From: Dehalococcoidia bacterium
GTDB taxonomy: Bacteria; Chloroflexota; Dehalococcoidia; Tepidiformales; Tepidiformaceae
DNA: 64,000 bases
Assembly (NCBI GenBank): GCA_020847985.1
Contig: JADLBC010000003.1
Location: 62,001 to 126,000, forward strand
Direction: 5' to 3'
Shown here: positions 1-64,000 of the stretch, in pieces
How positions within the stretch are numbered: the first letter of the stretch is position 1
Layout of the letters: each line of letters opens with the position of its first letter
The notes under the pieces: model-generated
What the model was told of the DNA's origin: nothing
The model's database searches: none
The model's input: the letters and a program-made list of their open reading frames with translations, nothing else
Program-made: the position numbers and the translations under genes

Positions 1-661
1 CACCCCCGGCCGGCGGCGGCGCTGGCGGCGCGGACGCTTCGCCCGGTGCGGTGGTCCGCTTGCCGAACGGCGAAGGCGATGGCGGCCGCACGGGCCGCGC
101 CGGACCCGGCGAGCGCGGCGCGGCAACGTACGACTCCTGCATCCCCGGGGCCGCATGTCCCGCCTTCAGCAGCTGGAAGGTGTTCAGGAAGTCCATGGCG
201 AAGTCGGTGCCGGTGCTGCTGGTGTAGACGCGCAGCGAGAGCCGTTCGCCGCTGGCGATGCCGAAGGCCAGGCACTGCCGCTGAATCAGCAGCCACGCGA
301 GGACCACGACGACGCCGATGATCGCGCCCAGGGTGCCACCCGTCCGGGTCTCCTCCCGCGACAGCCCCGAAAGCCCTGCCAGCAGGATCAGGACGCCGGC
401 GAGGAGGACCATGCCGTTCATGCGGCGGCCCTCTTTCCCGGCGGATTCGACATCCTCGATGCGGGCCGTTCGCAGCGAGCGCGCGCTGGGGATGATCCCG
501 AGCAGCCTCTCGCGCGACAGCTCTACCACGCGCGCGTCCGTCAGGATGAGGCTGCTGCGATTGCCGGGAGCGGTAATCCCACCCCGCGCACTAATGCGAC
601 GAATCGTCATTTCATCGGGCAGGCGCGCCAGCCGCGCATCCGGGTCCAGCCAGTCGTCCAC
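1..661 (-). CDS. Two-TM membrane protein, partial (runs off window start)
   Basis: Reading frame open from a GTG at 661 down to base 1, so the C-terminus lies outside the window. GGAG sits 8 nt before the GTG. About 220 codons are visible. The N-terminal ~85 residues are a soluble region (VDDWLDPDARLARLP...) of beta-rich look, as in PH-like membrane proteins. Two hydrophobic helices follow (MNGMVLLAGVLILLAGLSG and TLGAIIGVVVVLAWLLI), then a short beta-like stretch (LRVYTSSTGTDF) and a Pro/Ala-rich low-complexity tail. No enzyme motif is visible. Bacterial-PH-like topology is inference. The pyrimidine face of an H4 repeat array begins about 40 nt upstream of the start. Confidence 0.7.
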   Translation of the reverse strand, partial: MDDWLDPDARLARLPDEMTIRRISARGGITAPGNRSSLILTDARVVELSRERLLGIIPSARSLRTARIEDVESAGKEGRRMNGMVLLAGVLILLAGLSGLSREETRTGGTLGAIIGVVVVLAWLLIQRQCLAFGIASGERLSLRVYTSSTGTDFAMDFLNTFQLLKAGHAAPGMQESYVAAPRSPGPARPVRPPSPSPFGKRTTAPGEASAPPAPPPAGG

Positions 662-695
662 GAGGGCCGCTCCGTTTCAAAATGATGGCGGAGCA

Positions 696-876
696 TAACA
701 GAAAGAGAAAAGAGAAAGGAGGAAGGAGATAAGTGGGCTCGAGGCGCGAGGCTCGAGGCCCGAGGCGGCCAACCCCACGGGGAGCAAGCCCGCGCCGGGG
801 TTGCCGGCTCAGCACTCAGCACTCAGCACTCAGCACTCGTCACCCCCTGGGAACTGGGAACCGGCAACTGGGAACT
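696..876. repeat. Composite heptamer element H4-H3-core-H2-H1
   Basis: Complete example of the ordered element. H4 purine heptamers occupy 699-731, H3 (CTCGAGG) 737-765, the core with AACCCC / GGGGTTGCC arms about 768-806, H2 (ACTCAGC, about 4 copies) 808-838 and H1 (GGGAACT/C) 846-876. The H1 end abuts the stop codon of the 878-1285 gene. The H4 end lies just upstream of the 661 gene. No open frame with gene-like content is present. Confidence 0.9.
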
Positions 877-877
877 C

Positions 878-1285
878 TCAGTCGCCAAAGACGATTGCCG
901 CGGCGCCGTCGAGCGCGTCTTCCAGGCGGCTGAGGGCTTCCTGGCCGCGCGCTTTCTTGTTCGCCGAACCGTCCTGGTCCGCGGCCGTTTTCGCGAGCGC
1001 GCGGCCTTCGCGGACGGCCGTCCAGGCTTCGCGGTAACGCGCGAACGCGCCCGCGCGGAGGCTGGCCGCCGCCGCCACCGTGCCTTTGCGCACCGACTCC
1101 TCGATGCGCTTGCCGGCGTTATCCAACCGGCTCGCCATCTGTTGCGCCGCCGCCGCGCGGTCGCGCTCCTGCTCGGATTCGAAGCGGCGGTCATTCATGG
1201 CATCGCGCGCTTCTTCCAGCGCTTCGCTCGCCTGCAGGATCGACTCGGCGGCCTCGGAGAGACGCTTGCTCTGCTCTTCGTTCAC
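878..1285 (-). CDS. Small helical (coiled-coil) protein, unknown function
   Basis: 135 residues from a GTG start preceded by AAGGAG with 5-nt spacing, a strong ribosome site. The protein is almost entirely charged/Ala-rich helix (MNEEQSKRLSEAAESILQAS..., EESVRKGTVAAAASLRAG) with no signal peptide, membrane segment or cysteines. It looks like a cytoplasmic coiled-coil protein. I do not recognise a family. The stop codon directly abuts the H1 repeat on its 3' side. Confidence 0.75.
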   Translation of the reverse strand: MNEEQSKRLSEAAESILQASEALEEARDAMNDRRFESEQERDRAAAAQQMASRLDNAGKRIEESVRKGTVAAAASLRAGAFARYREAWTAVREGRALAKTAADQDGSANKKARGQEALSRLEDALDGAAAIVFGD

Positions 1286-1529
1286 GGCTGCTCCTTCGCA
1301 TCGCCGGCCACGCCCCGGGGCGGCACGGCAGGTTCACGGCGACCGCAGTATAGGGCGCGAACGGCCCCGGCACGGTCAAGCACGGCCGCCCGGCGGAGCC
1401 CCAAACCCGGCCAAAGGCGGAGATTCGCGCTCGGACGCAGGCCCGATGGCGGCGCGCCCCCTTCGCGCGACAGTGATTCCCGAGGGAGGCGGCGCCACGA
1501 TGCACCGCCCGAGGGAGAGAACCACCGCC

Positions 1530-2288
1530 ATGGCCACTTCGCCGACCACCATCCACCCGCTTACCGTGGCCGCCGCGCCGGGACAACCCCGCGGCGCCTG
1601 GACCACCGTCCTCACGTCCGCGCTCATCGCCGTCGCCGTCCTCTTCGTGGGAATGATGCTCGTCGATGGCGAATTCATCCCGCCGCTCGCCGTCTTCGGT
1701 GTCGTCTTCGCGGGCCTCGCCGCGGGCGTGACGATGATCGCGCGCCGCTGGATGTCCGCCGTCGCCGGCGTGGCCAGCCTCGCCATCCTCGCGCTGCATG
1801 CCATCTTCGGCCTCGAAGACTTCGCCCACCCGGAGACGTTCTTCTCGTTCGTGCCCACGCTCGCCGTGGTGACGGGCACCGCGCTCGCGGTGGTTTCGGC
1901 CGCCGCCGTGACCTTCCGGCTGCCCACGCGCGCCGCCTATCCCGCGGGGGGCGCCGCCGTCGCGCTCGTCGCCGCCGCGATCGCGGTCTCGGGCATCGCC
2001 ACGGCCGGCCTCGAAAGCGACGCCCGCGCCACCAGCGATGTCAGCGTCGTCGCCCGCGACGTCGAATTCCCGGACAGCATCGCCGTGAACGCCGGCGAGG
2101 TTTCGTTCTTCGTCCAGAACAAGGACCGCTTCCGCCACACGTTCGTGATCGAAGGGCAGGATGTGAAGACGGAACTCCCCGGCTCGACGGCCCGCCGGGT
2201 GACGGCGACGCTGGCGCCGGGCACCTACACCTTCAAGTGCGATGTCCCCGGGCACGAGAGCATGAAAGGCACGATCATCGCCCGCTGA
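1530..2288 (+). CDS. Membrane-anchored cupredoxin-domain protein
   Basis: 252 residues. Five to six hydrophobic segments in residues ~25-165 (AALTSALIAVAVLFVGMML-type helices) are followed by an extracytoplasmic cupredoxin domain (~170-252). Type-1 copper ligands are visible: His in FRHTFVIEG, then Cys, His and Met in FKCDVPGHESMKG. It probably holds a mononuclear blue-copper site for electron transfer or copper handling at the membrane. ATG 1530 is chosen, with GGGAGAG upstream. An in-frame ATG at 1500 also has a GGGAGG and would add ten residues. It converges with the response regulator that follows on the other strand. Confidence 0.85.
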   Translation: MATSPTTIHPLTVAAAPGQPRGAWTTVLTSALIAVAVLFVGMMLVDGEFIPPLAVFGVVFAGLAAGVTMIARRWMSAVAGVASLAILALHAIFGLEDFAHPETFFSFVPTLAVVTGTALAVVSAAAVTFRLPTRAAYPAGGAAVALVAAAIAVSGIATAGLESDARATSDVSVVARDVEFPDSIAVNAGEVSFFVQNKDRFRHTFVIEGQDVKTELPGSTARRVTATLAPGTYTFKCDVPGHESMKGTIIAR

Positions 2289-2326
2289 CCACACGCCAGT
2301 TCGCGAATGCCCGCGGCGCGTTTTGG

Positions 2327-3001
2327 TCAGTCGCTGGGGTGCTTCACCGAGCGGCGAATGGCGAACGCCGCCGCCTCGACGCGCCGCGTGAGGCCGAGCT
2401 TGCCGAGGATGTCGCTCACGTGGTGCTTCACCGTCTTCTCGCTGAGGTACAGCTGCTCGCCGATTTCGCGGTTGGTCATGCCTTCGGCGATAAGATCGAG
2501 GATGCGCAGTTCGCGTTCGTTGAGCTGTTGGGCGAGGCGGTCTTCCTCGCTGACGACGTTGCCGCGGCGAATCTGCTCGATCACGGCGGCGCTGCTCACC
2601 GCGTCCAGGGTCTTGCCTCCCCGGCCGACGACGCGCATCGCCTCCAGCAGCTCGGCGGTTTGCACTTCCTTGAGCATGAAGCCGCTCGCCCCGGCGACAA
2701 TCGCCGCCATTACGGCGCGCTCATCGGCGTACGACGTGAGCATGAGGACGTTCGTGCCCGGCACTTCGGAAAGGATGTCGCGGCAGGCTTCGATGCCATC
2801 GAGCCGCGGCATGCGTACATCCATCACCACCAGGTCCGGGCGGACGCGCTTCGCCTCCCTGACGGCTTCCTCGCCGTCGCGCGCTTCGGCCACGACGGAA
2901 AATTCCGGGTGAGCGCGCAGGGCCGCCTTCAGGCCGGTGCGCACGAGGTCGTGGTCGTCCGCGAGCAGGACGTGGATGGTTTCGGTTTGCCCCTCAGTCA
3001 T
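2327..3001 (-). CDS. NarL/LuxR-family response regulator
   Basis: 224 residues. The receiver domain (~8-125) shows the acidic pocket DDHD, the phosphoacceptor Asp in VVMDVRMPRLDG, Thr/Ser in MLTSYAD and Lys in GFMLKE. The C-terminal LuxR helix-turn-helix (~155-220) contains LNERELRILDLIAEGMTN and LSEKTVKHHVSDILGKLG. It is a DNA-binding output protein activated by phosphorylation. Its ATG overlaps the stop of the upstream sensor kinase by 8 nt (ATGACTGA), so the two are translationally coupled and form a cognate pair. The usual length for NarL-type regulators is matched. Confidence 0.95.
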   Translation of the reverse strand: MTEGQTETIHVLLADDHDLVRTGLKAALRAHPEFSVVAEARDGEEAVREAKRVRPDLVVMDVRMPRLDGIEACRDILSEVPGTNVLMLTSYADERAVMAAIVAGASGFMLKEVQTAELLEAMRVVGRGGKTLDAVSSAAVIEQIRRGNVVSEEDRLAQQLNERELRILDLIAEGMTNREIGEQLYLSEKTVKHHVSDILGKLGLTRRVEAAAFAIRRSVKHPSD

Positions 3002-4145
3002 TGTTCCTCCGCGGGATGGAAACCCGCACGGTCGTGCCCATCCCCGGGATGCCGAGGACGGTGAGTTCGCCGCCGAGCCGTTCGGCGCGCGTACGCATGG
3101 TGATGGTGCCGAGCCCGTGCCGGACGTTGGCCGGGTCGAACCCCGCACCGTTGTCCTGCACCGTCAGCGCCGTCTGGTCGCGGTCCTGGCGGAGGTCCAC
3201 GGCGATCTTGTTGGGCGATGCGTGGCGGACGGCATTGCTCAAGGCTTCGCGCGCGATATAGAGGAGGTCCTCCGCATCACGCGCGGAGAGCTCCTGCAGG
3301 GCGGCGGCGGTGATGTTCACGACCGTATCGATGCCCGGCGGCACCAGCTGCCGGATGACGAATGGAACGTCGCGGGCGATATCCGGGTTGTGGGCCGGCG
3401 CTTCCGCTTCGAGCATGGTGATGTACTGGCGGATGTCACCGATGAGCTCGTTGATGCGCTTCACGCTGTGGCGCAGCACCTCCGCCACCTCGGGCGGGTA
3501 CTCCCGTGCCACGAGCAGGGCATCCGTCTCCAGCCCCAGCGCATAGAGCGACTGGATCGTGCCATCGTGCAGGTCGTGGGCGATGCGTTCGCGCTCCTCC
3601 AACAGGAAGAGGCGGCCGCTGCGTTCGCGCGCCACCGCCGTCGCGACGCTGACCGCGGCCTGCAGCGCGAGCAGCACCGCCGCCAGTTCGTCCGCTTCCG
3701 TGAACGGCACCTGGCCGCGCGTACGCGTCATGTAGAGCGAACCGATCGTCCGGCCGCCCGCGCGAATTGGCACGCCGAGGAAGACCGCCATATCCGGGTG
3801 CCCCGGCGGCCAGCCCACCGAGAGCGGATGCGCCGTGAGGTCGTCCAGCCGCAGCGGGCGGTCGCGCCGGGCGAGTTCGCCGAGCAGGCCCCGGCCCGCG
3901 GGCGGGTTACCCAGCCGCTGCGCCGCGCGCTCATCGATGCCGTCGTAGACGAACCGCTCCAGCACGCCGTCGTCGTCGAAGGTCGAGATCGCCGCGTATT
4001 CCGCGTTCGTCACCGCGCGCGCGCGCTGGGCGAGGCGCGAGAGGATCTCCGAGAGGTCATCGGTGGCCGCGAGGAGGTCGCTGGTGACGCCCATTTCGCT
4101 GAGAAGCAGAGGCACGGGCGCGGGACGGGGACCGCTTTGTGTCAC
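2994..4145 (-). CDS. GAF-domain sensor histidine kinase (HisKA_3 type)
   Basis: 383 residues. An N-terminal GAF sensory domain (~22-170) is followed by a HisKA_3 dimerisation helix with phosphoacceptor His in ERERIAHDLHDG (~185-196) and an HATPase domain with N-box EALSNAVRHA and G-boxes DNGAGF and HGLGTITMR. No membrane helix is present, so it is a cytosolic DevS/NarX-like sensor. It pairs with the overlapping NarL regulator. Two consecutive GTG codons occur (4148, 4145). A -10 box TATGAT at 4157-4152 lies 6 nt before 4145, which suggests leaderless initiation there. Confidence 0.93.
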   Translation of the reverse strand: MTQSGPRPAPVPLLLSEMGVTSDLLAATDDLSEILSRLAQRARAVTNAEYAAISTFDDDGVLERFVYDGIDERAAQRLGNPPAGRGLLGELARRDRPLRLDDLTAHPLSVGWPPGHPDMAVFLGVPIRAGGRTIGSLYMTRTRGQVPFTEADELAAVLLALQAAVSVATAVARERSGRLFLLEERERIAHDLHDGTIQSLYALGLETDALLVAREYPPEVAEVLRHSVKRINELIGDIRQYITMLEAEAPAHNPDIARDVPFVIRQLVPPGIDTVVNITAAALQELSARDAEDLLYIAREALSNAVRHASPNKIAVDLRQDRDQTALTVQDNGAGFDPANVRHGLGTITMRTRAERLGGELTVLGIPGMGTTVRVSIPRRNND

Positions 4146-4291
4146 CACTCAATCATATCGAATTTGTACCATTCCAGACCATGCACGGGGACGAACGGCC
4201 GTTACCCATCCCGCACCCGGCGCGATCGACCGCTCCGGAGGCATGATCGGCACGGCGGCCGGGGGTGGCGTGGCGGGCGTACAATCCCCGC

Positions 4292-4780
4292 ATGCGCGAA
4301 CTGCGGCAGGCCGGGTCCGACCCCGCGTTTCTCCGGAAGGCGCTCTCCGAGGCGGGCGGCGAACTGCGCCAGGCGCTTGCCGGGCTTCGCCGCCGCGAAC
4401 TTCTCCAGCCAGGCGCCCCCCCGGACGAGGACTGGACCCCGCTGGGCATCGCCGTGCACCTGCGCGATACCGAACTCGGCGTCATCGCCCAGCTTGAGGC
4501 CATTCTCGCGGCCCGCGAACCGGCCATCCGGGCGGTCGATATCGACGATATCCCGCTGCTGGAGGAGTATCGCGACGAGGAACTGGAGGAGGTGTTGGAT
4601 GACTTTCACTACTACCGCCGCCACACGGCGTACGCGCTCTGGGACCTCAACCCCGGTGACTGGGAACGGGGTGGCATCCACCCCTACCGCGGGCGCATGA
4701 CCGTGCTCGAAATCGCCCGCGAAATGTACCGTCACGACCTCGAACACCTCTGGCAGGTGCGGCGGATGGTGGGCGCGTGA
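4292..4780 (+). CDS. DinB-like putative metal-dependent protein
   Basis: 162 residues. DinB/YfiT four-helix-bundle pattern with the expected metal-binding histidines: one in GIAVHLRDTE and two spaced HxxxH in YRHDLEHLWQV. Family members bind a divalent metal and some act as thiol-dependent transferases; substrate unknown. A TACAAT -10 box (4280-4285) precedes the ATG by 6 nt, so the transcript is probably leaderless. An upstream in-frame start at 4265 would lie across that promoter and is rejected. The stop overlaps the start of the next gene (GTGA), suggesting an operon. Confidence 0.85.
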   Translation: MRELRQAGSDPAFLRKALSEAGGELRQALAGLRRRELLQPGAPPDEDWTPLGIAVHLRDTELGVIAQLEAILAAREPAIRAVDIDDIPLLEEYRDEELEEVLDDFHYYRRHTAYALWDLNPGDWERGGIHPYRGRMTVLEIAREMYRHDLEHLWQVRRMVGA

Positions 4781-6006
4781 ACGGCCCGGCCTTCGCAACC
4801 GAGCCCTCCGCGCCGCTGCGCGTCATCCCGCCTGCACCCGCGCAACGCGCCGCCCTCGGCGAGCAGGCGCCCTACGTGTGCATCTTCCCCGATGACCTCG
4901 CCCTCGAAGCGGCCGCCCTGGGTGCCGGGCTCCACGCGCGGCGCAGCGGCGAGCAACTCCTGACGGCGGGCACCGGCCCGCACTTCCTCGCCTTCGCGCG
5001 CGGCCTCTCCATGCGCGGCGACCCCCTCGGCGCGGCCATCGAACGTGCCATCCGCCCCGTGCGCGAATGGCGGGTCCGTGGCCGTTTGCTGCCGCTCGAC
5101 CGGCCCTGGGTCATGGGCATCGTCAATCTCACCGGCGATTCCTTCTCCGGCGATGGCGTCGGCGCTGATGCTGATGCCGCCGTGCGCCGCGCCGCGGAGC
5201 TTCGCGATGCCGGCGCCGCGATCGTCGACATCGGCGCCGAAAGTGCGCGCGCCGACCGCCCCGTCGCCGATGCCGAAGCCGAGGCCGCGCTCGTGGCTCC
5301 CGTGGTTGCCGCGCTCGTGCGCGAAGGCCACCTCGTCTCCATCGATACCTACAAGCCCGTGGTCGCCGCCGCCGCGATCGAAGCCGGCGCCGCGATCGTG
5401 AACGACATCAGCGGGCTGACGCAGGGCACGGGCGCCGCCGAAGCCGCGGCCAGGGCTGGCGCCGGGTACGTCCTGAACTACAGCTACAGCGAGCCCAAGC
5501 GCCGTCCCGATGCCCCGCCCGCCTACAGCGATGTCGTCGCCGAGACCGCCGCCTGGATGTTCGACCGCGTGGCGCGGCTGCGCGAAGCGGGCCTCGCGGA
5601 CGACGTCGTCGCCATCGACCCCGGCATCGCCTTCGGAAAAAGCCACGACGAGGACCTGCAGGTGCTGCGCCGCCTCGGCGAATTCGCCGCCGTGGGCCAG
5701 CCCCTGCTCATCGCCCATTCGCGCAAGAACTTCATCGGCAGCATCGCCGGGAACGCACCCGCCGAACGCGACCTCGAGACGCACGTGGCGACGGCATTGG
5801 CCTACGCCGCCGGGGCGCGCATCTTCCGCGTGCACGATGCGGCGGGTGCGGTGCGCGCGCTCGCGATGGCCGCCGCCCTCACCACCGCCGCCGCCGGCGC
5901 CTTCGCCCCCGATGGCGAAAGCTGGCCGTGGCGCGCGGGCGCATCGGCCACGCACATGACGGTCGCCGGCGCGGACAAGCCGGCCCCGCCGGGGCAGCGC
6001 TGGTAG
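4777..6006 (+). CDS. Dihydropteroate synthase-like protein with N-terminal extension
   Basis: 409 residues, starting at a GTG that overlaps the DinB-like stop by 4 nt. The pterin-binding TIM barrel (~108-385) is recognisable: VMGIVNLTGDSFSGDG, VDIGAESARADRP, SIDTYKPVVAAAA, IVNDISG, DPGIAFGKSHDEDL, AHSRKNFIG and a terminal RVHD. Several positions depart from FolP: NVTPDSF is NLTGDSF, the ESTRP loop is ESARADRP, and the MHM motif is replaced by LNYSYSEPK. About 105 extra residues precede the barrel. It may make dihydropteroate in folate synthesis, or act as a DHPS-related enzyme. No other folate genes are adjacent. Confidence 0.8.
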   Translation: MNGPAFATEPSAPLRVIPPAPAQRAALGEQAPYVCIFPDDLALEAAALGAGLHARRSGEQLLTAGTGPHFLAFARGLSMRGDPLGAAIERAIRPVREWRVRGRLLPLDRPWVMGIVNLTGDSFSGDGVGADADAAVRRAAELRDAGAAIVDIGAESARADRPVADAEAEAALVAPVVAALVREGHLVSIDTYKPVVAAAAIEAGAAIVNDISGLTQGTGAAEAAARAGAGYVLNYSYSEPKRRPDAPPAYSDVVAETAAWMFDRVARLREAGLADDVVAIDPGIAFGKSHDEDLQVLRRLGEFAAVGQPLLIAHSRKNFIGSIAGNAPAERDLETHVATALAYAAGARIFRVHDAAGAVRALAMAAALTTAAAGAFAPDGESWPWRAGASATHMTVAGADKPAPPGQRW

Positions 6007-6203
6007 GTTCGGGCGCGGTCAAGGCTTCTGTGGCGAACATCTCGTTCGCGCGTGCCGTTCACACTCGGTTGGGAACTCTGACGTTCACGTTATAGAGAGC
6101 TCCTATCGGACCCAGTTATACATCCATCGCAAACCACATTGACCCGGCGGCCCCCCGGTAGGCACGGTGGATACAGGGAACCAACCCGAGGAGGTTGAAC
6201 ACC

Positions 6204-6380
6204 ATGGACCCTGTTTTCTACGACCTGATGACGCCGCCCGTGGACGAAATCAGCGAACACTACCGCCGCCAGTGGCATCTCTTCCGCAAGCTCGACCGGC
6301 TCGAGGCGGAAGTGAACCACATGAAGCTTCAGCTGGCCGAAAAGCCACGCCGCACCAACCTGCTCTCCGTCAGCGAATAG
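6204..6380 (+). CDS. Small acidic/basic helical protein, unknown
   Basis: 58 residues (MDPVFYDLMTPPVDEISEHYRR...). The start is fixed by a near-perfect ribosome site GAGGAGG at 6188-6194, 9 nt before the ATG. The middle is a predicted amphipathic helix (QWHLFRKLDRLEAEVNHMKLQ). No cysteines, signal or membrane segment. Two terminator-like hairpins follow immediately, which supports expression as a single-gene unit. I do not recognise a family. Confidence 0.65.
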   Translation: MDPVFYDLMTPPVDEISEHYRRQWHLFRKLDRLEAEVNHMKLQLAEKPRRTNLLSVSE

Positions 6381-6408
6381 TCCTCCCCGGGCACTCGCAC
6401 ACACACCG

Positions 6409-6492
6409 CGAACGCGCCGCTTCCATGCCATCGGAAGCGGCGCGTTCGTGCATCCGGGGCGGGAAATGAAAAGGCCGCCCGTGGGGGCGGCC
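6409..6492 (+). terminator. Tandem hairpins downstream of the 58-residue gene
   Basis: Two inverted repeats in succession. The first is a perfect 16-bp stem (arms 6409-6424 and 6433-6448) with an 8-nt loop. The second is an 8-bp GC stem (6473-6480 / 6485-6492) with loop GTGG. Neither has a strong downstream T tract. Terminator function is inferred from position 28 nt after the stop codon. Confidence 0.6.
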
Positions 6493-6640
6493 CGCCGAGG
6501 CAAGATAAGAGGCCGAGCGGATGTGTGGAGCGGACACGACATCCGGCAGCGGCCTCGCCAGAGTTTTAGCACCCGCTAAACGACTCGCGCAAGTACCACT
6601 TCATTCAGGCGTTCGATTACAGGCTCAGAAACGCCGAATT

Positions 6641-6770
6641 CGGTATCGGCTGTCGGCTGTCGGCTATCGGCCGTCGGCCGTCGGCTGTCGGCCATCGGCG
6701 TGGACGTGGCGGTCACGTGGCCCGTTCCGGGGTTGCCCTGCCGATAGCCGGCGGCCGATAGCCGACGGCC
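6641..6770. repeat. Symmetric H6 heptamer element (array - spacer - inverted array)
   Basis: Left array 6641-6700 is eight degenerate copies of CGGCTGT (CGGCTAT, CGGCCGT and similar). The right array 6740-6770 is the inverted form (CCGATAG, CCGGCGG). The spacer carries a GGGGTTGCC core arm. The right array lies inside the 3' end of the following minus-strand gene and encodes its last residues. Confidence 0.88.
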
Positions 6771-7723
6771 GCCCCTTCGAGCGCGCGCAGGGCCGTGTCG
6801 GTGGGAGCGAGGACGGCTGTCGGGGCGGCGATGCCTTCGAGCGCGTGGAGCACCGCTGCCACCTCCGGCGGCGCGGTCGATCCCACCACCGAAAGCACGT
6901 GGTGGACCCCTTCGCGCAGCCACGCCGAATCCGACCGCCGCAGCAGCAGCCGTAACAGCGGGAGCAGGCACGCCGGCCCGATGGCGATGAGCGCCTCTGC
7001 CGCGAGCCAGCGCACGCCCGCATCGTCGTCCATGAGCGCCGACGCCAGGGCGCCCGCGCTGGCCGGGTCGTGGAGGTCGGCGAGGACGCGCGCCGCCTCC
7101 CAGCGAAGGCCGTCATTGCCAGTCTCCAGCGCGCCCACGACCTGCGCCGTGGCCGCGGACCCGGTGGCCGCGAGCGCTTCGCGCGCCTCTCGCCGCCGCC
7201 GGGGTGAGTCCGAACGAAGCTGGCCCACGTACGCCGCGACCACCGCCGGGTCCGGCGAGACCCAGCGCGCGGGCACGATCCCGGGGAGCGGCGCACCCGC
7301 CGGGGGCAGCCCGCGCGCGGCGGTGATGTGCGTCACCGGCAGCCCGAAGCGGCGGCGCGCCTGCGAAATCAGGTCCGCACGCAGCCAGCCCGAGACCCCG
7401 CGCGCGAGGGTCACGATGATCAGCGCGTCGTAGCCCGGGTGTTCGCGCAGTTCGTCGGCGATGGCGAGCAGGGGCACGCGGCCGCCCGCCACCGTGCGCA
7501 CGACAGCCGCGCCCGTCCGTTCGAAGGCGGCGCGGGCCTCCGCGGCGCGTGCTCGCGCCGCGGCGATAGTCTCGCTGTCCTCCCACGCGAAGCGATGCTG
7601 GACGGGCGTGGCGGGGACGAGGATCGCGAACTCCGCGGCCGCGTCACGCGCGATGATGGCGCGCACCTCGCGCTGCAATTCGGGGCTAATGGCGGTCTGG
7701 TGGGCGACGACGAGATAGCGCAC
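6713..7723 (-). CDS. USP-like N-domain plus HEAT repeats
   Basis: 336 residues. The N-terminal ~150 residues have an alpha/beta pattern like universal-stress/nucleotide-binding folds (RYLVVAHQT, FAILVPATP, DALIIVTLARGVSGWLRADL, LPVTHI). Residues ~170-300 are HEAT-type helical repeats (RREAREALAATGSA, RWEAARVLADLHDPAS, RWLAAEALIAIGP). It probably works as a protein-interaction scaffold in the cytosol. GTG 7723 is preceded by GGAGG 8 nt away. The final residues (YRPPAIGRATPERAT) are encoded by an inverted H6 heptamer array, so the native C-terminus seems to have been extended by the repeat. Confidence 0.8.
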   Translation of the reverse strand: MRYLVVAHQTAISPELQREVRAIIARDAAAEFAILVPATPVQHRFAWEDSETIAAARARAAEARAAFERTGAAVVRTVAGGRVPLLAIADELREHPGYDALIIVTLARGVSGWLRADLISQARRRFGLPVTHITAARGLPPAGAPLPGIVPARWVSPDPAVVAAYVGQLRSDSPRRRREAREALAATGSAATAQVVGALETGNDGLRWEAARVLADLHDPASAGALASALMDDDAGVRWLAAEALIAIGPACLLPLLRLLLRRSDSAWLREGVHHVLSVVGSTAPPEVAAVLHALEGIAAPTAVLAPTDTALRALEGAAVGYRPPAIGRATPERAT

Positions 7724-7926
7724 GGGGACACCTCCGGGAAGTTCGGTGGTGCGCGCGGGCGGGCGAGTGCCCGGCTGCGGGGCGGACGCCCGCCCGCGTG
7801 GGCCACGCATCCATCGTAGGCACGTTCGCCGCGCTCCCCGTCGGAGGTGAAGGAGTTGTAACCCGCGCGGCCCCTGGACGTGCGCGCCGGGAGCGCATTA
7901 CCCCGCTTCGCCGCACAATACGGTCG

Positions 7927-8127
7927 ATGTCGACGGAAGTTACCGCGCCCCGCTACGCCGCCCGCTGCAAGTACCTGAAGATGACGATGGGCATCCGTGC
8001 CGGCGCGAACCTGGTGAACCTTTGCACCCACATCGTGCGCGATGGACGGGACTGCGTCGGCCCCTTTCTCGACGACCACGAGACCCATTGCGGCCTCTGG
8101 GAGCCGAAGGAAGCCGGCGCCCGCTGA
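7927..8127 (+). CDS. Small four-cysteine protein, unknown
   Basis: 66 residues (MSTEVTAPRYAARCKYLKMT...). Cys occur in AARCK, NLCTH, RDCVG and HCGLW, two next to His, so metal binding is possible. No signal peptide or membrane helix. A CACAAT box lies 7 nt before the ATG, resembling the leaderless promoters of neighbouring genes. It is transcribed divergently from the HEAT-repeat gene and sits upstream of the M23 lipoprotein. Family not recognised. Confidence 0.6.
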   Translation: MSTEVTAPRYAARCKYLKMTMGIRAGANLVNLCTHIVRDGRDCVGPFLDDHETHCGLWEPKEAGAR

Positions 8128-8175
8128 CCGCGGCCGGGAACTGGGAGCTTACGAACCCGCTGGTATGATCCTGTA

Positions 8176-9117
8176 ATGCGAATCCCCCGGCGCGCGCTGT
8201 TCGCCTGGGCCGCCGGGCTCCTCGTCGGGTGCAACGGCGGCGGCGACGGCGACGCCGTCGTCACCATCAGCACCCCCGCGACATCGAGCCTGCTCACCAC
8301 GCCCACCGTCGCCCCCACACCCGCGCCGCCGCCGGAAATCGTGACGTCCGCCGACACCATCTTCCAGGCCGGTGCGTCGATCGTGTCCGTCGTCGGCGAC
8401 CTCTCGGGCGGGGCGATCAGCTTCCTCAACCGCACCTATCAGCTCACGAAGGGCGCGCGCAGCTACTACGCCGTCATCCCCGCCGATGCCGACGACCCCG
8501 CCGGCACGCACCCCATGAAGGTGGACTTCGTCCTGAAAAACGGGTCGAAGGGTTCGATGCCGTACCAGCTCACCATCCGCAAGACGGCCTGGACGGTGGA
8601 TTCGATCACCGTCGGCCCGCAGCTCGCGCCGCTGCTCGACCCGAAGGTGCAGGCTGCCGAGCTCGCGATGCTCAGGGGCATTTACAGCCAGTACACGCCG
8701 GAGAAGCTCTGGGACGGGTCCTGGGCGCTGCCCATCGGCGGCGATGTCACCACCCGCTTCGGCGAGGAGCGTTCGTACAACGGCGCGCCCGTCTCCGGCC
8801 ACCACAGCGGCACCGACCTCGGAGCGGCCTCGGGGACGCCCGTCGGCGCCACGAACTCCGGGCGCGTGGCGATGGCGCGGCAGGTCCAGCTTCGCGGCAA
8901 CATGGTCATCCTCGACCACGGCGGCGGGCTCTTCTCGGGCTACGCGCACTTGTCGTCGTTCGCCGTGGCCGAAGGCGAAATGGTGCGCCAGGGCGACCCC
9001 CTCGGCTTCGTCGGCAGCACCGGCCTGAGCACGGGCGCGCACCTGCACTGGGAGATGGCCGCGGGCGCCATCCTCGTCGACCCCTACCGCTTCACCGATG
9101 GCACGAACGGGTTTTAG
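8176..9117 (+). CDS. M23-family metallopeptidase lipoprotein
   Basis: 313 residues. Lipoprotein signal with lipobox LVGC (Cys ~19), then a Thr/Pro-rich linker, a beta-rich middle domain (~55-150), and a C-terminal LytM/M23 domain (~190-305). Zinc ligands and catalytic residues are present: H and D in GHHSGTDLGA and HLHW near the end. It should cleave peptidoglycan peptide bonds or act as an envelope-remodelling factor outside the membrane. TATGAT at 8164-8169 lies exactly 6 nt before the ATG, indicating a leaderless promoter. Confidence 0.92.
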   Translation: MRIPRRALFAWAAGLLVGCNGGGDGDAVVTISTPATSSLLTTPTVAPTPAPPPEIVTSADTIFQAGASIVSVVGDLSGGAISFLNRTYQLTKGARSYYAVIPADADDPAGTHPMKVDFVLKNGSKGSMPYQLTIRKTAWTVDSITVGPQLAPLLDPKVQAAELAMLRGIYSQYTPEKLWDGSWALPIGGDVTTRFGEERSYNGAPVSGHHSGTDLGAASGTPVGATNSGRVAMARQVQLRGNMVILDHGGGLFSGYAHLSSFAVAEGEMVRQGDPLGFVGSTGLSTGAHLHWEMAAGAILVDPYRFTDGTNGF

Positions 9118-9372
9118 TTCCCAGGGACCGGTTCCCGGGGGGTGACGAGTGCTGAGTGCTGAGTGCTGAGTGCTGAGTGCTGAGCCGGCAACCCCGGCGC
9201 GGGCATGCTCCCCGTGGGGTTGCCCGCCTCGGGCCTCGAACCTCGAACCTCAAGCCCGTTTCTCCTTCCGCTTTTCTCTTATCTCTCTCGATAGGGTTGC
9301 CCCAATCACCTCGAGCCTCGAACCTCGAGCCTCGAGCCCCATCTCTCCTCTCCCTTTTCTCTCTCCCCAGGA
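9118..9372. repeat. Composite heptamer element, reverse orientation, with doubled H3/H4
   Basis: Reads H1 (9118-9140), H2 as GAGTGCT repeats (9147-9184), core hairpin with GGCAACCCC and GGGGTTGCC arms (9186-9223), H3 as CCTCGAA repeats (9228-9255), H4 pyrimidine tract (9260-9290), a second core fragment, H3 again (9312-9343) and H4 again (9344-9372). It is the reverse complement of the 696-876 element with the H3-H4 part duplicated. It fills the gap before the 9381 gene. Confidence 0.9.
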
Positions 9373-9380
9373 GCACCCCC

Positions 9381-9794
9381 GTGGACATCGATTACGCGCT
9401 CATCTGTGACTACGCCGAGGCCGTGAACGGGAAGATGTACATCATGGGCGGCGGCTGGGAGACGACGTTCGCGCCCGCGTTCCCGGCGGCGCTGCGGCTG
9501 GCCGTGGCCTTTGGCGTGCGCTTCGGCTGGGACGAAACGAACAAAGCCGCGCCCGTGCTCGTGCGCGTCGAGGATGACGACGGGCAGGAGCTGGTGCGCA
9601 TCGAGGGGCAGATGAACGTCGGGCGGCCGCCCACGCTCCCGCCGGGCTCGACGCAGCTCGCGCAGATGGCCGCGAATGTGCCGGTCTCCATCGCCCGGGC
9701 GGGCGGCTACATCGTCGCCATTCGGGCAGGCACGGGCGCGGAGATGGTCGAGCGGCGGCTGCCGTTCCGCGTCGCGGCTGGCCGCCCGGGCTGA
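9381..9794 (+). CDS. DUF6941-like protein
   Basis: 137 residues from a GTG start with AGGAG 7 nt upstream. Begins VDIDYALICDYAEAVNGKMYIMGGGWETT, the pattern of small all-beta proteins in which a conserved CDYAE...NGK..I.GG motif opens the fold. No signal peptide. Biochemical role unknown. Residues ~55-75 carry an acidic beta hairpin (VRVEDDDGQELVRIEG). The gene has a pyrimidine-rich H4 repeat tract as its immediate upstream sequence. Family naming is from memory of the N-terminal pattern. Confidence 0.7.
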   Translation: MDIDYALICDYAEAVNGKMYIMGGGWETTFAPAFPAALRLAVAFGVRFGWDETNKAAPVLVRVEDDDGQELVRIEGQMNVGRPPTLPPGSTQLAQMAANVPVSIARAGGYIVAIRAGTGAEMVERRLPFRVAAGRPG

Positions 9795-9795
9795 G

Positions 9796-9914
9796 GAAGG
9801 CCAAAAAGAGGAAAGAGAAAGAGGAAAGAGAAACGCGAGGCGCGAGGCGAGAGGCTGGGGCCACCCCGGGGGAGCCTCGCTCCCCCGGGGCCGCCCCTGG
9901 GAACTGGGAACCGG
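9796..9914. repeat. Composite heptamer element H4-H3-core-H1
   Basis: Starts directly after the stop of the 9381-9794 gene. H4-type purine heptamers (GAGAAAG, GAGGAAA) occupy 9800-9832, an H3 variant (GCGAGGC) 9833-9856, a GC-rich core with CCCCGGGGGAG arms 9858-9893, and H1 9895-9914. It lies between convergent genes and ends at the stop codon of the PCuAC gene. Confidence 0.85.
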
Positions 9915-10892
9915 TTACCGGGCCATGCCGCCGCTGGCGCCCATCTCGACGACGTTTGCCTTCACCTTGATTTCGCCCGCCTTCTGGAAGACGAGCGTGA
10001 GCTCGAGCGTCTCGCCGGCTTTGATTTCGCGCTTCACGTTCAGAAGCATGACGTGGTAGCCGCCCGGCTTGAGTTCGGCCGTGCCGTTGGCCGGGATATC
10101 GATGCCCTCGACCTTCTGCATCTTCGAAGTCGAGCCCTGGGTCACCGTCTCGTGCACTTCGACGACGCCGGCGATGGCCGAATCGATCTTCGCGGCGATG
10201 AGCCTGTCGGCGGCGCCGCTGTTGGTGATGGTCATGAAGACACCGGCAACGTCGTTGGTGGTGGCGCGCGCGAAGGCGTCCTTGACGGCGATGGTGGTCA
10301 TCGCCATGCCGCCGCCGCTGCCGGGAGTGGCGCCGCCGCCCATGTTCATGCCGGGCATGCCGCCAACGGCGACCACGGGGGCCTTCACCTTCACTTCGCC
10401 GGCCTTCTCAAAGACGACGGTGACGTCGAGCGTCTCGCCTTCCTTGATTTCGCGCTTCACGTTCATGAGCATGATGTGATAGCCGCCGGACTTGAGTTCG
10501 GCGCTGCTATTGGCCGGGATATCGATGCCCGCCACCTTCTGCATCTTCGATGTCGCGCCCTGGGTGACGGTCTCGTGCACTTCGACCACACCCGCGACGG
10601 AGGAATCGACCTTCGCGTTGACGAGGCGGTCGGCGGTGGAGCCGCTGTTCTTAATGGTCATGAAGATGGCGCTCACGTCGTTGGTGGTGGCGCGGGCGAA
10701 GGGGTTTTCGATGGAGATGTTGCCGGCGACGGCGGCGGGCGAAGCGGCGCCTTTGGTGGCGGTGGCGGCGGGCTGCGTCACTTCGCCGCCGTCGTCTTCG
10801 TCGTCGTCGCCGCCGCAGGCCGCGAAGGCGGTCATCGCGCCGAGAGCGGCCAGGGCGGCCGCCAGCAGGCGGAGATGGGAAAAGCGGGTCAT
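9915..10892 (-). CDS. Double-domain PCuAC copper chaperone lipoprotein
   Basis: 325 residues. Lipobox AFAAC near residue 25, then an acidic linker. Two tandem PCuAC domains follow, about 60% identical to each other. Each carries the full Cu(I) motif H-X10-M-X21-H-X-M: VHETVTQGATSKM...GGYHIM and VHETVTQGSTSKM...GGYHVM. A Met/Gly-rich linker (GGMPGMNMGGG) separates them. PCuAC delivers copper to the CuA/CuB centres of cytochrome oxidase on the outer face of the membrane. The ATG overlaps the SCO1 stop (ATGA), so the two are coupled. Confidence 0.95.
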   Translation of the reverse strand: MTRFSHLRLLAAALAALGAMTAFAACGGDDDEDDGGEVTQPAATATKGAASPAAVAGNISIENPFARATTNDVSAIFMTIKNSGSTADRLVNAKVDSSVAGVVEVHETVTQGATSKMQKVAGIDIPANSSAELKSGGYHIMLMNVKREIKEGETLDVTVVFEKAGEVKVKAPVVAVGGMPGMNMGGGATPGSGGGMAMTTIAVKDAFARATTNDVAGVFMTITNSGAADRLIAAKIDSAIAGVVEVHETVTQGSTSKMQKVEGIDIPANGTAELKPGGYHVMLLNVKREIKAGETLELTLVFQKAGEIKVKANVVEMGASGGMAR

Positions 10893-11533
10893 TGCTTGGG
10901 TTCCTTCCATCCAACGTTCACGAGCAGCGGGAGGTCGTGCTTCCAGTCTTCCTGGGTGATGCCCGAGGGGTAGACGAGGTGCGCGACGTTGTCCTTCGTG
11001 AAGGCCGCCATCCAGGCGGCGTGGCTCACGACGTAGTTTCCGGGGCTCGTGGGGGTCTGGGTGCTTCGTTCCATGCCGAGGTCGTCCTCGAGCTTGAACA
11101 TTTGCGCCTCGGTGCCGGTGATGCCGATGAAGGTCGGGTCGAAGTGGTCCAGCCACTCGCGCAGCGCCTGGGGCGTATCGCGGGCCGGGTCGGCCGTCGC
11201 GAACACCACCTTCAGCTTCGCCTTCACGGCGGGGTCGATATCGCGCAGGGCGCGGGAAAGTTCATACATGTGCGTCGGACAGATGTCCGGGCAGTGGGTG
11301 TAGCCGATGTAGAGCAGGGTGATGTACCCCTCGGTCTCCTTCTGGAGATCGAACGGCTTGCCATCGGTGCCGGTGAAGACGCCGCCGGGCTTCTCCGGTG
11401 GCGGGGAGATCTGCACGCCCCAGTACTCGGGCGCGGGGTCGTCCTTCTTGTCCGAACAGGCCGCGCCGAAGGCGAAGAGGGCCGCGGCGGCGAGGAAGAG
11501 CAGCGAAAGCCGCCTCCAGCCGGTGATGTTCAT
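10889..11533 (-). CDS. SCO1/SenC-family copper chaperone
   Basis: 214 residues. Lipoprotein signal (lipobox GAAC ~26), then a thioredoxin-like fold with the copper-binding CxxxC in YTHCPDICPTHM and the distal His in VVSHAAWM. SCO proteins act in CuA assembly of cytochrome oxidase. GGAGG lies 6 nt before the ATG. It is the third gene of a four-gene minus-strand run and is coupled to the PCuAC gene. The genes together form a copper-delivery operon, although no oxidase gene lies in the window apart from a distant oxidase-like protein at 30441. Confidence 0.95.
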   Translation of the reverse strand: MNITGWRRLSLLFLAAAALFAFGAACSDKKDDPAPEYWGVQISPPPEKPGGVFTGTDGKPFDLQKETEGYITLLYIGYTHCPDICPTHMYELSRALRDIDPAVKAKLKVVFATADPARDTPQALREWLDHFDPTFIGITGTEAQMFKLEDDLGMERSTQTPTSPGNYVVSHAAWMAAFTKDNVAHLVYPSGITQEDWKHDLPLLVNVGWKEPKQ

Positions 11534-11567
11534 GGGAAGCCTCCGCGCGGGCGCGTGCCCGCGGTGT

Positions 11568-12023
11568 TCAGTGCGAATGCGTTTCGCCCGCCGCCGTCTT
11601 CAGCCCCGCTTCCTGGTAGAGGTACTCCCAGGCGGCGCCGGTGAAGTCGTGCCAGGCCTTGTGCGCGGCGTTCGAAAGCTCGGTGGCCTTCTTGATGTCC
11701 GGCGTGTCGGTGTCGATGGCCTTCGCGAAGGTGTCCATGGCCGTGGCCATCGTCTTCGCTTTGTCCTGCAGGTCCTTTGGCCAATCCGTCGCGAGGGCGA
11801 CGGCCTGGATGTGCTTCGCGGTGGTGTGCGCCGTCGGCGGGACCTTGCCGTCCTTCGTGAGCGATTCATCGAGTTCGTGGAACCCCGAATGCTCGATCAG
11901 GCCGAGGCCCGCGACGGCCGCGGTCTGGCTATCCGTCTTCGATCCGCCGCAGGCGGCGAGCGCGAAGGCGGCGAGGGTGGCCGCCGCCAGCAGGCCGGCG
12001 CGTCGCGCCAGGGATGTTCGCAT
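11568..12023 (-). CDS. Histidine-containing helical lipoprotein of the copper operon
   Basis: 151 residues from an ATG with GGAGG 5 nt upstream. Signal peptide with lipobox ALAAC. The mature part is mostly helical (DESLTKDGKVPPTAHTTAKHIQAVALATDW, HKAWHDFTGAAWEYLYQEAGLK) and ends HSH. The scattered His (at least seven) and its place ahead of SCO1 suggest a surface copper-binding role, by inference. A longer frame back to 12194 also has a Shine-Dalgarno-like AAAGG, but would put an Ala/Pro-rich stretch before the signal peptide and is rejected. Confidence 0.75.
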   Translation of the reverse strand: MRTSLARRAGLLAAATLAAFALAACGGSKTDSQTAAVAGLGLIEHSGFHELDESLTKDGKVPPTAHTTAKHIQAVALATDWPKDLQDKAKTMATAMDTFAKAIDTDTPDIKKATELSNAAHKAWHDFTGAAWEYLYQEAGLKTAAGETHSH

Positions 12024-12229
12024 GGGAGCCTCCAGCGGCCGCCAGTGGGCGGCGTGGGTGGGAGCGGCCGTGAGCGGGACAGCACCCCGCGCCGGAGGGG
12101 CATCGAGGGCATGGCCCGCGTCCCGCGACGGGGCGGCTGGCAGCGCTGGCCACGGCGGCGGCACGGCCGCGCGGCGGGAAACGATCGGGTTCATGGCTTG
12201 CCTTTCGTCACGGGAGCCCGGGAACGGGG

Positions 12230-12616
12230 TCAGGTCGCGGCGGCGAATCGCGGGGGGCGCCGTTCGGGAGCGACCGTCGCGGCCAGCGAAGGCTCCCAGT
12301 ACCGCAGGGTCAGCGCCAGCAGCAGCCCGGAGGCGCCGAGGAGCACGACCGTGTCCGTGAGCAGGGCAAACGCGCTCGCTCCCGCGAAGGGAACGTCGCC
12401 GCAGGAAGCGGCATCCGCGTGGCAGTGGCGCTCGTGCCCGTCGTCCGCTTCTTCGGTGTGACTATGGGGCGTGGCGGGCATGCCGACATACCAGCCGGTG
12501 CCCGGCACGGGAATGCTCACACTCCAGTGGCCGAGGAACATCAGCGAAGGCGCCAGCGCGGCCACCATCAGCCAGCTGCGCCAACGGCCGGTTGCCCCTC
12601 CGGTTCTCGCTGTCAC
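12230..12616 (-). CDS. Small membrane protein with His/Cys-rich loop
   Basis: 128 residues. Two hydrophobic helices (SWLMVAALAPSLMFLGHW and ALLTDTVVLLGASGLLLALTL) flank an extracytoplasmic loop rich in metal ligands (HSHTEEADDGHERHCHADAASC). First gene of the copper operon; metal sensing or passage is inferred. TATTCT lies 6 nt before the GTG start (12628-12623), an apparent leaderless promoter that would drive the whole operon. Family not recognised. Confidence 0.7.
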   Translation of the reverse strand: MTARTGGATGRWRSWLMVAALAPSLMFLGHWSVSIPVPGTGWYVGMPATPHSHTEEADDGHERHCHADAASCGDVPFAGASAFALLTDTVVLLGASGLLLALTLRYWEPSLAATVAPERRPPRFAAAT

Positions 12617-12770
12617 CCATCCAGAATACCCTGACTGCCCCGCCGGTCACGACCCATGCGGCCCCGCACGGGGGTCCGGGGGGCCGTGGACGGCGATCAC
12701 GGCCGTGCGCACGAGCGGATTCGCCGGGCGGTGTGTTGCCCCTCGCGCCGGGCCCGCGCACCCTACGGAG

Positions 12771-13880
12771 ATGCGATACCGCCGTGTCGTCGCCAAGTTC
12801 GGCACGAGCCTGCTCACGGCCGGCTCGGACCGCCTCGATATCGAGGCCATGTCACGCCTGGTGGGACAGGTGGTGCGATTGCGCGCGGCAGGGGTGCAGG
12901 TCGTCTGTGTCTCCAGCGGGGCGCGCGCGGCGGGCCGCCACGAGCTGGGCCGGCGGGGCACCCCCGGCCACATCCCCAGCCGCCAGGCCTACGCGTCCAT
13001 CGGCCAGCACCGCCTGATGGCGACCTGGGGCATGCTCTTCGATGCCTACGACACCGTCGTCGCCCAGGTGCTGCTCACCCGCCGCGACCTCGCCGACCGC
13101 CAGGGCTACCTCAACGCGCGCAACACCCTTCGCGACCTGATCGAGGCGGGCACCGTGCCCATCGTCAACGAGAACGACGCCGTCGCCCTCGACCAGGTGC
13201 TGGCCGCGCGCATCGGCGAGAACGACACGCTCTCCGCGCTCGTCGCCAACCTGATTGACGCCGATGCGCTCGTGCTCCTGACGGATGTCGATGGCCTCTA
13301 CGACGCGGACCCGCACGCGAACCCGGAGGCGAAGCTCCTGCGGCGAATCGAGCGCGTGGATGCCTCCGTGGAGTCGGTCGCGGGCGGCGCGCGTGGGCCC
13401 GGCACGGGCGGCATGACGACCAAGCTGAACGCCGCGCGGATCGCGACACAGGGTGGTGTCGATGTCGTAATCGCGGGCGGGCGCCACCCGAACATCCTGC
13501 TCGAAATCGCGCGGGGGGATGCGCACGGCACGCTCATCCCGGCCGCGGCGGACCGCCTGGAGAGCCGCAAGCGCTGGATCCTCGGCAACGTCTCGCGCGG
13601 GGGCCACATTGTCGTGGACGATGGCGCGGTCGCGGCGTTGCGCGCGCAGGGCCGCAGCCTCCTCCCCGCCGGCGTCCGCGACGTCACGGGTGCCTTTGAA
13701 CGCGGCGATGCCGTGGAGGTGCGCGACGCAGCGGGCGGGCGCGTCGCCGCGGGGACCGTGAATTACGGCAGCGAAGAGCTCGCGCGCATCCGCGGGCTCA
13801 AGAGTTCGCGCATCGCGGAAGTGCTGGGCTACGCCTTCGGGGACGAAGTGATCCACCGCGACAACCTGGTCGTGCTGTAA
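12771..13880 (+). CDS. proB: Glutamate 5-kinase
   Basis: 369 residues, the normal ProB length. An amino-acid-kinase domain (~1-260) has KFGTSLLT, VSSGARAAG, VNENDAVAL, FGENDTLSA-like (IGENDTLSALVA), VLLTDVDGLY and GTGGMTTKLNAA. A C-terminal PUA domain (~280-369) includes GHIVVDDGAV and ALRAQGRSLLPAGV. It phosphorylates glutamate at the gamma-carboxyl in the first step of proline synthesis, and is feedback-regulated in the family. No proA is adjacent, and the gene stands alone on its strand. Confidence 0.97.
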   Translation: MRYRRVVAKFGTSLLTAGSDRLDIEAMSRLVGQVVRLRAAGVQVVCVSSGARAAGRHELGRRGTPGHIPSRQAYASIGQHRLMATWGMLFDAYDTVVAQVLLTRRDLADRQGYLNARNTLRDLIEAGTVPIVNENDAVALDQVLAARIGENDTLSALVANLIDADALVLLTDVDGLYDADPHANPEAKLLRRIERVDASVESVAGGARGPGTGGMTTKLNAARIATQGGVDVVIAGGRHPNILLEIARGDAHGTLIPAAADRLESRKRWILGNVSRGGHIVVDDGAVAALRAQGRSLLPAGVRDVTGAFERGDAVEVRDAAGGRVAAGTVNYGSEELARIRGLKSSRIAEVLGYAFGDEVIHRDNLVVL

Positions 13881-13881
13881 G

Positions 13882-13912
13882 TCCCCGGTTCCCGGTTCCC
13901 GGTCCCCCGGTA
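13882..13912. repeat. Short H1 heptamer array (minus sense)
   Basis: Four degenerate GGTTCCC/GGTCCCC heptamers between the convergent ends of proB and the 86-residue gene. No core or second array is present. It is a minimal form of the intergenic elements. Confidence 0.75.
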
Positions 13913-13914
13913 GG

Positions 13915-14175
13915 TCAGGCGCGAGCGAAGTTGCGGGCCAGCTCGGCGGCGAGGCGATCGAGGAGCTGGACCTCAGTGTAGAAGTAGCGACCATGCGTCT
14001 CGCGAATTGCCTCTTCGCTCTCGGCGCCGAGCACGACGACTTCTTCGCCCGGGTATTCGCGCTCCAGTTCGAAGCGCCGCTGTAGCGCGTCCATTCGATG
14101 GCTGTCGTCGAAGACCTCGATCGCGCGCAGCAGTTCCCCGCGATTGCGCGAGTAGACCAGCACGAAGTAGCTCAT
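13915..14175 (-). CDS. Small partner of the RelA/SpoT-domain protein
   Basis: 86 residues (MSYFVLVYSRNRGELLRAIEVFDDSHRMDALQRRF...). Its ATG overlaps the stop of the upstream RelA/SpoT-domain gene (ATGA), so the two are made together. The sequence is alpha/beta with no signal or membrane segment, and contains a EEVVVLGAESEEAIRETH stretch. Proteins of this type recur beside RelA/SpoT-domain genes. An antitoxin or modulator role is possible but unproven. Confidence 0.75.
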   Translation of the reverse strand: MSYFVLVYSRNRGELLRAIEVFDDSHRMDALQRRFELEREYPGEEVVVLGAESEEAIRETHGRYFYTEVQLLDRLAAELARNFARA

Positions 14176-14825
14176 GTCCGTCCCAGTGTGTCATAGACAG
14201 CTCGAAGCCGGATAGCGACATCGTTCGCCCAGGCGGGGTCCTGTTCACGCTCCGCTGCATCCATCTCCTCGCTGAGACCCAGCATGGCCGACGTGAACTG
14301 GTACTCGACCGAGTCCGAAGCGACCGGCTCGTACCTCATCCGCCGGCCGAACTGATCGGCGAGACGTTCGAAGGTCTCGGCCCAGAGGTGCTGCAACCGG
14401 GTGCGAACCTGGACTTCGATCCAGCGTCCGTCCACGTGGGCAACCACGTGGACCGCTCGATATCCCTGGCTCGGATTCGCGCGACGGTCCACGATCTTGC
14501 CCGTCGCGGGTAACAGGTGAACAACTTCGTCGGCCACGGCGTCCTGGTCCTGGCGCGAGCCTTCGATCACCACCCTTGCTCCCGCCACATCATGGACGGT
14601 CGAAAGGCGTGTTCGTTCGCGGCGCAGCTTCTCCAAGAGCGTCTCGCGGGTCTTCAACCTTGAGGTCGGCACCAATGGCGTACCGTTCGGCGCATCCAGG
14701 TCGTGGAGGCGTTCGACCACGGCGGCAAGCAACTCGTCGTGCAGTGCGAGAAACCGGGCGAAGAACGCCTCGTCGGCGGCGGTGGCACGACCATCGCGCA
14801 GCCGCCTGGCTGGCCGTCCACTCAC
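14172..14825 (-). CDS. RelA/SpoT-domain (small alarmone synthetase-like) protein
   Basis: 217 residues with only the synthetase-type domain: no hydrolase, TGS or ACT region. Recognisable blocks are RLKTRETLLEKLRRERTRLS, VHDVAGARVVIEGSRQDQDAVADEV, YRAVHVVAHVDGRWIEVQVRT and LQHLWAETFERLADQFGR. These match the (p)ppGpp-synthetase fold, with D in HDVAGAR and E in IEVQVRT as the metal/substrate residues. Such stand-alone domains make alarmones, or act as toxSAS toxins that modify nucleotides or tRNA. The tight overlap with a downstream 86-residue gene fits the second idea. GTG start, with TAGGAT 11 nt upstream. Confidence 0.85.
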   Translation of the reverse strand: MSGRPARRLRDGRATAADEAFFARFLALHDELLAAVVERLHDLDAPNGTPLVPTSRLKTRETLLEKLRRERTRLSTVHDVAGARVVIEGSRQDQDAVADEVVHLLPATGKIVDRRANPSQGYRAVHVVAHVDGRWIEVQVRTRLQHLWAETFERLADQFGRRMRYEPVASDSVEYQFTSAMLGLSEEMDAAEREQDPAWANDVAIRLRAVYDTLGRT

Positions 14826-14855
14826 TCACCCGCCGCATCCTACGCTCTGCCCGCC

Positions 14856-14924
14856 CTCATTCCTCATTCCTCATTCCTCGAACCTCGACCCCCGTTTCTC
14901 CTTCCTCTTTTCTCCTTTCTCTCC
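14856..14924. repeat. H5-H3-H4 heptamer arrays (reverse orientation, no core)
   Basis: CTCATTC repeats (H5, 14856-14878), CCTCGAA/CCTCGAC (H3, 14876-14893) and a pyrimidine tract of TTTCTCC/TCCTCTT heptamers (H4, 14894-14924). It lies between the divergent starts of the RelA/SpoT gene and pth, with the H4 pyrimidine face 12 nt from the pth ATG. Confidence 0.85.
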
Positions 14925-14936
14925 AACACTATCCCC

Positions 14937-15593
14937 ATGCCGTTCCGGAGATCGCCTGCGCCCGCGGGGCCGCGCTTCGCGGCTGATTGGCTCGTCGTGG
15001 GGTTGGGGAACCCGGGCGAGGAGTATGCCCGCACGCGTCACAACGTCGGCTTCTGGGTCATCAACGAACTGGCGAAGCGCGCGGGCACGCAGCCCAAAGC
15101 CCAGGGCAGCACGATGCACATCGGCGTCGGCAGCCTCCAGGGGCAGACGGTCGCGCTCGTGAAGCCGAAGACGTTCGTAAACCTCAGCGGCAAGGCCGTG
15201 ACACAGGCCCTGCAGTGGACCGGCTGCACCCTCGCGCGCACGGTGGTCGTCTACGACGAACTCGACATGCTCCCCGGCGCCATCCGCATCCGCGAAGGCG
15301 GCGGGCATGGCGGACACAACGGCCTCAAGAGCATCGGCCAGGCCGCCGGGCTCGAATTCGTGCGCGTGCGCATCGGCATCGGGCGGCCGTCGGTGAACGG
15401 CGAACCTTCGTGGGACCCGGAGGTCGTGGCTTCGTGGGTGCTGGGCGTACCATGGGGCGAAGACAAGCGTGCGCTCGACGATGCCGTGCGCATCGCCGCC
15501 GACGCCGTCGAGTGCATCCTCAGCGAAGGCGCCGAGGCCGCCGGGAGCAAGTTCAACCGCAAGGGCCCCGAGCCCGCGCCGGCACCGCGGTGA
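14937..15593 (+). CDS. pth: Peptidyl-tRNA hydrolase
   Basis: 218 residues including a short N-terminal extension before WLVVGLGNPGEEYARTRHNVGF, which holds the catalytic His and Asn. Further family blocks are VKPKTFVNLSGKAV, VVYDELDMLPGAIRIREGGGHGGHNGLKSI (catalytic Asp, Asn) and FVRVRIGIGRP. It cleaves the ester bond of peptidyl-tRNA released from ribosomes, recycling tRNA. ATG 14937 is the only start close to the conserved domain, and an H4 pyrimidine repeat tract lies directly upstream. Confidence 0.97.
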   Translation: MPFRRSPAPAGPRFAADWLVVGLGNPGEEYARTRHNVGFWVINELAKRAGTQPKAQGSTMHIGVGSLQGQTVALVKPKTFVNLSGKAVTQALQWTGCTLARTVVVYDELDMLPGAIRIREGGGHGGHNGLKSIGQAAGLEFVRVRIGIGRPSVNGEPSWDPEVVASWVLGVPWGEDKRALDDAVRIAADAVECILSEGAEAAGSKFNRKGPEPAPAPR

Positions 15594-15639
15594 CATCGTG
15601 CGACAGCAGCTGTCGCGGCCGCGCGGGTAGGATGGCGGT

Positions 15640-16155
15640 ATGACTGTGCTCGCGGTGACCGAAACGGCGATGGGCTGGGTCGGCGTCGCGCTCGATGGCG
15701 GCGTCATCCGCCAGGCGACGCTGTTCCACCACACCCGCGAGGCCTGCGAACGCGAACTACGTGCTTTCGGCGCGGAGGACGGGTTTGATGCGCGCGCCGA
15801 AGAGGCGCTGGCCATCCTCCGCGACTATGCCGCCGGTCGCCCGGCCGAGGGCCTCGGAGCATTCCCCTGCGACCCCGTGGGCGAGCCGTTCCAGCGCCGT
15901 GCGTGGCTCGCGCTGCGCGAAATCCCCCGCGGCGAGACGCGCAGCTACGGTTGGATGGCTCGCCACCTCGGCGATGCGAAGGCCGCCCGTGCCGTCGGCG
16001 CGGCGATGGGCGCGAACCCCATCCCGCTCTGGTTGCCGTGCCACCGGCTCGTGGCCGCGGACGGTTCTCTGCACGGCTTCGGGGGCGGGCTCGCGATGAA
16101 GCAGGCGCTCCTCGAACTCGAAGGCGCGCTCCCGCCGCGGCTCGCGCTCGCATAG
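15640..16155 (+). CDS. ogt: Methylated-DNA--protein-cysteine methyltransferase
   Basis: 171 residues. The C-terminal DNA-binding/transferase domain shows FQRRAWLALREIPRGETRSYGWMA, the arginine finger region ARAVGAAMGANPIPLWLPCHRLVAADGSLHGFGGGLAMKQ. The PCHR motif contains the acceptor Cys. It repairs O6-alkylguanine by suicidal alkyl transfer. The ATG is preceded by TAGGAT with 6-nt spacing (15628-15633), so the mRNA is probably leaderless. No AdaA-type regulatory domain is present. Confidence 0.95.
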   Translation: MTVLAVTETAMGWVGVALDGGVIRQATLFHHTREACERELRAFGAEDGFDARAEEALAILRDYAAGRPAEGLGAFPCDPVGEPFQRRAWLALREIPRGETRSYGWMARHLGDAKAARAVGAAMGANPIPLWLPCHRLVAADGSLHGFGGGLAMKQALLELEGALPPRLALA

Positions 16156-16159
16156 CTCC

Positions 16160-16978
16160 CTACGCCAGGAAGCGGTTCAGCTCTCCCGTGCCGATGTTCG
16201 ATTCCACGAACGAGAACGTGCCCTGTTCACGCGCCTCGCGGGCGGCGGCGGTCAGACCGGTCATGGCCGCCTTCCAGAGCGACGTCGCCAGGCTGATGCG
16301 CTTCACCCCCGCCGCCTCCAGTTCGGCCACGGAAAACGAACGGCCCGGGATGCCCACCATGAAGTTGAACGGCCGCGAAAGGCTCGAACAGACCGCCTTC
16401 ACCTCGTCCAGGGCGGCCAGCCCGGGAGCCATGAGGATGTCGGCGCCGGCCGCTTCGTAGGCTTGCAGCCGCGCGATCGTCTCGCCGAGGTCCGCGCCCG
16501 GCCGGATGTGGTTCTGTGTTCGCCCGGTGACGACGAACCCCGTGCCGCTCGCGCGCGCAACCTCGACGGCGGCCGCGACACGTTCGACCGCGTGTTCGAA
16601 CGTGTACGCCGGGCGCTCGCGCTCCTGCGGCGCGTCCTCGATGGAGGCCCCCGCGAGCCCGCTCTCGATCGCCATGCGAATGGTCTCGGCGGCACCGGCG
16701 GCGTCATCGCGGAAGCAGTTCTCCAGGTCCGCCGAGACGGGGAGGGTCGTGTTCGCGACGATCAGCCGGGCGTGCTCGATCGCTTCCTCGCGCGTCACCC
16801 GGCCGTCGCGGCGCCCCAGCGTCCCCGCGTGCGCGCCGCTCGAAGTCGCGATGGCGGGGAAGCCGAGCCCTTCGAGCACGCGGGCCGAAGCGCCATCCCA
16901 GGCGTTGGCGATGAGGAACGCCCCGGGCGCGGCCTGCAAGGCGCGGAGGGTCGCGGTCTTTTCGGATTGCGTGGGCAT
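16160..16978 (-). CDS. Isocitrate lyase / PEP mutase family protein
   Basis: 272 residues. ICL/PEPM TIM-barrel signatures: LIANAWDGASARVLEGLGFPAIATSSGA, VSADLENCF, GLAGASIEDAP, VVTGRTQN, and the substrate-loop region between. The family includes carboxyphosphoenolpyruvate mutase, 2-methylisocitrate lyase and oxaloacetase-like enzymes. The ICL catalytic KKCGH is not visible, so a C-C or P-C lyase of uncertain substrate is the best call. ATG 16978 follows GAGG at 10 nt. The frame continues upstream without a stop, but the conserved domain begins here. Confidence 0.88.
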   Translation of the reverse strand: MPTQSEKTATLRALQAAPGAFLIANAWDGASARVLEGLGFPAIATSSGAHAGTLGRRDGRVTREEAIEHARLIVANTTLPVSADLENCFRDDAAGAAETIRMAIESGLAGASIEDAPQERERPAYTFEHAVERVAAAVEVARASGTGFVVTGRTQNHIRPGADLGETIARLQAYEAAGADILMAPGLAALDEVKAVCSSLSRPFNFMVGIPGRSFSVAELEAAGVKRISLATSLWKAAMTGLTAAAREAREQGTFSFVESNIGTGELNRFLA

Positions 16979-17061
16979 GGCGTGGGGACCTCGCTGGCGT
17001 GGGTTCGCGTCCATCATGACGCCCCGCGCGCCGTTCGTGCGCGAAACCCGGGCCCCGGGCG

Positions 17062-17556
17062 CTACTCCGCGGCGGGCGCGGGCTCCTCGGCGGGCAGGCG
17101 GTCGAGCCGGGCGATGACGGCGGTGTGGGGGTAGTAGGTCAGCCGCACGCGGTCGCCTTCCTTCACGCCGGCCAGGGTGACGACATCGCCGCGCAGGATC
17201 TGGCCACTCGTGAGGCGGATGTAGTGGCTCTTCATCACCAGCGAATCGCTCCGCGACCATCGCCGGCCCACGGTCGCGACGGCGTCGACAGGATTCGTAC
17301 GAAGGTCCTGCAGCGCCTGGATGGATTGGAAGCCGAAGAGCCCGGTGATAATCGCGAGCACGACCACGAGGAACCACGTGCCGCCGTGGTCCCCGCCGGT
17401 CACGGTATCGAAGAGGAAGTAGAGCGTCGCGCCCAGCAGCAGCAAGAAAAATGGCGTCCAGAGGATGGCCGAACGGACGATGCCGTTGCGGACGCGGCGG
17501 GCGCGCAGTTCGTCGGCGAGGAGTGGGTCGTCGGCCCAGTCCGGTTGTCGTGTCAT
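17062..17556 (-). CDS. Two-TM membrane protein with beta-rich C-terminal domain
   Basis: 164 residues. An N-terminal cytosolic segment (MTRQPDWADDPLLADELRARR) is followed by two helices (LWTPFFLLLLGATLYFLF and TWFLVVVLAIITGLFGF) and then a C-terminal beta domain (VGRRWSRSDSLVMKSHYIRLTSGQILRGDVV). The Ser/Gly/Val-rich barrel-like region looks like a small ligand- or DNA-independent beta barrel. Its ATG overlaps the upstream LysM gene's stop (ATGA), so they form an operon. Function unknown. Confidence 0.75.
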   Translation of the reverse strand: MTRQPDWADDPLLADELRARRVRNGIVRSAILWTPFFLLLLGATLYFLFDTVTGGDHGGTWFLVVVLAIITGLFGFQSIQALQDLRTNPVDAVATVGRRWSRSDSLVMKSHYIRLTSGQILRGDVVTLAGVKEGDRVRLTYYPHTAVIARLDRLPAEEPAPAAE

Positions 17557-18104
17557 GGCGCGGGGATGGTGAGGACGGCGCCGATCTGGAGCGTCGCCGC
17601 GGTGACCCCGGGGTTCGCCGCCTGCAGCGCCGCGAGCGTGATGCCGTTCGCCGAAGCGATGCCGGAGAGGGTATCGCCGGGCTGGACGGTGTAGGTCTTC
17701 GCACCCGCGGTGGTGGGACTGGCCGGTGCGGTTCCACCGGGCGCGGCCGTGGCGGAACCCGCCGCTGTGGGCGAACTCGCCACCGTCGTGCGCGATGGCG
17801 TCGCGCCCGGCCGCGTCGGGGTCGCCGTGGCCAGGAACGAAGGGGTGGCCGTGGCGACGCTGCGCGCCGTGTCCTGTTCGGTCTTCGAAGCCGGCGGGCT
17901 AAACCAGAGGAAAAGCGCGACGAGCGACGCGGCCACGAGCGCGAGCAGCGACCCGCGGTAGACGTTGCCGGATGGCGTGGCGGCCTCGGGCGCGAGGCAG
18001 CGCAGGCACACATCCTCGCCATGTTCGAGGCAGTACAGCCGCCCGCAGGTGGAGCACTCCTCCTCGGCGGGGCGATTGCAATAGTGGCAGCTCGCGGAGG
18101 CCAT
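17553..18104 (-). CDS. Zinc-finger / single-TM / LysM protein
   Basis: 183 residues. A cytosolic N-terminus has a B-box-like zinc site (SCHYCNRPAEEECSTCGRLYC, then HGEDVCLRCL), followed by one membrane helix (GSLLALVAASLVALFLWF), a long Thr/Ser/Pro/Ala linker and an extracellular LysM domain (YTVQPGDTLSGIASANG...IGAVLTIP). LysM binds peptidoglycan, so the protein spans from cytosol to wall. TACCCT lies 6 nt before the ATG (leaderless), and a 26-bp palindrome covers the -35 region. It is coupled to the 2-TM gene downstream. Confidence 0.85.
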   Translation of the reverse strand: MASASCHYCNRPAEEECSTCGRLYCLEHGEDVCLRCLAPEAATPSGNVYRGSLLALVAASLVALFLWFSPPASKTEQDTARSVATATPSFLATATPTRPGATPSRTTVASSPTAAGSATAAPGGTAPASPTTAGAKTYTVQPGDTLSGIASANGITLAALQAANPGVTAATLQIGAVLTIPAP

Positions 18105-18118
18105 GGCGGTAGGGTAGA

Positions 18119-18144
18119 GCCGCTCGCGCGGGCGCGCGAGCGGC
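18119..18144. promoter_or_regulatory. 26-bp GC palindrome at the LysM-gene promoter
   Basis: Perfect inverted repeat: arms GCCGCTCGCGCG (18119-18130) and CGCGCGAGCGGC (18133-18144) around GG. On the minus strand it lies just upstream of the TACCCT -10 box (18116-18111) of the 18104 gene and covers the expected -35 position. It could be an operator or an insulating hairpin. Confidence 0.55.
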
Positions 18145-18252
18145 TAGTTCCCAGGCCCCAGTTCCCAGTGACCAGTCGGCAACCCCGGGGTCCGGCCTTC
18201 GCCCCCGCACCGGTCCGATCCCCTGGGAACTGGGAACCGGGAACCGGGAACT
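18145..18252. repeat. Symmetric H1 element (inverted H1 - core - H1)
   Basis: GTTCCCA-type heptamers at 18145-18172, a core with AACCCCGGGG at 18178-18220, and GGGAACT/GGGAACC heptamers at 18222-18252. It lies between the divergent starts of the LysM gene and the glycosyltransferase. Confidence 0.85.
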
Positions 18253-18292
18253 CGCCCAGCCTACCGGGCGTAAGCACGGTAGACTGGGCGCT

Positions 18293-19567
18293 ATGCGGGT
18301 TGCCATGGTTTCGGCCCACACGAGCCCCCTCGCGCCACTCGGCGGCCGCGAGACGGGGGGCATGAACGTCTACGTGCTCGAACTTTCGCGCGAACTGGGG
18401 GCGCTCGGGTACGAAGTCGACATGATCACCCGGCTCGATGGCGACCTGCCCCTCGTCCAGCAGGTCGAACGGAACCTGCGCATCGTGCGCATCCCCGCCG
18501 GCCCGGCTGCTCCCATCGAGAAGGAAGCAATCGCCGGGCACCTTGGCGAATTCGCGGACGAACTCCAGCGCTTCACCGCCCGGGAAGGCCGCGGCTACGA
18601 CATCGTGCACAGCCACTACTGGCAGAGCGGCCGCCCGGGCGGTGTGCTCGCGCGGCGCCTGCGCGTGCCTCACGCGGTCATGTTTCACACGCTGGGCGAA
18701 GTGAAGAACCGCGCGCGCATCAGCGAGGAGGAGCCGAAGGACCGCATTCGCGCCGAACGCGGCATCGCCCGCCGCGCCGATGCCATCGTCACCGCCAGCC
18801 CCCACGAGCGGCAGCTGCTGGAGATGTACTACGGCGCCGACCCGGCGCGCATGCGCACCATCCCCTGCGGGGTCGACCTCAACCTCTTCCAGCCGCTCAA
18901 CCGCGACGACTGCCGCGAGAAGCTCGGGCTCGCTCCCGGCGCACCGGTGCTCCTGTGGGTGGGCCGCCTGGAGAAGCTGAAGGGCGTCGACATCCTCATT
19001 TCCGCGCTGGCCGAACTCGAAGAGCCGGGTGTGACCCTCCTCATCGTCGGCGGCGACGACCGCGCCTCGGCGCTGCGCGCGGAGTTGCAACGGCAGGCCG
19101 AGGAGGCCGGCGTCGCCGCCAACGTACGCTTCGAAGGGCCTGTCGCGCACGACCGCCTGCCCATCTATTACAGCGCCGCCGATGTCTGCGTGGTGCCGAG
19201 CTACTATGAGAGCTTCGGGCTCGTGGCGGTCGAAGCGATGGCCTGCGGGACGCCCGTCGTGGCCTCCCGCGTCGGCGGGCTCGTTTCGACCGTGGTCGAA
19301 GGCGTGACCGGGTATCTCATCCCCTGGCTCTGCCCGGAACCGTTCGCCGAAAAGCTCGAAGTGCTGCTTCACAACCCCGAACTGCGCGCGAACTTCAGCC
19401 GCGCCGCGCGTTCATCGGTCGAACGGTTCCGCTGGCGGAACATCGCCCTGCAGGTCGCCGCGATGTACGACGAAGCGATCGCCCGCCGCCGCTCCCGCTC
19501 CCGCCCGAACGAAGGCGCCGGGTTCGGCAAGGAAGCCTACGAAGCGGCCGTGCTGGCGGGCCGCTAA
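18293..19567 (+). CDS. GT4-family glycosyltransferase, MshA-like
   Basis: 424 residues, GT-B fold. The N-terminus MVSAHTSPLAPLGGRETGGMNVYV with HSHYWQSG and FHTLGEVKN is close to the D-inositol-3-phosphate and sucrose-phosphate-synthase branch. The C-terminal half has the nucleotide-sugar motif GRLEKLKGVD and the ESFGLVAVEAMACGTPVVAS E-x7-E block. It transfers a sugar from a nucleotide donor. Mycothiol synthesis is not supported by neighbours, so the acceptor is open. TAGACT lies 7 nt before the ATG, giving a leaderless promoter. Confidence 0.9.
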   Translation: MRVAMVSAHTSPLAPLGGRETGGMNVYVLELSRELGALGYEVDMITRLDGDLPLVQQVERNLRIVRIPAGPAAPIEKEAIAGHLGEFADELQRFTAREGRGYDIVHSHYWQSGRPGGVLARRLRVPHAVMFHTLGEVKNRARISEEEPKDRIRAERGIARRADAIVTASPHERQLLEMYYGADPARMRTIPCGVDLNLFQPLNRDDCREKLGLAPGAPVLLWVGRLEKLKGVDILISALAELEEPGVTLLIVGGDDRASALRAELQRQAEEAGVAANVRFEGPVAHDRLPIYYSAADVCVVPSYYESFGLVAVEAMACGTPVVASRVGGLVSTVVEGVTGYLIPWLCPEPFAEKLEVLLHNPELRANFSRAARSSVERFRWRNIALQVAAMYDEAIARRRSRSRPNEGAGFGKEAYEAAVLAGR

Positions 19568-19573
19568 GCGCGG

Positions 19574-19677
19574 CCGAGTTCCCGGTTCCCAGTTGCCAGT
19601 GACCAGGGGGTCAGCCCCGTATCGGGGAGCACGCCTTCCCCGGGTCATCCCCCTCAGCACTCAGCACTCAGCACTGC
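19574..19677. repeat. Composite element: inverted H1 - core - H2
   Basis: AGTTCCC-type heptamers at 19579-19605, a core with GGGGGTCAGCCCC...CCCCGGGTCATCCCC at 19606-19645, then ACTCAGC repeats at 19648-19674. Situated between two plus-strand genes. Confidence 0.85.
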
Positions 19678-19767
19678 TGTTCGTCCCCTGCTTTCGGGTC
19701 CGCCGCCGCTTGTTCGCACGGCAGCCACATGCGGTGATCCGGCGCACTCTCGCCGGAGCCGCTGCCC

Positions 19768-20157
19768 GTGGATACCGAACCCGCCGTCCTCCACATCTTC
19801 GACCACGCCACCGACACCATCTTCGTCGCCGCCGGTGACCTCCTCTATGAAGAGGGCGAACGCGGCGAAGTCATGTACGTCGTCAAGCACGGCGAACTCG
19901 ATATCACCATCGATGGCACCCTCGTCGAGCGCATCGGCGCCGGCGCCATCGTCGGCGAGATGGGCCTCGTCTCCGAGGACCACCTGCGCATCGCCACCGT
20001 TCGCGCCCACACCGAGACGGAGGTCGTGGCCATCGACCGCCGCCGCTTCATGTACCTCTGCGAACGCTCGCCCTATTTCGCCCTCGAAGTGATGCGCGTG
20101 ATGGCCGGCCGCCTCAAGGCGATGGACGAACGCGTCTTCGGGCACCGCGCGGGCTGA
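19768..20157 (+). CDS. Cyclic nucleotide-binding domain protein
   Basis: 129 residues, a bare cNMP-binding beta-roll: LLYEEGERGEVMYVVKHGELDITIDG, GAIVGEMGLVSEDHLRIATVRAHTETEVVAIDRRRFMYL. The phosphate-binding cassette (GEMGL) is present, but the usual RSA tail of true cAMP binders is LRIATV, so ligand specificity is uncertain. There is no DNA-binding or channel domain. GTG start with GGAG 9 nt upstream. It may be a small regulatory module acting in trans. Confidence 0.88.
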   Translation: MDTEPAVLHIFDHATDTIFVAAGDLLYEEGERGEVMYVVKHGELDITIDGTLVERIGAGAIVGEMGLVSEDHLRIATVRAHTETEVVAIDRRRFMYLCERSPYFALEVMRVMAGRLKAMDERVFGHRAG

Positions 20158-20234
20158 CCGTAATCGCGCCCCGAGCGTAAGGATTGGCGGCCGGGCCCTC
20201 CCCCGCCGCGCGCCGCCGCCGTACCATCGCGCCC

Positions 20235-20867
20235 ATGGCCGCCGGACCGATCCCCAGCCTCAAGTTTGAACGCGCCGCCTGGAAGGCCGGGGCGTTCTGG
20301 GTCGCGGGCGTCGATGAAGTGGGCGTGGGGCCGCTCGCCGGGCCTGTCACCGCCGCCTGCGTCGCGCTCCCCCCGAACCGCCGGCTCAAGTGGTACAAGA
20401 CGGTCCGCGATTCGAAGGTCATCTCCGAAAAGCTTCGCGACGAACTCGCCGCCGAGATCAAGCGCTCCGTGCCATGGGCCATCGGCTGGGCCGACCACCT
20501 CGAAATCGACCGCGTGAACATCTACCAGGCGCGCAAGCTTTGCATGATTCGCGCCTTCGAACAGCTGTCCGTCGAACCCGGCCACATCATCTCCGATGCC
20601 CTGCCGCTGCCGTTGCCGAACGTCCAGCCCGTGATCGATGGCGATGCCCTCAGCGTCGCCGTCGCCGCCGCCTCGATCATCGCCAAGGTCGCGCGGGACG
20701 CTTTCATGAACGAGATGTGCGAGAAGTACCCGGGGTACGGCTTCTGCCACAACAAGGGCTATCCCACGCCCGAACACAAGCGCTGGCTGCGCGAAAAGGG
20801 CCCCTGCGAGATCCATCGCCGCAGCTTCGCCCCCGTCGCCCAGTTCCCCCTCGCCCTCCCGGGATGA
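20235..20867 (+). CDS. rnhB: Ribonuclease HII (variant GRG motif)
   Basis: 210 residues. Type-2 RNase H fold: WVAGVDEVGVGPLAGPV carries the first catalytic Asp-Glu, DGDALSVAVAAASIIAKVARD the next Asp block, and GYPTPEHKRWLREKGPCEIHRRSF the C-terminal family motif. The enzyme nicks 5' of ribonucleotides in DNA. The normally invariant DEAGRGPLAG reads DEVGVGPLAG, so the Arg of the GRG motif that contacts the RNA-DNA junction is Val. TACCAT lies 7 nt before the ATG, and the gene is coupled to yraN. Confidence 0.92.
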   Translation: MAAGPIPSLKFERAAWKAGAFWVAGVDEVGVGPLAGPVTAACVALPPNRRLKWYKTVRDSKVISEKLRDELAAEIKRSVPWAIGWADHLEIDRVNIYQARKLCMIRAFEQLSVEPGHIISDALPLPLPNVQPVIDGDALSVAVAAASIIAKVARDAFMNEMCEKYPGYGFCHNKGYPTPEHKRWLREKGPCEIHRRSFAPVAQFPLALPG

Positions 20868-21235
20868 CGAAGCGCGCGGAGCTGGGCGCGTTCGGCGAAC
20901 GCGTCGCCGGGCACCGCCTCGCCGCCGCTGGCCTCACCGTCGTCGCCCGCAACGTGCGCGTCCCGGGGGGCGAAATCGACCTCGTCTGCCAGGAGGGCAC
21001 GGACACCGTCTGTGTCGAAGTTCGCACGCGGCGCGCGCACCCTGGCGCGGCGGCCGAATCGCTCACCCCGGGCAAGCGCGCGCGGATGTGGCGCGCCGCC
21101 TTCGCCTACGCCGAGCGCGAAGGGATCGACCCCGCGAACCTGCGCGTCGACCTGCTCGTGATCGACCTCGCCCCCGATGGCAGCCCCGCGCACATCGACA
21201 TCCTCCGCGCCATCGAGCTCCCGGAGAGCTTTTAG
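20864..21235 (+). CDS. YraN-family (UPF0102) nuclease-fold protein
   Basis: 123 residues; the ATG overlaps the rnhB stop (ATGA), and the rnhB-yraN order is common in bacteria. Endonuclease-like core: GAFGERVAGHRLAAAGLTVVARNVRVPGGEIDLVCQEGTDTVCVEVRTR, with the D...ExR arrangement of the family (Arg where many have Lys). A role in DNA processing is likely by fold, though not established. The TAG stop is itself the first heptamer of an H7 array. Confidence 0.93.
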   Translation: MTKRAELGAFGERVAGHRLAAAGLTVVARNVRVPGGEIDLVCQEGTDTVCVEVRTRRAHPGAAAESLTPGKRARMWRAAFAYAEREGIDPANLRVDLLVIDLAPDGSPAHIDILRAIELPESF

Positions 21236-21358
21236 CTGCTGGCTCTTAGCTGTTGGCTATTGGCTGCTGGCTATTAGCGTGGCCGGATTCGCCGCTCTGG
21301 GGCGCTCCGCGGCACGGGGTTGCCACACCAACAGCCAACAGCTAATAGCCAGTAGCTA
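21233..21358. repeat. Symmetric H7 element (array - core - inverted array)
   Basis: Left array 21233-21278 runs TAGCTGC, TGGCTCT, TAGCTGT, TGGCTAT and so on, starting at the stop codon of yraN. The right array 21329-21358 is the inverted form (AACAGCC, AACAGCT, AATAGCC). Between them is a GC-rich core ending GGGGTTGCC. It can fold into one long imperfect hairpin and may act as a terminator. Confidence 0.88.
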
Positions 21359-21440
21359 CCTGAATCGTCACCGCCACTGAATCGCGCGGGATCGCGCGAA
21401 CCTGCTAGCATGCTCGCGTATCACCATCTGGAGCCTGCCC

Positions 21441-22268
21441 ATGTCCGCGCCTACCCTCGACCGCACCAAGGTCGATACCGGCACCGAGGAGCTGCTCGCC
21501 GAGCGCGACGGCAACATCCTCATCGTTACCCTCAACCGCCCCGAGCGCATGAACGCCATCAGCGGCCCCATGCTCTCCGCCTTCTCGCGCGTGCTCAGCG
21601 AGGCGAACCGCGATACCAGCGTGCGCGTCGTCATCCTCACCGGCCGCGGCCGCGGCTTCTGCGCCGGGCTCGACCTCGTCGAGAGCGGCCCGAACTCCAT
21701 CGCCGCCCGTTCCAAGAACGCCCAGCAGCTGTTCGACCTCGGCGGTTCGGCGCCGGTCGTGCTTTACAACATGGACAAGCCGGTCATCTGCGCGCTCAAC
21801 GGCGCCGCCGCGGGCTACGGCATGGACCTCGCGCTCCTCTGCGACATCCGCATCGCCGGCGAAGGTGGCCGCCTTGCCGCCGTCACCGCGAAGCGCAACC
21901 TGCTGCCCGAAAGCGGCGGGTCGTGGCTCCTCCCGCGCCTCGTCGGCTGGGCGAAGGCCTCTGAGATGTTCTTCCGCGGCCAGGTGCTGAACGCACAGCA
22001 GTGCAAGGAAGCCGGCCTCGTGAACGCCGTCGTGCCGGACGCCGAGCTGCTCGATACCGCCATCGCGTGGGCCCGCGAAATCGCCGCCAACGCCCCCATG
22101 GCCGTCCAGGCCACCAAGCGCATGATGCGCCTCGGCGCCAAAGAAGATTACGAAACCACCGTCGACCACCTGATGGTGCACCTCAAGGTCCTCTTCGGCA
22201 TGGAGGACTTCGCCGAGGGCGTCGCCTCGTTCCAGGAGAAGCGCGAGCCCCGCTTCACCGGCCGCTAG
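21441..22268 (+). CDS. Enoyl-CoA hydratase/isomerase family protein
   Basis: 275 residues, crotonase fold. Oxyanion-hole segments are GRGFCAGLDL and NGAAAGYGMDLALLCDIRIAGEGG; the acidic catalytic region RNLLPESGGSWLLPRLVG has a Glu. C-terminal trimerisation helices end FAEGVASFQEKREPRF. It acts on acyl-CoA in beta-oxidation or a related route. GGAG lies 7 nt before the ATG. Monocistronic, closed by a clear terminator. Confidence 0.93.
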   Translation: MSAPTLDRTKVDTGTEELLAERDGNILIVTLNRPERMNAISGPMLSAFSRVLSEANRDTSVRVVILTGRGRGFCAGLDLVESGPNSIAARSKNAQQLFDLGGSAPVVLYNMDKPVICALNGAAAGYGMDLALLCDIRIAGEGGRLAAVTAKRNLLPESGGSWLLPRLVGWAKASEMFFRGQVLNAQQCKEAGLVNAVVPDAELLDTAIAWAREIAANAPMAVQATKRMMRLGAKEDYETTVDHLMVHLKVLFGMEDFAEGVASFQEKREPRFTGR

Positions 22269-22293
22269 ACACGCTCCAACGCATCACATCGCG

Positions 22294-22320
22294 AACGGCG
22301 TCCCGCACGGGGCGCCGTTT
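22294..22320 (+). terminator. Rho-independent terminator
   Basis: Stem AACGGCG(TCCC) / (GGGG)CGCCGTT with loop GCAC, followed by TTCGTT. It lies 25 nt after the enoyl-CoA hydratase stop and just before the promoter of the next gene. Confidence 0.8.
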
Positions 22321-22359
22321 TCGTTGCCGCCGGTGCCTTCCGCGCGCTACCGTTCGCCC

Positions 22360-22749
22360 ATGGCCCGGACGGAGTACCCATCGGTCGATGCCTACCTCGC
22401 GGCCCAGCCCGAGCGCGTGCGTGCCATCCTCGCCGAAGTGCGCGCCATCATCCGCGAGACCGTCCCCGAGGCGGCCGAGGTGATCAGCTACCAGGTCCCC
22501 GCCTACCGCCTCCACGGGGGCTTCGTCTGCTACCTCAGCGGCTTCAAGGCGCACTACTCGCTCTCCTTCCCGCCGCCTACGGCACTCTTCGAAACCTTCG
22601 CCGGACCACTCGCCGCGAACGTAAAGGGCAAAGCCGCCGTCCGCTTCCCCCTCAGCGAGCCCGTGCCCGCCGCACTCATCCGCGACCTCTGCCGCTTCCG
22701 CGCCATCGAACTCGAAGCCCGCGCCGCCGCGAACCCCCGCCGCCGCTGA
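22360..22749 (+). CDS. DUF1801 / YdhG-like protein
   Basis: 129 residues. Family pattern: VDAYLAAQPERVRAILAEVRAIIRETVPEAAEVISYQVPAYRLHGGFVCYLSGFKAHYSLSF, ending KGKAAVRFPLSEPVPAALIRDL. The fold resembles frataxin-like proteins; one Bacillus member has been proposed as an iron chaperone, but the function is unsettled. TACCGT lies 6 nt before the ATG (22348-22353), another leaderless start. Confidence 0.88.
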   Translation: MARTEYPSVDAYLAAQPERVRAILAEVRAIIRETVPEAAEVISYQVPAYRLHGGFVCYLSGFKAHYSLSFPPPTALFETFAGPLAANVKGKAAVRFPLSEPVPAALIRDLCRFRAIELEARAAANPRRR

Positions 22750-22794
22750 CCAACGCCCGAACCACGAACCGCGACCCCGCCGGTACCCGGTGGC

Positions 22795-22866
22795 CCGTCC
22801 CGCGCGGGGAGGCATCCTGGCCGGGGGTTGCCGACTCAGCACTCAGCACTCAGCACTCAGCACTTC
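22795..22866. repeat. Composite element: core - H2
   Basis: A core with GCGGGGAGG...GGGGGTTGCC arms (22795-22832) is followed by about four ACTCAGC heptamers (22834-22865). H1 is missing. Confidence 0.82.
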
Positions 22867-22972
22867 CCCCCGGTTGAGCGCCCGTGCCCGGTTCGTCCGG
22901 GAGCGGCCCCCGCGCCTCCTATCGACAGCTTCGCCAGCCGATTCCTTCCTTATCTGGAGACGGAGCCACCGC

Positions 22973-23947
22973 ATGCGCGCATCTTCTGGCCTGCACCTCG
23001 ATCCCCTCGCGGTACCCGCCGACCAGGCCAGCTGGAGCCCCCTGCAGCGTGCCGCCATGCGCAGCCCCCAGATGCGCGCCTTCCAACGCGCCCTCCTGGG
23101 CGAACCCGGTGACCCGGCCGCCCCCCTCGATGCCGCCGAGCTTCGCGCCGCCGTCCTCGATGACCTCGCCACCTACTTCCACCTCACCCCCGAAGAGTGC
23201 GTCGAACGCTGCGTGAACTGGGAGATCTACAGCCTCCAGGAGTGGTATGCGAAGCAGCGCGATTCCGCCGAGGCCATCACCGACTTCTACGACACCGTCC
23301 AGTCGTGGTCGTTCGACCTCCTCTGGTTCGCCTGCCTCCAGGCCACGGGCCACGCCTACCCCGTGAGCACCGTGCTCGCGCGGTCGCTGCCCGTGCAGCC
23401 GCGCGCCCGCCACCTGGACTTCGGGTCGGGCGCGGGCGTCACCTCACAGCTCTTCGCCGCGCTCGGGTACGAAACCACCCTCGCCGACATCTCGACGCCC
23501 CTGCTCGAATTCGCGCGCTACCGGCTGGACCGGCGCCGCACCCCGGCGGCCTACCTCAATCTCAACCACGAATCGCTCCCGGCCGCGAAGTACGACGTCA
23601 TCACCGCGATCGATACGCTCGTGCACGTGCCCGATGTCGCGGCCACGGCGCGCGAACTGCATCGCGCCCTGCGCCCCGGCGGCGTGCTCTTCGCGAACTT
23701 CGATACCCGCCCCAGGACCTACGAAAACGCCTGGCACCTCTACGACGATGACCGGCCGCTGCGCTGGGCCCTGCACCGCGCCGGCTTCGAACCCGAGCGC
23801 GGCTTCGATGGCATGATCACCCGCTATCGCCGCGTCGAGCCCGGCACCCTCACCGATCACGTCCACGCCGTACGCGATGCCGTCATCCTTCGCAGCCCCC
23901 TGCGCCGCTGGTACCGCCAGGCCCGCGCCCGCCTGCGCGCGGCATAA
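22973..23947 (+). CDS. Class I SAM-dependent methyltransferase with N-terminal domain
   Basis: 324 residues. About 120 residues precede the SAM domain (WEIYSLQEWYAKQRDSAEAITDFYDTVQSW), then motif I HLDFGSGAGVTSQLFAALG, motif II region YETTLADIS, ITAIDTLVHVPD and LRPGGVLFANFDT. Substrate unknown; the fused N-terminal helical domain is unlike minimal methyltransferases. CGGAG sits 7 nt before the ATG. Confidence 0.85.
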   Translation: MRASSGLHLDPLAVPADQASWSPLQRAAMRSPQMRAFQRALLGEPGDPAAPLDAAELRAAVLDDLATYFHLTPEECVERCVNWEIYSLQEWYAKQRDSAEAITDFYDTVQSWSFDLLWFACLQATGHAYPVSTVLARSLPVQPRARHLDFGSGAGVTSQLFAALGYETTLADISTPLLEFARYRLDRRRTPAAYLNLNHESLPAAKYDVITAIDTLVHVPDVAATARELHRALRPGGVLFANFDTRPRTYENAWHLYDDDRPLRWALHRAGFEPERGFDGMITRYRRVEPGTLTDHVHAVRDAVILRSPLRRWYRQARARLRAA

Positions 23948-24033
23948 GGGGTGTATCCTGCGCCCTTGCCGTTGCGGTAGTGTGTGATGAGAAAGTGACG
24001 GCGGAAGCGGCCCGTCACGAAAGGGAAACGGCT

Positions 24034-24207
24034 GTGTCCAGGGACGAGTTCGACCGGCTGTTGGCCAAGGCGCGGACGATGGCGATGACGCCCGATGAGT
24101 TAGAGGGCCAGCGCCGAGGGTTCGCGTGGGGCAATACGAATATCGAGAACGAGCGAATCACGCGCGCCATGGTTGACCGGGCGGCCGAGCAGCTTCGCCC
24201 TTCGTAG
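24034..24207 (+). CDS. VbhA-like Fic antitoxin candidate
   Basis: 57 residues from GTG 24034, preceded by AAAGGGA at 8 nt. GTG 23980 or 23995 would lengthen it by up to 18 residues, but without a ribosome site. The helix QRRGFAWGNTNIENERITRAMVDRAAEQL aligns by eye with VbhA-type antitoxins, whose inhibitory motif is (S/T)xxxE(G/N). Here it reads NTNIEN, so Glu and Asn are kept and the first Ser/Thr is Asn. The Fic gene starts 3 nt after its stop. In class I pairs this Glu inserts into the Fic ATP site. Confidence 0.72.
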   Translation: MSRDEFDRLLAKARTMAMTPDELEGQRRGFAWGNTNIENERITRAMVDRAAEQLRPS

Positions 24208-24210
24208 CCC

Positions 24211-24855
24211 ATGCCCGGCCTTGAAACCAGGCTCGGAGACGAACAACGGGGCGATCTGCCGCTGCTCTCGGAGACGGAGATCGCCGAACGAGAGTCGCTC
24301 AACGGTATCCGCCAGTTCGACCGGATGCTGGAATTCATTCGCGACTACGTCGATGGGAGCGAGCCGTTCAAAGTCCTCCCATCCATGCTCGTCGAATTGA
24401 ACGCGCTCGCCGTCGAAGGCCTGGAGCCGGTGCCAGGCGCGTATCGCACGGGCCCCGTGTTCATCGGGAGTTCGAAGCACATTCCGCCCGACTGGCGCGA
24501 CGTGCCCGTTCTGGTGGAAGCGATGTGCGACTACGTGAACAGGCTCTGGACCAGCGCGACGGCCTTGCACCTGGCCGCCTACTGCATGTGGCGCGTCAAC
24601 TGGATCCATCCATTCGTCAACGGGAATGGCCGAACGTCTCGGGCCGTTTCATACCTGGTCCTCTGTATCCATTCCGGTGTCCTTCTGCCGGGGCGCCCGA
24701 CGATTCCTGAGACGATCGCGGTCGACCGGGCGGCCTATTACCGGGCGCTTGAAAAGGCCGACAAGGCGGCGCGTTACGGGCGGGTCGATGTCACCGCGAT
24801 GGAAAGGTTGCTGGGCGCGCATCTGGCGACGCAGTTGGAGAGCAGCTTTAGTTGA
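24211..24855 (+). CDS. Fic-domain protein (AMPylase/toxin candidate)
   Basis: 214 residues. The complete Fic active loop HPFVNGNGRTSR (~133-144) has the catalytic His and the phosphate-binding Asn/Arg. The flap region (TGPVFIGSSKHIPPDWRDVP) and surrounding helices are of normal length. No internal inhibitory (S/T)xxxE(G/N) motif is visible before the Fic core, which fits regulation by the separate small protein encoded directly upstream (3-nt gap). It probably transfers AMP to a target protein. Confidence 0.9.
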   Translation: MPGLETRLGDEQRGDLPLLSETEIAERESLNGIRQFDRMLEFIRDYVDGSEPFKVLPSMLVELNALAVEGLEPVPGAYRTGPVFIGSSKHIPPDWRDVPVLVEAMCDYVNRLWTSATALHLAAYCMWRVNWIHPFVNGNGRTSRAVSYLVLCIHSGVLLPGRPTIPETIAVDRAAYYRALEKADKAARYGRVDVTAMERLLGAHLATQLESSFS

Positions 24856-24894
24856 ACGGGCCCCCGACCTATCGCCGCCATAGCACCCGCACCG

Positions 24895-24925
24895 GGTGAC
24901 GTAACGTCGCCCTAACGGCTACACT
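24895..24925 (+). promoter_or_regulatory. ilv promoter with 17-bp palindromic operator
   Basis: -10 box TACACT at 24920-24925 and a GTGACG at 24896 in the -35 position. A 17-bp palindrome GGTGACGTAACGTCGCC (24895-24911) centred on 24903 covers the -35. It is the only promoter-like site in the gap, and implies a leader of roughly 180 nt before ilvB. Symmetry this exact suggests a repressor or activator site. Confidence 0.6.
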
Positions 24926-25114
24926 GCCTGATCTACGGCACACGCTGGAGGGCAATCGGGCTTACCGGCCCACCCCTCTCCGCCTTCAGCCCCGTCCCGG
25001 GCTCACGGCCCGCCACGGGGTGGCCTCGACCGTTTGGCGAGGCAGGCGCCGGCGCTCCCTCACCGGGAACCCCGCCGGTCCACAACAGCTGCCCGTGGAG
25101 AAGGACCCTGCCTC
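24926..25114 (+). other. Long 5' leader of ilvBN
   Basis: About 190 nt with no gene-like frame. It is C-rich and contains a GCCACGGGGTGGC stem near 25013 and other weak GC dyads. I found no T-box consensus, no run of branched-chain codons in a short leader frame and no terminator with a T tract, so classic attenuation is not supported. Confidence 0.5.
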
Positions 25115-26806
25115 ATGGCGCGCATGACTGGCGCACAGATCACGCTGGAATCCCTCCAGCGCGAGGGCGTCGACACGATCTTCGGCTACCCCGGAGGCGT
25201 CGTGCTCCCCCTCTACGACACCCTTCCCCAGTTCCCCGGCCTTCGCCACATCCTCGTTCGCCACGAACAGGGCGCCGCCCACATGGCCGATGGCTATGCC
25301 CGCGCCAGCGGCCGGATGGGCGTCTGCCTCGGCACCAGCGGCCCCGGCGCCACGAACCTGGTGACGGGCATCTGCACCTCCTGGATGGATTCCACGCCCG
25401 TCTTCGCCCTCACCGGCAACGTCGGCCGCGCGCTCCTCGGCAAGGATGGGTTCCAGGAAGCCGATATCACCGGCATCACCCACTCCATCACCAAGCACAA
25501 CTACATGTGCATGAACGCGAACGAAATCGCCCTCGCCATTCGCGAAGCCACGCACATCGCCACCACCGGGCGCCCCGGCCCCGTGCTCGTCGATATTCCC
25601 AAGGACGTGTTCCAGGAAGAGACCGAGTTCGAATGGCCCGAGCAGGTCAGCCTTCGCGGCTATAAGCCCACCACCGAAGGCCACGCCGGCATGATTCGCC
25701 GCGCCGCCGAGATCATCGACCAGGCGAAGCGCCCGATCATCATCGCCGGGCACGGCGTCATCTGGGGCGAGGCCCACAAGGAGCTCGTCGAGCTCGCCGA
25801 AAAGGCCTGCATCCCCGTGATCACCACCTTCCTCGGCATCGGCGCCTTCCCCGAAGAGCACGCCCTCAGCTACGGCTGGCTCGGCATGCACGGCATGTTC
25901 TACGCCAACATGGCCGCCGATTACGCCGACGTCGTCATCGGCGTCGGCATGCGCTTCGATGACCGCGCGATGGGCCGCTTCAAGGACTTCAACCCCACCG
26001 CCAAGATCATCCATATCGATATCGACCCCGCCGAGATCGGCAAGAACTTCAAGCCCGTCGTCCCCATCGTCGGCGATGTGAAGCGCGTCCTCCCCAAGCT
26101 CATGGAGGAGACGAAACAGCAGACCCGCAACGAATGGCTCCGCTGGATCGACCAGCAGCGCGAGGAGCACCCCACGCTCCACATTCGCGAATCCCGCCGC
26201 ATGCTCCCCCAGGCCGTCATCCGCTCGCTCTACGAAGAGACCCAGGGCAATGCCACCATCGTCACCGGCGTGGGGCAGCACCAGATGTGGGCCGGGCAGC
26301 ACTACTTCTATAAGCGGCCCCGCCAGCTCATCAGCTCCGGCGGGCTCGGCACCATGGGCTTCGAACTGCCCGGCGCCATCGGCGCGCAGGTCGCCCTGCC
26401 CGGTCAGGAAGTCTGGGCCATCTGCGGCGATGGCGGCTTCCAGATGACCATGCAGGAACTCGCCGTCCTCGTCGATGAGCAGCTTCCCGTGAAGATCGCC
26501 ATCCTCAACAACGGCTACCTCGGCATGGTCCGCCAGTGGCAGCAGCTCTTCTACGACAAGAACTTCGTCTCCGTCGCGATGACGCAGCCGGACTTCTGCA
26601 AGATCGCCGATGCCTACGGCATCCGCGCCATCCGCGTCGAACACAAGAACGAAGTCGAGCTCGCCCTGCGCGAGGCCCGCAACCACAAGGGCCCCATGCT
26701 GCTCGATTTCCAGGTCGACCAGGAAGAGAACGTCTGGCCGATGGTGCCCGCCGGCGCCGCCCTGAGCGAGACGATCGAAGCCCCCGCCGAGGAACTCGCC
26801 CGATGA
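25115..26806 (+). CDS. ilvB: Acetolactate synthase large subunit
   Basis: 563 residues. TPP-enzyme fold in three domains: GYPGGVVLPLYD and the catalytic Glu in RHEQGAAHMADGYARASG, FAD-binding middle domain, and C-terminal TPP motif GDGGFQMTMQELA...NNGYLGMVRQW. It condenses two pyruvates, or pyruvate with 2-oxobutyrate, for valine, leucine and isoleucine. GAGAAGGA lies 9 nt before ATG 25115. The stop overlaps ilvN. No ilvC follows; the operon ends at a hairpin after ilvN. Confidence 0.97.
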   Translation: MARMTGAQITLESLQREGVDTIFGYPGGVVLPLYDTLPQFPGLRHILVRHEQGAAHMADGYARASGRMGVCLGTSGPGATNLVTGICTSWMDSTPVFALTGNVGRALLGKDGFQEADITGITHSITKHNYMCMNANEIALAIREATHIATTGRPGPVLVDIPKDVFQEETEFEWPEQVSLRGYKPTTEGHAGMIRRAAEIIDQAKRPIIIAGHGVIWGEAHKELVELAEKACIPVITTFLGIGAFPEEHALSYGWLGMHGMFYANMAADYADVVIGVGMRFDDRAMGRFKDFNPTAKIIHIDIDPAEIGKNFKPVVPIVGDVKRVLPKLMEETKQQTRNEWLRWIDQQREEHPTLHIRESRRMLPQAVIRSLYEETQGNATIVTGVGQHQMWAGQHYFYKRPRQLISSGGLGTMGFELPGAIGAQVALPGQEVWAICGDGGFQMTMQELAVLVDEQLPVKIAILNNGYLGMVRQWQQLFYDKNFVSVAMTQPDFCKIADAYGIRAIRVEHKNEVELALREARNHKGPMLLDFQVDQEENVWPMVPAGAALSETIEAPAEELAR

Positions 26807-27420
26807 GCACCGCACCGCACAGCGGCTCCCGCCCGCATCACACCGTCCATACCGTCGTCGCCATTGTCGAAAACCGGCCGGGCGTGCTCATGCGCGTCTC
26901 CAGCCTCTTCCGGCGCCGCGGCTTCAACATCGAATCCCTAACCGTCGGCCGTTCCGAGGAAGAGGGCCTGAGCCGCATGACGATCGTCGTCGATGGCGAA
27001 AGCGCCCCCGTCGAGCAGGTCGAAAAGCAGCTCTACAAGCTCATCGACGTCGTCAAAGTGAGCGACCTTTCGCACGAAGAGATGGTCGCGCGCGAGCTCG
27101 CGATGATTAAGGTTCGTTGCAACAACGTGAACCGCCACGAACTGCTCGATATCGCCAACGTCTTCCGCGCCGATGTCGTCGATATCGCCACCAACTCCCT
27201 CATCCTCCAGGTCGTCGGCGACGAGGACAAGATCGACGGCCTCATCAAGATGTGCGAGCCCTACGGCATTCGCGAACTGAGCCGCACCGGGCGCGTCGCC
27301 ATGGTGCGCGGCACCAAGACCACCACCGTCCACGAACGCGAACCGGAAAAGATCGCCCGCATCCACGAAAAGGCCGGCCGCCGCGTCGACAACATCGACT
27401 TGCCCTTCAGTTCTGACTAG
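26803..27420 (+). CDS. ilvN: Acetolactate synthase small (regulatory) subunit
   Basis: 205 residues; ATG overlaps the ilvB stop. N-terminal ACT domain HTVVAIVENRPGVLMRVSSLFRRRGFNIESLTVG is the valine-sensing fold, followed by the C-terminal small-subunit domain (ARELAMIKVR...VDIATNSLILQVVGDEDKIDGLI...GIRELSRTGRVAM). The C-terminal tail (VHEREPEKIARIHEKAGRRVDNID) is longer than in the shortest homologues. It activates IlvB and gives feedback control. Confidence 0.97.
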   Translation: MSTAPHSGSRPHHTVHTVVAIVENRPGVLMRVSSLFRRRGFNIESLTVGRSEEEGLSRMTIVVDGESAPVEQVEKQLYKLIDVVKVSDLSHEEMVARELAMIKVRCNNVNRHELLDIANVFRADVVDIATNSLILQVVGDEDKIDGLIKMCEPYGIRELSRTGRVAMVRGTKTTTVHEREPEKIARIHEKAGRRVDNIDLPFSSD

Positions 27421-27543
27421 TTCCCAGTTCCAGGTGCCCGGTTCCCAGTGGGAGCCGGGCAAGAGCACAGCGAAAGGGGGCGCCCACCGGGCGCCCCCTT
27501 CATCGTCCCCCTGGGAACTGACAACCGGGAACTGGGAACTCGC
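27421..27543. repeat. Symmetric H1 element around a strong terminator hairpin
   Basis: TTCCCAG-type heptamers (inverted H1, 27421-27449), a hairpin with a 12-bp perfect stem (27474-27485 / 27489-27500, loop ACC), then GGGAACT/C heptamers (27512-27542). It lies between the convergent ends of ilvN and sodC, so the outer arrays extend a two-way terminator into a longer cruciform-capable structure. Confidence 0.9.
27474..27500. terminator. Bidirectional terminator hairpin after ilvN / sodC
   Basis: Perfect 12-bp stem AAGGGGGCGCCC / GGGCGCCCCCTT with a 3-nt loop. AA and TT at the stem base serve either direction. Located between convergent genes. Confidence 0.75.
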
Positions 27544-27555
27544 TTCGCGCGCGCT

Positions 27556-28272
27556 TCAGCGCGCGAAGCGCCGCCCGCCCACCACCACCGCGCCCGCGGC
27601 GAGCGCGAACAGCGCCGCGATCGCCACCGTGCGGCTCGCGCCGTCCGCGTCCGTTGCCGTGCCCGCGCCCGCCGTCGGAGGCCGCGGCGTAGGCGTCGCC
27701 AGCGCCGGGTTCGGCGCCGCGATGACCGCGCAGGCGATGCGATCGCCCGAATTGCCCGTCGGGTCCGTCACCTGGTCATCGGCGGTGGCGTGGATCACCA
27801 GCGCCGTGCCATCGGCATCGAAGATGCTCGTGGGCCCGCTCGTCAGCGAGATCGCCTTCGTCGTCGCGATGTAATACCCCTGCTCGACCGTCTTCGTGTC
27901 GATCTGCGGCAGGTCGCCGGCGTGCGGGCCGCCCGGGTTGTTCAGGCCGTGCTGCTTGTTGCCGGGATTGAAGTGGCCGCCAGCCGTGGCGAACTTGCCC
28001 GCCGGCTCACAGACGCCCGCGCCGTGGATGTGGATGCCGTGCGAACCCTTCGGGATGAGCGTCGAGTCCGCGATGATCTTCACGGTGCCATCCGCTCCCT
28101 GGTGGAGTTGCACGTTCCCCACGCGGTTGCCGTTCGCATCGATGAAGGTGGCCGTCACGCTCGTCACCGCGTTGCCCGAAGGCACCGCCGGCCCGGGCGC
28201 CTCGGCGAAGGCGATGGTCGCCACGAGGGCGAGGCCGGCCGCCACCGGGGCGGCGAATGGGAGCAAACGCAT
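27556..28272 (-). CDS. sodC: Secreted, C-terminally anchored Cu/Zn superoxide dismutase
   Basis: 238 residues. Signal peptide, then an intact SodC domain. Copper His are in GSHGIHIHG and LVIHATADDQ, the bridging His in GGHFNP, zinc ligands in KQHG, GPHAGDLP and its Asp, and disulphide Cys in GVCEP and RIACAVI. It dismutates superoxide outside the cell. A PTPRPPTAG linker, a C-terminal helix (VAIAALFALAAGAVVVGG) and RRFAR tail would anchor it. AAAGG lies 6 nt before the ATG. The next gene upstream is a diverged copy. Confidence 0.95.
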   Translation of the reverse strand: MRLLPFAAPVAAGLALVATIAFAEAPGPAVPSGNAVTSVTATFIDANGNRVGNVQLHQGADGTVKIIADSTLIPKGSHGIHIHGAGVCEPAGKFATAGGHFNPGNKQHGLNNPGGPHAGDLPQIDTKTVEQGYYIATTKAISLTSGPTSIFDADGTALVIHATADDQVTDPTGNSGDRIACAVIAAPNPALATPTPRPPTAGAGTATDADGASRTVAIAALFALAAGAVVVGGRRFAR

Positions 28273-28359
28273 GGGTTGCCTTCTTTCTGGAGCCTTCGGC
28301 AGGCCCCCGCACGGCGTAAAGATATGCTCAGCAACCTTAACCCGGCAATAGCCGGGGGA

Positions 28360-28494
28360 GCTGTTAGCTGCTGGCTCTTAGCTGTTAGCACGCACGCGAA
28401 AGGGGCGCCCCATGGGCGCCCCTTCGTTGAACCATTCGACCGGGCTCCCGCGTAGGGTTGCCCCGCTAACAGCTAACAGCTATTAGCTAGCGGC
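28360..28494. repeat. Symmetric H7 element around a terminator hairpin
   Basis: Left array 28360-28390 (AGCTGTT, AGCTGCT, GGCTCTT), hairpin 28400-28424 (11-bp stem AAGGGGCGCCC, loop CAT), a GGGTTGCCCC core piece at 28455, and inverted array 28465-28494 (GCTAACA, GCTATTA). The stop codon of the SodC paralogue falls inside the right array. Confidence 0.9.
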
Positions 28495-29134
28495 TCCCCG
28501 CCACCTTGCGCATGCCCGCGACGAACGCGCCCGCGGCCAGCGCGAACGCGGCCGCAATCGCGACCGTGCGGCTTTCGCCGCCGAGCGGGCCCGCATCGAC
28601 GCCCGTGCCCGCCGTCGGCGGCTTTGGCGAAGGCGTCGCCAGCGACGGATCCGGCGCCGCGATGACCGCGCAGGCGATGCGATCGCTGCCCGCCGAGTCC
28701 GACGCGTAAATCACGATCGACGCGCCATCACCATCGGCGATGCTGCCGGCGCCTGAAAGCTTGATGCCCGTGGTGGTCGCGAGGTAGTACCCCTGCTCCA
28801 CCGTCGCCGTGCCGATGCCCGGCAGGCTGGCCGTGGTCGCGCCCGCCGCGGCGAACTTGTTCGCCGGCGTGCACACGCCCGCGGCGTTCACACTGATCGC
28901 GTGCGCACCCTTGGGGATGAGCGTCGCATCCGCGATGACCTTCACCGTGCCATCGGCGCCCTGGTGGACCTGCACATTGCCGACGCGATTCCCGGTCGCA
29001 TCGACGAACGTGCCCGTGAGGCTGGTGACCGCGTTGCCGCTCGGGACCGCGGGCCCCGGCGCCTCCGCGAAGACGGTGGTCGCCATCAGGGCGAGACTGG
29101 CCGCGACCGGGGCGGCTATGGGTAGCAGTCGCAT
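28487..29134 (-). CDS. SodC paralogue lacking metal ligands
   Basis: 215 residues, same plan as the neighbouring SodC: near-identical signal peptide, SOD-like beta sandwich, Pro/Thr linker and C-terminal anchor helix with a basic tail. The active site is gone: HGIHIHG reads HAISVNAAG, the GGHFNP...GPHAGD zinc loop is deleted, and VIHATADD reads VIYASDSA. The disulphide Cys (GVCTP, RIACAVI) and the strands are kept, and the frame is intact. It is probably a structural or binding protein derived by tandem duplication. Confidence 0.88.
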   Translation of the reverse strand: MRLLPIAAPVAASLALMATTVFAEAPGPAVPSGNAVTSLTGTFVDATGNRVGNVQVHQGADGTVKVIADATLIPKGAHAISVNAAGVCTPANKFAAAGATTASLPGIGTATVEQGYYLATTTGIKLSGAGSIADGDGASIVIYASDSAGSDRIACAVIAAPDPSLATPSPKPPTAGTGVDAGPLGGESRTVAIAAAFALAAGAFVAGMRKVAGSR

Positions 29135-29402
29135 AATGCCGTTCCTTCCTTCGTTGCCTGTCGAGTTAGCAACTTGGGAAGGATTATGACCCTCATCCTT
29201 AACCGCGCAATCAGGGATTCGCGCGATTGGTGCACGGAATCCGGGATCTGGGCGCCAGGCGGGCTCTTTGTGTTCTTGGGGCGAGGTCTTGCAGACCGCG
29301 GTTGAATCGGTGTCTCGGCCGATCTAGCGTCGGGTGGCGCCGCCCGTTGGTCATCCCTTGATCCGTCCGGAACAGCGGACGGGTCGGTTAGCGGGCGTGC
29401 AC
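29135..29402. other. Intergenic, GC lower toward its end
   Basis: No convincing gene. It begins as the upstream region of the SodC paralogue and grades into a stretch with clearly lower GC than the rest of the window. I see no repeat array, terminator or mobile-element end. Confidence 0.5.
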
Positions 29403-29996
29403 GTGAATCGAGTGCTGCTGGCAGTCATCGTGCTGATGCTTGTGGTGGTGGGAACCAACGATTTGTTGCGTGCGCGCGATACGTATGCGCTCCCGGATTG
29501 GCTGGTGCAAGTCATGCCCAGCAACGCCTCCGGCGGAACGCACTATAGACTGCACTTCGACGACGGTTCGCGCGGTGCACGGGATTTCTCGCACAGTAAC
29601 AGCGCATACTTGCGTGATTACTATTACAGTAAGGGAAGCTACAACTACAACTTCCGATTCCAATACTGGAATGAGGGAGACTGTAGAGTGCGCGGACGCT
29701 TGCAGCAGTTGAGCGGAGGCGTCTGGCTCGACTATTACGATTCACGGTGGACGTTCTTCATCTGAATGATCGTACTGGGACACACTATACGGAAACGGTT
29801 TCGAACGCGGGCGACTGGTTCTACGCTGTGTAGGGACAGCATCAACCTGTGGTACAAGCGCTGCTCATTTGCATCTTGCCGCTCAAATCATGTACTACAT
29901 GACCTACTTGTATGGTGGCACGAGCGATACTTGCTGGGCCAACGGCATGGAGTGCGAAAACGTATTCTATGGTACCCCTCGCAAGCATCAGAACGA
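29403..29996 (+). pseudogene. Frameshifted gene for a secreted Tyr/Asn-rich protein, AT-rich
   Basis: Starts GTG (VNRVLLAVIVLMLVVVGTND, a signal anchor) and reads to TGA 29763-29765 (ending DYYDSRWTFFI). A second frame from 29747 gives VDVLHLNDRTGTHYTETVSNAGDWFYAV to TAG 29831. A third frame then gives CGTSAAHLHLAAQIMYYMTYLYGG and TCWANGMECENVFYGTP to about 29990. The three pieces share a Tyr/Thr/Cys-rich secreted style, so two frameshifts in one gene is the simplest reading. The GC of this stretch is near 50%, against roughly 70% around it. Confidence 0.5.
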
Positions 29997-29999
29997 TCA

Positions 30000-30329
30000 G
30001 ATCCCTCCGTACCTCTTGCCGAACGCTCGGACGGTTCGGTGGTGCTTGTCTTTCTCCTCGACGCGCGCGAAGGGCGGATGTTCCCCGGCGCGGTGCCCGT
30101 GGGCGGTGATCCTCAAATCGCCATTTGGCTCGCCAACGCGCCGGACGATCCGGATGCCATCGTCACGTACGACCATATCTATCAGGGCGCGCCCCCGCTT
30201 GAATTCCTTCGCTACGACCAGCACTTCGGCATCCGGGACTTCACCGTTGCTGGCGCCAGCGCCGAGTTCGCCGCCATCGAACAGGCCTTCCATGACCGCA
30301 ACGAAGCCGAACGCCGCCAGGCCCGCTAG
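30000..30329 (+). pseudogene. 3' remnant of a normal-GC gene
   Basis: From about 30030 the composition returns to genome-typical and one frame reads DGSVVLVFLLDAREGRMFPG, PQIAIWLANAPDDPDAIVTYDHIYQG, LEFLRYDQHFGIRDFTVAG and AAIEQAFHDRNEAERRQAR to a TAG at 30329. No start or upstream domain in the same style exists, so it looks like the C-terminal ~100 codons of a gene whose 5' part was replaced. Product unknown. Confidence 0.5.
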
Positions 30330-30440
30330 CACCCATCCAGCCCCCTGCCTCGCAAATCACTCGAAAACGCGCCCGTTATGCGTGCAATTCGCGCCCGGCG
30401 GGTGTACAAGCCGCGTAATAACACGCGCGGAGGTCCCCCT

Positions 30441-31691
30441 TTGTCCGTGCAGCCCGTCCCCGGCGCACATCCCCACCCGCTCCGTTCCGAAGTCCGCGGC
30501 CTGCTCCAGGTCGCCATGGCCGTGTTCTCCTTCACCGTCGTCATCGGCATCCTCAACGGCACCGACCTCGTCGATTTCGACCGCCGGCGCATCCTCGCCC
30601 ACGTCCATGCCGGCACCCTCGGCTGGATCACGATGTCCGTCTTCGCCGCCTCCCTCTGGCTCTTCGGGCAGGAGGGCCTCGGCGAGGGCCAGCGCCGCGC
30701 CGCGCGCATGCTCGCGATCTACGCCGCCGTCGCCCTGCCCGCATTCGCCTTCACCTTCGCCTTCACCTACGGCGATGCGCGACCGGTCATGGGCAGCTTC
30801 GCGCTCATCGCGATTGTCGGCTTCTTCGCCTGGGTACTCATCCGAGCCCGCGGCATGACGCTCACCGTCCCGCACCTGGGCTTTCTCGCCGCCGTCGCCA
30901 CCTCGGTCGTGGGCGGCGTGCTCGGCGTGCTCCTCGCCACGAAGATCGCCACCGGCCGCAACGTCCTCCCCGATGGCGGGTCCGATGCCCACCCCGCCAC
31001 CATGGTCGTGGGATTCCTCATCCCCGTGGGCATGGCGCTCGCCGAATGGTGCTTCCACTGGGAGCGGCTGAAGCCCGCCGGGCGGCTCGGCATGGCGCAG
31101 ATCGGCCTCCCCTTCCTGGGTGGCATCGTCCTCATGGTCTCCCTCCTCCTCGATGCCTCGCAGGTCGCCCCCATCGCTGCCCTGCTCGAACTCGCCGGCG
31201 TCGTCATCTTCATCAAGCGGCTCTGGCCCTCGTTCCGCGCGACGAACTGGGCGCAACCCTCGATGGCCCGCTTCGCCGCCGCCTCCTCGATCGGCATCCT
31301 TTTCAACATCCTTCTCCTCAATTACCTGGCCGGGCGCTACAGCGGCAACTTCGACAACGTCCCCACGGGCAACCTCCTCGCGCTCGACCACACGATGTTC
31401 ATCGGCGTGCTCACGAACGCCATCTTCGGGCTGCTCTACGCCGCCACGCCCGCGCACATCCGCGAACGCACACCCCTCGCGGGCAACGTCATCTTCTTCG
31501 GCACGAACGTGGGCCTCGTCGGGTTCGCCGCCGGGCTCCTGTTCGAAGTGACCATGCTCAAGCGCATCTTCACGCCGATCATGGGCACCGCCATCCTCTT
31601 CTCCCTCGCGCTGCACACCTACCAGATCTGGGAGCGCTCGCGCGAAGGCGCCGCCGAGCCGGAGACGGCACGCGCCCGCGGCCTCGCCTGA
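30441..31691 (+). CDS. Haem-copper-oxidase-subunit-I-like polytopic membrane protein
   Basis: 416 residues with about eleven to twelve hydrophobic helices. Conserved His-bearing helices are AHVHAGTLGWITMSVFAASLW, SDAHPATMVVGFLIPVGMALAEW and LLALDHTMFIGVLTNAIFGLL, the pattern of the oxidase/nitric-oxide-reductase subunit I superfamily and its reduced relatives. The full copper His cluster is not evident. It may bind haem and act in respiration or NO handling. TTG 30441 is chosen because GGAGG lies 7 nt upstream. An earlier ATG (30378) has no ribosome site. Confidence 0.75.
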   Translation: MSVQPVPGAHPHPLRSEVRGLLQVAMAVFSFTVVIGILNGTDLVDFDRRRILAHVHAGTLGWITMSVFAASLWLFGQEGLGEGQRRAARMLAIYAAVALPAFAFTFAFTYGDARPVMGSFALIAIVGFFAWVLIRARGMTLTVPHLGFLAAVATSVVGGVLGVLLATKIATGRNVLPDGGSDAHPATMVVGFLIPVGMALAEWCFHWERLKPAGRLGMAQIGLPFLGGIVLMVSLLLDASQVAPIAALLELAGVVIFIKRLWPSFRATNWAQPSMARFAAASSIGILFNILLLNYLAGRYSGNFDNVPTGNLLALDHTMFIGVLTNAIFGLLYAATPAHIRERTPLAGNVIFFGTNVGLVGFAAGLLFEVTMLKRIFTPIMGTAILFSLALHTYQIWERSREGAAEPETARARGLA

Positions 31692-31763
31692 TTCGGCATT
31701 CGCGCCCCGGGCCCCGTGCGATACCCGCATGCGGGCCCGGCGCCGCGCCGCTACGATGCCCCC

Positions 31764-32597
31764 ATGCCAGAGATCCCCGAGCTCGAGGCCATCCGCGGCT
31801 TCTTCAACGAAAACCTCGCCGGCAAACGCATCGAGACCGCCGACACGCGTATCCCGCCGGTCTTCCGCACGCCCGCGAAGGAGATCCGCGAAACCCTCCC
31901 CGGCGACGTCTTCGGCGACGTCCTGCGGCCCGGCAAGTTCCTCCTTTTCCCCCTCGCCAGCGCCCGCGTGCTCGCCATCAACCCCATGCTCACGGGCCGC
32001 TTCCAGTACGTGGACCCGAAGACGCGCATCGCCGCGAAGACCTGCCTGGTGCTCGGTATCGAAGGTGGCCACAGCTTCCGCTACGCCGATGAGAAGCTCA
32101 TGGGGAAGGTCTACCTGGTGCCCGCCGATGGCCTTTCGCTCATCCCCAACTGGGATTCGAACGGCCCCGACCTGCTCGCCGAAAGCCTCACCGAAGAGGC
32201 ATGGCTGGCCGGGCTGAAGCGCTATCGCGGCGCCATCAAGGGCATCCTCACCAACGCCGAGTTCGTCCAGGGCATCGGCAACGCCTACAGCGACGAGATC
32301 CTCTGGGAAGCGAAGATCAATCCCTACACCCCGAAGACGAAGCTAACCGAAGACGACCTCCGTAGCCTCTTTCGCGCCTCCCGCGAGGTGATGGCCTGGG
32401 CCACCCCCCGCGTGCGCGACCGCATGGTGAAAGACGGCGTGCTGGATTACGAAGAACGCCGCGATTTCATGCGCGTCCACCGCCTCGGCGGCAAACCCTG
32501 CCCCCGCTGCAACACCCCCATCACCGAGATCACCGCCAACCAGCGCATCACCAGCTACTGCCGCACCTGCCAGCCCGGGGGCCCCGCGCTGCGGTGA
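31764..32597 (+). CDS. Formamidopyrimidine-DNA glycosylase family protein
   Basis: 277 residues. Begins MPEIPELEAI, giving the catalytic Pro and Glu after Met removal. GKFLLFPL supplies the conserved Lys, the H2TH region includes KGILTNAEFVQGIGNAYSDEILW, and the C-terminal zinc finger is CPRCNTPITEI...SYCRTCQPG. It excises oxidised bases from DNA (Fpg/Nei family). MPEIPELE differs from the MPELPEVE of classical MutM, so Nei-like specificity is open. TACGAT lies 6 nt before the ATG (leaderless). Confidence 0.92.
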   Translation: MPEIPELEAIRGFFNENLAGKRIETADTRIPPVFRTPAKEIRETLPGDVFGDVLRPGKFLLFPLASARVLAINPMLTGRFQYVDPKTRIAAKTCLVLGIEGGHSFRYADEKLMGKVYLVPADGLSLIPNWDSNGPDLLAESLTEEAWLAGLKRYRGAIKGILTNAEFVQGIGNAYSDEILWEAKINPYTPKTKLTEDDLRSLFRASREVMAWATPRVRDRMVKDGVLDYEERRDFMRVHRLGGKPCPRCNTPITEITANQRITSYCRTCQPGGPALR

Positions 32598-32742
32598 GTG
32601 CTGAGTGCTGAGTCCTGAGTGCTGAGTCGGCAACCCGGCGCGATCTGGGCTCCCCCGGGGTTGCCCCGCTCGAGCCTCGATCCTCGAACCTCGAGCCCCA
32701 TTTCTCTTTCCTCTTTTCTCTTTCCTCTTCTCTTTTCCCCGG
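32596..32742. repeat. Composite element H2-core-H3-H4 (reverse orientation)
   Basis: GAGTGCT repeats (32596-32626), core GGCAACCC...GGGGTTGCCCC (32629-32667), CCTCGAT/CCTCGAA/CCTCGAG (H3, 32670-32697) and TTTCTCT/TTCCTCT pyrimidine heptamers (H4, 32699-32740). It starts at the stop codon of the Fpg-family gene and ends 34 nt before the next ATG. Confidence 0.9.
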
Positions 32743-32775
32743 TCCTGCCGATCTTTCACCTGACGGAGGTTCGGC

Positions 32776-33588
32776 ATGCGACGCACCCTGTTCGGCGCGC
32801 TGGCCGCGGTGGCTTTGCTTTCCGCGTGCGGCGGCGCCGCCAGCCAGAAGTCCGGCGGCATCCCGCCTTCGGCGCCTACCGCCCCCGCCGGCGCCGCGCG
32901 CTCCGTGCCCACCGTGCGCGCGAACATCGCCGCCACGGCCACCACCGAGTCCGCTTCCGAAGGCTTCGGCGGCAGCACCGAACCGCTCGCTGCCGCCGCG
33001 CCCGCCGGCATCGAACCCGTCGTCCTCCGCACCGTGCGCGCCGCCAACGAATTCGGCTACGACCGCATCGTTTTCCAGTTCGAAGGACAGCTGCCGCCGG
33101 GCTACTCCATCGCCTACGTCACGAACCCCACCGCCTGCCCTTCGCCCACGCCATTCGTCGAGCCCACGCCCACACCCACGCCTTCGCCCACGGTCAAAGC
33201 CTCGACGCCGACGCCGAAGCCCACGAGCACCCCCACCCCGACGCCCGACCTCTCGGTCACGCCTACCCCCACCCCGACGCGCACGCCGACGCCCACGCCG
33301 ACGCGTACCCCCACCCCGACGCCCACGCCCACGCCGATCCCGGTGGTCATCAGCGGCACGGCCTCGCTGGTCATCAAGTTCACGCCCGCGCTCGCCCACG
33401 ACCCCGATGCGAATCCCGTGGTGAAGACCGAACTGAACGGCGGCTCGCAGGCGCTCTTGCAGGCCAAGCTCACCTGCGACATCAACAACACCGTCGCGTG
33501 GACCATCGGCCTGAGCACGAAAGCCCCCTTCCGCGTGAGCACCCTCGAATCGCCCGGCCGCCTCGTCCTCGATATCGAACAGCCGTAG
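32776..33588 (+). CDS. AMIN-like lipoprotein split by a Thr/Pro linker
   Basis: 270 residues. Lipobox LLSAC (Cys 18), Ala/Pro-rich linker, then the first half of an AMIN-like beta domain (AANEFGYDRIVFQFEGQLPPGYSIAYV). A 70-residue insert of TPTP repeats follows at ~118-190. The second half resumes with GTASLVIKFTPALAHD...AWTIGLSTKAPFRVSTLESPGRLVLDIEQ. Normally this domain is continuous with a short loop here. It is surface exposed and probably binds envelope glycans. The DNA of the insert is a simple ACGCCCAC/ACCCCGAC repeat. Confidence 0.85.
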   Translation: MRRTLFGALAAVALLSACGGAASQKSGGIPPSAPTAPAGAARSVPTVRANIAATATTESASEGFGGSTEPLAAAAPAGIEPVVLRTVRAANEFGYDRIVFQFEGQLPPGYSIAYVTNPTACPSPTPFVEPTPTPTPSPTVKASTPTPKPTSTPTPTPDLSVTPTPTPTRTPTPTPTRTPTPTPTPTPIPVVISGTASLVIKFTPALAHDPDANPVVKTELNGGSQALLQAKLTCDINNTVAWTIGLSTKAPFRVSTLESPGRLVLDIEQP

Positions 33589-33595
33589 GGAGAGC

Positions 33596-33622
33596 TGAGG
33601 CGCGAGGAATGAGGAATGAGGG
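33596..33622. repeat. Short H3-H5 heptamer array
   Basis: GAGGCGC then GAGGAAT, GAGGAAT, GAGGGTG between convergent genes. No core. Confidence 0.7.
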
Positions 33623-33634
33623 TGCCCGGCTGCC

Positions 33635-34369
33635 TTAGCGAAGTGACTCAAAGAGCGCGCTCGCGCCAGCGCCGCCGGCGTGCGTGAACCACTCCCGTTC
33701 GAGCAGCGCGTCCACGATGCCGGGCGGGAAGATGGCGCGCGGGTCGCCCCCCGGGAGTTGCGTGCGATGCGCGGCGATCGCCGCGAGCTTCGTCGCCGCC
33801 ACGGCCCGGATGTCGACTTCCTCGTCCCAGCGCGTGACGCCGATGGCCGATGCGGGCGGGTTGGGCGGGTCGCCCATCATCCCGATGCACTGTTCGTACT
33901 GCGGCAGGAAGAGGCCGCGGGGGAACGCCGCGAACAGCAGCGCGGGCCGCGGCTCCGGCAGACGCTCCCACGCGGTCAGCACCCAGCGGTAGACCGCCAG
34001 GTGGTCCGGGTGGCCATAGGCGCCATCCGCCCCGAGTGCGAGCACGGCATCCGGTTCGAACGCCGCCATCTCCCGTGCCACGCGCGCCGGCCCGTCCGCG
34101 ACGGTCGCGAGCCCCCCATCCGGGAGGCGCCAGCACACGGGTTCGTCAGCACCGAGCACGCGGCACGACTCCGCCAACTCCCGTTCGCGCGTGTCCGCGA
34201 GCGCATCGGGCCCGGGCGCGCCGCCGTCGTGCCGTTCGCCCCCTTCGCCCGAGCTCGCGGCCACGATACGAACCACCGCGCCCCGTCTCGCCGCCAACGC
34301 CAACGTGCCCGCGAAGCTGTACGCCTCGTCGTCCGGGTGGGGGATGAATGCCAGCAGCCGCCGTGCCAT
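33635..34369 (-). CDS. PIG-L family (LmbE-like) deacetylase
   Basis: 244 residues. Zinc motif HPDDE in LLAFIPHPDDEAYSFAGTLA, with the third ligand in GHPDHLAVYRWV. These enzymes deacetylate N-acetylglucosaminyl compounds such as mycothiol or bacillithiol precursors or GlcNAc-PI. With the MshA-like transferase at 18293 a low-molecular-weight thiol route is conceivable, though the genes are 15 kb apart. ATG 34369 sits right at the domain start; a longer start at 34408 is possible. Divergent from the SDR gene. Confidence 0.88.
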   Translation of the reverse strand: MARRLLAFIPHPDDEAYSFAGTLALAARRGAVVRIVAASSGEGGERHDGGAPGPDALADTRERELAESCRVLGADEPVCWRLPDGGLATVADGPARVAREMAAFEPDAVLALGADGAYGHPDHLAVYRWVLTAWERLPEPRPALLFAAFPRGLFLPQYEQCIGMMGDPPNPPASAIGVTRWDEEVDIRAVAATKLAAIAAHRTQLPGGDPRAIFPPGIVDALLEREWFTHAGGAGASALFESLR

Positions 34370-34483
34370 GCGCCGGAATCGTCCCCTTCGAAGAATCGTT
34401 TGCGCCATGCGAAAGACCGGTGCTAGCGTACCCGCGATCACCGCCCGGTACGCCCGGCGGACTTTCGAAACAGGAGCAATCGT

Positions 34484-35416
34484 ATGCCTGGCAGGCTCGA
34501 AGGCAAGGTCGCCATCGTCACCGGCGGCGGCCGCGGTATCGGTCGCGGCGAAGCCCTCCTCCTCGCGAGCGAAGGCGCCCGCGTCGTCGTCAACGACCTC
34601 GGCGGCGATATCAGCGGCGGCGGCAAGGACGCCTCCCCCGCCGAGGACGTCGTCGCCGAGATCAAGAAGATGGGCGGCGAGGCCGTTGCCAACTACGGCA
34701 ACGTCGCCTCCATGGCCGATGGCGAGGCGATGGTGAAGCAGGCGCTCGATACCTTCGGCCGCCTCGATATCCTCGTCAACAATGCCGGCATCCTCCGCGA
34801 CCGCATGGTCTTCAACATGAGCGAAGAGGAATGGGACGCCGTCATCGCCGTCCACCTCAAGGGCCACTTCACGGCCACGAAGTTCGCCTCGCTCGTCTTC
34901 CGGCAGCAGCGCGGCGGCCGCATCGTCAACACCGCCTCCGAATCCGGGCTCGGCAACATGGGGCAGGCGAACTATTCCGCCGCCAAGGAAGGCATCGTCG
35001 GCCTCACCCGCACCCTCGCCCTGGACCTCGGCCGCTACGGCGTGACCGCGAACGCCATCCGCCCGCGCGCGGGCACCCGCCTCACGCTTACGCCGGAATT
35101 GCGTGCCGCCATGGAACGCGCCCGCGCTGCCCGCGGGGAGACCGGCTCCGACGGCCCCATCTCACAGATGGATGCCCTCGCCCCGGAGAAGGTCGCGCCG
35201 CTGGTGGTCTACCTCTGCACCGACGCCGCCGGCGACGTCAACGGCCGCGACTTCATCGTCGGCGGCGACGAGATCTCCCTCTGCACGCTCGTGGGCAAGG
35301 AGAAGTCCATCTTCCGCGAAGGCGGCTGGACGCTCGACGCCCTCGACCGCGTCTTCCCGCAGTCCCTCGGCCAGGGCATCCGCAACCCCATGCCCCGCCA
35401 GGAGAAGAAGGAGTAG
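34484..35416 (+). CDS. Short-chain dehydrogenase/reductase
   Basis: 310 residues. Rossmann motif VTGGGRGIGRGEA, NNAG in VNNAGILRDRM, catalytic Ser in NTASESG and YxxxK in YSAAKEG. The region VVNDLGGDISGGG resembles the 17-beta-HSD4/MFE-type SDR branch. About 50 residues follow the usual SDR end (KEKSIFREGGWTLDALDRVF), possibly a substrate or dimer cap. NAD(P)-linked oxidoreductase, substrate unknown. AGGAG lies 7 nt before the ATG. The GAGTAGGAGAGG end of the gene runs straight into an H4 array. Confidence 0.92.
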   Translation: MPGRLEGKVAIVTGGGRGIGRGEALLLASEGARVVVNDLGGDISGGGKDASPAEDVVAEIKKMGGEAVANYGNVASMADGEAMVKQALDTFGRLDILVNNAGILRDRMVFNMSEEEWDAVIAVHLKGHFTATKFASLVFRQQRGGRIVNTASESGLGNMGQANYSAAKEGIVGLTRTLALDLGRYGVTANAIRPRAGTRLTLTPELRAAMERARAARGETGSDGPISQMDALAPEKVAPLVVYLCTDAAGDVNGRDFIVGGDEISLCTLVGKEKSIFREGGWTLDALDRVFPQSLGQGIRNPMPRQEKKE

Positions 35417-35769
35417 GAGAGGAAAGAGAAAAGAGGAAGGAGAAAAGGGGCTCGAGGTGCGAGGCTCGAGGCCCGAGCGGGACAACCCCACGGGGAGCGA
35501 TCTTCCCCGCGGGTTGCCCCTGGGAACTGGCAACCTGGAACTGGGTACTAACGAAGGGCTCGAGGCTCGAGGCCCGAGGCCCGATCGGGACAACCCCACG
35601 GGGAGCGATCTTCCCCGCGGGTTGCCCCTGGGAACTGGCAACCTGGAACTGGGTACTAACGAAGGGCGCGAGGCCCGAGGCCCGAGGTCCGAGCGGGGCA
35701 ACCCCACGGGGAGCGATGTTCCCCGTGGGTTGCCCCCTGGGAACTGGAGACCGGAAACTGGGAACTACC
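35415..35769. repeat. H4 array followed by a triplicated H3-core-H1 module
   Basis: H4 purine heptamers at 35418-35447. Then three head-to-tail copies of one module, each H3 (CTCGAGG-type), core (CAACCCCACGGGGAGCGATC...GGGTTGCCCC) and H1 (GGGAACT-type): 35448-35555 (108 bp), 35556-35663 (108 bp) and 35664-35769 (106 bp). Copies 1 and 2 differ at only a few sites, all in H3. The third has diverged more. The last base abuts the ATG of the next gene. Confidence 0.95.
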
Positions 35770-36279
35770 ATGGACCCCGAGATTGCGCGGCTTGGGCGGG
35801 CGGTAGAGCGGCTGCGCGTGGCCGTGGCCATCCTCGGCGCGGCCGTCGTGGGGCTCATTTGCTACGGCGCGTGGCTTACCGCCGAGGTCCTGGACGACGA
35901 ACCCGCCGGCAGCGCGGGCGTCCTCGGCAGCGAAACGGGGGGCGCCGACATCCATGCCTCCTTCTCCCCTGGCAGCAGCGCGCGCGTGAAGACCGAGGCC
36001 GGCCGCGAGGTGCGCGTCACCCTCAAGGAGTTCACCTGGCGCCAGGGCCCCGTCGCCACCCTCCAGGTCGAGGGTATGCGCGCCGAAGACACCGCCGGCC
36101 GCTGGTACTTCTCCCTCTACGACGACACCCGCCTGCGCCTCGAAACCGAACTCCTCGACGGCGGCCGCGTCCGCGTCGCGCTCGCCGGCAGCCTCCCCGC
36201 CACCGGCAAGGTCCGCTACCTCCACCTCGACATCGACGACTCCCACGGCGACCTCTACTTCGACGTCAATCAGGAGTGA
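35770..36279 (+). CDS. Single-TM membrane protein with beta-rich ectodomain, unknown
   Basis: 169 residues. A short cytosolic N-terminus (MDPEIARLGRAVERLRV), one helix (AVAILGAAVVGLICYGAWLTA), then a charged beta-rich outer domain (VKTEAGREVRVTLKEFTWRQ, RWYFSLYDDTRLRLETELLDGGRVRVALAG). No family recognised. The ATG immediately follows the third copy of the triplicated repeat module, so the repeat forms its whole 5' region. The stop runs into another H4 array. Confidence 0.7.
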   Translation: MDPEIARLGRAVERLRVAVAILGAAVVGLICYGAWLTAEVLDDEPAGSAGVLGSETGGADIHASFSPGSSARVKTEAGREVRVTLKEFTWRQGPVATLQVEGMRAEDTAGRWYFSLYDDTRLRLETELLDGGRVRVALAGSLPATGKVRYLHLDIDDSHGDLYFDVNQE

Positions 36280-36500
36280 GAGGAAAGAGAAAAGAGGAAG
36301 GAGACGAGGGCGGGCGAGGAATGAGGGATGAGGACTGAGGAATGAGGCGGGGGCGACCCCACCCGGGGGAGACTGCCTCGCGCCGGGGTTGCCGACTCAG
36401 CACTCCGCACCCAGCACTCAGCAGGTTAGACTGAGACACCCCCCGGTCGAACGGGTTCCCCCGGGGTCGCCCCTGGGAACTTGGAACCGGGAACTGACCA
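36278..36500. repeat. Composite element H4-H5-core-H2-core-H1
   Basis: H4 (36278-36308), H5 GAGGAAT/GAGGGAT/GAGGACT (36318-36347), core GGGGGCGACCCC...GGGGTTGCC (36349-36390), H2 variants ACTCAGC/ACTCCGC/ACCCAGC (36392-36424), a second core with GGTCGAACGGG...GGGGTCGCCC (36440-36472) and H1 (36474-36496). It is the fullest ordered element in the window. Confidence 0.9.
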
Positions 36501-36512
36501 AGGAGGCCGCCC

Positions 36513-36554
36513 ATGACATCGATCGAAGCCCTCGCCTCCGTCGTGCGCTCCTGA
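36513..36554 (+). CDS. Possible 13-codon leader peptide or gene remnant
   Basis: A near-perfect ribosome site AAGGAGG (36500-36506) stands 6 nt before ATG, but the frame (MTSIEALASVVRS) ends after 13 codons. It lies 64 nt upstream of the methyltransferase start. It could be a translated leader or the 5' stub of a lost gene left beside the repeat element. Confidence 0.4.
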   Translation: MTSIEALASVVRS

Positions 36555-36618
36555 CGCACGCCCGCTTGCGCTCCGCACGCTGACGGGGCGCCCTCTCCCG
36601 TACAAGGTGGTTGAACAC

Positions 36619-37452
36619 ATGGACGCTCCTCTTCCGGGCGACGCCGTCGCGCGCGCCTACGATCGTTGGCGGGTTGCGATCCACGCGCCCGCGATTTCGC
36701 GACGGACCGCCGCCGCGAACGCAGCCTTCTTCCTTCCTCACCTCACTCCGGGCATATCGCTGCTGGACCTCGGGTGCGGCCCGGGGAGCATCACCGCCGG
36801 GCTCGCCCAGGTCGTGGCACCGGGCGCGGTCACCGGGCTCGACATCAATCCCGCGACGGTCGCTTCTGCCCGTGCGGCCTACGGCGGCACCCCCGGCCTT
36901 TCGTTCACGATTGGCGATGCGAGTGCCGTGCCCTTCGCGGACGCGACGTTCGACGCCGTCTTCGCGCACGCGCTCCTTCAGCATGCCCACAGCCCCTCGG
37001 CGGTCCTTCGCGAAGCCTTCCGCGTGCTCCGTCCCGGCGGAGTGGTCGGTATCGCCGATGCCGACCACGGTGGCTCCCTCATCGCCCCCGAGACTCCCAC
37101 CCTGCGCGCGTCGCTGGACCTGATGGTGCGCGTGCAGGCGTTGCGCGGCGGCGATTACCAGGTCGGCCGATCGCTCGGCCTCCTGCTCGCGGAGGCCGGC
37201 TTCACGGACATCAGCGTCTCCGCCGCCGGCGGCTGCGATGGCACCCCTGCCGTCAAAGCCCGCGCCGCCGAGCGCCAGGCCCGCATCCTCAGCGGCGAGC
37301 CGTTCGCGGCCTTCGTCGAAGCCGCCGGCCTGGAAACGCGCGCCCGCCTCACCGCCATGGCCGAAGCCTGGCGCACCTGGGCCACCACCCCGGGCTCCCT
37401 CTGGACCCGCTGGTGGTTCCAGGCCACCGCGGTGAGAGGAAATGAGGAATGA
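36619..37452 (+). CDS. SAM-dependent methyltransferase (UbiE-like)
   Basis: 277 residues. Motif I LLDLGCGPGSITAGLAQ, then GLDINPATVASARAA, IGDASAVPFADATFDAVFAHALLQH and LRPGGVVGIADAD: a small-molecule methyltransferase of the UbiE/COQ5 type with a C-terminal region for substrate. AAGGTGG lies 8 nt before ATG 36619. The last six residues and the stop (VRGNEE) are read from an H5 array (GAGGAAT), so the repeat defines the C-terminus. Converges with a second methyltransferase. Confidence 0.88.
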   Translation: MDAPLPGDAVARAYDRWRVAIHAPAISRRTAAANAAFFLPHLTPGISLLDLGCGPGSITAGLAQVVAPGAVTGLDINPATVASARAAYGGTPGLSFTIGDASAVPFADATFDAVFAHALLQHAHSPSAVLREAFRVLRPGGVVGIADADHGGSLIAPETPTLRASLDLMVRVQALRGGDYQVGRSLGLLLAEAGFTDISVSAAGGCDGTPAVKARAAERQARILSGEPFAAFVEAAGLETRARLTAMAEAWRTWATTPGSLWTRWWFQATAVRGNEE

Positions 37453-37546
37453 GGAATGAGGAATGAGGAATGAGGGGGCAACCCCGGGAGCGTCAGTTTC
37501 CCCCGGGGTTGATCCCCTGGGAACTGGGACCCGGGAACCGGGAACT
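37433..37546. repeat. Composite element H5-core-H1 between convergent methyltransferase genes
   Basis: About five GAGGAAT heptamers (37437-37473), core GGGGCAACCCCGGG...CCCGGGGTTGATCCCC (37475-37518), H1 (37519-37546). The left end encodes the C-terminus of the 36619 gene. The core and H1 encode that of the 37493 gene on the other strand. Confidence 0.9.
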
Positions 37547-38311
37547 CGCGTCGCGGCGCACCGCGACGCGCCACGTCGCCATGCCCGTTTCGCGCACGAG
37601 CGCGGCCCACGTGCGTGAGCGCACCAGTTCCGCTTGGAGGGCGCCCACGCCGTAGCGCAGCGCGAACTGCGTCTGCCAGGCGTGTTCGTCGGCCAGCGCC
37701 CGCGGTGATGCCTGCGCAGGCGGCTCCATTTCCTCGGCGACGATCGTGAACCCCGCTCGCTGGAGCGCGTCCCGGTAGGCGTCGAGGGAGAGCAGGCGGA
37801 GGCCGAGAGCTGCCCAGGCCGCTTCGCGGCCGTCATCGCCCGGGTCCCCGGGGGCCACCCAGTCCGCGATTGCGAACAGCGCCCCCGGGGCGGCCACGCG
37901 GGCGCATTCCGCGAAGGCGGCCGCCTGCTCCACGTGCGATAACGCGGCCACGCTCCAGAGCGCGCTCAGCGAACCATCCGCGAACGGCAGCGCCAAAGCG
38001 TCCGCCCGCACGAACCCGCAGCGAAGCCATAGCTCTTCGGCGCGCGCATCCTGGTGGGCGCGCGCCAGCAGCGGGCCGGCGATGTCGATGCCGATGACGC
38101 TGGCGCCGAATCGGCGGGCGAGGTATCGCGCCGGCCCGCCGATACCGCAGCCGATGTCCGCGATCACGGGCTCAGTCCCGAAGCCGTGGCGGGCGGCCAG
38201 CGCCGCCAGCGCGACCGTGCCGTCCTCGCCGCCCGGGTGGAAATGCGTCCCCCCGAGGCGGATGCTCCACGCCGTCCCCGCGCGCCCGTAGAGGCTGGTG
38301 TCGTTTCCCAC
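37493..38311 (-). CDS. SAM-dependent methyltransferase
   Basis: 272 residues. Motif I VIADIGCGIGGPARYLARRFG, GIDIAGPLLARAHQDA, ADALALPFADGSLSALWSVAALSHVEQ and AAPGALFAIADWV, close to the gamma-tocopherol/sarcosine-type methyltransferases. GTG 38311 is preceded by TATCCT with 6-nt spacing (leaderless). The C-terminal tail SSRFPGPSSQGINPGGN is a direct translation of H1 heptamers and the core, showing read-through into the intergenic element. Confidence 0.88.
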   Translation of the reverse strand: MGNDTSLYGRAGTAWSIRLGGTHFHPGGEDGTVALAALAARHGFGTEPVIADIGCGIGGPARYLARRFGASVIGIDIAGPLLARAHQDARAEELWLRCGFVRADALALPFADGSLSALWSVAALSHVEQAAAFAECARVAAPGALFAIADWVAPGDPGDDGREAAWAALGLRLLSLDAYRDALQRAGFTIVAEEMEPPAQASPRALADEHAWQTQFALRYGVGALQAELVRSRTWAALVRETGMATWRVAVRRDASSRFPGPSSQGINPGGN

Positions 38312-38321
38312 GCGCGCAGGA

Positions 38322-38466
38322 TAGAGAGAGAAAGGAGAAAAGAGGAAGGAGAAATGGGCTCGAGGGTTCGAGGCTCGAGGCCCGAGCGGGACGACCCCGG
38401 GGGAGAAAGCCTCCCCCGGGGTTGCCACCTTGGTACTGGGAACCGGGAACTGGGAACTGGGACCTC
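38322..38466. repeat. Composite element H4-H3-core-H1
   Basis: H4 GAGAAAG/GAGGAAG (38324-38352), H3 CTCGAGG variants (38355-38384), core GACCCCGGGGGAG...CCCCGGGGTTGCC (38386-38427) and H1 (38432-38462). The H4 pyrimidine face points at the start of the 38311 gene, and the H1 end lies at the stop of the PBP gene. Confidence 0.9.
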
Positions 38467-38471
38467 GGACC

Positions 38472-41306
38472 TTACCGCCCCGGTGGTGGCTTCGTGGGTT
38501 TGGCCGCCGTCGGTGTCGGGACGGCTGCTGTCGGTGTGGGCGCGGCTGCTGTCGGCGTGGGAACGGCCGGCGTCGGTGTGGGTGGCGGTGCGGTGGGCTT
38601 CGCGGGTGCCGGAGTGGGCTGCGCGGGAGCCGCCGTTGGGGTCGCCGCGATCGCCGCCTGCGGAGGCCTCGCCAAGGGCGTGGGAACCGCCGCCTGCGGG
38701 GGAACCGCCGTCGCCGCGCCCGTCACCAGCACCGGGATGCCCGCGAAGCCGCTTGTCGGGATGCCGCGTGCCCGCGCCAGCGCGAGTGCCTGGTCGGCCT
38801 GGAACGGTGGCAGCGGTACGTACCCCTTGCCGTCGCAGTCGCCCTTATAGCTGATGTCCGTGCGCACCCAGCCTTCGATCATCTGCCCGCAGCCGCCGCG
38901 CGCACCCCGTTCGGTGGTCGCCGTCTGGTATTTCACCCATGCCACGTCCTGGGGGCGGAGGTCATCGAAGTTCGCCGGCGTTTCGAATTCGCCCTTCGCT
39001 TTCAGGTCGGCGTGGTACTGCGCCATCCAGCGTTTGAAGAGCCGGATCGTCGTGTTCGCCGACGCGTAGCCGGCCCCCGCGCCATCGCGCACGAGCTGCT
39101 TGTTCGAATTCCCAACCCAGACGGCGGTGCCCGCGTACCGCGTGTACCCGTTCATCCAGGTCGCGAGCGTGTCGTTCGCCGTCGGGCCCTGCTGGGTACC
39201 CGTCTTGATGCCCATCGGGATCTTCGTGCCATCGAGGAAGGCATCGAGCAGGTTGTCGTCGTTCGAACCGCCGCACGGCCAGATGATCCAGCGGGCGGTG
39301 CAATCCGACATAATCGAATGCAGCAGCCACACCGATTCCGGGTCCACGACGGCCTTGCGCACCAGGTCGTCGCCGTGCTTGTAGAGCGTCTCCCCCTGGA
39401 TCGCCTTTACTTCGAGCACTACGACCGGGTCCAGCTCGCGCGTGCCGGGGAGGCGTGTGTGCCCGCGCGAGAAGTCCAAATACTGGCTCCGCGCCTTCGC
39501 TTTGTCGTCATCCGTCTTCGCGTCCGCGAACGAAGCCAGGTCCCCCGGGTCGATCGGCTTCGCGAGCGTGGGCACGCCGACCATGTACCCCATGTTCGCG
39601 ATGGTCGCGTTCATGTAGGCCATGTCGATCGCCCGCACGTTGGCGCCGCCCACGGCCACCGAGGGGCCGTAGAAGATGGCGGAGTGGTCGTACCAGGTGG
39701 GGTCGAAGCCGCTGTCCAGCGTGGTGATGCCGAGCGCCTTGGCGTACGCGATCACGCTCGGGATGCCGATCTCCTGCGCCGCCCGGAACGCTCCTACGTT
39801 CTGCGAACCGCCCAGCGCCGACCGCACGGTGATGAGCCCTTCGCCCCCGTTGCCGGGCCGCGGATTGAGGATCGTCACCCGGTTCTGCACCGCCTTCGGG
39901 TCGCTGTAGATCATCGGGCTCGTGTCCCAGATCGAGCTCAGCGGCACCTTCTGGAGCTTGTCCATGTAGCCCAGGTAGACCGCCGGCTTCAGCGACGAAC
40001 CCGGCTGGTTGATCTCCGTGAGCTGGTCGATCTGCCCGGCGACGCGCGGGTCCGACGTCCACGTCGGATCGATGTTCGGGGCGTAGACGATGATCTCCCC
40101 GGTGGTGGGCTCGATCGTGGCGATCGCGGCGTTGTGGCAGTCGCACCCCGCCTTCAGCCCCGCCGCGAGGTTCTCGTTCATCATCGCGATCGCCTTCTGG
40201 GTCTCTTCCCAGTCGATCGTGGTGGTGACCTTGTAGCCGGCGCTGTGGACGCTCTCTTCGCAGTTCTCGGTGTGGGGGAGGCGGGGCAGGGTGCCGGCCT
40301 CGCACATGCGCACGAGCCGGGGCTCCACCTGCGAATCGATCCAGGCGGCCGCCTTCAGCGCGCTCGTCGCGGGGTAGACGAGCACGGGCTCGGCGTAGGC
40401 GGCGTCCGCCTGCTCGCGCGTAATCCGGCCGTGCTCCGCGAGCAGGTCGAGCACGTGCCGCTGCCGCTCCTTGGCCGCGCCCGAGAGGACCGTGCGGCCC
40501 TGCTCATCGGTGATGCACACGCCGGCGTCATCGCGTTCGCAGTTCAGGCGAGGGTGGTAGTCGGTGGGCGCGGCGGGCACGCCCGCGAGCACGGCGGCTT
40601 CGGCGAGCGTGAGGTCCGCCGCCGGCTTGCGGAAGTACCCCTCGGAGGCCGCTTCCACGCCCACGTAGCGGTCCGCGTACGAGATGGAGTTCAGGTACCA
40701 GTTCAGAATCTGGTGCTTGTCGGCCTCCTGCTCCAGTTCGAACGAATACGCGATCTCCTTCAGCTTGCGCTCCAGCGTCCGGGGGGCGACACACACGCGC
40801 GTGCCGTTCACCTCCTCGCAGTCGTTCGTGAGGTAGACGTTCTTCACGAGCTGCTGGGTGATGGACGAACCGCCGCTGCCGCTGCCGATGCCGCCGCCCG
40901 CGTAGTTTTCGCGCACCGCCCGGAAGAGCCCACCGGGGTTCACGCCGGGGTTCGTCCAGAAGCTGTTGTCCTCGGTCGAAACCGTCGCTTCCTGCATCCA
41001 GGGCGAAATGCGGTCCAGGGGCACCGGGTTCGCGAGCGGCGCGTGCGGGTTCGAAATCGTTCCCAGCAGCACGCCGTTCCGGTCATAGACTTCCGTCAGG
41101 CCCGTGTACTCGGCATTCAGCTTCTCGGTGATGGGCACGTAGCCGCTCGCGAGGCTCTGGTAGGCAAGGAAGAGCCCCCCGCTCCCGGCCGCGGCGGCCA
41201 CCGTCAGGAAGACGACCGACAACAGCGCCGGGATGAGCCACCAGGGCCGTTTCCATTCTGGATCGCCCTCGGCGCGCAACAGCTGGTTCCGAACGACAGG
41301 GTGCAC
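38472..41306 (-). CDS. Penicillin-binding protein 1A-type transglycosylase/transpeptidase
   Basis: 944 residues. Cytosolic start, signal anchor (LIPALLSVVFLTVAAAAG), GT51 domain with catalytic Glu in STEDNSFW and GGSSITQQLVKNVYLT, then the transpeptidase domain: SxxK in NQPGSSLKPAVY, SxN in GGSQNVGAF and KTGTQQGPTANDT. It polymerises and cross-links peptidoglycan. The last ~85 residues are a Pro/Thr/Ala repeat tail (PTPAPAKPTAPPP). GTG start with GGAGG 5 nt upstream. Extra Cys pairs (ECDCH, RMCEAG, ENCEE) may form disulphides outside. Confidence 0.96.
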   Translation of the reverse strand: MHPVVRNQLLRAEGDPEWKRPWWLIPALLSVVFLTVAAAAGSGGLFLAYQSLASGYVPITEKLNAEYTGLTEVYDRNGVLLGTISNPHAPLANPVPLDRISPWMQEATVSTEDNSFWTNPGVNPGGLFRAVRENYAGGGIGSGSGGSSITQQLVKNVYLTNDCEEVNGTRVCVAPRTLERKLKEIAYSFELEQEADKHQILNWYLNSISYADRYVGVEAASEGYFRKPAADLTLAEAAVLAGVPAAPTDYHPRLNCERDDAGVCITDEQGRTVLSGAAKERQRHVLDLLAEHGRITREQADAAYAEPVLVYPATSALKAAAWIDSQVEPRLVRMCEAGTLPRLPHTENCEESVHSAGYKVTTTIDWEETQKAIAMMNENLAAGLKAGCDCHNAAIATIEPTTGEIIVYAPNIDPTWTSDPRVAGQIDQLTEINQPGSSLKPAVYLGYMDKLQKVPLSSIWDTSPMIYSDPKAVQNRVTILNPRPGNGGEGLITVRSALGGSQNVGAFRAAQEIGIPSVIAYAKALGITTLDSGFDPTWYDHSAIFYGPSVAVGGANVRAIDMAYMNATIANMGYMVGVPTLAKPIDPGDLASFADAKTDDDKAKARSQYLDFSRGHTRLPGTRELDPVVVLEVKAIQGETLYKHGDDLVRKAVVDPESVWLLHSIMSDCTARWIIWPCGGSNDDNLLDAFLDGTKIPMGIKTGTQQGPTANDTLATWMNGYTRYAGTAVWVGNSNKQLVRDGAGAGYASANTTIRLFKRWMAQYHADLKAKGEFETPANFDDLRPQDVAWVKYQTATTERGARGGCGQMIEGWVRTDISYKGDCDGKGYVPLPPFQADQALALARARGIPTSGFAGIPVLVTGAATAVPPQAAVPTPLARPPQAAIAATPTAAPAQPTPAPAKPTAPPPTPTPAVPTPTAAAPTPTAAVPTPTAAKPTKPPPGR

Positions 41307-41469
41307 CGCGACCTCCGCATGCCCGCCTTCCCCGCGGACCCTTCGAGGCTAGGGCTCCGGCCGTTGGACCCTCGTCAGATCGCTCGCCAGCTTCGCTTGC
41401 AGTTCGCTCGCAGGCGCGGGACACGGATGGGCGCTTGTACCACGGAGGGGTGGCGCTAAGCTTCGGGGC

Positions 41470-42195
41470 ATGCCCCCCTTTGTCATTGGTCACGCCACCG
41501 CCGCCGGCGAAGCTCCGGCGAACACGCTCGCGGGCGTCCGCGCCGCCATCGCCGCCGGCTGCGAGGCCATGGAGATCGATGTCCAGCTCGCCGCCGATGG
41601 CGTGCCCGTCCTCCTCCACGACACGACGCTCGATCGCACCACCAACCTGCGCGGCCCCGTGCGGGATGTCCCCTCCGCCGAACTCGCGCGCGCAGACGCC
41701 GGCGGCGGGGAGCATGTGCCCACCCTGGCCGAGGTCCTCGCCCTCGTCGCCGGCCGCCTCTCCGTGTTTTGCGAACTCAAGGCCACCCCGGGCGATGCGG
41801 ACCAGGACGCGCGTCTCGTGGAAGGCGTGCTCGCCGCGGTCGATGCCGCCGGCGCGACCGCGTGGTGCGGCATCCACTCCTTCGATCCCGTCATCGTCGA
41901 ACGCGCCCGCGCCGCGCAGCCGCGCCTCTCCGCCGCGATCATCAGCGTGCCCGTCGATGGCGAAGGCGCCGAGCGGCTCTTCGCGGCAGTGCTGAAGCGC
42001 GGCGCGCAGGCCATCTCGCTGCACCATGGCGCCATCGACGCCGCGCTCGTCCGCGCCGCGAAGCGCCGTCAGCTCACCGTCTGGACGTGGACCGTGGATA
42101 CCGAGGCCGATTGGGCGAAGGTCATCGCCGCCGGCGTCGATGGCATCATCACGAACGTGCCGCACGCGCTCCGGGCGTACCTGGCCAGGGAATAG
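41470..42195 (+). CDS. Glycerophosphodiester phosphodiesterase family protein
   Basis: 241 residues, GDPD TIM barrel. Metal ligands in EIDVQLAADGVPVLLHD (E, D and catalytic HD) and CELKATPG are kept, with GIITNVPHAL at the end. The opening block is altered: the usual HRG......PENT reads HATAAGEAPANT, losing the phosphate-contacting Arg and the Glu. It may hydrolyse glycerophosphodiesters or a variant substrate. TAAGCT lies 7 nt before the ATG (leaderless). Confidence 0.9.
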   Translation: MPPFVIGHATAAGEAPANTLAGVRAAIAAGCEAMEIDVQLAADGVPVLLHDTTLDRTTNLRGPVRDVPSAELARADAGGGEHVPTLAEVLALVAGRLSVFCELKATPGDADQDARLVEGVLAAVDAAGATAWCGIHSFDPVIVERARAAQPRLSAAIISVPVDGEGAERLFAAVLKRGAQAISLHHGAIDAALVRAAKRRQLTVWTWTVDTEADWAKVIAAGVDGIITNVPHALRAYLARE

Positions 42196-42200
42196 GCCGC

Positions 42201-45200
42201 TCAGGCGCGCGGGAAGAGCAGCGTGAATGTCGTCCCCGCGCCCTCCGCGCTCGTCACGCTGATGGCGCCGCGATGCCCCCGCACGATGCCGAGCACGGCC
42301 GCCAGCCCAAGGCCGCGCCCTGTGAACTTGGTCGTGAAGAACGGGTCGAAGATGCGCGAGGCCGTCTCGGCGTTCATGCCCCGGCCCGTGTCCGTCACGC
42401 GCACCTCGATGTAGTCGCCTTCGGGCAGGTCGGGCGAGAGGTACATCCCCGCGAAGGTTGCGCGCATGGCGTGGACCACCGCCGTCTTCACGGTGACGGT
42501 ACCGCCGCCGTCGCCAATCGCCTCCGAGGCGTTGATCACCAGGTTCATCACCACCTGCCGCAGCTGGGTGCCGTCGCCTTCGATCATGGCGCCGGGCGCG
42601 GCGAAGTCGTACGCCAGCTGCACGCCCTGACCGAGCGACACGCGCAGCAGATCGCCCATCTCCCGCACCAGCCCCTCCACCTCGAAGCGGTCGATGATGA
42701 AGGTGCCCTTGCCCGAATACGCCAGCATCTGGCGGGCCAGGTCGGCCGCGCGGCGCGAGGCGGACTTGATGTCCGTGAGCATGTGCTGCATCTCTTCGTC
42801 GCCGTCGCTGCGCAGGAGTGCGAGGTCGGCGTTGCCCATGACGGCCACGAGCAGGTTGTTGAAGTCGTGCGCGATGCCGCCCGCGAGCACGCCAAGGCTC
42901 TCCATCTTCTGCGCCTGGATGAGCGCGAGGTCCGCCTTGCGCCGCTCCGTCACGTCCGTCGCGACGCCCACGGCGCCGGTCACCCGGCCGCTGTCGTCCC
43001 GCGTCGGCGAGACGGAGCCCTCGAGCACGCGGCCGCGCAGCTCCACCAGGTGCGAGACATGCTCGCCCGCGAGCGCTCGCCTCAGGCCCTCGGCCAGCAC
43101 GCCCCCCTCGTCGATCGCGAGCAGGTTCGAACCGGGGCGCGGGCGGGGCAGCCCCATGAGCTCCAGTCCCATGCCTTCGATGTAGGTGATCTCGCCGTGA
43201 TCGTCGCATGCCCAAAGAATGACGGGCGCGTTCGCGGCGATGGTGTGCGCGCGCGCCTCCGCTTCGCGGCGCGCCTGCTCGCTCCGGCGCCGCTGGGTGA
43301 CATCGATGGCGACTCCGGCCACGCCCGTCACCGCGCCCGCCGCATCCCGCACCGGCGAGTAGCGGACCTCAAGCCAGGTGTCCCGGACCTCCGTGGTGGT
43401 CGTGACCACCTCGCCCTCGAGCGCGAGGCGGACGGCGTCGGCTTCGGTGCTCATGCCGCCGCTGCCCAGGGCAGCGAGGAACGACTTGCCGAGAAGGCGC
43501 GCGGGCTCGATGCCCAGGCCTGCCAGGCCGCGCCCTTCAACCATCACCAGGTTCCCCTCGGCGTCGCAGGCGAAAAGGATGAGCGGCGTGCTCTGCAGCA
43601 CCAGCCGCAGCCGCGCCTCGGCGGCCTCCCGGGCGCGTTCGTCATGCTTCTGCCGCGTGATGTCGCGCGCCATGATCGCCACGCCCGCGATGCCGCCGTC
43701 CGCGCTTCGCATCGGGAACGTCGAGAGCAGCACGTCGATCGCCTCGCCATTGCGGCGCCAGCGCCGGGCGGTCGCGCCCGTGTGCGTCTCGCCCGCGAGC
43801 GCGCGTTCGAAGAGCGGCTGCAGCCCCGGGTCGTCGCCGTCCGGCCGATCGAACACGGCGAGCGGCAGGCCGAGCATCTCCGCCTCGCTGAACCCCGAGA
43901 TCTCCGCCGCAGCGCGGTTCCACGACGTCACCAGCCCCTCGGGCGAGAGCGTGAACACCAGGTCGTTCGACGATTCGACGATCGATGCCAGCCGCTCGAT
44001 CGCCTCCTGCTGACGCTTCCGCTCGCCGATATCGCGCGCGATGAGCGCGTACCCGGCGATGGCTCCCGCCTCGTCCCGCACGGGGAACCCGGCGAGGTCG
44101 ATATCGACGGGCGAGCCGTCCTTCGTGCTCGGCACGGCTTCCACGCCACTGAACGCCTCGCCCGTGCGCACGCGCTCGAGGAACGGCACCCCCCGGAAGG
44201 CGATGCCCGGGCCGGGGCCACGTCCGATGACTTCCGCCGCCGTGTACCCGAAGAGTTCCTCGGCCTTGCGGTTCCAGCTCACCACCGTGCCATCGAGGTC
44301 CAACCCGCAGATGGCATCGTTTGCCGATTCGACGATGGCAGCGAGCCGCGCCATCGCCTCGCTCTGCCGCCGCAGGTCCGAAATCTCCCGCGCGATGACG
44401 CCCATCGCCGTGATTTCGCCGCCCTCGGTGATCGGGAACAGCGTCACCAGGAAGGGGTGGACCGTGCCGTCCTTCGCCCGCCGCTCCGTCTCCAGGCGCA
44501 TCTCCTCCGGCGGCAGCAGCCCCGCGAACGCCCGTTCGAGCAGCTCCGAATAGTGGTTCTCGCGCCCCGGGACATCGATCAGGCTCAATGGCTGCCCGAT
44601 CGCCTCCTCCGCCGTCCAGCCGAGGTGCTCCCCGGCCGCCCGGTTCCACCCCAGGATGCGCTCGTCGCGCCCCACGAGCAGGATCGCGTCGGTCGATGAA
44701 TCGACAATCGCCGCCAGCCGCTCCACTTCCCGCTGGTGGCGCCGCTGCTCCGTCACATCGGTGGCCGAAACCACCACGCCCGTGATCGTGCCCGCCGCAT
44801 CGCGCACCGGGAAGATGGAGACATCGAAGAGGACGACGCTGCCGTCCTTCGCCCGCCGGCGCGATTCGAGGCGCCCCCCGCTGGCGCCGAACTGCTCCCC
44901 CCGGAGCGCGCGCTGGAAGAGCACGGGCCAGCGGCTGCGGTTGTCCGGCGGCGCGATCAGCGCCATCGTCTGGCCGATCGCCTCTTCGGCGGTGTACCCC
45001 ATCAGCCGCTCGGCGGTGCGATTCCAGCCCGTGATCCGGCCATCGAGCCCGAACGTGATGATCATGTCCGTCGAGGCATCGACGATCGCCGCCATGCGCG
45101 CCATCGCCTCGCGCGCCGCCCGTTCGGACGTGACATCGCGCGTGATGCTCGAGACCCCGGCGACGCGCCCTTCGCCGTCGCGCCGCGGGAACATCGTCCC

Positions 45201-47297
45201 CGAGACCCAGATCGTGTGCCCGTCGCGATGCCGCCGCGGCGCCTCCTCCACCGGCACCGTCTGCCCCGCCAGCACACGTTCGATCGCCGCCCGCGTGGGC
45301 GCGTCCGTGCCAGCCGCGAGCAGCGCGCCGTCGGTGCCCACCAGCTCCGCCGCGCGATACCCGAGCGCCCGCTCCGCACCGTGGTTCCACGAGCTGATCC
45401 GCCCGTCCAGGTCGCGGTCGATGATGATGTCCCCGGCCGATTCGATAATCGCCGCGAGCCGCGCCAGTTCCTCTTCCTGCTGCTTGCGCGCCGTGATGTC
45501 CACCATCGAGACGATGGTCCCATCGAAGCGGCCCTCCGCCGTCTTCAGCGCCGTCGCCGAGACCATCACCCAGCGCGTCTCGCCGTCGAGCCGGTGCACC
45601 TTGAAGTCGTACTGCTCGGAGACGCCCTTGCGGCGGCGTTCACCAATGGGCGCGCCCTGGCGCCGGTCCTGCTTCGAAATCACCGCCGCGAACGGCTTCC
45701 CCGCCATCTCCTCCGGGGCGACACCCATGATCTCCGCCGCGTGCGCGTTGGCATAGGTCGTGATGCCGTCCGCGTTCGTCATCCAGATGCCTTCGTGCAG
45801 CGTCTCGACGAGGAGGCGATGGCGCGCCTCGCTCTCGCGCAGCGCCTCCTCCGCCTCGCGCTGCGCGGTCACGTCGGTCGTCGTCAGCAGCAGGTGCGGG
45901 CGGCCGTTGAGGTCCACGCGCGCGGCCGAGGCGAGCACCCGCAGCTCCCCACCGTCGCGCCGCCGCAACAGCATCTCCCCGGGCAGCGGCACGCCCTCCT
46001 CCTCGAAGCGCCGCAGCGCATCGCGGGCCCCCGCGAGTGCGCGCTCGGGGATCATCTCGTGCAGGGGCCGGCCCACCAGGCTCGCATCCCAGCCGACCAT
46101 CTCCATCCCCGCGCGGTTCACGCGCACCACCCGGTGCGCCTCATCCACCAGCGCCACGCCACCCGCGGCCGTTTCGAAGATGGAATCGAGCAGGGCCTCA
46201 TCGGCGCGCAGCCGCGTGATGTCCTGCGACGTCGAGAGCACATACGGCTGCCCGCCGAGCTCGATCACCGTCGTGTGGCTGAGCACCCACAGCACCGACC
46301 CATCCCGGCGCTGCCGTTGGAGCGTGCGAATGCGGACATCGCGTTGCGCCAGGTGCTCGGCGTAGAGCGTCATCTGCATCGTCGGGTCGGCCGGGTCCGG
46401 CGAATGGTCCAGGTAGTGCCGGCCGGCCACCTCTTCCGGCGCCCAGCCGTAGAGATCGCACCACGCCGGGTTCACCTGCACGTAGCGGCCCTCCGGGTCC
46501 AGCAGCGCGAGCGCGGCGCCCGTGTGGGCGAACATCGCCCGCAGCTCCTTTTCGCTCGTCTCGCGCGCCGCACGCGCTTCCCGCTCCGCCGTGATATCGA
46601 TCGCCGTCACGACCAGGTAGCGCGCCTCCGGCGGGCCGTAGAGCCGTGCCGTCGCCGCGACGATGCAGCTCGTGCCATCCGGCCGCACCACCGGAGTCTC
46701 GATGACGGTGGGCGCACCCGGTTCGCCGGCGAGCGTCCGGAGGATGTTCGCGCGCGCCTCCTCGCGGCCTTCCCGCGGGATCCCGGACCAGAGCGTGCGC
46801 CCGACGATATCCGAAGCGGGGATCCCGGCGACCGCGGCCCAGGCCGCGTTCACGCGCAACAGGCGGCCTTCGCTATCCACCAGCGCGATGCCGGCCGTCG
46901 CGGCGTCCACGATCAGGTCGAGCGCCTCCGGGGGGATGGCCGTCATGACGGGCGTCACCGTCGCGATCACGGCGTTCACGCCCTCCACCGGCCGCAGCGT
47001 CACGGGCGCCGTGCGTCCTGGTGCGAATCCCCACGTGCCGGCCCATTCCGCGCGCGTACGAAGTGCGCGGCTTGCACCCTCCGCCGCTTGCCGGGAGGCC
47101 TCCATCCCGGCGAGTTCGTCCGCGGTCACGCCCAGCCAGGTGGCGAGGGCGGCGTTCGCGTGCAGGTATCGCCCGGCGCCGTCGAGGAGGGCGAGTGGCG
47201 TGGCCGTGGCATCGAGCGCCGCGCGCACCGCCGCGAGCGTGGCCGCACCGGCCATGCTTTCGTCCCGCCCGGCCCGCGCGAGGTCGGCGCCTCTCAC
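42201..47297 (-). CDS. Giant cytosolic sensor histidine kinase with about twelve PAS domains
   Basis: 1,698 residues, no membrane helix. Twelve PAS-type repeats by eye, starting near residues 25, 124, 250, 373, 497, 620, 743, 870, 995, 1117, 1245 and 1355. Each has an opening like RLAAIVESANDAICGLDLDG, and many a WNRKAEELFGYTAAEVIG core. The last two open ILFACDAEG and ILWACDDHG. HisKA follows with His in GGIAHDFNNLLVAVMGN (~1475), then HATPase (NLVINASEAIGDGGG, DTGRGM, FFTTKFTGRGLGLAAV). No receiver or DNA-binding output is attached. GTG start with GAGGCAAGG upstream. The cognate regulator is unknown. Confidence 0.93.
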   Translation of the reverse strand: MRGADLARAGRDESMAGAATLAAVRAALDATATPLALLDGAGRYLHANAALATWLGVTADELAGMEASRQAAEGASRALRTRAEWAGTWGFAPGRTAPVTLRPVEGVNAVIATVTPVMTAIPPEALDLIVDAATAGIALVDSEGRLLRVNAAWAAVAGIPASDIVGRTLWSGIPREGREEARANILRTLAGEPGAPTVIETPVVRPDGTSCIVAATARLYGPPEARYLVVTAIDITAEREARAARETSEKELRAMFAHTGAALALLDPEGRYVQVNPAWCDLYGWAPEEVAGRHYLDHSPDPADPTMQMTLYAEHLAQRDVRIRTLQRQRRDGSVLWVLSHTTVIELGGQPYVLSTSQDITRLRADEALLDSIFETAAGGVALVDEAHRVVRVNRAGMEMVGWDASLVGRPLHEMIPERALAGARDALRRFEEEGVPLPGEMLLRRRDGGELRVLASAARVDLNGRPHLLLTTTDVTAQREAEEALRESEARHRLLVETLHEGIWMTNADGITTYANAHAAEIMGVAPEEMAGKPFAAVISKQDRRQGAPIGERRRKGVSEQYDFKVHRLDGETRWVMVSATALKTAEGRFDGTIVSMVDITARKQQEEELARLAAIIESAGDIIIDRDLDGRISSWNHGAERALGYRAAELVGTDGALLAAGTDAPTRAAIERVLAGQTVPVEEAPRRHRDGHTIWVSGTMFPRRDGEGRVAGVSSITRDVTSERAAREAMARMAAIVDASTDMIITFGLDGRITGWNRTAERLMGYTAEEAIGQTMALIAPPDNRSRWPVLFQRALRGEQFGASGGRLESRRRAKDGSVVLFDVSIFPVRDAAGTITGVVVSATDVTEQRRHQREVERLAAIVDSSTDAILLVGRDERILGWNRAAGEHLGWTAEEAIGQPLSLIDVPGRENHYSELLERAFAGLLPPEEMRLETERRAKDGTVHPFLVTLFPITEGGEITAMGVIAREISDLRRQSEAMARLAAIVESANDAICGLDLDGTVVSWNRKAEELFGYTAAEVIGRGPGPGIAFRGVPFLERVRTGEAFSGVEAVPSTKDGSPVDIDLAGFPVRDEAGAIAGYALIARDIGERKRQQEAIERLASIVESSNDLVFTLSPEGLVTSWNRAAAEISGFSEAEMLGLPLAVFDRPDGDDPGLQPLFERALAGETHTGATARRWRRNGEAIDVLLSTFPMRSADGGIAGVAIMARDITRQKHDERAREAAEARLRLVLQSTPLILFACDAEGNLVMVEGRGLAGLGIEPARLLGKSFLAALGSGGMSTEADAVRLALEGEVVTTTTEVRDTWLEVRYSPVRDAAGAVTGVAGVAIDVTQRRRSEQARREAEARAHTIAANAPVILWACDDHGEITYIEGMGLELMGLPRPRPGSNLLAIDEGGVLAEGLRRALAGEHVSHLVELRGRVLEGSVSPTRDDSGRVTGAVGVATDVTERRKADLALIQAQKMESLGVLAGGIAHDFNNLLVAVMGNADLALLRSDGDEEMQHMLTDIKSASRRAADLARQMLAYSGKGTFIIDRFEVEGLVREMGDLLRVSLGQGVQLAYDFAAPGAMIEGDGTQLRQVVMNLVINASEAIGDGGGTVTVKTAVVHAMRATFAGMYLSPDLPEGDYIEVRVTDTGRGMNAETASRIFDPFFTTKFTGRGLGLAAVLGIVRGHRGAISVTSAEGAGTTFTLLFPRA

Positions 47298-47331
47298 CCT
47301 TGCCTCACTCGATTTCGGTGGTTACTTCGTT

Positions 47332-47337
47332 ACTATA
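47332..47337 (-). promoter_or_regulatory. -10 box of the giant PAS kinase
   Basis: TATAGT on the minus strand, about 35 nt before the GTG start, flanked by a GTTAC(TTC)GTTAC direct repeat on the plus strand. It gives a short leader of roughly 28 nt, unlike the leaderless genes around it. Confidence 0.5.
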
Positions 47338-47391
47338 CGTTTCGCCCGTGACGAGATGCCGTTGGGCAAAACCCTATCCCGTTCCGCAATC

Positions 47392-47664
47392 TCACCCGCC
47401 CAGGCGCTGATGGTGCACCGGCTCGCTCTCCTCGGCCGCCGTGGAGGCATGGCTCGCCGGGTCCGCCGCGCGCGCATCGCGAGCCGTCGCCGCGGCCTCG
47501 TCCCGTTCGCGCCGCCAGTCGTCCAGCGAGTCATCGCGCCAGTCCGGCTTCGCCGGGTCGCGGTCGTCCTTCGCACGCGTTCGCTGCCAGGTGAGGAAAC
47601 CGCCGAGCGCGAGCAGCAGCGGCATCGCCAGGCGGACGAGAACGGAAAGGCCCATGGGCGCCAT
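47392..47664 (-). CDS. Small single-TM protein with acidic/basic tail
   Basis: 90 residues (or 87 from a second ATG at 47655). One N-terminal helix (LSVLVRLAMPLLLALGGFLTW) followed by a highly charged tail (RTRAKDDRDPAKPDWRDDSLDDWRRERDEA) ending HHQRLGG. It lies just upstream of the giant kinase on the same strand, though the kinase has its own -10 box. No family recognised and no clear ribosome site. Confidence 0.6.
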   Translation of the reverse strand: MAPMGLSVLVRLAMPLLLALGGFLTWQRTRAKDDRDPAKPDWRDDSLDDWRRERDEAAATARDARAADPASHASTAAEESEPVHHQRLGG

Positions 47665-47772
47665 TTCAGCACATCGCCGGTGAAGATGCCGTTTCCCGCG
47701 CGCCGGGCCCCTTGCCGCGCGCGCTCCCGCCGGGCACCATCGCCATGCCGTTCGCGGCCCGGAGGCGCAGCC

Positions 47773-48165
47773 ATGGCGATTCCCGCGGTCATGTCCGCCC
47801 AGTTGCAGTGCAGCTTCGGCGCTGCTCCCTCGGCGCTGATGGTCATCCCCGAGGGCCCTCCCGTGATGGCCGAGAACAAGCCGATGGCCACCACCATGGA
47901 CAACAAGCCGCTGGTCAACATCCTCCCCTTCGCCATGTGCCAGAGCCTGGCGAACCCCACGGTCGCCGCCGCCACGGCCGCCGCCCTTGGCGTGCTCACG
48001 CCCATGCCCTGCGTCCCCGCGACCGCGGCGCCCTGGGCGCCCGGCGCGCCCACGGTCCTCATCGCCAACAAACCGGCGCTGAACAACACCTCGAAGCTCA
48101 TGTGCAACTGGGGCGGTGTCATCCAGATCCTGAACCCGGGCGCCACCACGGAGCAGATCCCCTGA
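47773..48165 (+). CDS. PAAR-like (DUF4280-type) protein
   Basis: 130 residues with GGAGG 7 nt before the ATG. Family pattern: SAQLQCSFGAAPSALMVIPEG, ATTMDNKPLVNILPFAMCQSLANPTV, LTPMPCVPATAAPWAPGAPTVLIANKPALNNTSKLMCNWGGVIQILNPG. Conserved Cys and Pro-rich turns match PAAR-like tip proteins that sharpen contractile-injection or T6SS spikes and carry effectors. No sheath, tube or baseplate gene is in the window. Followed by a lytic-transglycosylase-like gene 38 nt downstream. Confidence 0.82.
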   Translation: MAIPAVMSAQLQCSFGAAPSALMVIPEGPPVMAENKPMATTMDNKPLVNILPFAMCQSLANPTVAAATAAALGVLTPMPCVPATAAPWAPGAPTVLIANKPALNNTSKLMCNWGGVIQILNPGATTEQIP

Positions 48166-48202
48166 TCGCGCCGCGCTCGCCGCGCTCCTATACTCCCCTC
48201 CC

Positions 48203-49015
48203 GTGAACCCGCTGCCCGGTCCCCGGCTCCCGCGGCGTGAAAGCAACCGCGGCGTCTACTTCGGCGCCGTGCTGCTGGCGCTGCTCGTCGCCGGTGGCGG
48301 GGGCTATCTCGGCAGGTCCGATTCCGCATCCGTCGCCGTCCCGCCTTCCGGCTACGAACCGGGATGGGGGTGGGTGAGCCCCTCGCTCGCGGGCATGGGC
48401 GCCGTCGCCATCCAGCTCTGCACCACCGATGCCGCCATCGCCGCCGCGAGCGGTCCCCCGCAGCTCCTTCTCCAGGCCCGCCAGGCCGAACTCGCCGAGG
48501 AGTACGACCGCCGCGCCGCCGACTACGATGCCCGCCTCGCCGAGCACGTCGCGAACGGCGAACGCCGCCCGTGGGACATCCCCGCCGCGGCGCCGCCCGT
48601 TTCGGTGACGAAGGGCCGCGCCTGCGCGAAGCTCGCGCCCGCCGAAGTGCTGCTGCCGAAGCCCCCCGCGATCGCTCCCGGCCAGCGCGTGCTCTCGTTC
48701 GACCAGCTCGATGCCGCCGCCGCCGCCGCCGGCTGGCCCATGACCGACGGCTGGTGGCCCCAGATGCGCCTCATCGTCATCTGCGAATCCGGCGGGAACA
48801 TGTTCGCCCACAACACCAGCGACCCCAACGGCGGCAGCTACGGCCTCGCCCAGCTCAACGGCAGCCAGCATTTCGACCGCTCCGGCGAGGACTTCGACCA
48901 GCGGTTCGACCCCGTCGTGAACCTGCGCACCGCCCTCTGGTTGCGCACCGTGCGCGGCCACTTCGGCGGCGGCGGCGGTTGGAAGAATTGCGCCGAAAAG
49001 TACGGCATAAACTGA
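48203..49015 (+). CDS. Membrane-anchored lytic-transglycosylase-like protein
   Basis: 270 residues. N-terminal signal anchor (GVYFGAVLLALLVAGGGGYL), a linker with a helical charged stretch (RQAELAEEYDRRAADYDARLAEH), and a C-terminal lysozyme-like domain: LIVICESGGNMFAHNTSDPNGGSYGLAQLNGSQHF, with the catalytic Glu in CESGG, then NLRTALWLRTVRGHFGGGGGWKNC. It should act on peptidoglycan outside the membrane. GTG start with TATACT 8 nt upstream. Confidence 0.8.
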   Translation: MNPLPGPRLPRRESNRGVYFGAVLLALLVAGGGGYLGRSDSASVAVPPSGYEPGWGWVSPSLAGMGAVAIQLCTTDAAIAAASGPPQLLLQARQAELAEEYDRRAADYDARLAEHVANGERRPWDIPAAAPPVSVTKGRACAKLAPAEVLLPKPPAIAPGQRVLSFDQLDAAAAAAGWPMTDGWWPQMRLIVICESGGNMFAHNTSDPNGGSYGLAQLNGSQHFDRSGEDFDQRFDPVVNLRTALWLRTVRGHFGGGGGWKNCAEKYGIN

Positions 49016-49050
49016 GGGCCGGCGCCGGGCGCTCCGCTACAATGCCGCCC

Positions 49051-49623
49051 GTGACCGCCCCCTTCCTTCCCCCCACGCGCGGCCCCGCCGGCGGCGATGC
49101 CATCCCCCCGGTGGAGCGCATCGAACACCACACGCGCACCCTCGACCGCAACATCCTGCTCACCTACATGGCCGACGCGAAGGCCGCGCCCATCCTCGCG
49201 CTGCACGCCACCCTCGCCGCCATCGCCGTTTCGCAGACCCCCGAAGTGCGGCGCCTCCTTGAGCGCGATGGACCGGGCCGGGTCGCCGCCGGGCTGCTGC
49301 TCGCCCTCTACGTGCTCACCTCGGCGGGCTCCTTCGCGCTTTCGATGCTCGTCTACATGCCGCGCGCACCGCACCCCGGGGTCCGTGCCCGCCACGGCCA
49401 CTCGCTCGTCTACTTCGATGACATCCAGGCCACGCCCGCCGAGGAATTCCTCGCACGAAGCCGTGCCGTGCATCCCGCCGACCTCGAAGACGACGTCCTC
49501 CGCCAGGTCCACACCGTAGCCGCCATCGCCGCGCGCAAGATGCGTTTCGTCCAGCAGTCGTTCCTGGCCAGCGGCGCGACCCTCGGCGCGTGGCTCGTGC
49601 TCATGGTCTGGGCACGCGCCTGA
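49051..49623 (+). CDS. Pycsar-effector-like (PycTM/DUF5706) membrane protein
   Basis: 190 residues. Pattern of PycTM proteins: NILLTYMADAKAAPILALHATLAAIA (helix 1 with the D-x-K block), a second helix (GLLLALYVLTSAGSFALSMLVYM), P-rich turn, LVYFDDIQATPAEEFLARSRAV, LEDDVLRQVHTVAAIAARKMRFVQQSFLASGATLG and a last helix. In Pycsar defence such proteins disrupt the membrane when a pyrimidine cyclase signals phage infection. No cyclase gene is adjacent. GTG start with TACAAT 7 nt upstream (leaderless). Confidence 0.6.
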   Translation: MTAPFLPPTRGPAGGDAIPPVERIEHHTRTLDRNILLTYMADAKAAPILALHATLAAIAVSQTPEVRRLLERDGPGRVAAGLLLALYVLTSAGSFALSMLVYMPRAPHPGVRARHGHSLVYFDDIQATPAEEFLARSRAVHPADLEDDVLRQVHTVAAIAARKMRFVQQSFLASGATLGAWLVLMVWARA

Positions 49624-49695
49624 GCGAGCGCCCCGGCGTACACTCGGCCCCTCATCACCCTCGCCGGGCGCGCGCCCGGACTCGCGGAGAAAGCC

Positions 49696-50733
49696 ATGCG
49701 TATCGGACTGATCGGCGCGGGCGCCAACATGGGTGCCCGCCACATTCCCGGGTTCCGCGCCATCCCCGGCGTCGAAGTCGTCAGCGTCGCCAACCGTTCG
49801 CCCGAAAGCTCCGCGCGTGCCGCCGCCGACTTCGGCATCCCGCGCACCGCGCCTTCGCCCGAGGATCTCATCGCCGACCCCGAAGTCGATGCCGTCTGCA
49901 TCGGCACCTGGCCGTACCGGCACCGCGAGTACACCATTCGCGCCCTCGAAGCCGGCAAGCACGTCCTCTGCGAAGCGCGCATGGCGATGGATGCCACCGA
50001 GGCCGAGGAGATGTTCGAAGCGAGCCAGGCCCACCCCGAACTCGTCGCCCAGCTCGTGCCCGCGCCGTTCGATTTCCGCGCCGGCCCCACCGTCACCCGG
50101 CTGCTGCGCGAAGGCGCCATCGGCGAGATCCACGAAGTCCACGTCACCGTCCTCAATGGCGCCGGCATCGACCGCGGCGCACCCATCCACTGGCGCAACC
50201 AGCAGGTCTACTCCGGCCGCAACGTGATGACGCTCGGCATCTACAACGAAGTCATCCAGCGCTGGCTCGGCGATACCGTCCGCGTGATCGCCGATGGCGC
50301 CGTCTTCGTGCCCGAACGCGCCGACCCCGCGAACGGCGGCGCCCCCACCCCCGCCGACGTCCCCGATAGCTACACCGTCGTCGCGCGCATGGCGAACGGC
50401 GCCCGCGCGGTCTACTCCTTCAGCGCGATGGCCGCCGCCGCCCCGTTCAACGGCATCGCCGTGCATGGATCGAAGGGCACCATCCGCTGGACGCCGAATA
50501 GCGCCGGTGGCCGCGACGCCGCCGAGATCATCCCCCTCCGCGGCGAGCCGTCCGCCATCGAACCCGACCCCGGCAGCGACCGCGGCTGGCGCGTCGAGGC
50601 CGACTTCGTCGAATCGGTCCGCACGGGCGCCCCCGTGCGCCTCACGAACTTCGCCGACGGCCTCAAGTACATGCGCTTCACCGATGCCGCCTCCCGGAGC
50701 TGGCAGACCGGCCAGGCCCAGGAGTGTGGGTGA
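49696..50733 (+). CDS. Gfo/Idh/MocA-family oxidoreductase
   Basis: 345 residues. N-terminal Rossmann fold MRIGLIGAGANMGARHIPGFRAIPGVEVVSVANRS, the EAGKHVLCEARMAM block (EKP replaced by EAR), and a C-terminal alpha/beta substrate domain. NAD(P)-dependent oxidation of a sugar or related compound. The Lys of the classical EKP motif is absent (Ala-Arg), so catalysis may differ. GGAGAAAG lies just before the ATG. Confidence 0.9.
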   Translation: MRIGLIGAGANMGARHIPGFRAIPGVEVVSVANRSPESSARAAADFGIPRTAPSPEDLIADPEVDAVCIGTWPYRHREYTIRALEAGKHVLCEARMAMDATEAEEMFEASQAHPELVAQLVPAPFDFRAGPTVTRLLREGAIGEIHEVHVTVLNGAGIDRGAPIHWRNQQVYSGRNVMTLGIYNEVIQRWLGDTVRVIADGAVFVPERADPANGGAPTPADVPDSYTVVARMANGARAVYSFSAMAAAAPFNGIAVHGSKGTIRWTPNSAGGRDAAEIIPLRGEPSAIEPDPGSDRGWRVEADFVESVRTGAPVRLTNFADGLKYMRFTDAASRSWQTGQAQECG

Positions 50734-50734
50734 A

Positions 50735-50879
50735 GTTTCCAGGTCCCAGTTCCCGGTTCCCGGTTCCCAGGGGATCAGCCCCATGGGCAAACGCCTCCCC
50801 CGGGATTCGCCGGCACGCCGGGGCGCAGGCCCCCGGCCGGGTAGCCCCTGGCAACTGGGAACTGGCAACTGGGAACTCC
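50735..50879. repeat. Symmetric H1 element (inverted H1 - core - H1)
   Basis: GGTCCCA/GTTCCCG heptamers (50742-50771), a long core GGGGATCAGCCCCATGGG...CCCCCGGGATTCGCC with a second GC hairpin around GCCGGCACGCCGGGGC (50772-50846), then GGCAACTGGGAACT repeats (50848-50878). It lies between two plus-strand genes. Confidence 0.88.
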
Positions 50880-50908
50880 TAACCCCTTCGCTGTATCGTT
50901 ATCTGGAT

Positions 50909-51934
50909 ATGCCCGCAGAACTCGCCCGGGAGCCCCGCGCCGAAGCCCGCGTCACCGCCACCGTCTCGCTCCCTATCGAACTCACCTTCGCGCTCTTCAT
51001 GCTCTCCAAGCCCGAACGCACCCACGACCGTGCCGGCAGCGAACAGCTCGCGCGCATCCGCGAACAGCGCCCGGACCTGGTCGACCGCGTGCGCGCCTTC
51101 TGGGCTGAGGCCGATTACCCCGAGTGGGGCGAACTGCTGCTCCTCACCAACCAGGCGGGCGCGCTTCTCGAGGACGATATCGATCGCCTGATCGCGCGGC
51201 TCATGGCGGCCGCCGCACAGCCCGTCGAAGTCCCCGATCTGCCCACCGAGCCGCCCGAGGTGCGCGGCTACATCGCCGGCCGCCTCCAGGCCCTGCGCAC
51301 CGACCCCGCCCGCCGCGATCGGCTCGCCGCCATCCTCCACGACACCTGGGAGTACGCCGTCCTGCCCGGCTGGGAGGGCGACGGCCGCACCACGGCCGAA
51401 CAGACGGCCCAGCGCATCGCGCGCCAACTCGAATCGGGAACCGACCTCACGCGCGTCGTGCCCGCGAACCACCTCGCGCTGCGCGAAGGCATTCGTCCTC
51501 TGCTCAACGCCGCCCTTCGTGCCGGCCACATCTACGTCGTGCCGATGTCGGTGACCAGCTCGGGCCAGTGTGTCTTCGGTACGGCCGAAACCCTCCTCAT
51601 CTCCTTCGGCCCCGAGGCGGGGAGCAAGGCGAAGCGTCGCCGCGAGCAGGCCGAGGCCGCCGCCGGCCGCTTCAAGGTGCTCTCCGACCCCACCCGCGTC
51701 GCCATCCTCACGCGCGTGCTCCAGATGCCCACGAGCATCACCGATCTCGCCCTCTACTTCGACCTCTCCCAGCCGACGGTGAGCGTGCACATGAAGATGC
51801 TGCGCGAAGCCGGCCTCCTCGAATCCACCCGCTCCGGCGCGCAGACCCTCTATTCGGCCTCCTCTGAGCACGTCCGCGATTTCGTGCGCCAGGCCGGCGA
51901 AATCATCACCGACGAGGAACTCATCGGCTGCTGA
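50909..51934 (+). CDS. ArsR-family regulator with N-terminal DUF5937-like domain
   Basis: 341 residues. Residues ~15-250 form a helical sensor domain opening TVSLPIELTFALFMLSKPERTHD. The C-terminal ~90 residues are an ArsR winged helix: RFKVLSDPTRVAILTRVLQMPTSITDLALYFDLSQPTVSVHMKMLREAGLLESTRSG. No Cys metal-sensing motif is present, so the effector is not a soft metal by the classical mode. A TATCGTTATCTG region precedes the ATG by a few bases. Confidence 0.85.
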   Translation: MPAELAREPRAEARVTATVSLPIELTFALFMLSKPERTHDRAGSEQLARIREQRPDLVDRVRAFWAEADYPEWGELLLLTNQAGALLEDDIDRLIARLMAAAAQPVEVPDLPTEPPEVRGYIAGRLQALRTDPARRDRLAAILHDTWEYAVLPGWEGDGRTTAEQTAQRIARQLESGTDLTRVVPANHLALREGIRPLLNAALRAGHIYVVPMSVTSSGQCVFGTAETLLISFGPEAGSKAKRRREQAEAAAGRFKVLSDPTRVAILTRVLQMPTSITDLALYFDLSQPTVSVHMKMLREAGLLESTRSGAQTLYSASSEHVRDFVRQAGEIITDEELIGC

Positions 51935-52008
51935 GTGGCCTCCCGCCTGTCGCACCGGGCCCTCGCCGGCCGAATCTCCCGGTAGGGCACCTCGCCGGGA
52001 GCACCACG

Positions 52009-52716
52009 ATGTCCATGACCGCCACCTTCAAGCACATCCCGCCGGCGGTGCTGGACACCCTGCGCAGGCGCCCCGCGCTCATCGAACGGATCGCCTTCGA
52101 ACGCGGCGAAAGCGTCGCCGAAGCGAACCTCGCATGGGTGGCCGCGCACGGCGGCGTGGTGGGTGCCCCACCGCTCGCGACCGCCCTCGACCGCATCGAA
52201 TCGCAACTCGCGGCACTCCCCGCGAGCCAGCAAACGCTCGTCCGCCAGCAGCTCGACTCCCTTCGCGCGCTCGCCGTCCCGCGGGCGGACCCCCGGCGCC
52301 CGCGCCGCGTCCCCGACCCGCTCCCGGACGGCCTCTCCGGCGCCCCCACGCTCGACATCGACAAGGCCTGGCACGGCCTCCATTACCTTCTGACCGGCAG
52401 CGCGGACGAAGCTCCAGGGCCGCTCGGCGATGCCGTCATGGGCGGGCGGGAGATCGGCCCCGACCTCGGCTATGGCCCCATGCGCGCCCTCGATGCCGCG
52501 CGGGTCGCGCAGACGAGCACTGCCCTCGATGCCCTCGCCCCCGGCGCCCTCGGGTCGCGTTTCGACCCTTCGGCCATGGAGGCCGCCGGGGTCTATCCCG
52601 GCGGCTGGAGCGAGCCGGGAACGCGCGTCTGGCTCCTCGAGACCTTCGAGGATGTCCGGGGCTTCTACCGCGAGGCCGCGAGTGCCGGCCACGCGATACT
52701 GCTCTACCTCACCTGA
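52009..52716 (+). CDS. DUF1877 (YfbM-like) protein
   Basis: 235 residues. An N-terminal helical region is followed by the DUF1877 core: LDIDKAWHGLHYLLTGSADEAPGPLGDAVMGGREIGPDLGYGPMRALDAARVAQTSTALDAL, DPSAMEAAGVYPGGW and VRGFYREAASAGHAILLYLT. Members are small cytosolic proteins of unknown biochemistry, scattered with signs of transfer. A CCGGGAG precedes the start by about 10 nt. Converges with the next gene, with only 3 nt between their stops. Confidence 0.88.
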   Translation: MSMTATFKHIPPAVLDTLRRRPALIERIAFERGESVAEANLAWVAAHGGVVGAPPLATALDRIESQLAALPASQQTLVRQQLDSLRALAVPRADPRRPRRVPDPLPDGLSGAPTLDIDKAWHGLHYLLTGSADEAPGPLGDAVMGGREIGPDLGYGPMRALDAARVAQTSTALDALAPGALGSRFDPSAMEAAGVYPGGWSEPGTRVWLLETFEDVRGFYREAASAGHAILLYLT

Positions 52717-52719
52717 CGC

Positions 52720-53532
52720 CTACGGCGCGACCACGAAGAAGTGGGTCGAAGCCTCCGCGAGCAGTTTCGTGCCCGCCCGGAACTCCATCCGGTAGTCCTT
52801 GCGCCCCAGTTCGCCCGCCAGCAGCACCAGGTCCAGGCAGTCGCCCGTGCCGTCGTCACTCCCCTGCGTGATGAGCGTCTCCACACCGTTGTACGTGCGA
52901 TAGAGCCGGAAATCGAACGCGTCCGTTGGCGTCAGCGCGAAGCACATCTCGATGCCGCTGTTCGCAAGGTACGTCCCGCCCGCCGGCCGCCCGTTCACCA
53001 CGAGCGAACCGGAATAGGGCGCGGTGCATGGTTGGGGTGCACCGGTACACGGCGAAACATCGGCGATGACGTACGCCGTCGCCGTCGCCACAACCTGCCC
53101 CCCGACCAGGAACTGCATGCGGAAGTCCGTCCGGCCGACCGTGTTCACGGGCAGCGCCGCCACGGTGCATCCCTGCGCCGTGTCCGAATCCGCCACGATG
53201 ATCACTTCGCTGCTGCCCGGCGCCGTCTTGTACAGCCGGAAATCGAACGCCGCCGCCGGCGTGAGCGAATAACAGAGTTGGAGCACCGTCCCCGCCGTGT
53301 GATGGCTGCCCGTGCCGCCCGCCGGCGTGAGCCCGCCCGTGTACGTCACACCGCTCGAGCCGGTAGCCGAATCGGCCGCGAGCATGGGCAGCGCCGCCCG
53401 CCGCGTGAGCGCCGGGTTCGCCTGCGCCGCGCTCGCCGGGTCGCCGTCGGCCACCGCCGGGCTCAACGCCTGCGCGAGCGCGAGGAGCGCGGGCGCCACC
53501 AGTGCGAGGTACAGGATCAGGGCTCGACGCAT
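52720..53532 (-). CDS. Secreted protein with internal tandem duplication
   Basis: 270 residues, ATG with GGAGG 9 nt upstream. Signal peptide ALILYLALVAPALLALAQAL. Two homologous beta-rich halves: CYSLTPAAAFDFRLYKTAPG...GRTDFRMQFLVGGQVVATA (~88-165) and CFALTPTDAFDFRLYRTYNG...GRKDYRMEFRAGTKLLAEA (~195-268), each with a C(Y/F)xLTPxxAFDFRLY block and paired Cys. They look like duplicated Ig-like adhesion or ligand domains. No anchor, so probably released. Family unknown. Confidence 0.75.
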   Translation of the reverse strand: MRRALILYLALVAPALLALAQALSPAVADGDPASAAQANPALTRRAALPMLAADSATGSSGVTYTGGLTPAGGTGSHHTAGTVLQLCYSLTPAAAFDFRLYKTAPGSSEVIIVADSDTAQGCTVAALPVNTVGRTDFRMQFLVGGQVVATATAYVIADVSPCTGAPQPCTAPYSGSLVVNGRPAGGTYLANSGIEMCFALTPTDAFDFRLYRTYNGVETLITQGSDDGTGDCLDLVLLAGELGRKDYRMEFRAGTKLLAEASTHFFVVAP

Positions 53533-53726
53533 GTCGCTCATCCTCCGGGAGAACTCCCCTCCCCGGTTATACATCGCCCGCGCGGGCGCCGTGCGCCACT
53601 TCGAGGAAGCTGCAATCGCACGCGCGCCACGCAACACACGCGCAAGCCTTCGACCAGCCCTGTAACCCTGCCTCTTCCCCCGGCCGGGGACACTGGAAGC
53701 TGGCCATCCCGGCCCGGGAGGATGAC

Positions 53727-54077
53727 GTGAGTTCACCGCTGAACAAGGAAACCATCACCGGCATGGTCCCGCCCCTCGGCGCCCCCGTGCGCACCATGGA
53801 CGGCGAGCACCTGGGAACCGTGAAGGAAGTCTCCGGCCAGCAGTTCAAGGTCGATGCACCCTACTCCCGCGACTACTGGCTCAGCCTCACGCTCGTGTCC
53901 GAAGCCAGCGCCGAGTGCGTCACCGTCGGCTGCGACGCCTCCGCGCTCGATGACTACAAGCTCGATGGCCCCTCCACCGTCACCAGCGAATCCCCCATCC
54001 TCGATGCCCAGCGCGAGACGTTCCCCACGATCGAGGACAAGGAACTCCGCCGCGACCGTATGATCCACGGCAGCTAA
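53727..54077 (+). CDS. PRC-barrel-like small protein
   Basis: 116 residues, GTG with GGGAGG 5 nt upstream. N-terminal beta barrel pattern GAPVRTMDGEHLGTVKEVSGQQFKVDAPYSRDYWLSLTLV as in PRC-barrel/DUF2171 proteins, followed by an acidic tail (SPILDAQRETFPTIEDKELRRDRM). Such proteins often bind RNA, metal ions or partners. It lies upstream of the MrfA-like helicase, which has its own promoter. Confidence 0.75.
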   Translation: MSSPLNKETITGMVPPLGAPVRTMDGEHLGTVKEVSGQQFKVDAPYSRDYWLSLTLVSEASAECVTVGCDASALDDYKLDGPSTVTSESPILDAQRETFPTIEDKELRRDRMIHGS

Positions 54078-54146
54078 ACGGCAGCCCCGGCGCACGGCCG
54101 TGGTGCGCCCGGCGGCCCGGCACGCGCAAATTCGGTACTTCACATC

Positions 54147-54168
54147 CGAACGGGTGTTCTGGTATCGT
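54147..54168 (+). promoter_or_regulatory. Putative LexA (SOS) box overlapping the helicase promoter
   Basis: CGAACGGGTGTTC at 54147-54159 matches the CGAAC-N4-GTTC form of LexA operators known from Gram-positive bacteria. A -10 box TATCGT follows at 54163-54168, exactly 6 nt before the ATG at 54175. LexA bound here would cover the -35/spacer region. Confidence 0.65.
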
Positions 54169-54174
54169 CCCCGC

Positions 54175-56475
54175 ATGGCGAAGCCGAAGCCTGCCTACCC
54201 GGTGCCCGCCGTGCGCCCCATCCCGCCGGCGGTCGTCGCCGAGTCCGTGGTGTCGCACCTCCGTGCGATGCCCACCGAGACCATCGTCCGCCACCTCGAG
54301 GAGGCGCCCCCACGCTTCGCCGAGTGGCCCGAAGGCCTCGACCCCCGTCTCGTGAGCGCGCTGCAGCGCCGGGGCATCACCCGGCCCTACACGCACCAGG
54401 CCCGCGCCATGGAGCACGCCATCGCCGGCCGCAACGTCGTCGTCGTGACGCCCACCGCCAGCGGCAAGACCCTCTGCTACAACGCCCCCGTCCTCGATGC
54501 CATCCTCAAGGACCCCGGCGCCCGCGCCCTCTACCTCTTTCCCACGAAAGCGCTCGCCGCCGACCAGCTGGACGAACTGCACGGGCTCGTCGGCGATATC
54601 GGCGCCACCATCGGCAACTTCACCTACGACGGCGACACCCCCGCCGATGCGCGCCGCGCCATCCGCCAGGCCGGCCACATCGTCCTCACGAACCCGGACA
54701 TGCTGCACTCGGCCATCCTGCCCCACCACACGAAGTGGACGAAGCTGTTCGAAAGCCTCGAATACATCGTCCTGGACGAACTCCACATGTGTAGCGGCGT
54801 CTTCGGCAGCCATGTCGCGAACGTCCTCCGCCGCCTGCGCCGCATCTGCCAGTTCTACGGCAGCAATCCCACCTTCATCCTCTGCTCCGCGACCATCGCC
54901 AACCCGGACGAGCTCGCCGCAGCCCTCGTGGGCGACGATGTCGCGCTCGTGGACGACAACGGCGCCCCGCGCGGCGAACGCGTGATTGTGCTCCACAACC
55001 CGCCCGTCGTGAACCGCGAACTGGGTATCCGCCAGTCCTCGCTCAAGGCCACGCGCGATATCGCCGCCCGCCTCATCCGCGCCGGCGTGCAGACGATCGT
55101 GTTCGCGCCCAGCCGCATGCGCGTCGAAATCCTGCTCACCTACCTCCGCGACGTGCTTCGCAACAAGCCCGGCGATGCGGAACGCGTCGCCGGCTACCGC
55201 GGCGGCTACCTCCCCAACGAGCGCCGCGCCATCGAACGCGGCCTGCGCGATGGCTCCGTCCGCGGGGTCGTCGCGACGAACGCGCTCGAACTCGGTATCG
55301 ATATCGGCGGCATGGGCGCGAGCGTCGTCATGGGCTATCCCGGCTCCCTCGCCAGCCTCTGGCAGCAGTTCGGGCGTGCCGGCCGCCGCCACGATGCCGC
55401 GCTCTCCGTCCTCGTCGCCTCCTCCAACCCGCTCGACCAGTACGTCCTCACCCACCCGGACTACGTCTTCGAACGCAGCATCGAACGCGGCCTGATCGAC
55501 GCGGACAATCTCTACATCCTCGCCAGCCACCTCAAGTGCGCGGCCTTCGAACTGCCCTTTGAAGAAGGCGAGGTCTTCGGCGCGCACACCGGCGAGTTGC
55601 TCGACATCCTCGCCGAGGAGGGCGTGCTCCAGAAGGCCGGCCACCGCTACCACTGGATGTCCGAAGCCTATCCGGCAGAGCAGGTCAGCCTTCGCACCGC
55701 CAGCACCGACAACTTCGTCATCATCGAGCAGGGGCCCAACCCGCGCGTCATCGGCGAGTGCGACCGCCCCAGCGCGCCCCTGCTCATCCACGAGGACGCG
55801 ATCTACATCCATCGCGGCCAGCAGTACCAGGTCGAATGGCTCGACTGGGACGACAAGAAGGCCTACGTCACGCCCGTCGCCGTCGACTACTACACCGATG
55901 CCCAGCTCGCGGTCGAACTGAAAGTGCTCGATGGCTTCCGCGCCGAACCCAGCGCCGGCGGCGAGTTCGAGGCCGGCGAAGTGGCCATCACCTTCCTCGC
56001 CACCATCTTCAAGAAGGTCAAGCTCAATACCCACGAGAACGTCGGCTGGGGCAAGATCGCGATTCCCGAGGAGAGCTTCCATACCTCCGCCATGTGGCTC
56101 AGCTTCGATGAGCGCGCGACCGCCGGCCTCGACCGCGACCAGATCGCGACGGGGCTCGCGGGCATCGCCCACCTGCTGCGCAACATCGCGCCCGTCTACT
56201 GCCTGTGCGACGCCCGCGACATCGGCGCCGAGCCCCAGGTGCGGTCGCCGCACAGCCAGCGCCCGGCCGTGTTTCTCTACGACATGGTCCCCGGCGGCGT
56301 CGGCCTCTCCGACCGCCTGTTCGATGTCCGGGAGGAGCTCATCGAGGCCGCCCTTGCGATGGTGCTCGCCTGCCCCTGCGAAAGCGGCTGCCCGGCCTGC
56401 GTCGGCCCGCAGGTGGAGGCGAATCCGAGCGCGAAGCGCAGCGCCACCCTCCTCCTTGAGCGCACGTTCGGGTAG
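54175..56475 (+). CDS. MrfA-like DEAD/H-box helicase (DUF1998)
   Basis: 766 residues. Walker A TPTASGKT, motif II VLDELHM, motif III SATIANP, motif V/VI ALELGIDIGGMG and QFGRAGRRHD, then the C-terminal DUF1998/MZB region with a four-Cys zinc site CPCESGCPACVGP. This is the layout of the YprA/MrfA helicases, which act in repair of mitomycin-type DNA damage in Bacillus with the MrfB exonuclease. No mrfB is adjacent. Leaderless promoter with a LexA-like box. Confidence 0.93.
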   Translation: MAKPKPAYPVPAVRPIPPAVVAESVVSHLRAMPTETIVRHLEEAPPRFAEWPEGLDPRLVSALQRRGITRPYTHQARAMEHAIAGRNVVVVTPTASGKTLCYNAPVLDAILKDPGARALYLFPTKALAADQLDELHGLVGDIGATIGNFTYDGDTPADARRAIRQAGHIVLTNPDMLHSAILPHHTKWTKLFESLEYIVLDELHMCSGVFGSHVANVLRRLRRICQFYGSNPTFILCSATIANPDELAAALVGDDVALVDDNGAPRGERVIVLHNPPVVNRELGIRQSSLKATRDIAARLIRAGVQTIVFAPSRMRVEILLTYLRDVLRNKPGDAERVAGYRGGYLPNERRAIERGLRDGSVRGVVATNALELGIDIGGMGASVVMGYPGSLASLWQQFGRAGRRHDAALSVLVASSNPLDQYVLTHPDYVFERSIERGLIDADNLYILASHLKCAAFELPFEEGEVFGAHTGELLDILAEEGVLQKAGHRYHWMSEAYPAEQVSLRTASTDNFVIIEQGPNPRVIGECDRPSAPLLIHEDAIYIHRGQQYQVEWLDWDDKKAYVTPVAVDYYTDAQLAVELKVLDGFRAEPSAGGEFEAGEVAITFLATIFKKVKLNTHENVGWGKIAIPEESFHTSAMWLSFDERATAGLDRDQIATGLAGIAHLLRNIAPVYCLCDARDIGAEPQVRSPHSQRPAVFLYDMVPGGVGLSDRLFDVREELIEAALAMVLACPCESGCPACVGPQVEANPSAKRSATLLLERTFG

Positions 56476-56558
56476 TCGGCCGTCGGCTGTCGGCTGTCGG
56501 CGGGCCAACCCCGTGCGGGGCTGATCCCCTGGGAACCGGGAACCGGGAACTGGGAACT
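56476..56558. repeat. Composite element H6-core-H1
   Basis: CGGCTGT/CGGCCGT heptamers (56477-56502) beginning at the helicase stop codon, core GGGCCAACCCCGTGCGGGGCTGATCCCC (56502-56529), H1 (56530-56556). Confidence 0.88.
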
Positions 56559-56800
56559 TCGGCGCCAGAGACACACGATTCGCCTGCTGAGATAGCGACA
56601 GCGGAGGCGATTCGATGCCAATGGTTGCAGGCGAATGAGAAATGCATATGACCGCCACGGTCGGCTCGTCGCCGCACTGGGCACCGAACACCGGGACGCC
56701 TCCGGATGCGTCGCGAAGGGGCTGGCGCTACGCTTCGCGGAGAATCTCGCCCGGCTGCTCCATGAGCGCGTGCCTCGGCGGTCTCAGGCGGCCACGCCGT
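56559..56800. other. Intergenic region with a weak open frame
   Basis: A frame from ATG 56635 reads MRNAYDRHGRLVAALGTEHR and on through GLALRFAENLARLLHERVP for about 55 codons, with moderate third-position GC but no ribosome site. It then runs antisense into the DUF4202 gene. It could be a gene remnant. Nothing else is recognisable. Confidence 0.35.
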
Positions 56801-57385
56801 TCACGCCAATGCCGCTGCCACCAACTCCCGCTCCGCCGGTGGCAATGCCAGTTCCAGCGCCAGCTCCCGCGCGCGCGGACTCATCTTCTTCCATGTCTTT
56901 TGGAGCACGGTCACGAGCTTTTCGCGCTCCATGCGGCCCGCGACGTCGCCCAGCTGGAGCTCGAGGAACACCAGGCAGAGCGCGTCCTCCAGCGCCTGCG
57001 CGTCCTCGTCGCGGCCGAGCAGTTCCTTGCGGATGAGCATGCCCACGCGCGCCACCAACTCCTCATCGTAGCCCGCCTCCCGCAGGATGCCGCCCGCGCT
57101 CTCGGCGTGGAACCGCGCCAGCTCCGTCCGCCAGCGCAGATACCCCGTGCGACCCTCCGGTTGGCTCGTGCGCGGCGATTCCCAACGGCGGATGTGCTGC
57201 GCCCGCGCCGCCAGCAGCAACGCCTCCGGCGCCCCCGGCCGCAGCCGCTCCATCCACGCCGTCATCATCTCCGCGTGCACCAGCTCCTTCGGCCGTGGCC
57301 CCGAGGGCGTGGGCAGGAGGTTGGGGTCGGCCGCGTTCGCGGCGTCGATCGCGGCGATGGCTTTCGCGAAGCGCGCTTCGTTCAC
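56801..57385 (-). CDS. DUF4202 family protein
   Basis: 194 residues, the usual family length. VNEARFAKAIAAIDAANAADPN, PKELVHAEMMTAWMERLRPGAPEALLLAARAQHIRRWESPR, GYLRWRTELARFHAE, LEDALCLVFLELQ and TWKKMSPRARELAL are the family hallmarks. The spaced His/Glu/Asp (AxxQHIRRW, FHAE, ED) resemble an HD-like metal site. Function unknown. TACGAT lies 6 nt before the GTG (leaderless). Confidence 0.92.
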   Translation of the reverse strand: MNEARFAKAIAAIDAANAADPNLLPTPSGPRPKELVHAEMMTAWMERLRPGAPEALLLAARAQHIRRWESPRTSQPEGRTGYLRWRTELARFHAESAGGILREAGYDEELVARVGMLIRKELLGRDEDAQALEDALCLVFLELQLGDVAGRMEREKLVTVLQKTWKKMSPRARELALELALPPAERELVAAALA

Positions 57386-57479
57386 CGCCGTATCGTAGCG
57401 CCTGTCACGCCCGATCGGCGGCGATATCCGGGCCCGCCGGCCGCACGCCGTGCCCGCGAACAACCGCACATTGGAAGTG

Positions 57480-57998
57480 ATGCAGACGGTGCGATCGGTA
57501 CTGGGGAGTGCGAGGATGTGGCTGGCGGTTGGCGCCGCCGCCGGCGTGAGCCTGGGCGTGGTGGCGTGCTCCGGGGACGATTCCACCGGCGAGTCACGGG
57601 CCGCGTCCACACTCACGCTCCAGGAGTTGAACTCGCACTCCTGCGGCGTGCCCGCGGGCGCCATCAGCGTGCGGCTCGCCGATTGCGCGGTGAGCCCCGT
57701 GGGCGCCGCGGCCGCCGGGCCCATCAGCTTCCACGCCATCCCGCCGACCGCCGCCGAGAACGGTGGCGCCCTGCGCGAACTCATCATCGCCCGCCGCGAG
57801 ACCCCCGGCGCCCCCGCGACGGAGGTCGCCGCCATCCGCGAAGTGCTCGCCGACCGCCCGCGCGACCTCTCCGTCGAACTTCCCGCCGGCGACTACGAGC
57901 TGCAGTGCCGCGTGGCCGAAGCAGGCCCGCGGGAGACGCGCGTCTTCGTGACGACGGCCACCGTCCCGCTCACGGTCAACGCCGCGCCCGCGCGGTAG
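57480..57998 (+). CDS. Small lipoprotein, unknown
   Basis: 172 residues. Signal peptide with lipobox GVVAC (about residue 29), then a Ser/Thr-rich region and a beta-rich domain (LTLQELNSHSCGVPAGAISVRLADCAVS, DLSVELPAGDYELQCRVAEAGPRETRVFVTTATVPLTV) with three Cys. The region before ATG 57480 (TTGGAAG) is too close to be a good ribosome site; GTG 57450 is the alternative. Extracytoplasmic binding protein by inference. Confidence 0.7.
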   Translation: MQTVRSVLGSARMWLAVGAAAGVSLGVVACSGDDSTGESRAASTLTLQELNSHSCGVPAGAISVRLADCAVSPVGAAAAGPISFHAIPPTAAENGGALRELIIARRETPGAPATEVAAIREVLADRPRDLSVELPAGDYELQCRVAEAGPRETRVFVTTATVPLTVNAAPAR

Positions 57999-58096
57999 GG
58001 GCCGGTTCATATCGGGGTCAGCACGGAAGGCGTCATCGGCCCGGGCGGTTCACGGACTGACAGCGGGGAATGTACGCCTGGCCCGAAGCCGGCCCG

Positions 58097-59560
58097 TTAG
58101 CGCGGCTGGCGCGCGGGCTCGGCCCCGACGCGGCTCAGCATCCCCGAGAGGTTCTCGGGCGTGAACGGCTTCTGCAGCAGCCCCGCGATCGAGCGCTTCA
58201 TCACGTCGTCGATATGCTGGTCGGCCGCGTACCCCGTGCAGAGCACCACCGGCAGGTCCGAACGCAGCGCGCTCAGCTCGTGGAACACCTCGCGACCGTT
58301 CATTCCCGGCATCACGAGGTCCAGCAGCACGGCCGCGAACCGCCCGGGCCGCGCGCGCACCAGCTCCACCGCCACCGACCCGCTCCCCACTTCGACCACG
58401 TTGTAGCCGAGGCGCGCGAGCGTCGCGCTCACGCTTTTGCGCGTCAGGTCGTCGTCATCGACCACGAGCACGAGGTTGCCATCGCCCGCATCGGCCCCCG
58501 AAGGCGCGTCCGGCACATCCTGCGCGTTCGGCAGCGAGATGATGAAGGTCGCGCCCCGCCCGGGAGGCGACTGCAGCTGCACATCGCCTCCGTGCCCGCG
58601 CACGATGCCAAACGTAATCGCCAGCCCGAGGCCCGTGCCGATACCCGGTGCCTTCGTCGTAAAGAACGGTTCGAAGATGCGCGCCTGCACCGATTCGGGC
58701 ACGCCCGAGCCCGTGTCGCTGATGAGCAGCCGCACGCGCTCATCCTCGGCGGCCAGGCGAATGGTGACCACACCGCCATCGTGCACGGCATCGCGCGCGT
58801 TCAGCACGACGTTCAGCACGGCCTGCTGCAGCTGCGCGAAATCGCCCTCCACGTAGACGGGCGCCTCCGGGAGGATGAGCTCGGCTTCGACCCCGTTTCC
58901 GAAGGTCGGCGCGGCGAGGCGCACCGTCTCCGAGACTACGTCGCGCAGATCCAGCCGCACGAAGCGCGCCAGCCCGCCGCGACTGAAGGCGAGCAGCCGC
59001 CCGGCGATATCGGCGCCCCGGCGCGCGGCCTGTTCGATGTTGTAGACCTGCTCGCGCGATTCCTCGTCCAGCCCATCACTCAGCTTGAGCAGCCCGGCGA
59101 ACCCGAGGATGGCCGCGAGGAGATTGTTGAAGTCGTGCGCGACGCCCCCCGCGAGCGTGCCCAGCGCTTCCATCTTCTGCGCCTGCACGGCCGCCTGGTC
59201 GGCGGTGAAACGCTCGGCCGCGCTCGTCGTGACACACACCAGCACGGGAATCCCCGGCGTGAATTCGGCCGGCCCCGCCCGCCAGGCGAGCGGGATGCGC
59301 GCACCCATCGGCCCGATGAGCGCGCGCGAAAGGCCCCCCGGCGCTGAACGCAGCGCCGCGGCGAATGTGCTCGTGGTCTCTTCAGCGGCTTCGAGGATGC
59401 TCGCGATGGGTGTGCCCGCGAGCTGCTGGCGCGACATGCCCAGCAGCCGTGCCGCCGGTTCGTTCACATGAACGATGCGGTCGGAATCATCGAGAACGAA
59501 GACGGCGTCCCCGATCGCGTCGAGGGCGGCCGCGGCGGCCTGAGGCAAACTAGGCGCCAT
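58097..59560 (-). CDS. Cytosolic hybrid PAS histidine kinase with receiver domain
   Basis: 487 residues. PAS (~8-110, AIGDAVFVLDDSDRIVHVNEPAARLLGM), HisKA with His in GGVAHDFNNLLAAILGFAGL (~140), HATPase (NVVLNARDAVHDGG, DTGSGVP, FFTTKAPGIGTGLGLAI) and a C-terminal receiver (VLVVDDDDLTRKS, phosphoacceptor Asp in AVLLDLVMPGMNG, Thr in VVLCTGYA, Lys in LLQKPF). No membrane helix. AGGAG lies 7 nt before the ATG. Its core resembles the giant PAS kinase, whose missing receiver it might resemble in function. Confidence 0.94.
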   Translation of the reverse strand: MAPSLPQAAAAALDAIGDAVFVLDDSDRIVHVNEPAARLLGMSRQQLAGTPIASILEAAEETTSTFAAALRSAPGGLSRALIGPMGARIPLAWRAGPAEFTPGIPVLVCVTTSAAERFTADQAAVQAQKMEALGTLAGGVAHDFNNLLAAILGFAGLLKLSDGLDEESREQVYNIEQAARRGADIAGRLLAFSRGGLARFVRLDLRDVVSETVRLAAPTFGNGVEAELILPEAPVYVEGDFAQLQQAVLNVVLNARDAVHDGGVVTIRLAAEDERVRLLISDTGSGVPESVQARIFEPFFTTKAPGIGTGLGLAITFGIVRGHGGDVQLQSPPGRGATFIISLPNAQDVPDAPSGADAGDGNLVLVVDDDDLTRKSVSATLARLGYNVVEVGSGSVAVELVRARPGRFAAVLLDLVMPGMNGREVFHELSALRSDLPVVLCTGYAADQHIDDVMKRSIAGLLQKPFTPENLSGMLSRVGAEPARQPR

Positions 59561-59740
59561 GCCGGCGCTCCTGGCCGGCCAGGCCGGTCGCGGGCACCGT
59601 CAGTAGGCGTGGACGGCGCGTTTGGGGGGGCATCCGCATGTCCAACTTCTATCTCGCTCTGGCGAATTGTACTCATTCCTCTCCGTTTGACGAGAGGTAA
59701 ACCCCTGAAAAGCAAAACTTAGGTGTTTCCGCTATCAGGA
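59561..59740. other. Upstream region of the hybrid kinase
   Basis: Minus-strand -10 box TACAAT at 59671-59666, with a CCTCTC / GAGAGG dyad (59678-59697) over the -35 position. This gives a leader of about 100 nt containing a run of seven C. It is AT-richer than its flanks. No gene seen. Confidence 0.45.
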
Positions 59741-60331
59741 TTACACAGCCGGGATTGGTTTTTCCTCCGCCGCCTCGCCAAGCGCCGCGCAGTAGACGGT
59801 GATCATCTCGTGCAACGCCGCGCGCGGCGTCCCTCCCAGGCGAAATTGCCCCGCCAGTTCGAGCGTCACATACCCGTGCACCAATGACCACAAGGATTGC
59901 GCCGCATTCAACTGCCGTTCCTCCGGTGCTATCGCCGCTACCGCTTCCAATAACGGCGCGCTCGCCCGTTCACCATGGACCGCATCCACCACGTGCGCAT
60001 CCGGACACGGACCCAGTGCCAGCGAGAACAACGCCGGACATCGTAATGCGAAATCGATGTACCCATCCGCGATCGCGTGCATCCGGTCGAGCGCACTGGC
60101 GTCGGGCGGTGTCGCCGCCACCAATGCCGTTCCCAGTTCGTCCAACCCCGCCGCGATCAACGCCCGGATGAGCGCATCCCGCCCCTCCACGTATTCATAG
60201 AGCGATGGTGCCCGCACGCCCAGGCGGCGCGCCACTTCGCGCATCGCCAGCCCCTCCGGGCCCGCCTCCTCCAGGATCGCCCGCGCGGTATCGATCACCG
60301 CCTGCCGGTTGATGCGCGAAGGATGAGGCAT
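59741..60331 (-). CDS. TetR-family transcriptional regulator
   Basis: 196 residues. N-terminal HTH: RQAVIDTARAILEEAGPEGLAMREVARRLGVRAPSLYEYVEGRDALIRAL; the C-terminal ligand domain (LNAAQSLWSLVHGYVTLELAG) is the TetR_C_33/WHG type. It is divergent from the reductase gene, and the shared gap holds an inverted repeat at both start sites. TATGCT lies 7 nt before the ATG (leaderless), overlapping the operator, so it probably represses itself and its neighbour. Confidence 0.93.
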   Translation of the reverse strand: MPHPSRINRQAVIDTARAILEEAGPEGLAMREVARRLGVRAPSLYEYVEGRDALIRALIAAGLDELGTALVAATPPDASALDRMHAIADGYIDFALRCPALFSLALGPCPDAHVVDAVHGERASAPLLEAVAAIAPEERQLNAAQSLWSLVHGYVTLELAGQFRLGGTPRAALHEMITVYCAALGEAAEEKPIPAV

Positions 60332-60385
60332 GCCTAACAGCATAAGGGTTGACGTTCCGTGGCGAAACCGTACGATGTTAGGCAT
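60330..60385. promoter_or_regulatory. Divergent promoters with paired TetR half-sites
   Basis: Plus promoter: TTGACG (60349-60354), 16-bp spacer, TACGAT (60371-60376). Minus promoter: -10 TATGCT (60344-60339). ATGCCTAACA (60330-60339) and its inverse TGTTAGGCAT (60376-60385) mark the transcription start of each gene, 46 bp apart centre to centre: the expected layout for TetR-type control. Confidence 0.75.
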
Positions 60386-60403
60386 CACCCCCAGGGAGCA
60401 CCC

Positions 60404-60838
60404 ATGGCCTCCTATGCCCGCCCCGGTTTCTTCATGCGCACCATCGCCGGCCGCTTCATGACGACGCTCGTGAAGGCTGGCTTCAGCCCCCGCGGCGCGA
60501 ACATCCTCGCCGTCCGCGGCCGCACCTCCGGGCAGATTCGCCAGGTCCCCGTGAACCCGCTCACCGTCGCCGGCGTCACCTACCTGGTCGCGCCGCGCGG
60601 CGATACGCACTGGGTTCGCAACATCCGCGCCGCCGGCGAAGCACGCCTGGTCCGTGGCCGCCACGCCCGCGACATCCGCGTGGTCGAAGTCGCCGATGCC
60701 GAGAAGCCCCTGCTCCTGCGCGAATACCTGCGCCGCTGGCACCGCGAAACCAGCTGGCAGTTCAACCTCACCGAACACGCGACCGACGCCGAACTCGCGG
60801 CCGCCGCGCCCCGGCACCCCGTTTTCCGCGTGCTCTAA
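60404..60838 (+). CDS. F420/quinone-type nitroreductase family protein (Ddn-like)
   Basis: 144 residues. Split beta-barrel pattern of the DUF385/Ddn family: RGRTSGQIRQVPVNPLTVAGVTYLVAPRGDTHWVRNIRAAGEARLVRGRH and a terminal HPVFRV. Members use F420H2 to reduce quinones or nitro compounds at the membrane; cofactor use here is inferred. AGGGAG lies just before ATG 60404. Controlled by the divergent TetR regulator through the shared operator. Confidence 0.88.
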   Translation: MASYARPGFFMRTIAGRFMTTLVKAGFSPRGANILAVRGRTSGQIRQVPVNPLTVAGVTYLVAPRGDTHWVRNIRAAGEARLVRGRHARDIRVVEVADAEKPLLLREYLRRWHRETSWQFNLTEHATDAELAAAAPRHPVFRVL

Positions 60839-60890
60839 CGGCGTCACGGCGAGGGGCGTTGCGCGCGAAAGGCCCGGCTATACTTGGCCG

Positions 60891-63632
60891 GTGGCAGCCA
60901 ATCCCGCGAAACCCCGCCTCGTCATCCTCGATTCGCACGGCATCCTCTTCCGCGCCTTTTTCGCGCTCTCCAACGTCGAAAGGCCGCTGATGACCTCGAA
61001 GGGCGAACTCACCTTCGCCACCCACGGCTACGCCGAGACCCTCATCCGCGTCCTCGACCAGCTCAAGCCCACGCATATCTGCGCCGCCTGGGATGCCGGC
61101 GGCAAGACCTTCCGCCACGAAGCCAGCGACGCCTACAAGGCCACCCGCCGCGAAACCCCGTCCGAGCTCATCGTCCAGATGGCCCGCGTCCGCCAGATGC
61201 TCGACGCCTTCGGCATCCCCATCTTCGAACAGCCCGGCTTCGAGGCCGACGACGTCGCCGGGACCATCGCCCGCATGGCCGCCGAGGCCGGCGTCGAGAC
61301 CTACATCGCAACCCTCGATACCGACCTCGTGCAGCTCGTGAAGCCCGGCATCAGCCTCTTCATGTTCCGCCCCTACCAGCGCGACACCGTCATCTACGAC
61401 GAAGCCAGGGCCGCCGAGCGCTGGGGCTTCAGCCCGCGCTACATGATCGATTTCAAGGCCCTCAAAGGCGACACCAGCGACAACGTCGAGGGCATCAAGG
61501 GCATCGGCGAAAAGACCGCGACCGACCTCATTCGCCAGTTCGGCGATGTCGCCGCCATCTACGAGCACATCGGCGAAACCAAAGGCGCCCTCCGCAAGAA
61601 GCTCGAAGAAGGCGAAGCCGTCGCCCGCCGCAACGTCGATCTCGTCACCATCCACACCGACCTCCCCGTCGCCTTCGACCTCGAAGGCTGCCGCGTCCAG
61701 GATTTCGACCGCGACACCGTGATGGCCCTCTTCCGCGAGCTCGAATTCCGCGTGCTCGCCCAGCGGCTCGATGAGGTGCTGGCGACGCTCCCCACCGCGC
61801 GCAAGGCCACGCCCACCATCGAAGTGGCCACCAGCTACCGCGCCGTCACGGACGAAGCCGCCCTCGCCGAACTCGTGGCCAGGCTGCGCGAGGTGGGCCA
61901 TTTCGGCTTCGCGGCTTTCTCCACCGCGGGCGATACGCAGCACCCGCTGCTCCTCGGCCTCTCCTTCGCGCCCACCGCCGGCGAAGCGTGGTACGTGCCC
62001 GTCGGCCACGCCCCTCGCCTCGATGAGCCCGCCACGCAGCTGCCGCGTGCGCGTGTGTTCGAAGCCCTCGGCCCGCTGCTCGCCGACCCGGCGCTGACAA
62101 AGACCACCTATGGCACGAAGTACCTGGAGCACCTCCTCGAACGTGCGGGCATGACGCTCGCCGGCGCGACGTTCGATGTCGCGATCGCCGCCTTCCTCCT
62201 CGGCGAAACCTCATCCCTGCTCAATGCCCTCTGCAACGAACGGCTCGGCATCGAAATGGTGGGCCTTGCGTCACTCACCGGGACGGGCCGCAACACCGTG
62301 TCGCTCGCCCAGGTCGAAATCGCCCGCGTCGCCGAATACGGCTGCCAGCAGGCCGAGATGCTGCTCCGCGTTCGCCCCCAGCTCGAGGAGCAGCTGCACG
62401 AACGCGGACAATGGGCCCTCTTCGCCGAGATGGAACTCCCGCTCGTCGATGTCCTCTATCGCATGGAGCGCCACGGCGTCGCGCTCGATATCGCCGTCCT
62501 GCGCGATATCGCCCACTCCATGACGGGCGACATCGCCCGCGCCGAACGCGAGATCTACGATCTCGTCGGCCACGAATTCAACATCGGCAGCCCCCAGCAG
62601 CTCAGCGACGTGCTCTTCCGCGAACTCGGCCTCCCCAAGAGCCGCAAGACCACCCAGGGCTACAGCACCGACCAGCGCGCCCTCGAAGGCCTGCGCGCCG
62701 TGAGCCCCATCATCGACCTCATCTTCGAATACCGCGGGCTCACCAAGCTGAAGTCCACCTATTGCGACGCCCTCCCCGGCACCGTCGCCGAAGACGGCCG
62801 CATCCACACCGACTTCCAGCAGACCGTCGCCGCCACGGGCCGCCTGAGCAGCAACAACCCGAACCTCCAGAACATCCCCGTGCGCGAGGACCGCGGCCGC
62901 GAAATTCGCCGCGCCTTCGTCGCTGCCCGCTTCGATGACCCCTGGTTCGTCGCCGCCGACTACTCCCAGATCGAACTGCGCGTGCTCGCCCACGTCACCC
63001 GCGACCAGGGCCTCATCGATGCCTTCCTCGCCGACCAGGACATCCACCGCGCGACCGCCGCGAAGGTGTACGCCGTCGAACCCGGCGAAGTCACCCGCCA
63101 GATGCGCGATACCGCGAAGATGGTGAACTTCGGCATCGCCTACGGCATGGGCGAATTCGGCCTCGCCAGCCGCACCGGCATGTCCCGCGACGAGGCCGAG
63201 GCGTTCATCAAGTCCTACTTCGCCAACTTCCCCGGCATCGCCGAATGGCAGCAGCGCACCCTCGCCTTCACCCGCGAAAAGGGGTACGCCGAGACCGTTT
63301 TCGGGCGCCGCCGCTACCTCCCCGCCATCCACAGCTCCAACTTCCAGGTCCGCTCCGCCGCCGAACGCGAAGGCATCAACATGCCGATCCAGGGCACTGC
63401 CGCCGACATCATCAAGGTCGCGATGATCGATGTGGACGCCGAGGTGCGCGAGCGCCAGCTGCGCAGCCGCATGATCCTCCAGGTCCACGACGAGCTCATT
63501 TTCGAATGCCCCGCCGATGAAGTGGACGCCATCCGCGAACTCGCCGTCCGCCGCATGCGCTCCGCCCTGGAGATGAATGTGCCCCTCAAGGTCGACCTCA
63601 AGCAGGGCCGGAACTGGGGCGAGATGGAGTGA
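60891..63632 (+). CDS. polA: DNA polymerase I, proofreading-inactive
   Basis: 913 residues. The 5'-nuclease domain (~1-290) has LDSHGILFRAFFALS and ALKGDTSDNVEGIKGIGEKTA. The 3'-5' exonuclease-like domain (~310-490) lacks the catalytic DxE (here FGFAAFSTAGD) and the later Asp (KYLEHLL instead of KYD), so it is dead, as in Taq. The polymerase domain has ATGRLSSNNPNLQNIP, ADYSQIELRVLAH, DTAKMVNFGIAYGM (O-helix Phe) and VHDELIFE. It fills gaps and removes primers. GTG start with TATACT 6 nt upstream (leaderless). Confidence 0.97.
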   Translation: MAANPAKPRLVILDSHGILFRAFFALSNVERPLMTSKGELTFATHGYAETLIRVLDQLKPTHICAAWDAGGKTFRHEASDAYKATRRETPSELIVQMARVRQMLDAFGIPIFEQPGFEADDVAGTIARMAAEAGVETYIATLDTDLVQLVKPGISLFMFRPYQRDTVIYDEARAAERWGFSPRYMIDFKALKGDTSDNVEGIKGIGEKTATDLIRQFGDVAAIYEHIGETKGALRKKLEEGEAVARRNVDLVTIHTDLPVAFDLEGCRVQDFDRDTVMALFRELEFRVLAQRLDEVLATLPTARKATPTIEVATSYRAVTDEAALAELVARLREVGHFGFAAFSTAGDTQHPLLLGLSFAPTAGEAWYVPVGHAPRLDEPATQLPRARVFEALGPLLADPALTKTTYGTKYLEHLLERAGMTLAGATFDVAIAAFLLGETSSLLNALCNERLGIEMVGLASLTGTGRNTVSLAQVEIARVAEYGCQQAEMLLRVRPQLEEQLHERGQWALFAEMELPLVDVLYRMERHGVALDIAVLRDIAHSMTGDIARAEREIYDLVGHEFNIGSPQQLSDVLFRELGLPKSRKTTQGYSTDQRALEGLRAVSPIIDLIFEYRGLTKLKSTYCDALPGTVAEDGRIHTDFQQTVAATGRLSSNNPNLQNIPVREDRGREIRRAFVAARFDDPWFVAADYSQIELRVLAHVTRDQGLIDAFLADQDIHRATAAKVYAVEPGEVTRQMRDTAKMVNFGIAYGMGEFGLASRTGMSRDEAEAFIKSYFANFPGIAEWQQRTLAFTREKGYAETVFGRRRYLPAIHSSNFQVRSAAEREGINMPIQGTAADIIKVAMIDVDAEVRERQLRSRMILQVHDELIFECPADEVDAIRELAVRRMRSALEMNVPLKVDLKQGRNWGEME

Positions 63633-63639
63633 CGCGCCC

Positions 63640-63659
63640 GGGCGGCGGTAAAGCCGCCC
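63640..63659 (+). terminator. Hairpin after polA
   Basis: GGGCGGC / GCCGCCC stem with loop GGTAAA, 7 nt after the polA stop codon. No T tract follows; the next bases begin a promoter. Confidence 0.5.
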
Positions 63660-63662
63660 TGA

Positions 63663-63697
63663 CTTGAAATGCGACACCATTGTCGTGTAATTTCAAG
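63663..63697 (+). promoter_or_regulatory. Promoter with nested palindromes upstream of the last gene
   Basis: TTGAAA (63664-63669), 16-bp spacer, TGTAAT (63686-63691). The outer dyad is CTTGAAAT / ATTTCAAG (63663-63670 / 63690-63697) and the inner dyad CGACA-CCAT-TGTCG (63672-63685) lies within the spacer, a likely operator. It is markedly AT-rich against its surroundings. Confidence 0.6.
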
Positions 63698-63871
63698 GAG
63701 AACCACGGGGGAGTAACCACCGCCCACCCCGGGCGGTGCCGGGCCGTCAGTACGCGCCTTCCAGCGCCGGCCCCGCAGGCGAAGCACCTTCGCCCGGTGA
63801 GACCCTGGCTCATCCATTTTGGATGCGGCCAGGTGTTGTCCACACCGGGACCGCGGGAAGGTGCATCCCCA
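63698..63871 (+). ncRNA. Structured 5' leader, unassigned
   Basis: About 174 nt between promoter and start codon with three well-formed stems: CACCGCCC/GGGCGGTG (63718-63738), GGCGAAG-CAC-CTTCGCC (63778-63794), and CCTGGC-CATCC/GGATG-GCCAGG (63804-63833). A GGTGT/ACACC stem (63832-63846) competes with the last. A CACC at 63843 could pair with the GGTG of the ribosome site. No known riboswitch consensus was recognised. Confidence 0.4.
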
Positions 63872-64000
63872 ATGCTGGACGAACTGCTCGACCTCTTCGA
63901 ACGCGACCGCAAGCCCGGTTCGACGCGCCCCGCCGGCGGCCTGCGCGGCCGCCTCAGCCGCCTCTTCGGCGGAGGCGGCGCATCGCACGATGACGACACC
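63872..64000 (+). CDS. Start of an unidentified gene, partial
   Basis: 43 codons visible (MLDELLDLFERDRKPGSTRP...), open to the window end. GGGAAGGTG lies about 9 nt before the ATG. A short acidic helix is followed by a Gly/Arg-rich stretch (GGLRGRLSRLFGGGG) and acidic residues. Too little remains to assign a family. It has a regulated-looking promoter and a long leader. Confidence 0.65.
   Translation, partial: MLDELLDLFERDRKPGSTRPAGGLRGRLSRLFGGGGASHDDDT

Follow-up and report, generated by a model that had tools for sequence, protein, structure and literature searches.

Seven-base tandem arrays behind stop codons in a Dehalococcoidia genome: composite structure, unit drift and turnover

Heptad arrays in the window and across the genome

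The window, a stretch of 64,000 nt, represents positions 62001–126000 of contig C3 of a Dehalococcoidia genome (G000), a 66-contig bin of 3.28 Mb in which no 16S rRNA gene was found. Its intergenic gaps carry short tandem arrays, which were located using Tandem Repeats Finder and a direct lag-match scan (jointly, "both methods"; features are on the plus strand unless stated otherwise). A sequence-only reading had named seven repeat families with a common period of seven in about 18 gaps, H1 (GGGAACT), H2 (ACTCAGC), H3 (CTCGAGG), H4 (purine, GAGAAAA/GAGGAAG), H5 (GAGGAAT), H6 (CGGCTGT) and H7 (TAGCTGT/TGGCTAT), and all of them were recovered within positions 696–56558, with period 7 and in exactly 18 gaps. 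Tandem Repeats Finder returned period 7 with 14 and 21 as its multiples. The lag scan yielded 26–27 segments at lag 7, one at lag 13 and none at lags 4, 5, 8, 10, 11, 16, 17, 19, 20, 22 and 23. A search of the window against Rfam gave no match.

The first gap contains a purine heptad tract (H4; 702–728, a lag-7 segment), an H3 array (GGCTCGA; 736–766) and an H2 array (CTCAGCA, 4.4 copies; 808–838), both found by both methods, and an H1 array (CTGGGAA; 847–876), whose units appear as AGTTCCC when followed from the stop codon of the minus-strand gene that ends at 878. Both methods also detected an H6 array (TCGGCTG; 6646–6699), an H1 array at 18223–18251 with an inverted partner at 18146–18176, H2 arrays at 19653–19675 and 22834–22864 (the latter ACTCAGC, 4.4 copies) and an H1-type array (GGGAACC; 56531–56558). 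Tandem Repeats Finder identified the H7 array GCTATTAGCTGCTG (21228–21278), and the lag scan another H7 array (GCTAACA; 28465–28489) and an H5 array (GAGGAAT; 33604–33621). Several arrays touch or contain stop codons. An H1-type array (CCCGGTT; 13884–13907) lies just 3′ of one, the first unit of an H2 array (TGAGTGC; 32595–32627) contains the stop TGA of the gene at 31764–32597, and an H5 array (GAGGAAT; 37436–37475) has the stop codon 37450–37452 inside. On the minus strand, an H1 array (AGTTCCC; 50734–50770) lies immediately 3′ of a stop codon; an inverted H1 array, CTGGCAACTGGGAA, was found at 50848–50877 by both methods. An H6 array (56475–56501) is located 3′ of a TAG.

The direct lag-match scan was extended to 1.81 Mb of the genome. 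After removal of the all-N contig L145, it gave 119 arrays at lag 7 and 57 at lag 14, compared with one at lag 8, none at lags 4, 5, 10 and 11, and 0–2 at each lag that is not a multiple of 3 or 7. Third-order Markov simulations produced 0–1 arrays. According to gene calls from a simple home-made hexamer-based caller, 113 of the 120 lag-7 segments (N contig counted) were intergenic, four coding and three partly coding, even though coding DNA makes up 87% of the sequence. Since lag 7 dominates and the arrays are mostly intergenic, neither of the two outcomes named in advance as contrary to the sequence-only reading, a broad spread of periods genome-wide or random occurrence inside coding regions, was found in this genome.

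The commonest unit classes were ACTCAGC (31), AACTGGG (15), AACCGGG (12), AATGAGG (12) and AGCCTCG (11). Heptad arrays are unevenly spread, with 52 in the 214-kb contig C3 vs 4 in 420 kb of contig C8, and 55 empty 20-kb blocks vs 26 expected. Because they concentrate in certain regions of the genome, the window has to be regarded as an array-rich region. That the contrast between array-rich and array-poor contigs stems from a bin mixing two organisms was considered and rejected, as a principal component analysis of tetranucleotide frequencies showed a continuum.

Stop codons, strand polarity and palindrome-centered composites

The arrays are parts of composites with a fixed order of arm, palindrome and arm, in which the second arm lies on the opposite strand. 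From the stop codon inward, the first arm consists of AGTTCCC, GAGTGCT or GAGGAAT units, or of a purine tract followed by CTCGAGG; an example of the central GC palindrome is GGGGCAACCCC-CGGGGAGC..GCTCCCCG-GGGGTTGCCCC. In one composite, the stop codon at 9115–9117 and an H1 stretch are followed by an H2 array (GAGTGCT, 5.4 copies; 9147–9184), the palindrome GGCAACCCC...GGGGTTGCCC (9187–9225) and an H3 array with GAGGCTC-type units on the minus strand (9226–9251; lag scan). Another minus-strand H3 array, with CCTCGAG as its plus-strand unit, is found at 9309–9338 (both methods). The same order is seen with an H5 array (GAGGAAT; 36316–36347, both methods), a palindrome (36349–36393) and an H2 array (ACTCAGC; 36395–36423, Tandem Repeats Finder), and with a purine array (H4; 38327–38354, Tandem Repeats Finder), a palindrome (38389–38426) and an H1 array (38435–38472, both methods). 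A further composite starts with a purine tract (H4; 35418–35447) and continues at 35448–35767 as H3, palindrome and H1 in 3.0 tandem copies, with period 108 and 91% matches (both from Tandem Repeats Finder); its palindromes lie at 35479–35520, 35587–35628 and 35695–35737. Tandem whole composites resembling this one also occur in L179. When compared with shuffled sequences, four of six window hairpins folded better (z from −2.3 to −5.5, with −3.2 for the copy at 35479–35520 and −5.5 for 38389–38426), and two did not (z = −0.4 for 36349–36393, and −0.7).

Such an anatomy could mean that a dispersed, palindromic mobile element like those of the REP or MITE type carries the arrays as its arms, integrates 3′ of genes and is propagated as a whole. 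The fixed order of arm, palindrome and arm and the tandem copies of whole composites (108 bp at 35448–35767, similar in L179) would fit this idea. So would the finding that 81 of the 115 intergenic arrays vs 736 of 5413 control intergenic sites (14%) have the palindrome motif no more than 60 bases away, and that most of the intergenic palindrome motifs in this genome are near arrays. REP and BIME sequences likewise have a dispersed GC palindrome in 3′ intergenic gaps, yet these palindromic repeats are not heptad-based. For REP with RAYT, a Y1 transposase is expected, but none of the REP type (PF01797) was found in this 94% complete genome. Moreover, a palindrome model gave no match above 15 bits in 585 kb of DNA from five relatives (G001, G017, G002, G005 and G110), a search restricted to their array-bearing regions, and arrays therefore appear independent of the palindrome. 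Owing to its absence from these sampled regions, the palindrome looks like a companion of the arrays rather than their source. As the blocks of variant units described below also show local growth, we regard a mobile element as rather unlikely.

The position of the arrays relative to genes is highly biased. At 28 of 79 stop sides, an array lies within 1 base of the stop codon or overlaps it, whereas none of the 59 start sides has an array within 10 bases. Array-bearing gaps are commonest between convergent genes (17/97) and rarest between divergent ones (9/258). The sense strand 3′ of stops carries AGTTCCC rather than its reverse complement in a ratio of 36:8, GAGTGCT in 16:2, the purine units in 31:4 and CTCGAGG-type units in 11:4; upstream of starts this polarity is reversed (1:39 over the five main families). 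Among the associations of families with particular stop codons, that of H1 with TAG alone was significant (12/17, p = 0.003); H2 with TGA gave p = 0.24. The provision of stop codons in all frames was considered as an array function and rejected, since, by inspection, the sense strand of the H1, H3 and purine units is free of them.

This strong polarity, 3′ of stops and reversed upstream of starts, might suggest that the arrays are selected as transcribed 3′ elements, i.e., binding sites or structures read in the mRNA segment that follows the stop codon and precedes the terminator, the seven-base register being set by a reader protein. In support, the ACT family shows the same polarity in relatives (21:7), arrays are enriched in convergent and scarce in divergent gaps, and both strand bias and transcription of such repeats have been published for Xanthomonas. 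However, while the stop preference persists at loci from multiple phyla (17 arrays within 10 bases of a stop vs 6 of a start), the polarity is lost there, with 15 AGTTCCC vs 16 GGGAACT 3′ of stops. Conservation at orthologous loci is just 1/23, the unit sequence drifts freely, and no candidate reader protein was identified. Selection of this kind thus seems unlikely to us.

Unit drift, block structure and turnover

The sequence-only reading had called the families unrelated. This view has to be abandoned for at least H3, H4 and H5, which share registers, and, in relatives, for H1 and H2, which do so there only. At 14855–14921 (minus strand), one register passes from H5 through H3 to H4, reading in plus-strand letters CCTCATT three times, then CCTCGAA, CCTCGAC, CCCCGTT, TCTCCTT and CCTCTTT. 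Similarly, H3 (CTCGAGC) changes into H4 (CTCTTTC) in a single register at 32669–32729 (minus strand, plus-strand letters), and a purine tract into H3-like GCGCGAG units at 9805–9855 (lag scan). Register walks between families were also found in G001 (L213:8527–8727) and G002 (L250:8989–9108). In Vulcaniibacterium (L031:6806–7208), a register of about 57 units leads from CGCTTCC to CCCGATT via runs of one-step variants (CGCTTCC, CGGTTCC, CAGTTCC, CCGTTCC and CCCGATT). Because the lenient segment scoring used for these walks may chain neighboring arrays by chance, we relied on cases with steps of one or two bases only, and distances between consensus units were excluded as evidence because free rotation and strand choice inflate chance similarity.

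The spacing between families was a multiple of seven in 7 of 10 cases for H3 and H5, 9 of 19 for H4 and H5, and 16 of 43 for H3 and H4, against a chance expectation of 1/7. H1 and H2 had a common register in 0 of 10 cases in G000. In relatives, GGGAACT and ACTCAGC grade into each other via one-base intermediates, ACTCAGC, ACTCGGA, ACTGAGC and ACTGGGA are mixed within single arrays, and the spacing of ACTCAG and ACTCGG was a multiple of seven in 15 of 17 cases (chance, 1/7).

The variant units are arranged in blocks. In a cross-phylum set, 502 neighboring units were identical vs 261 expected in shuffled arrays (z = 22); the excess was also found in relatives (z = 4.9) and in G000 (z = 2.3, on just 11 arrays). 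Adjacent units of the cross-phylum set differed by 0.53 bases and units at least four positions apart by 2.24 bases. Such blocks point to stepwise local duplication, as an external template would scatter the variants. One array can therefore walk between "families" in a seven-base register because mutant units are re-amplified.

Turnover of the arrays is fast. Among 23 orthologous gene 3′ ends with an array in at least one of two genomes, only one had an array in both, and thus the variation at the same loci that was to be looked for in relatives does exist, in the form of presence or absence. Between two conserved genes, for instance, there are three arrays in G001 (L211:9399–9667) and none in G000 (L157:12914–13079). 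G001, which belongs to the same genus, has ACTCAGC arrays, and an exact GGGAACT array of the searched length was not found in it. The ACT family is carried by 14 of 294 genomes of the class, and its presence within the taxonomic family is patchy. In GTDB genomes, (CTGGGAA)4 was found at 95 sites spread over many phyla, one archaeon included. In 677 kb around these loci, with the (CTGGGAA)4 arrays themselves masked, 76 arrays were detected at lag 7, 10 at lag 8, 4 at lag 6 and 0 at lags 5 and 10.

The exact step of seven bases claimed earlier is kept very strictly in the window and in G000 but not without exception elsewhere: G001 contains six eight-base arrays (e.g., GCGTGTCG) beside 26 heptads, and eight- and six-base arrays adjoin heptads in other phyla, which points to a sharply peaked step preference rather than a fixed template. 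This bears on the possibility that the arrays are written by an enzyme, a telomerase-like reverse transcriptase or a template-independent polymerase, whose template or step measures seven bases. The very narrow step in G000 (119 arrays at lag 7 vs 1 at lag 8) would suit such an enzyme. Yet eight- and six-base arrays exist in related and distant genomes, a single step is common to many unit sequences, the variants stand in blocks and not as scattered copying errors, and a search for reverse transcriptase (RVT_1, PF00078) gave no match in the 94% complete genome, making an array-writing enzyme very improbable.

Published heptanucleotide repeats and the proposed mechanism

Reports that seven-base tandem repeats are in excess in prokaryotes go back to 2007. 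As cited in later papers (PMC4679880, PMC4692102), Mrazek, Guo and Shah (2007) found heptanucleotides to be over-represented, or even the commonest class, among the long repeats of many genomes, and slippage tied to a seven-base contact length of the replicating polymerase was proposed as the reason for the step. The arrays studied here fit this class of long simple-sequence repeats in having seven-base tandem units above chance and in being mostly intergenic, dispersed and variable in presence between relatives. Beyond what is cited from 2007, they show in-register change of family, block-wise amplification, anchoring at stop codons and, at orthologous gene ends, turnover. To see a novelty in several heptad families outside the cyanobacteria would claim too much, as the excess in many genomes and the slippage idea had already been published (the 2007 work, as cited, and, for Xanthomonas, a later study). 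Since stop proximity, strand bias and inverted pairs were known too for one Xanthomonas/Nostoc family, the arrays represent a rich further case of a known repeat class. The present analysis adds in-register conversion between families, statistics on variant blocks, composites centered on a palindrome and orthologous sites devoid of arrays.

We consider it probable, though far from certain, that the arrays are heptanucleotide long simple-sequence repeats that grow in place by slippage, drift in their units, spread as seeds and survive behind stop codons. Growth would be by tandem duplication through strand slippage, with seven as the strongly favored step; the step itself is evident from the lag scans, and slippage is the likely mechanism. 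Units mutate base by base and mutant units are re-amplified with the register kept, as the register walks show. Because dozens of non-orthologous loci carry the same small set of units, short seeds may move by copying between loci of one genome, with template switching at short stretches of homology as the probable route. Arrays would survive where they are harmless, presumably in the segment that separates a stop codon from the hairpin or terminator following it, since any insertion whose length is not a multiple of three would disrupt a coding frame.

A general seven-base process independent of the unit sequence is supported, as the lag-7 peak recurs across phyla and units drift while the step stays. 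Of the general heptamer-making mechanism suggested by the sequence-only reading, the slippage variant fits the variant blocks, whereas the template-independent polymerase finds no support, given the blocks and the eight- and six-base arrays. Slippage alone does not account for step 8 being about 100 times rarer than step 7 in G000, for the recurrence of few units across loci and phyla, or for the strand polarity. Two results from G000 also count against it, the lack of a common H1/H2 register (0/10) and the association of palindrome and arms (81/115).

It is conceivable, if doubtful, that a property of replication or repair common to Bacteria and Archaea duplicates DNA seven bases at a time and acts mainly between stop codon and terminator hairpin. 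If seven-base duplication acted on the transcribed, untranslated 3′ stretch, arrays would be born there and their strand polarity would be fixed; in that case, the arrays would record an interplay between transcription and replication. The present lineage shows the process at work, with several families, in-register conversions, amplified variant blocks and array-free orthologous sites in sister species. Seven-base step, strand polarity and stop-codon boundary can all be measured here and can thus separate slippage, mobile-element and selection models.

Among the closest parallels are the GGGAATC repeats of Xanthomonas, which are intergenic, prefer four units, lie near or overlap stop codons, are strand-biased and form convergent inverted pairs (Rehm et al. 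2015, PMC4692102). The GGGNATC repeats of Xanthomonas and Nostoc share with the arrays here the heptads in about four copies, the intergenic location at stops, strand bias, inverted pairs and scarcity between divergent genes (PMC4692102). In contrast, the units found here (AGTTCCC, GAGTGCT, GAGGAAT, CTCGAGG, purine and CGGCTGT) do not match the GGGNATC consensus, the G-rich strand behind stops is antisense (AGTTCCC sense, 36:8) and not the coding strand, and the GGG tracts of three-tier quadruplexes are missing from several families. In Xanthomonas, 83% of arrays are common to both species (PMC4692102) vs 1/23 here, where the species are more distant. The STRR of filamentous cyanobacteria (Calothrix), as mentioned in the same paper, also comprise several heptanucleotide families per genome. 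The TAACTGA repeats of marine Beggiatoaceae (MacGregor 2015, PMC4679880) are similar in that short direct repeats of a heptamer are found at numerous intergenic positions and in distant phyla, but they lie just upstream of start codons, which the arrays here avoid (0/59 within 10 bases), and their single-base variants are rarely repeated, whereas variants abound in the arrays described here.

A drifting heptad register in Vulcaniibacterium thermophilum

In Vulcaniibacterium thermophilum, a seven-base register of about 57 units (L031:6806-7208) contains one-base variants that follow each other in runs, and period seven resumes past an apparent one-base shift. These variant runs are a fossil record of stepwise amplification.

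Uneven distribution and unusual stretches in the studied genome

Heptad arrays crowd into certain contigs of the Dehalococcoidia bacterium, leaving others almost without them: the 214-kb contig C3 holds 52, whereas only 4 occur in 420 kb of contig C8. No compositional split matches this distribution. Contig C23 includes an 80-kb stretch (positions 100001-180000, L188-L191) with a low G+C of 0.63-0.67 and a called coding share of just 32-74%, from which the remaining genome differs; it is possibly an island, a decayed region or foreign DNA. Contig C38 (L145, 2661 bases) is masked, consisting of N throughout, and the remainder of the bin yielded no 16S rRNA gene.

Other periods and further heptad families

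Within a predicted gene of the window, an imprecise six-base repeat of GCCCAC extends over about 170 bp (33162-33335). The same-genus relative G001 carries eight-base arrays that accompany its heptads, with units GCGTGTCG (L210:16182-16230), CACGCCGA (L214:6933-6970) and AGTCCCTG (L223:8378-8409), one of which resembles the heptad unit AGTCCTG. MGRSTCA x3, the reversed control for the ACT-family search pattern, occurred 18 times in G068 and 14 times in G138, two genomes of the same class; therefore, further heptad families exist in other families of the class.
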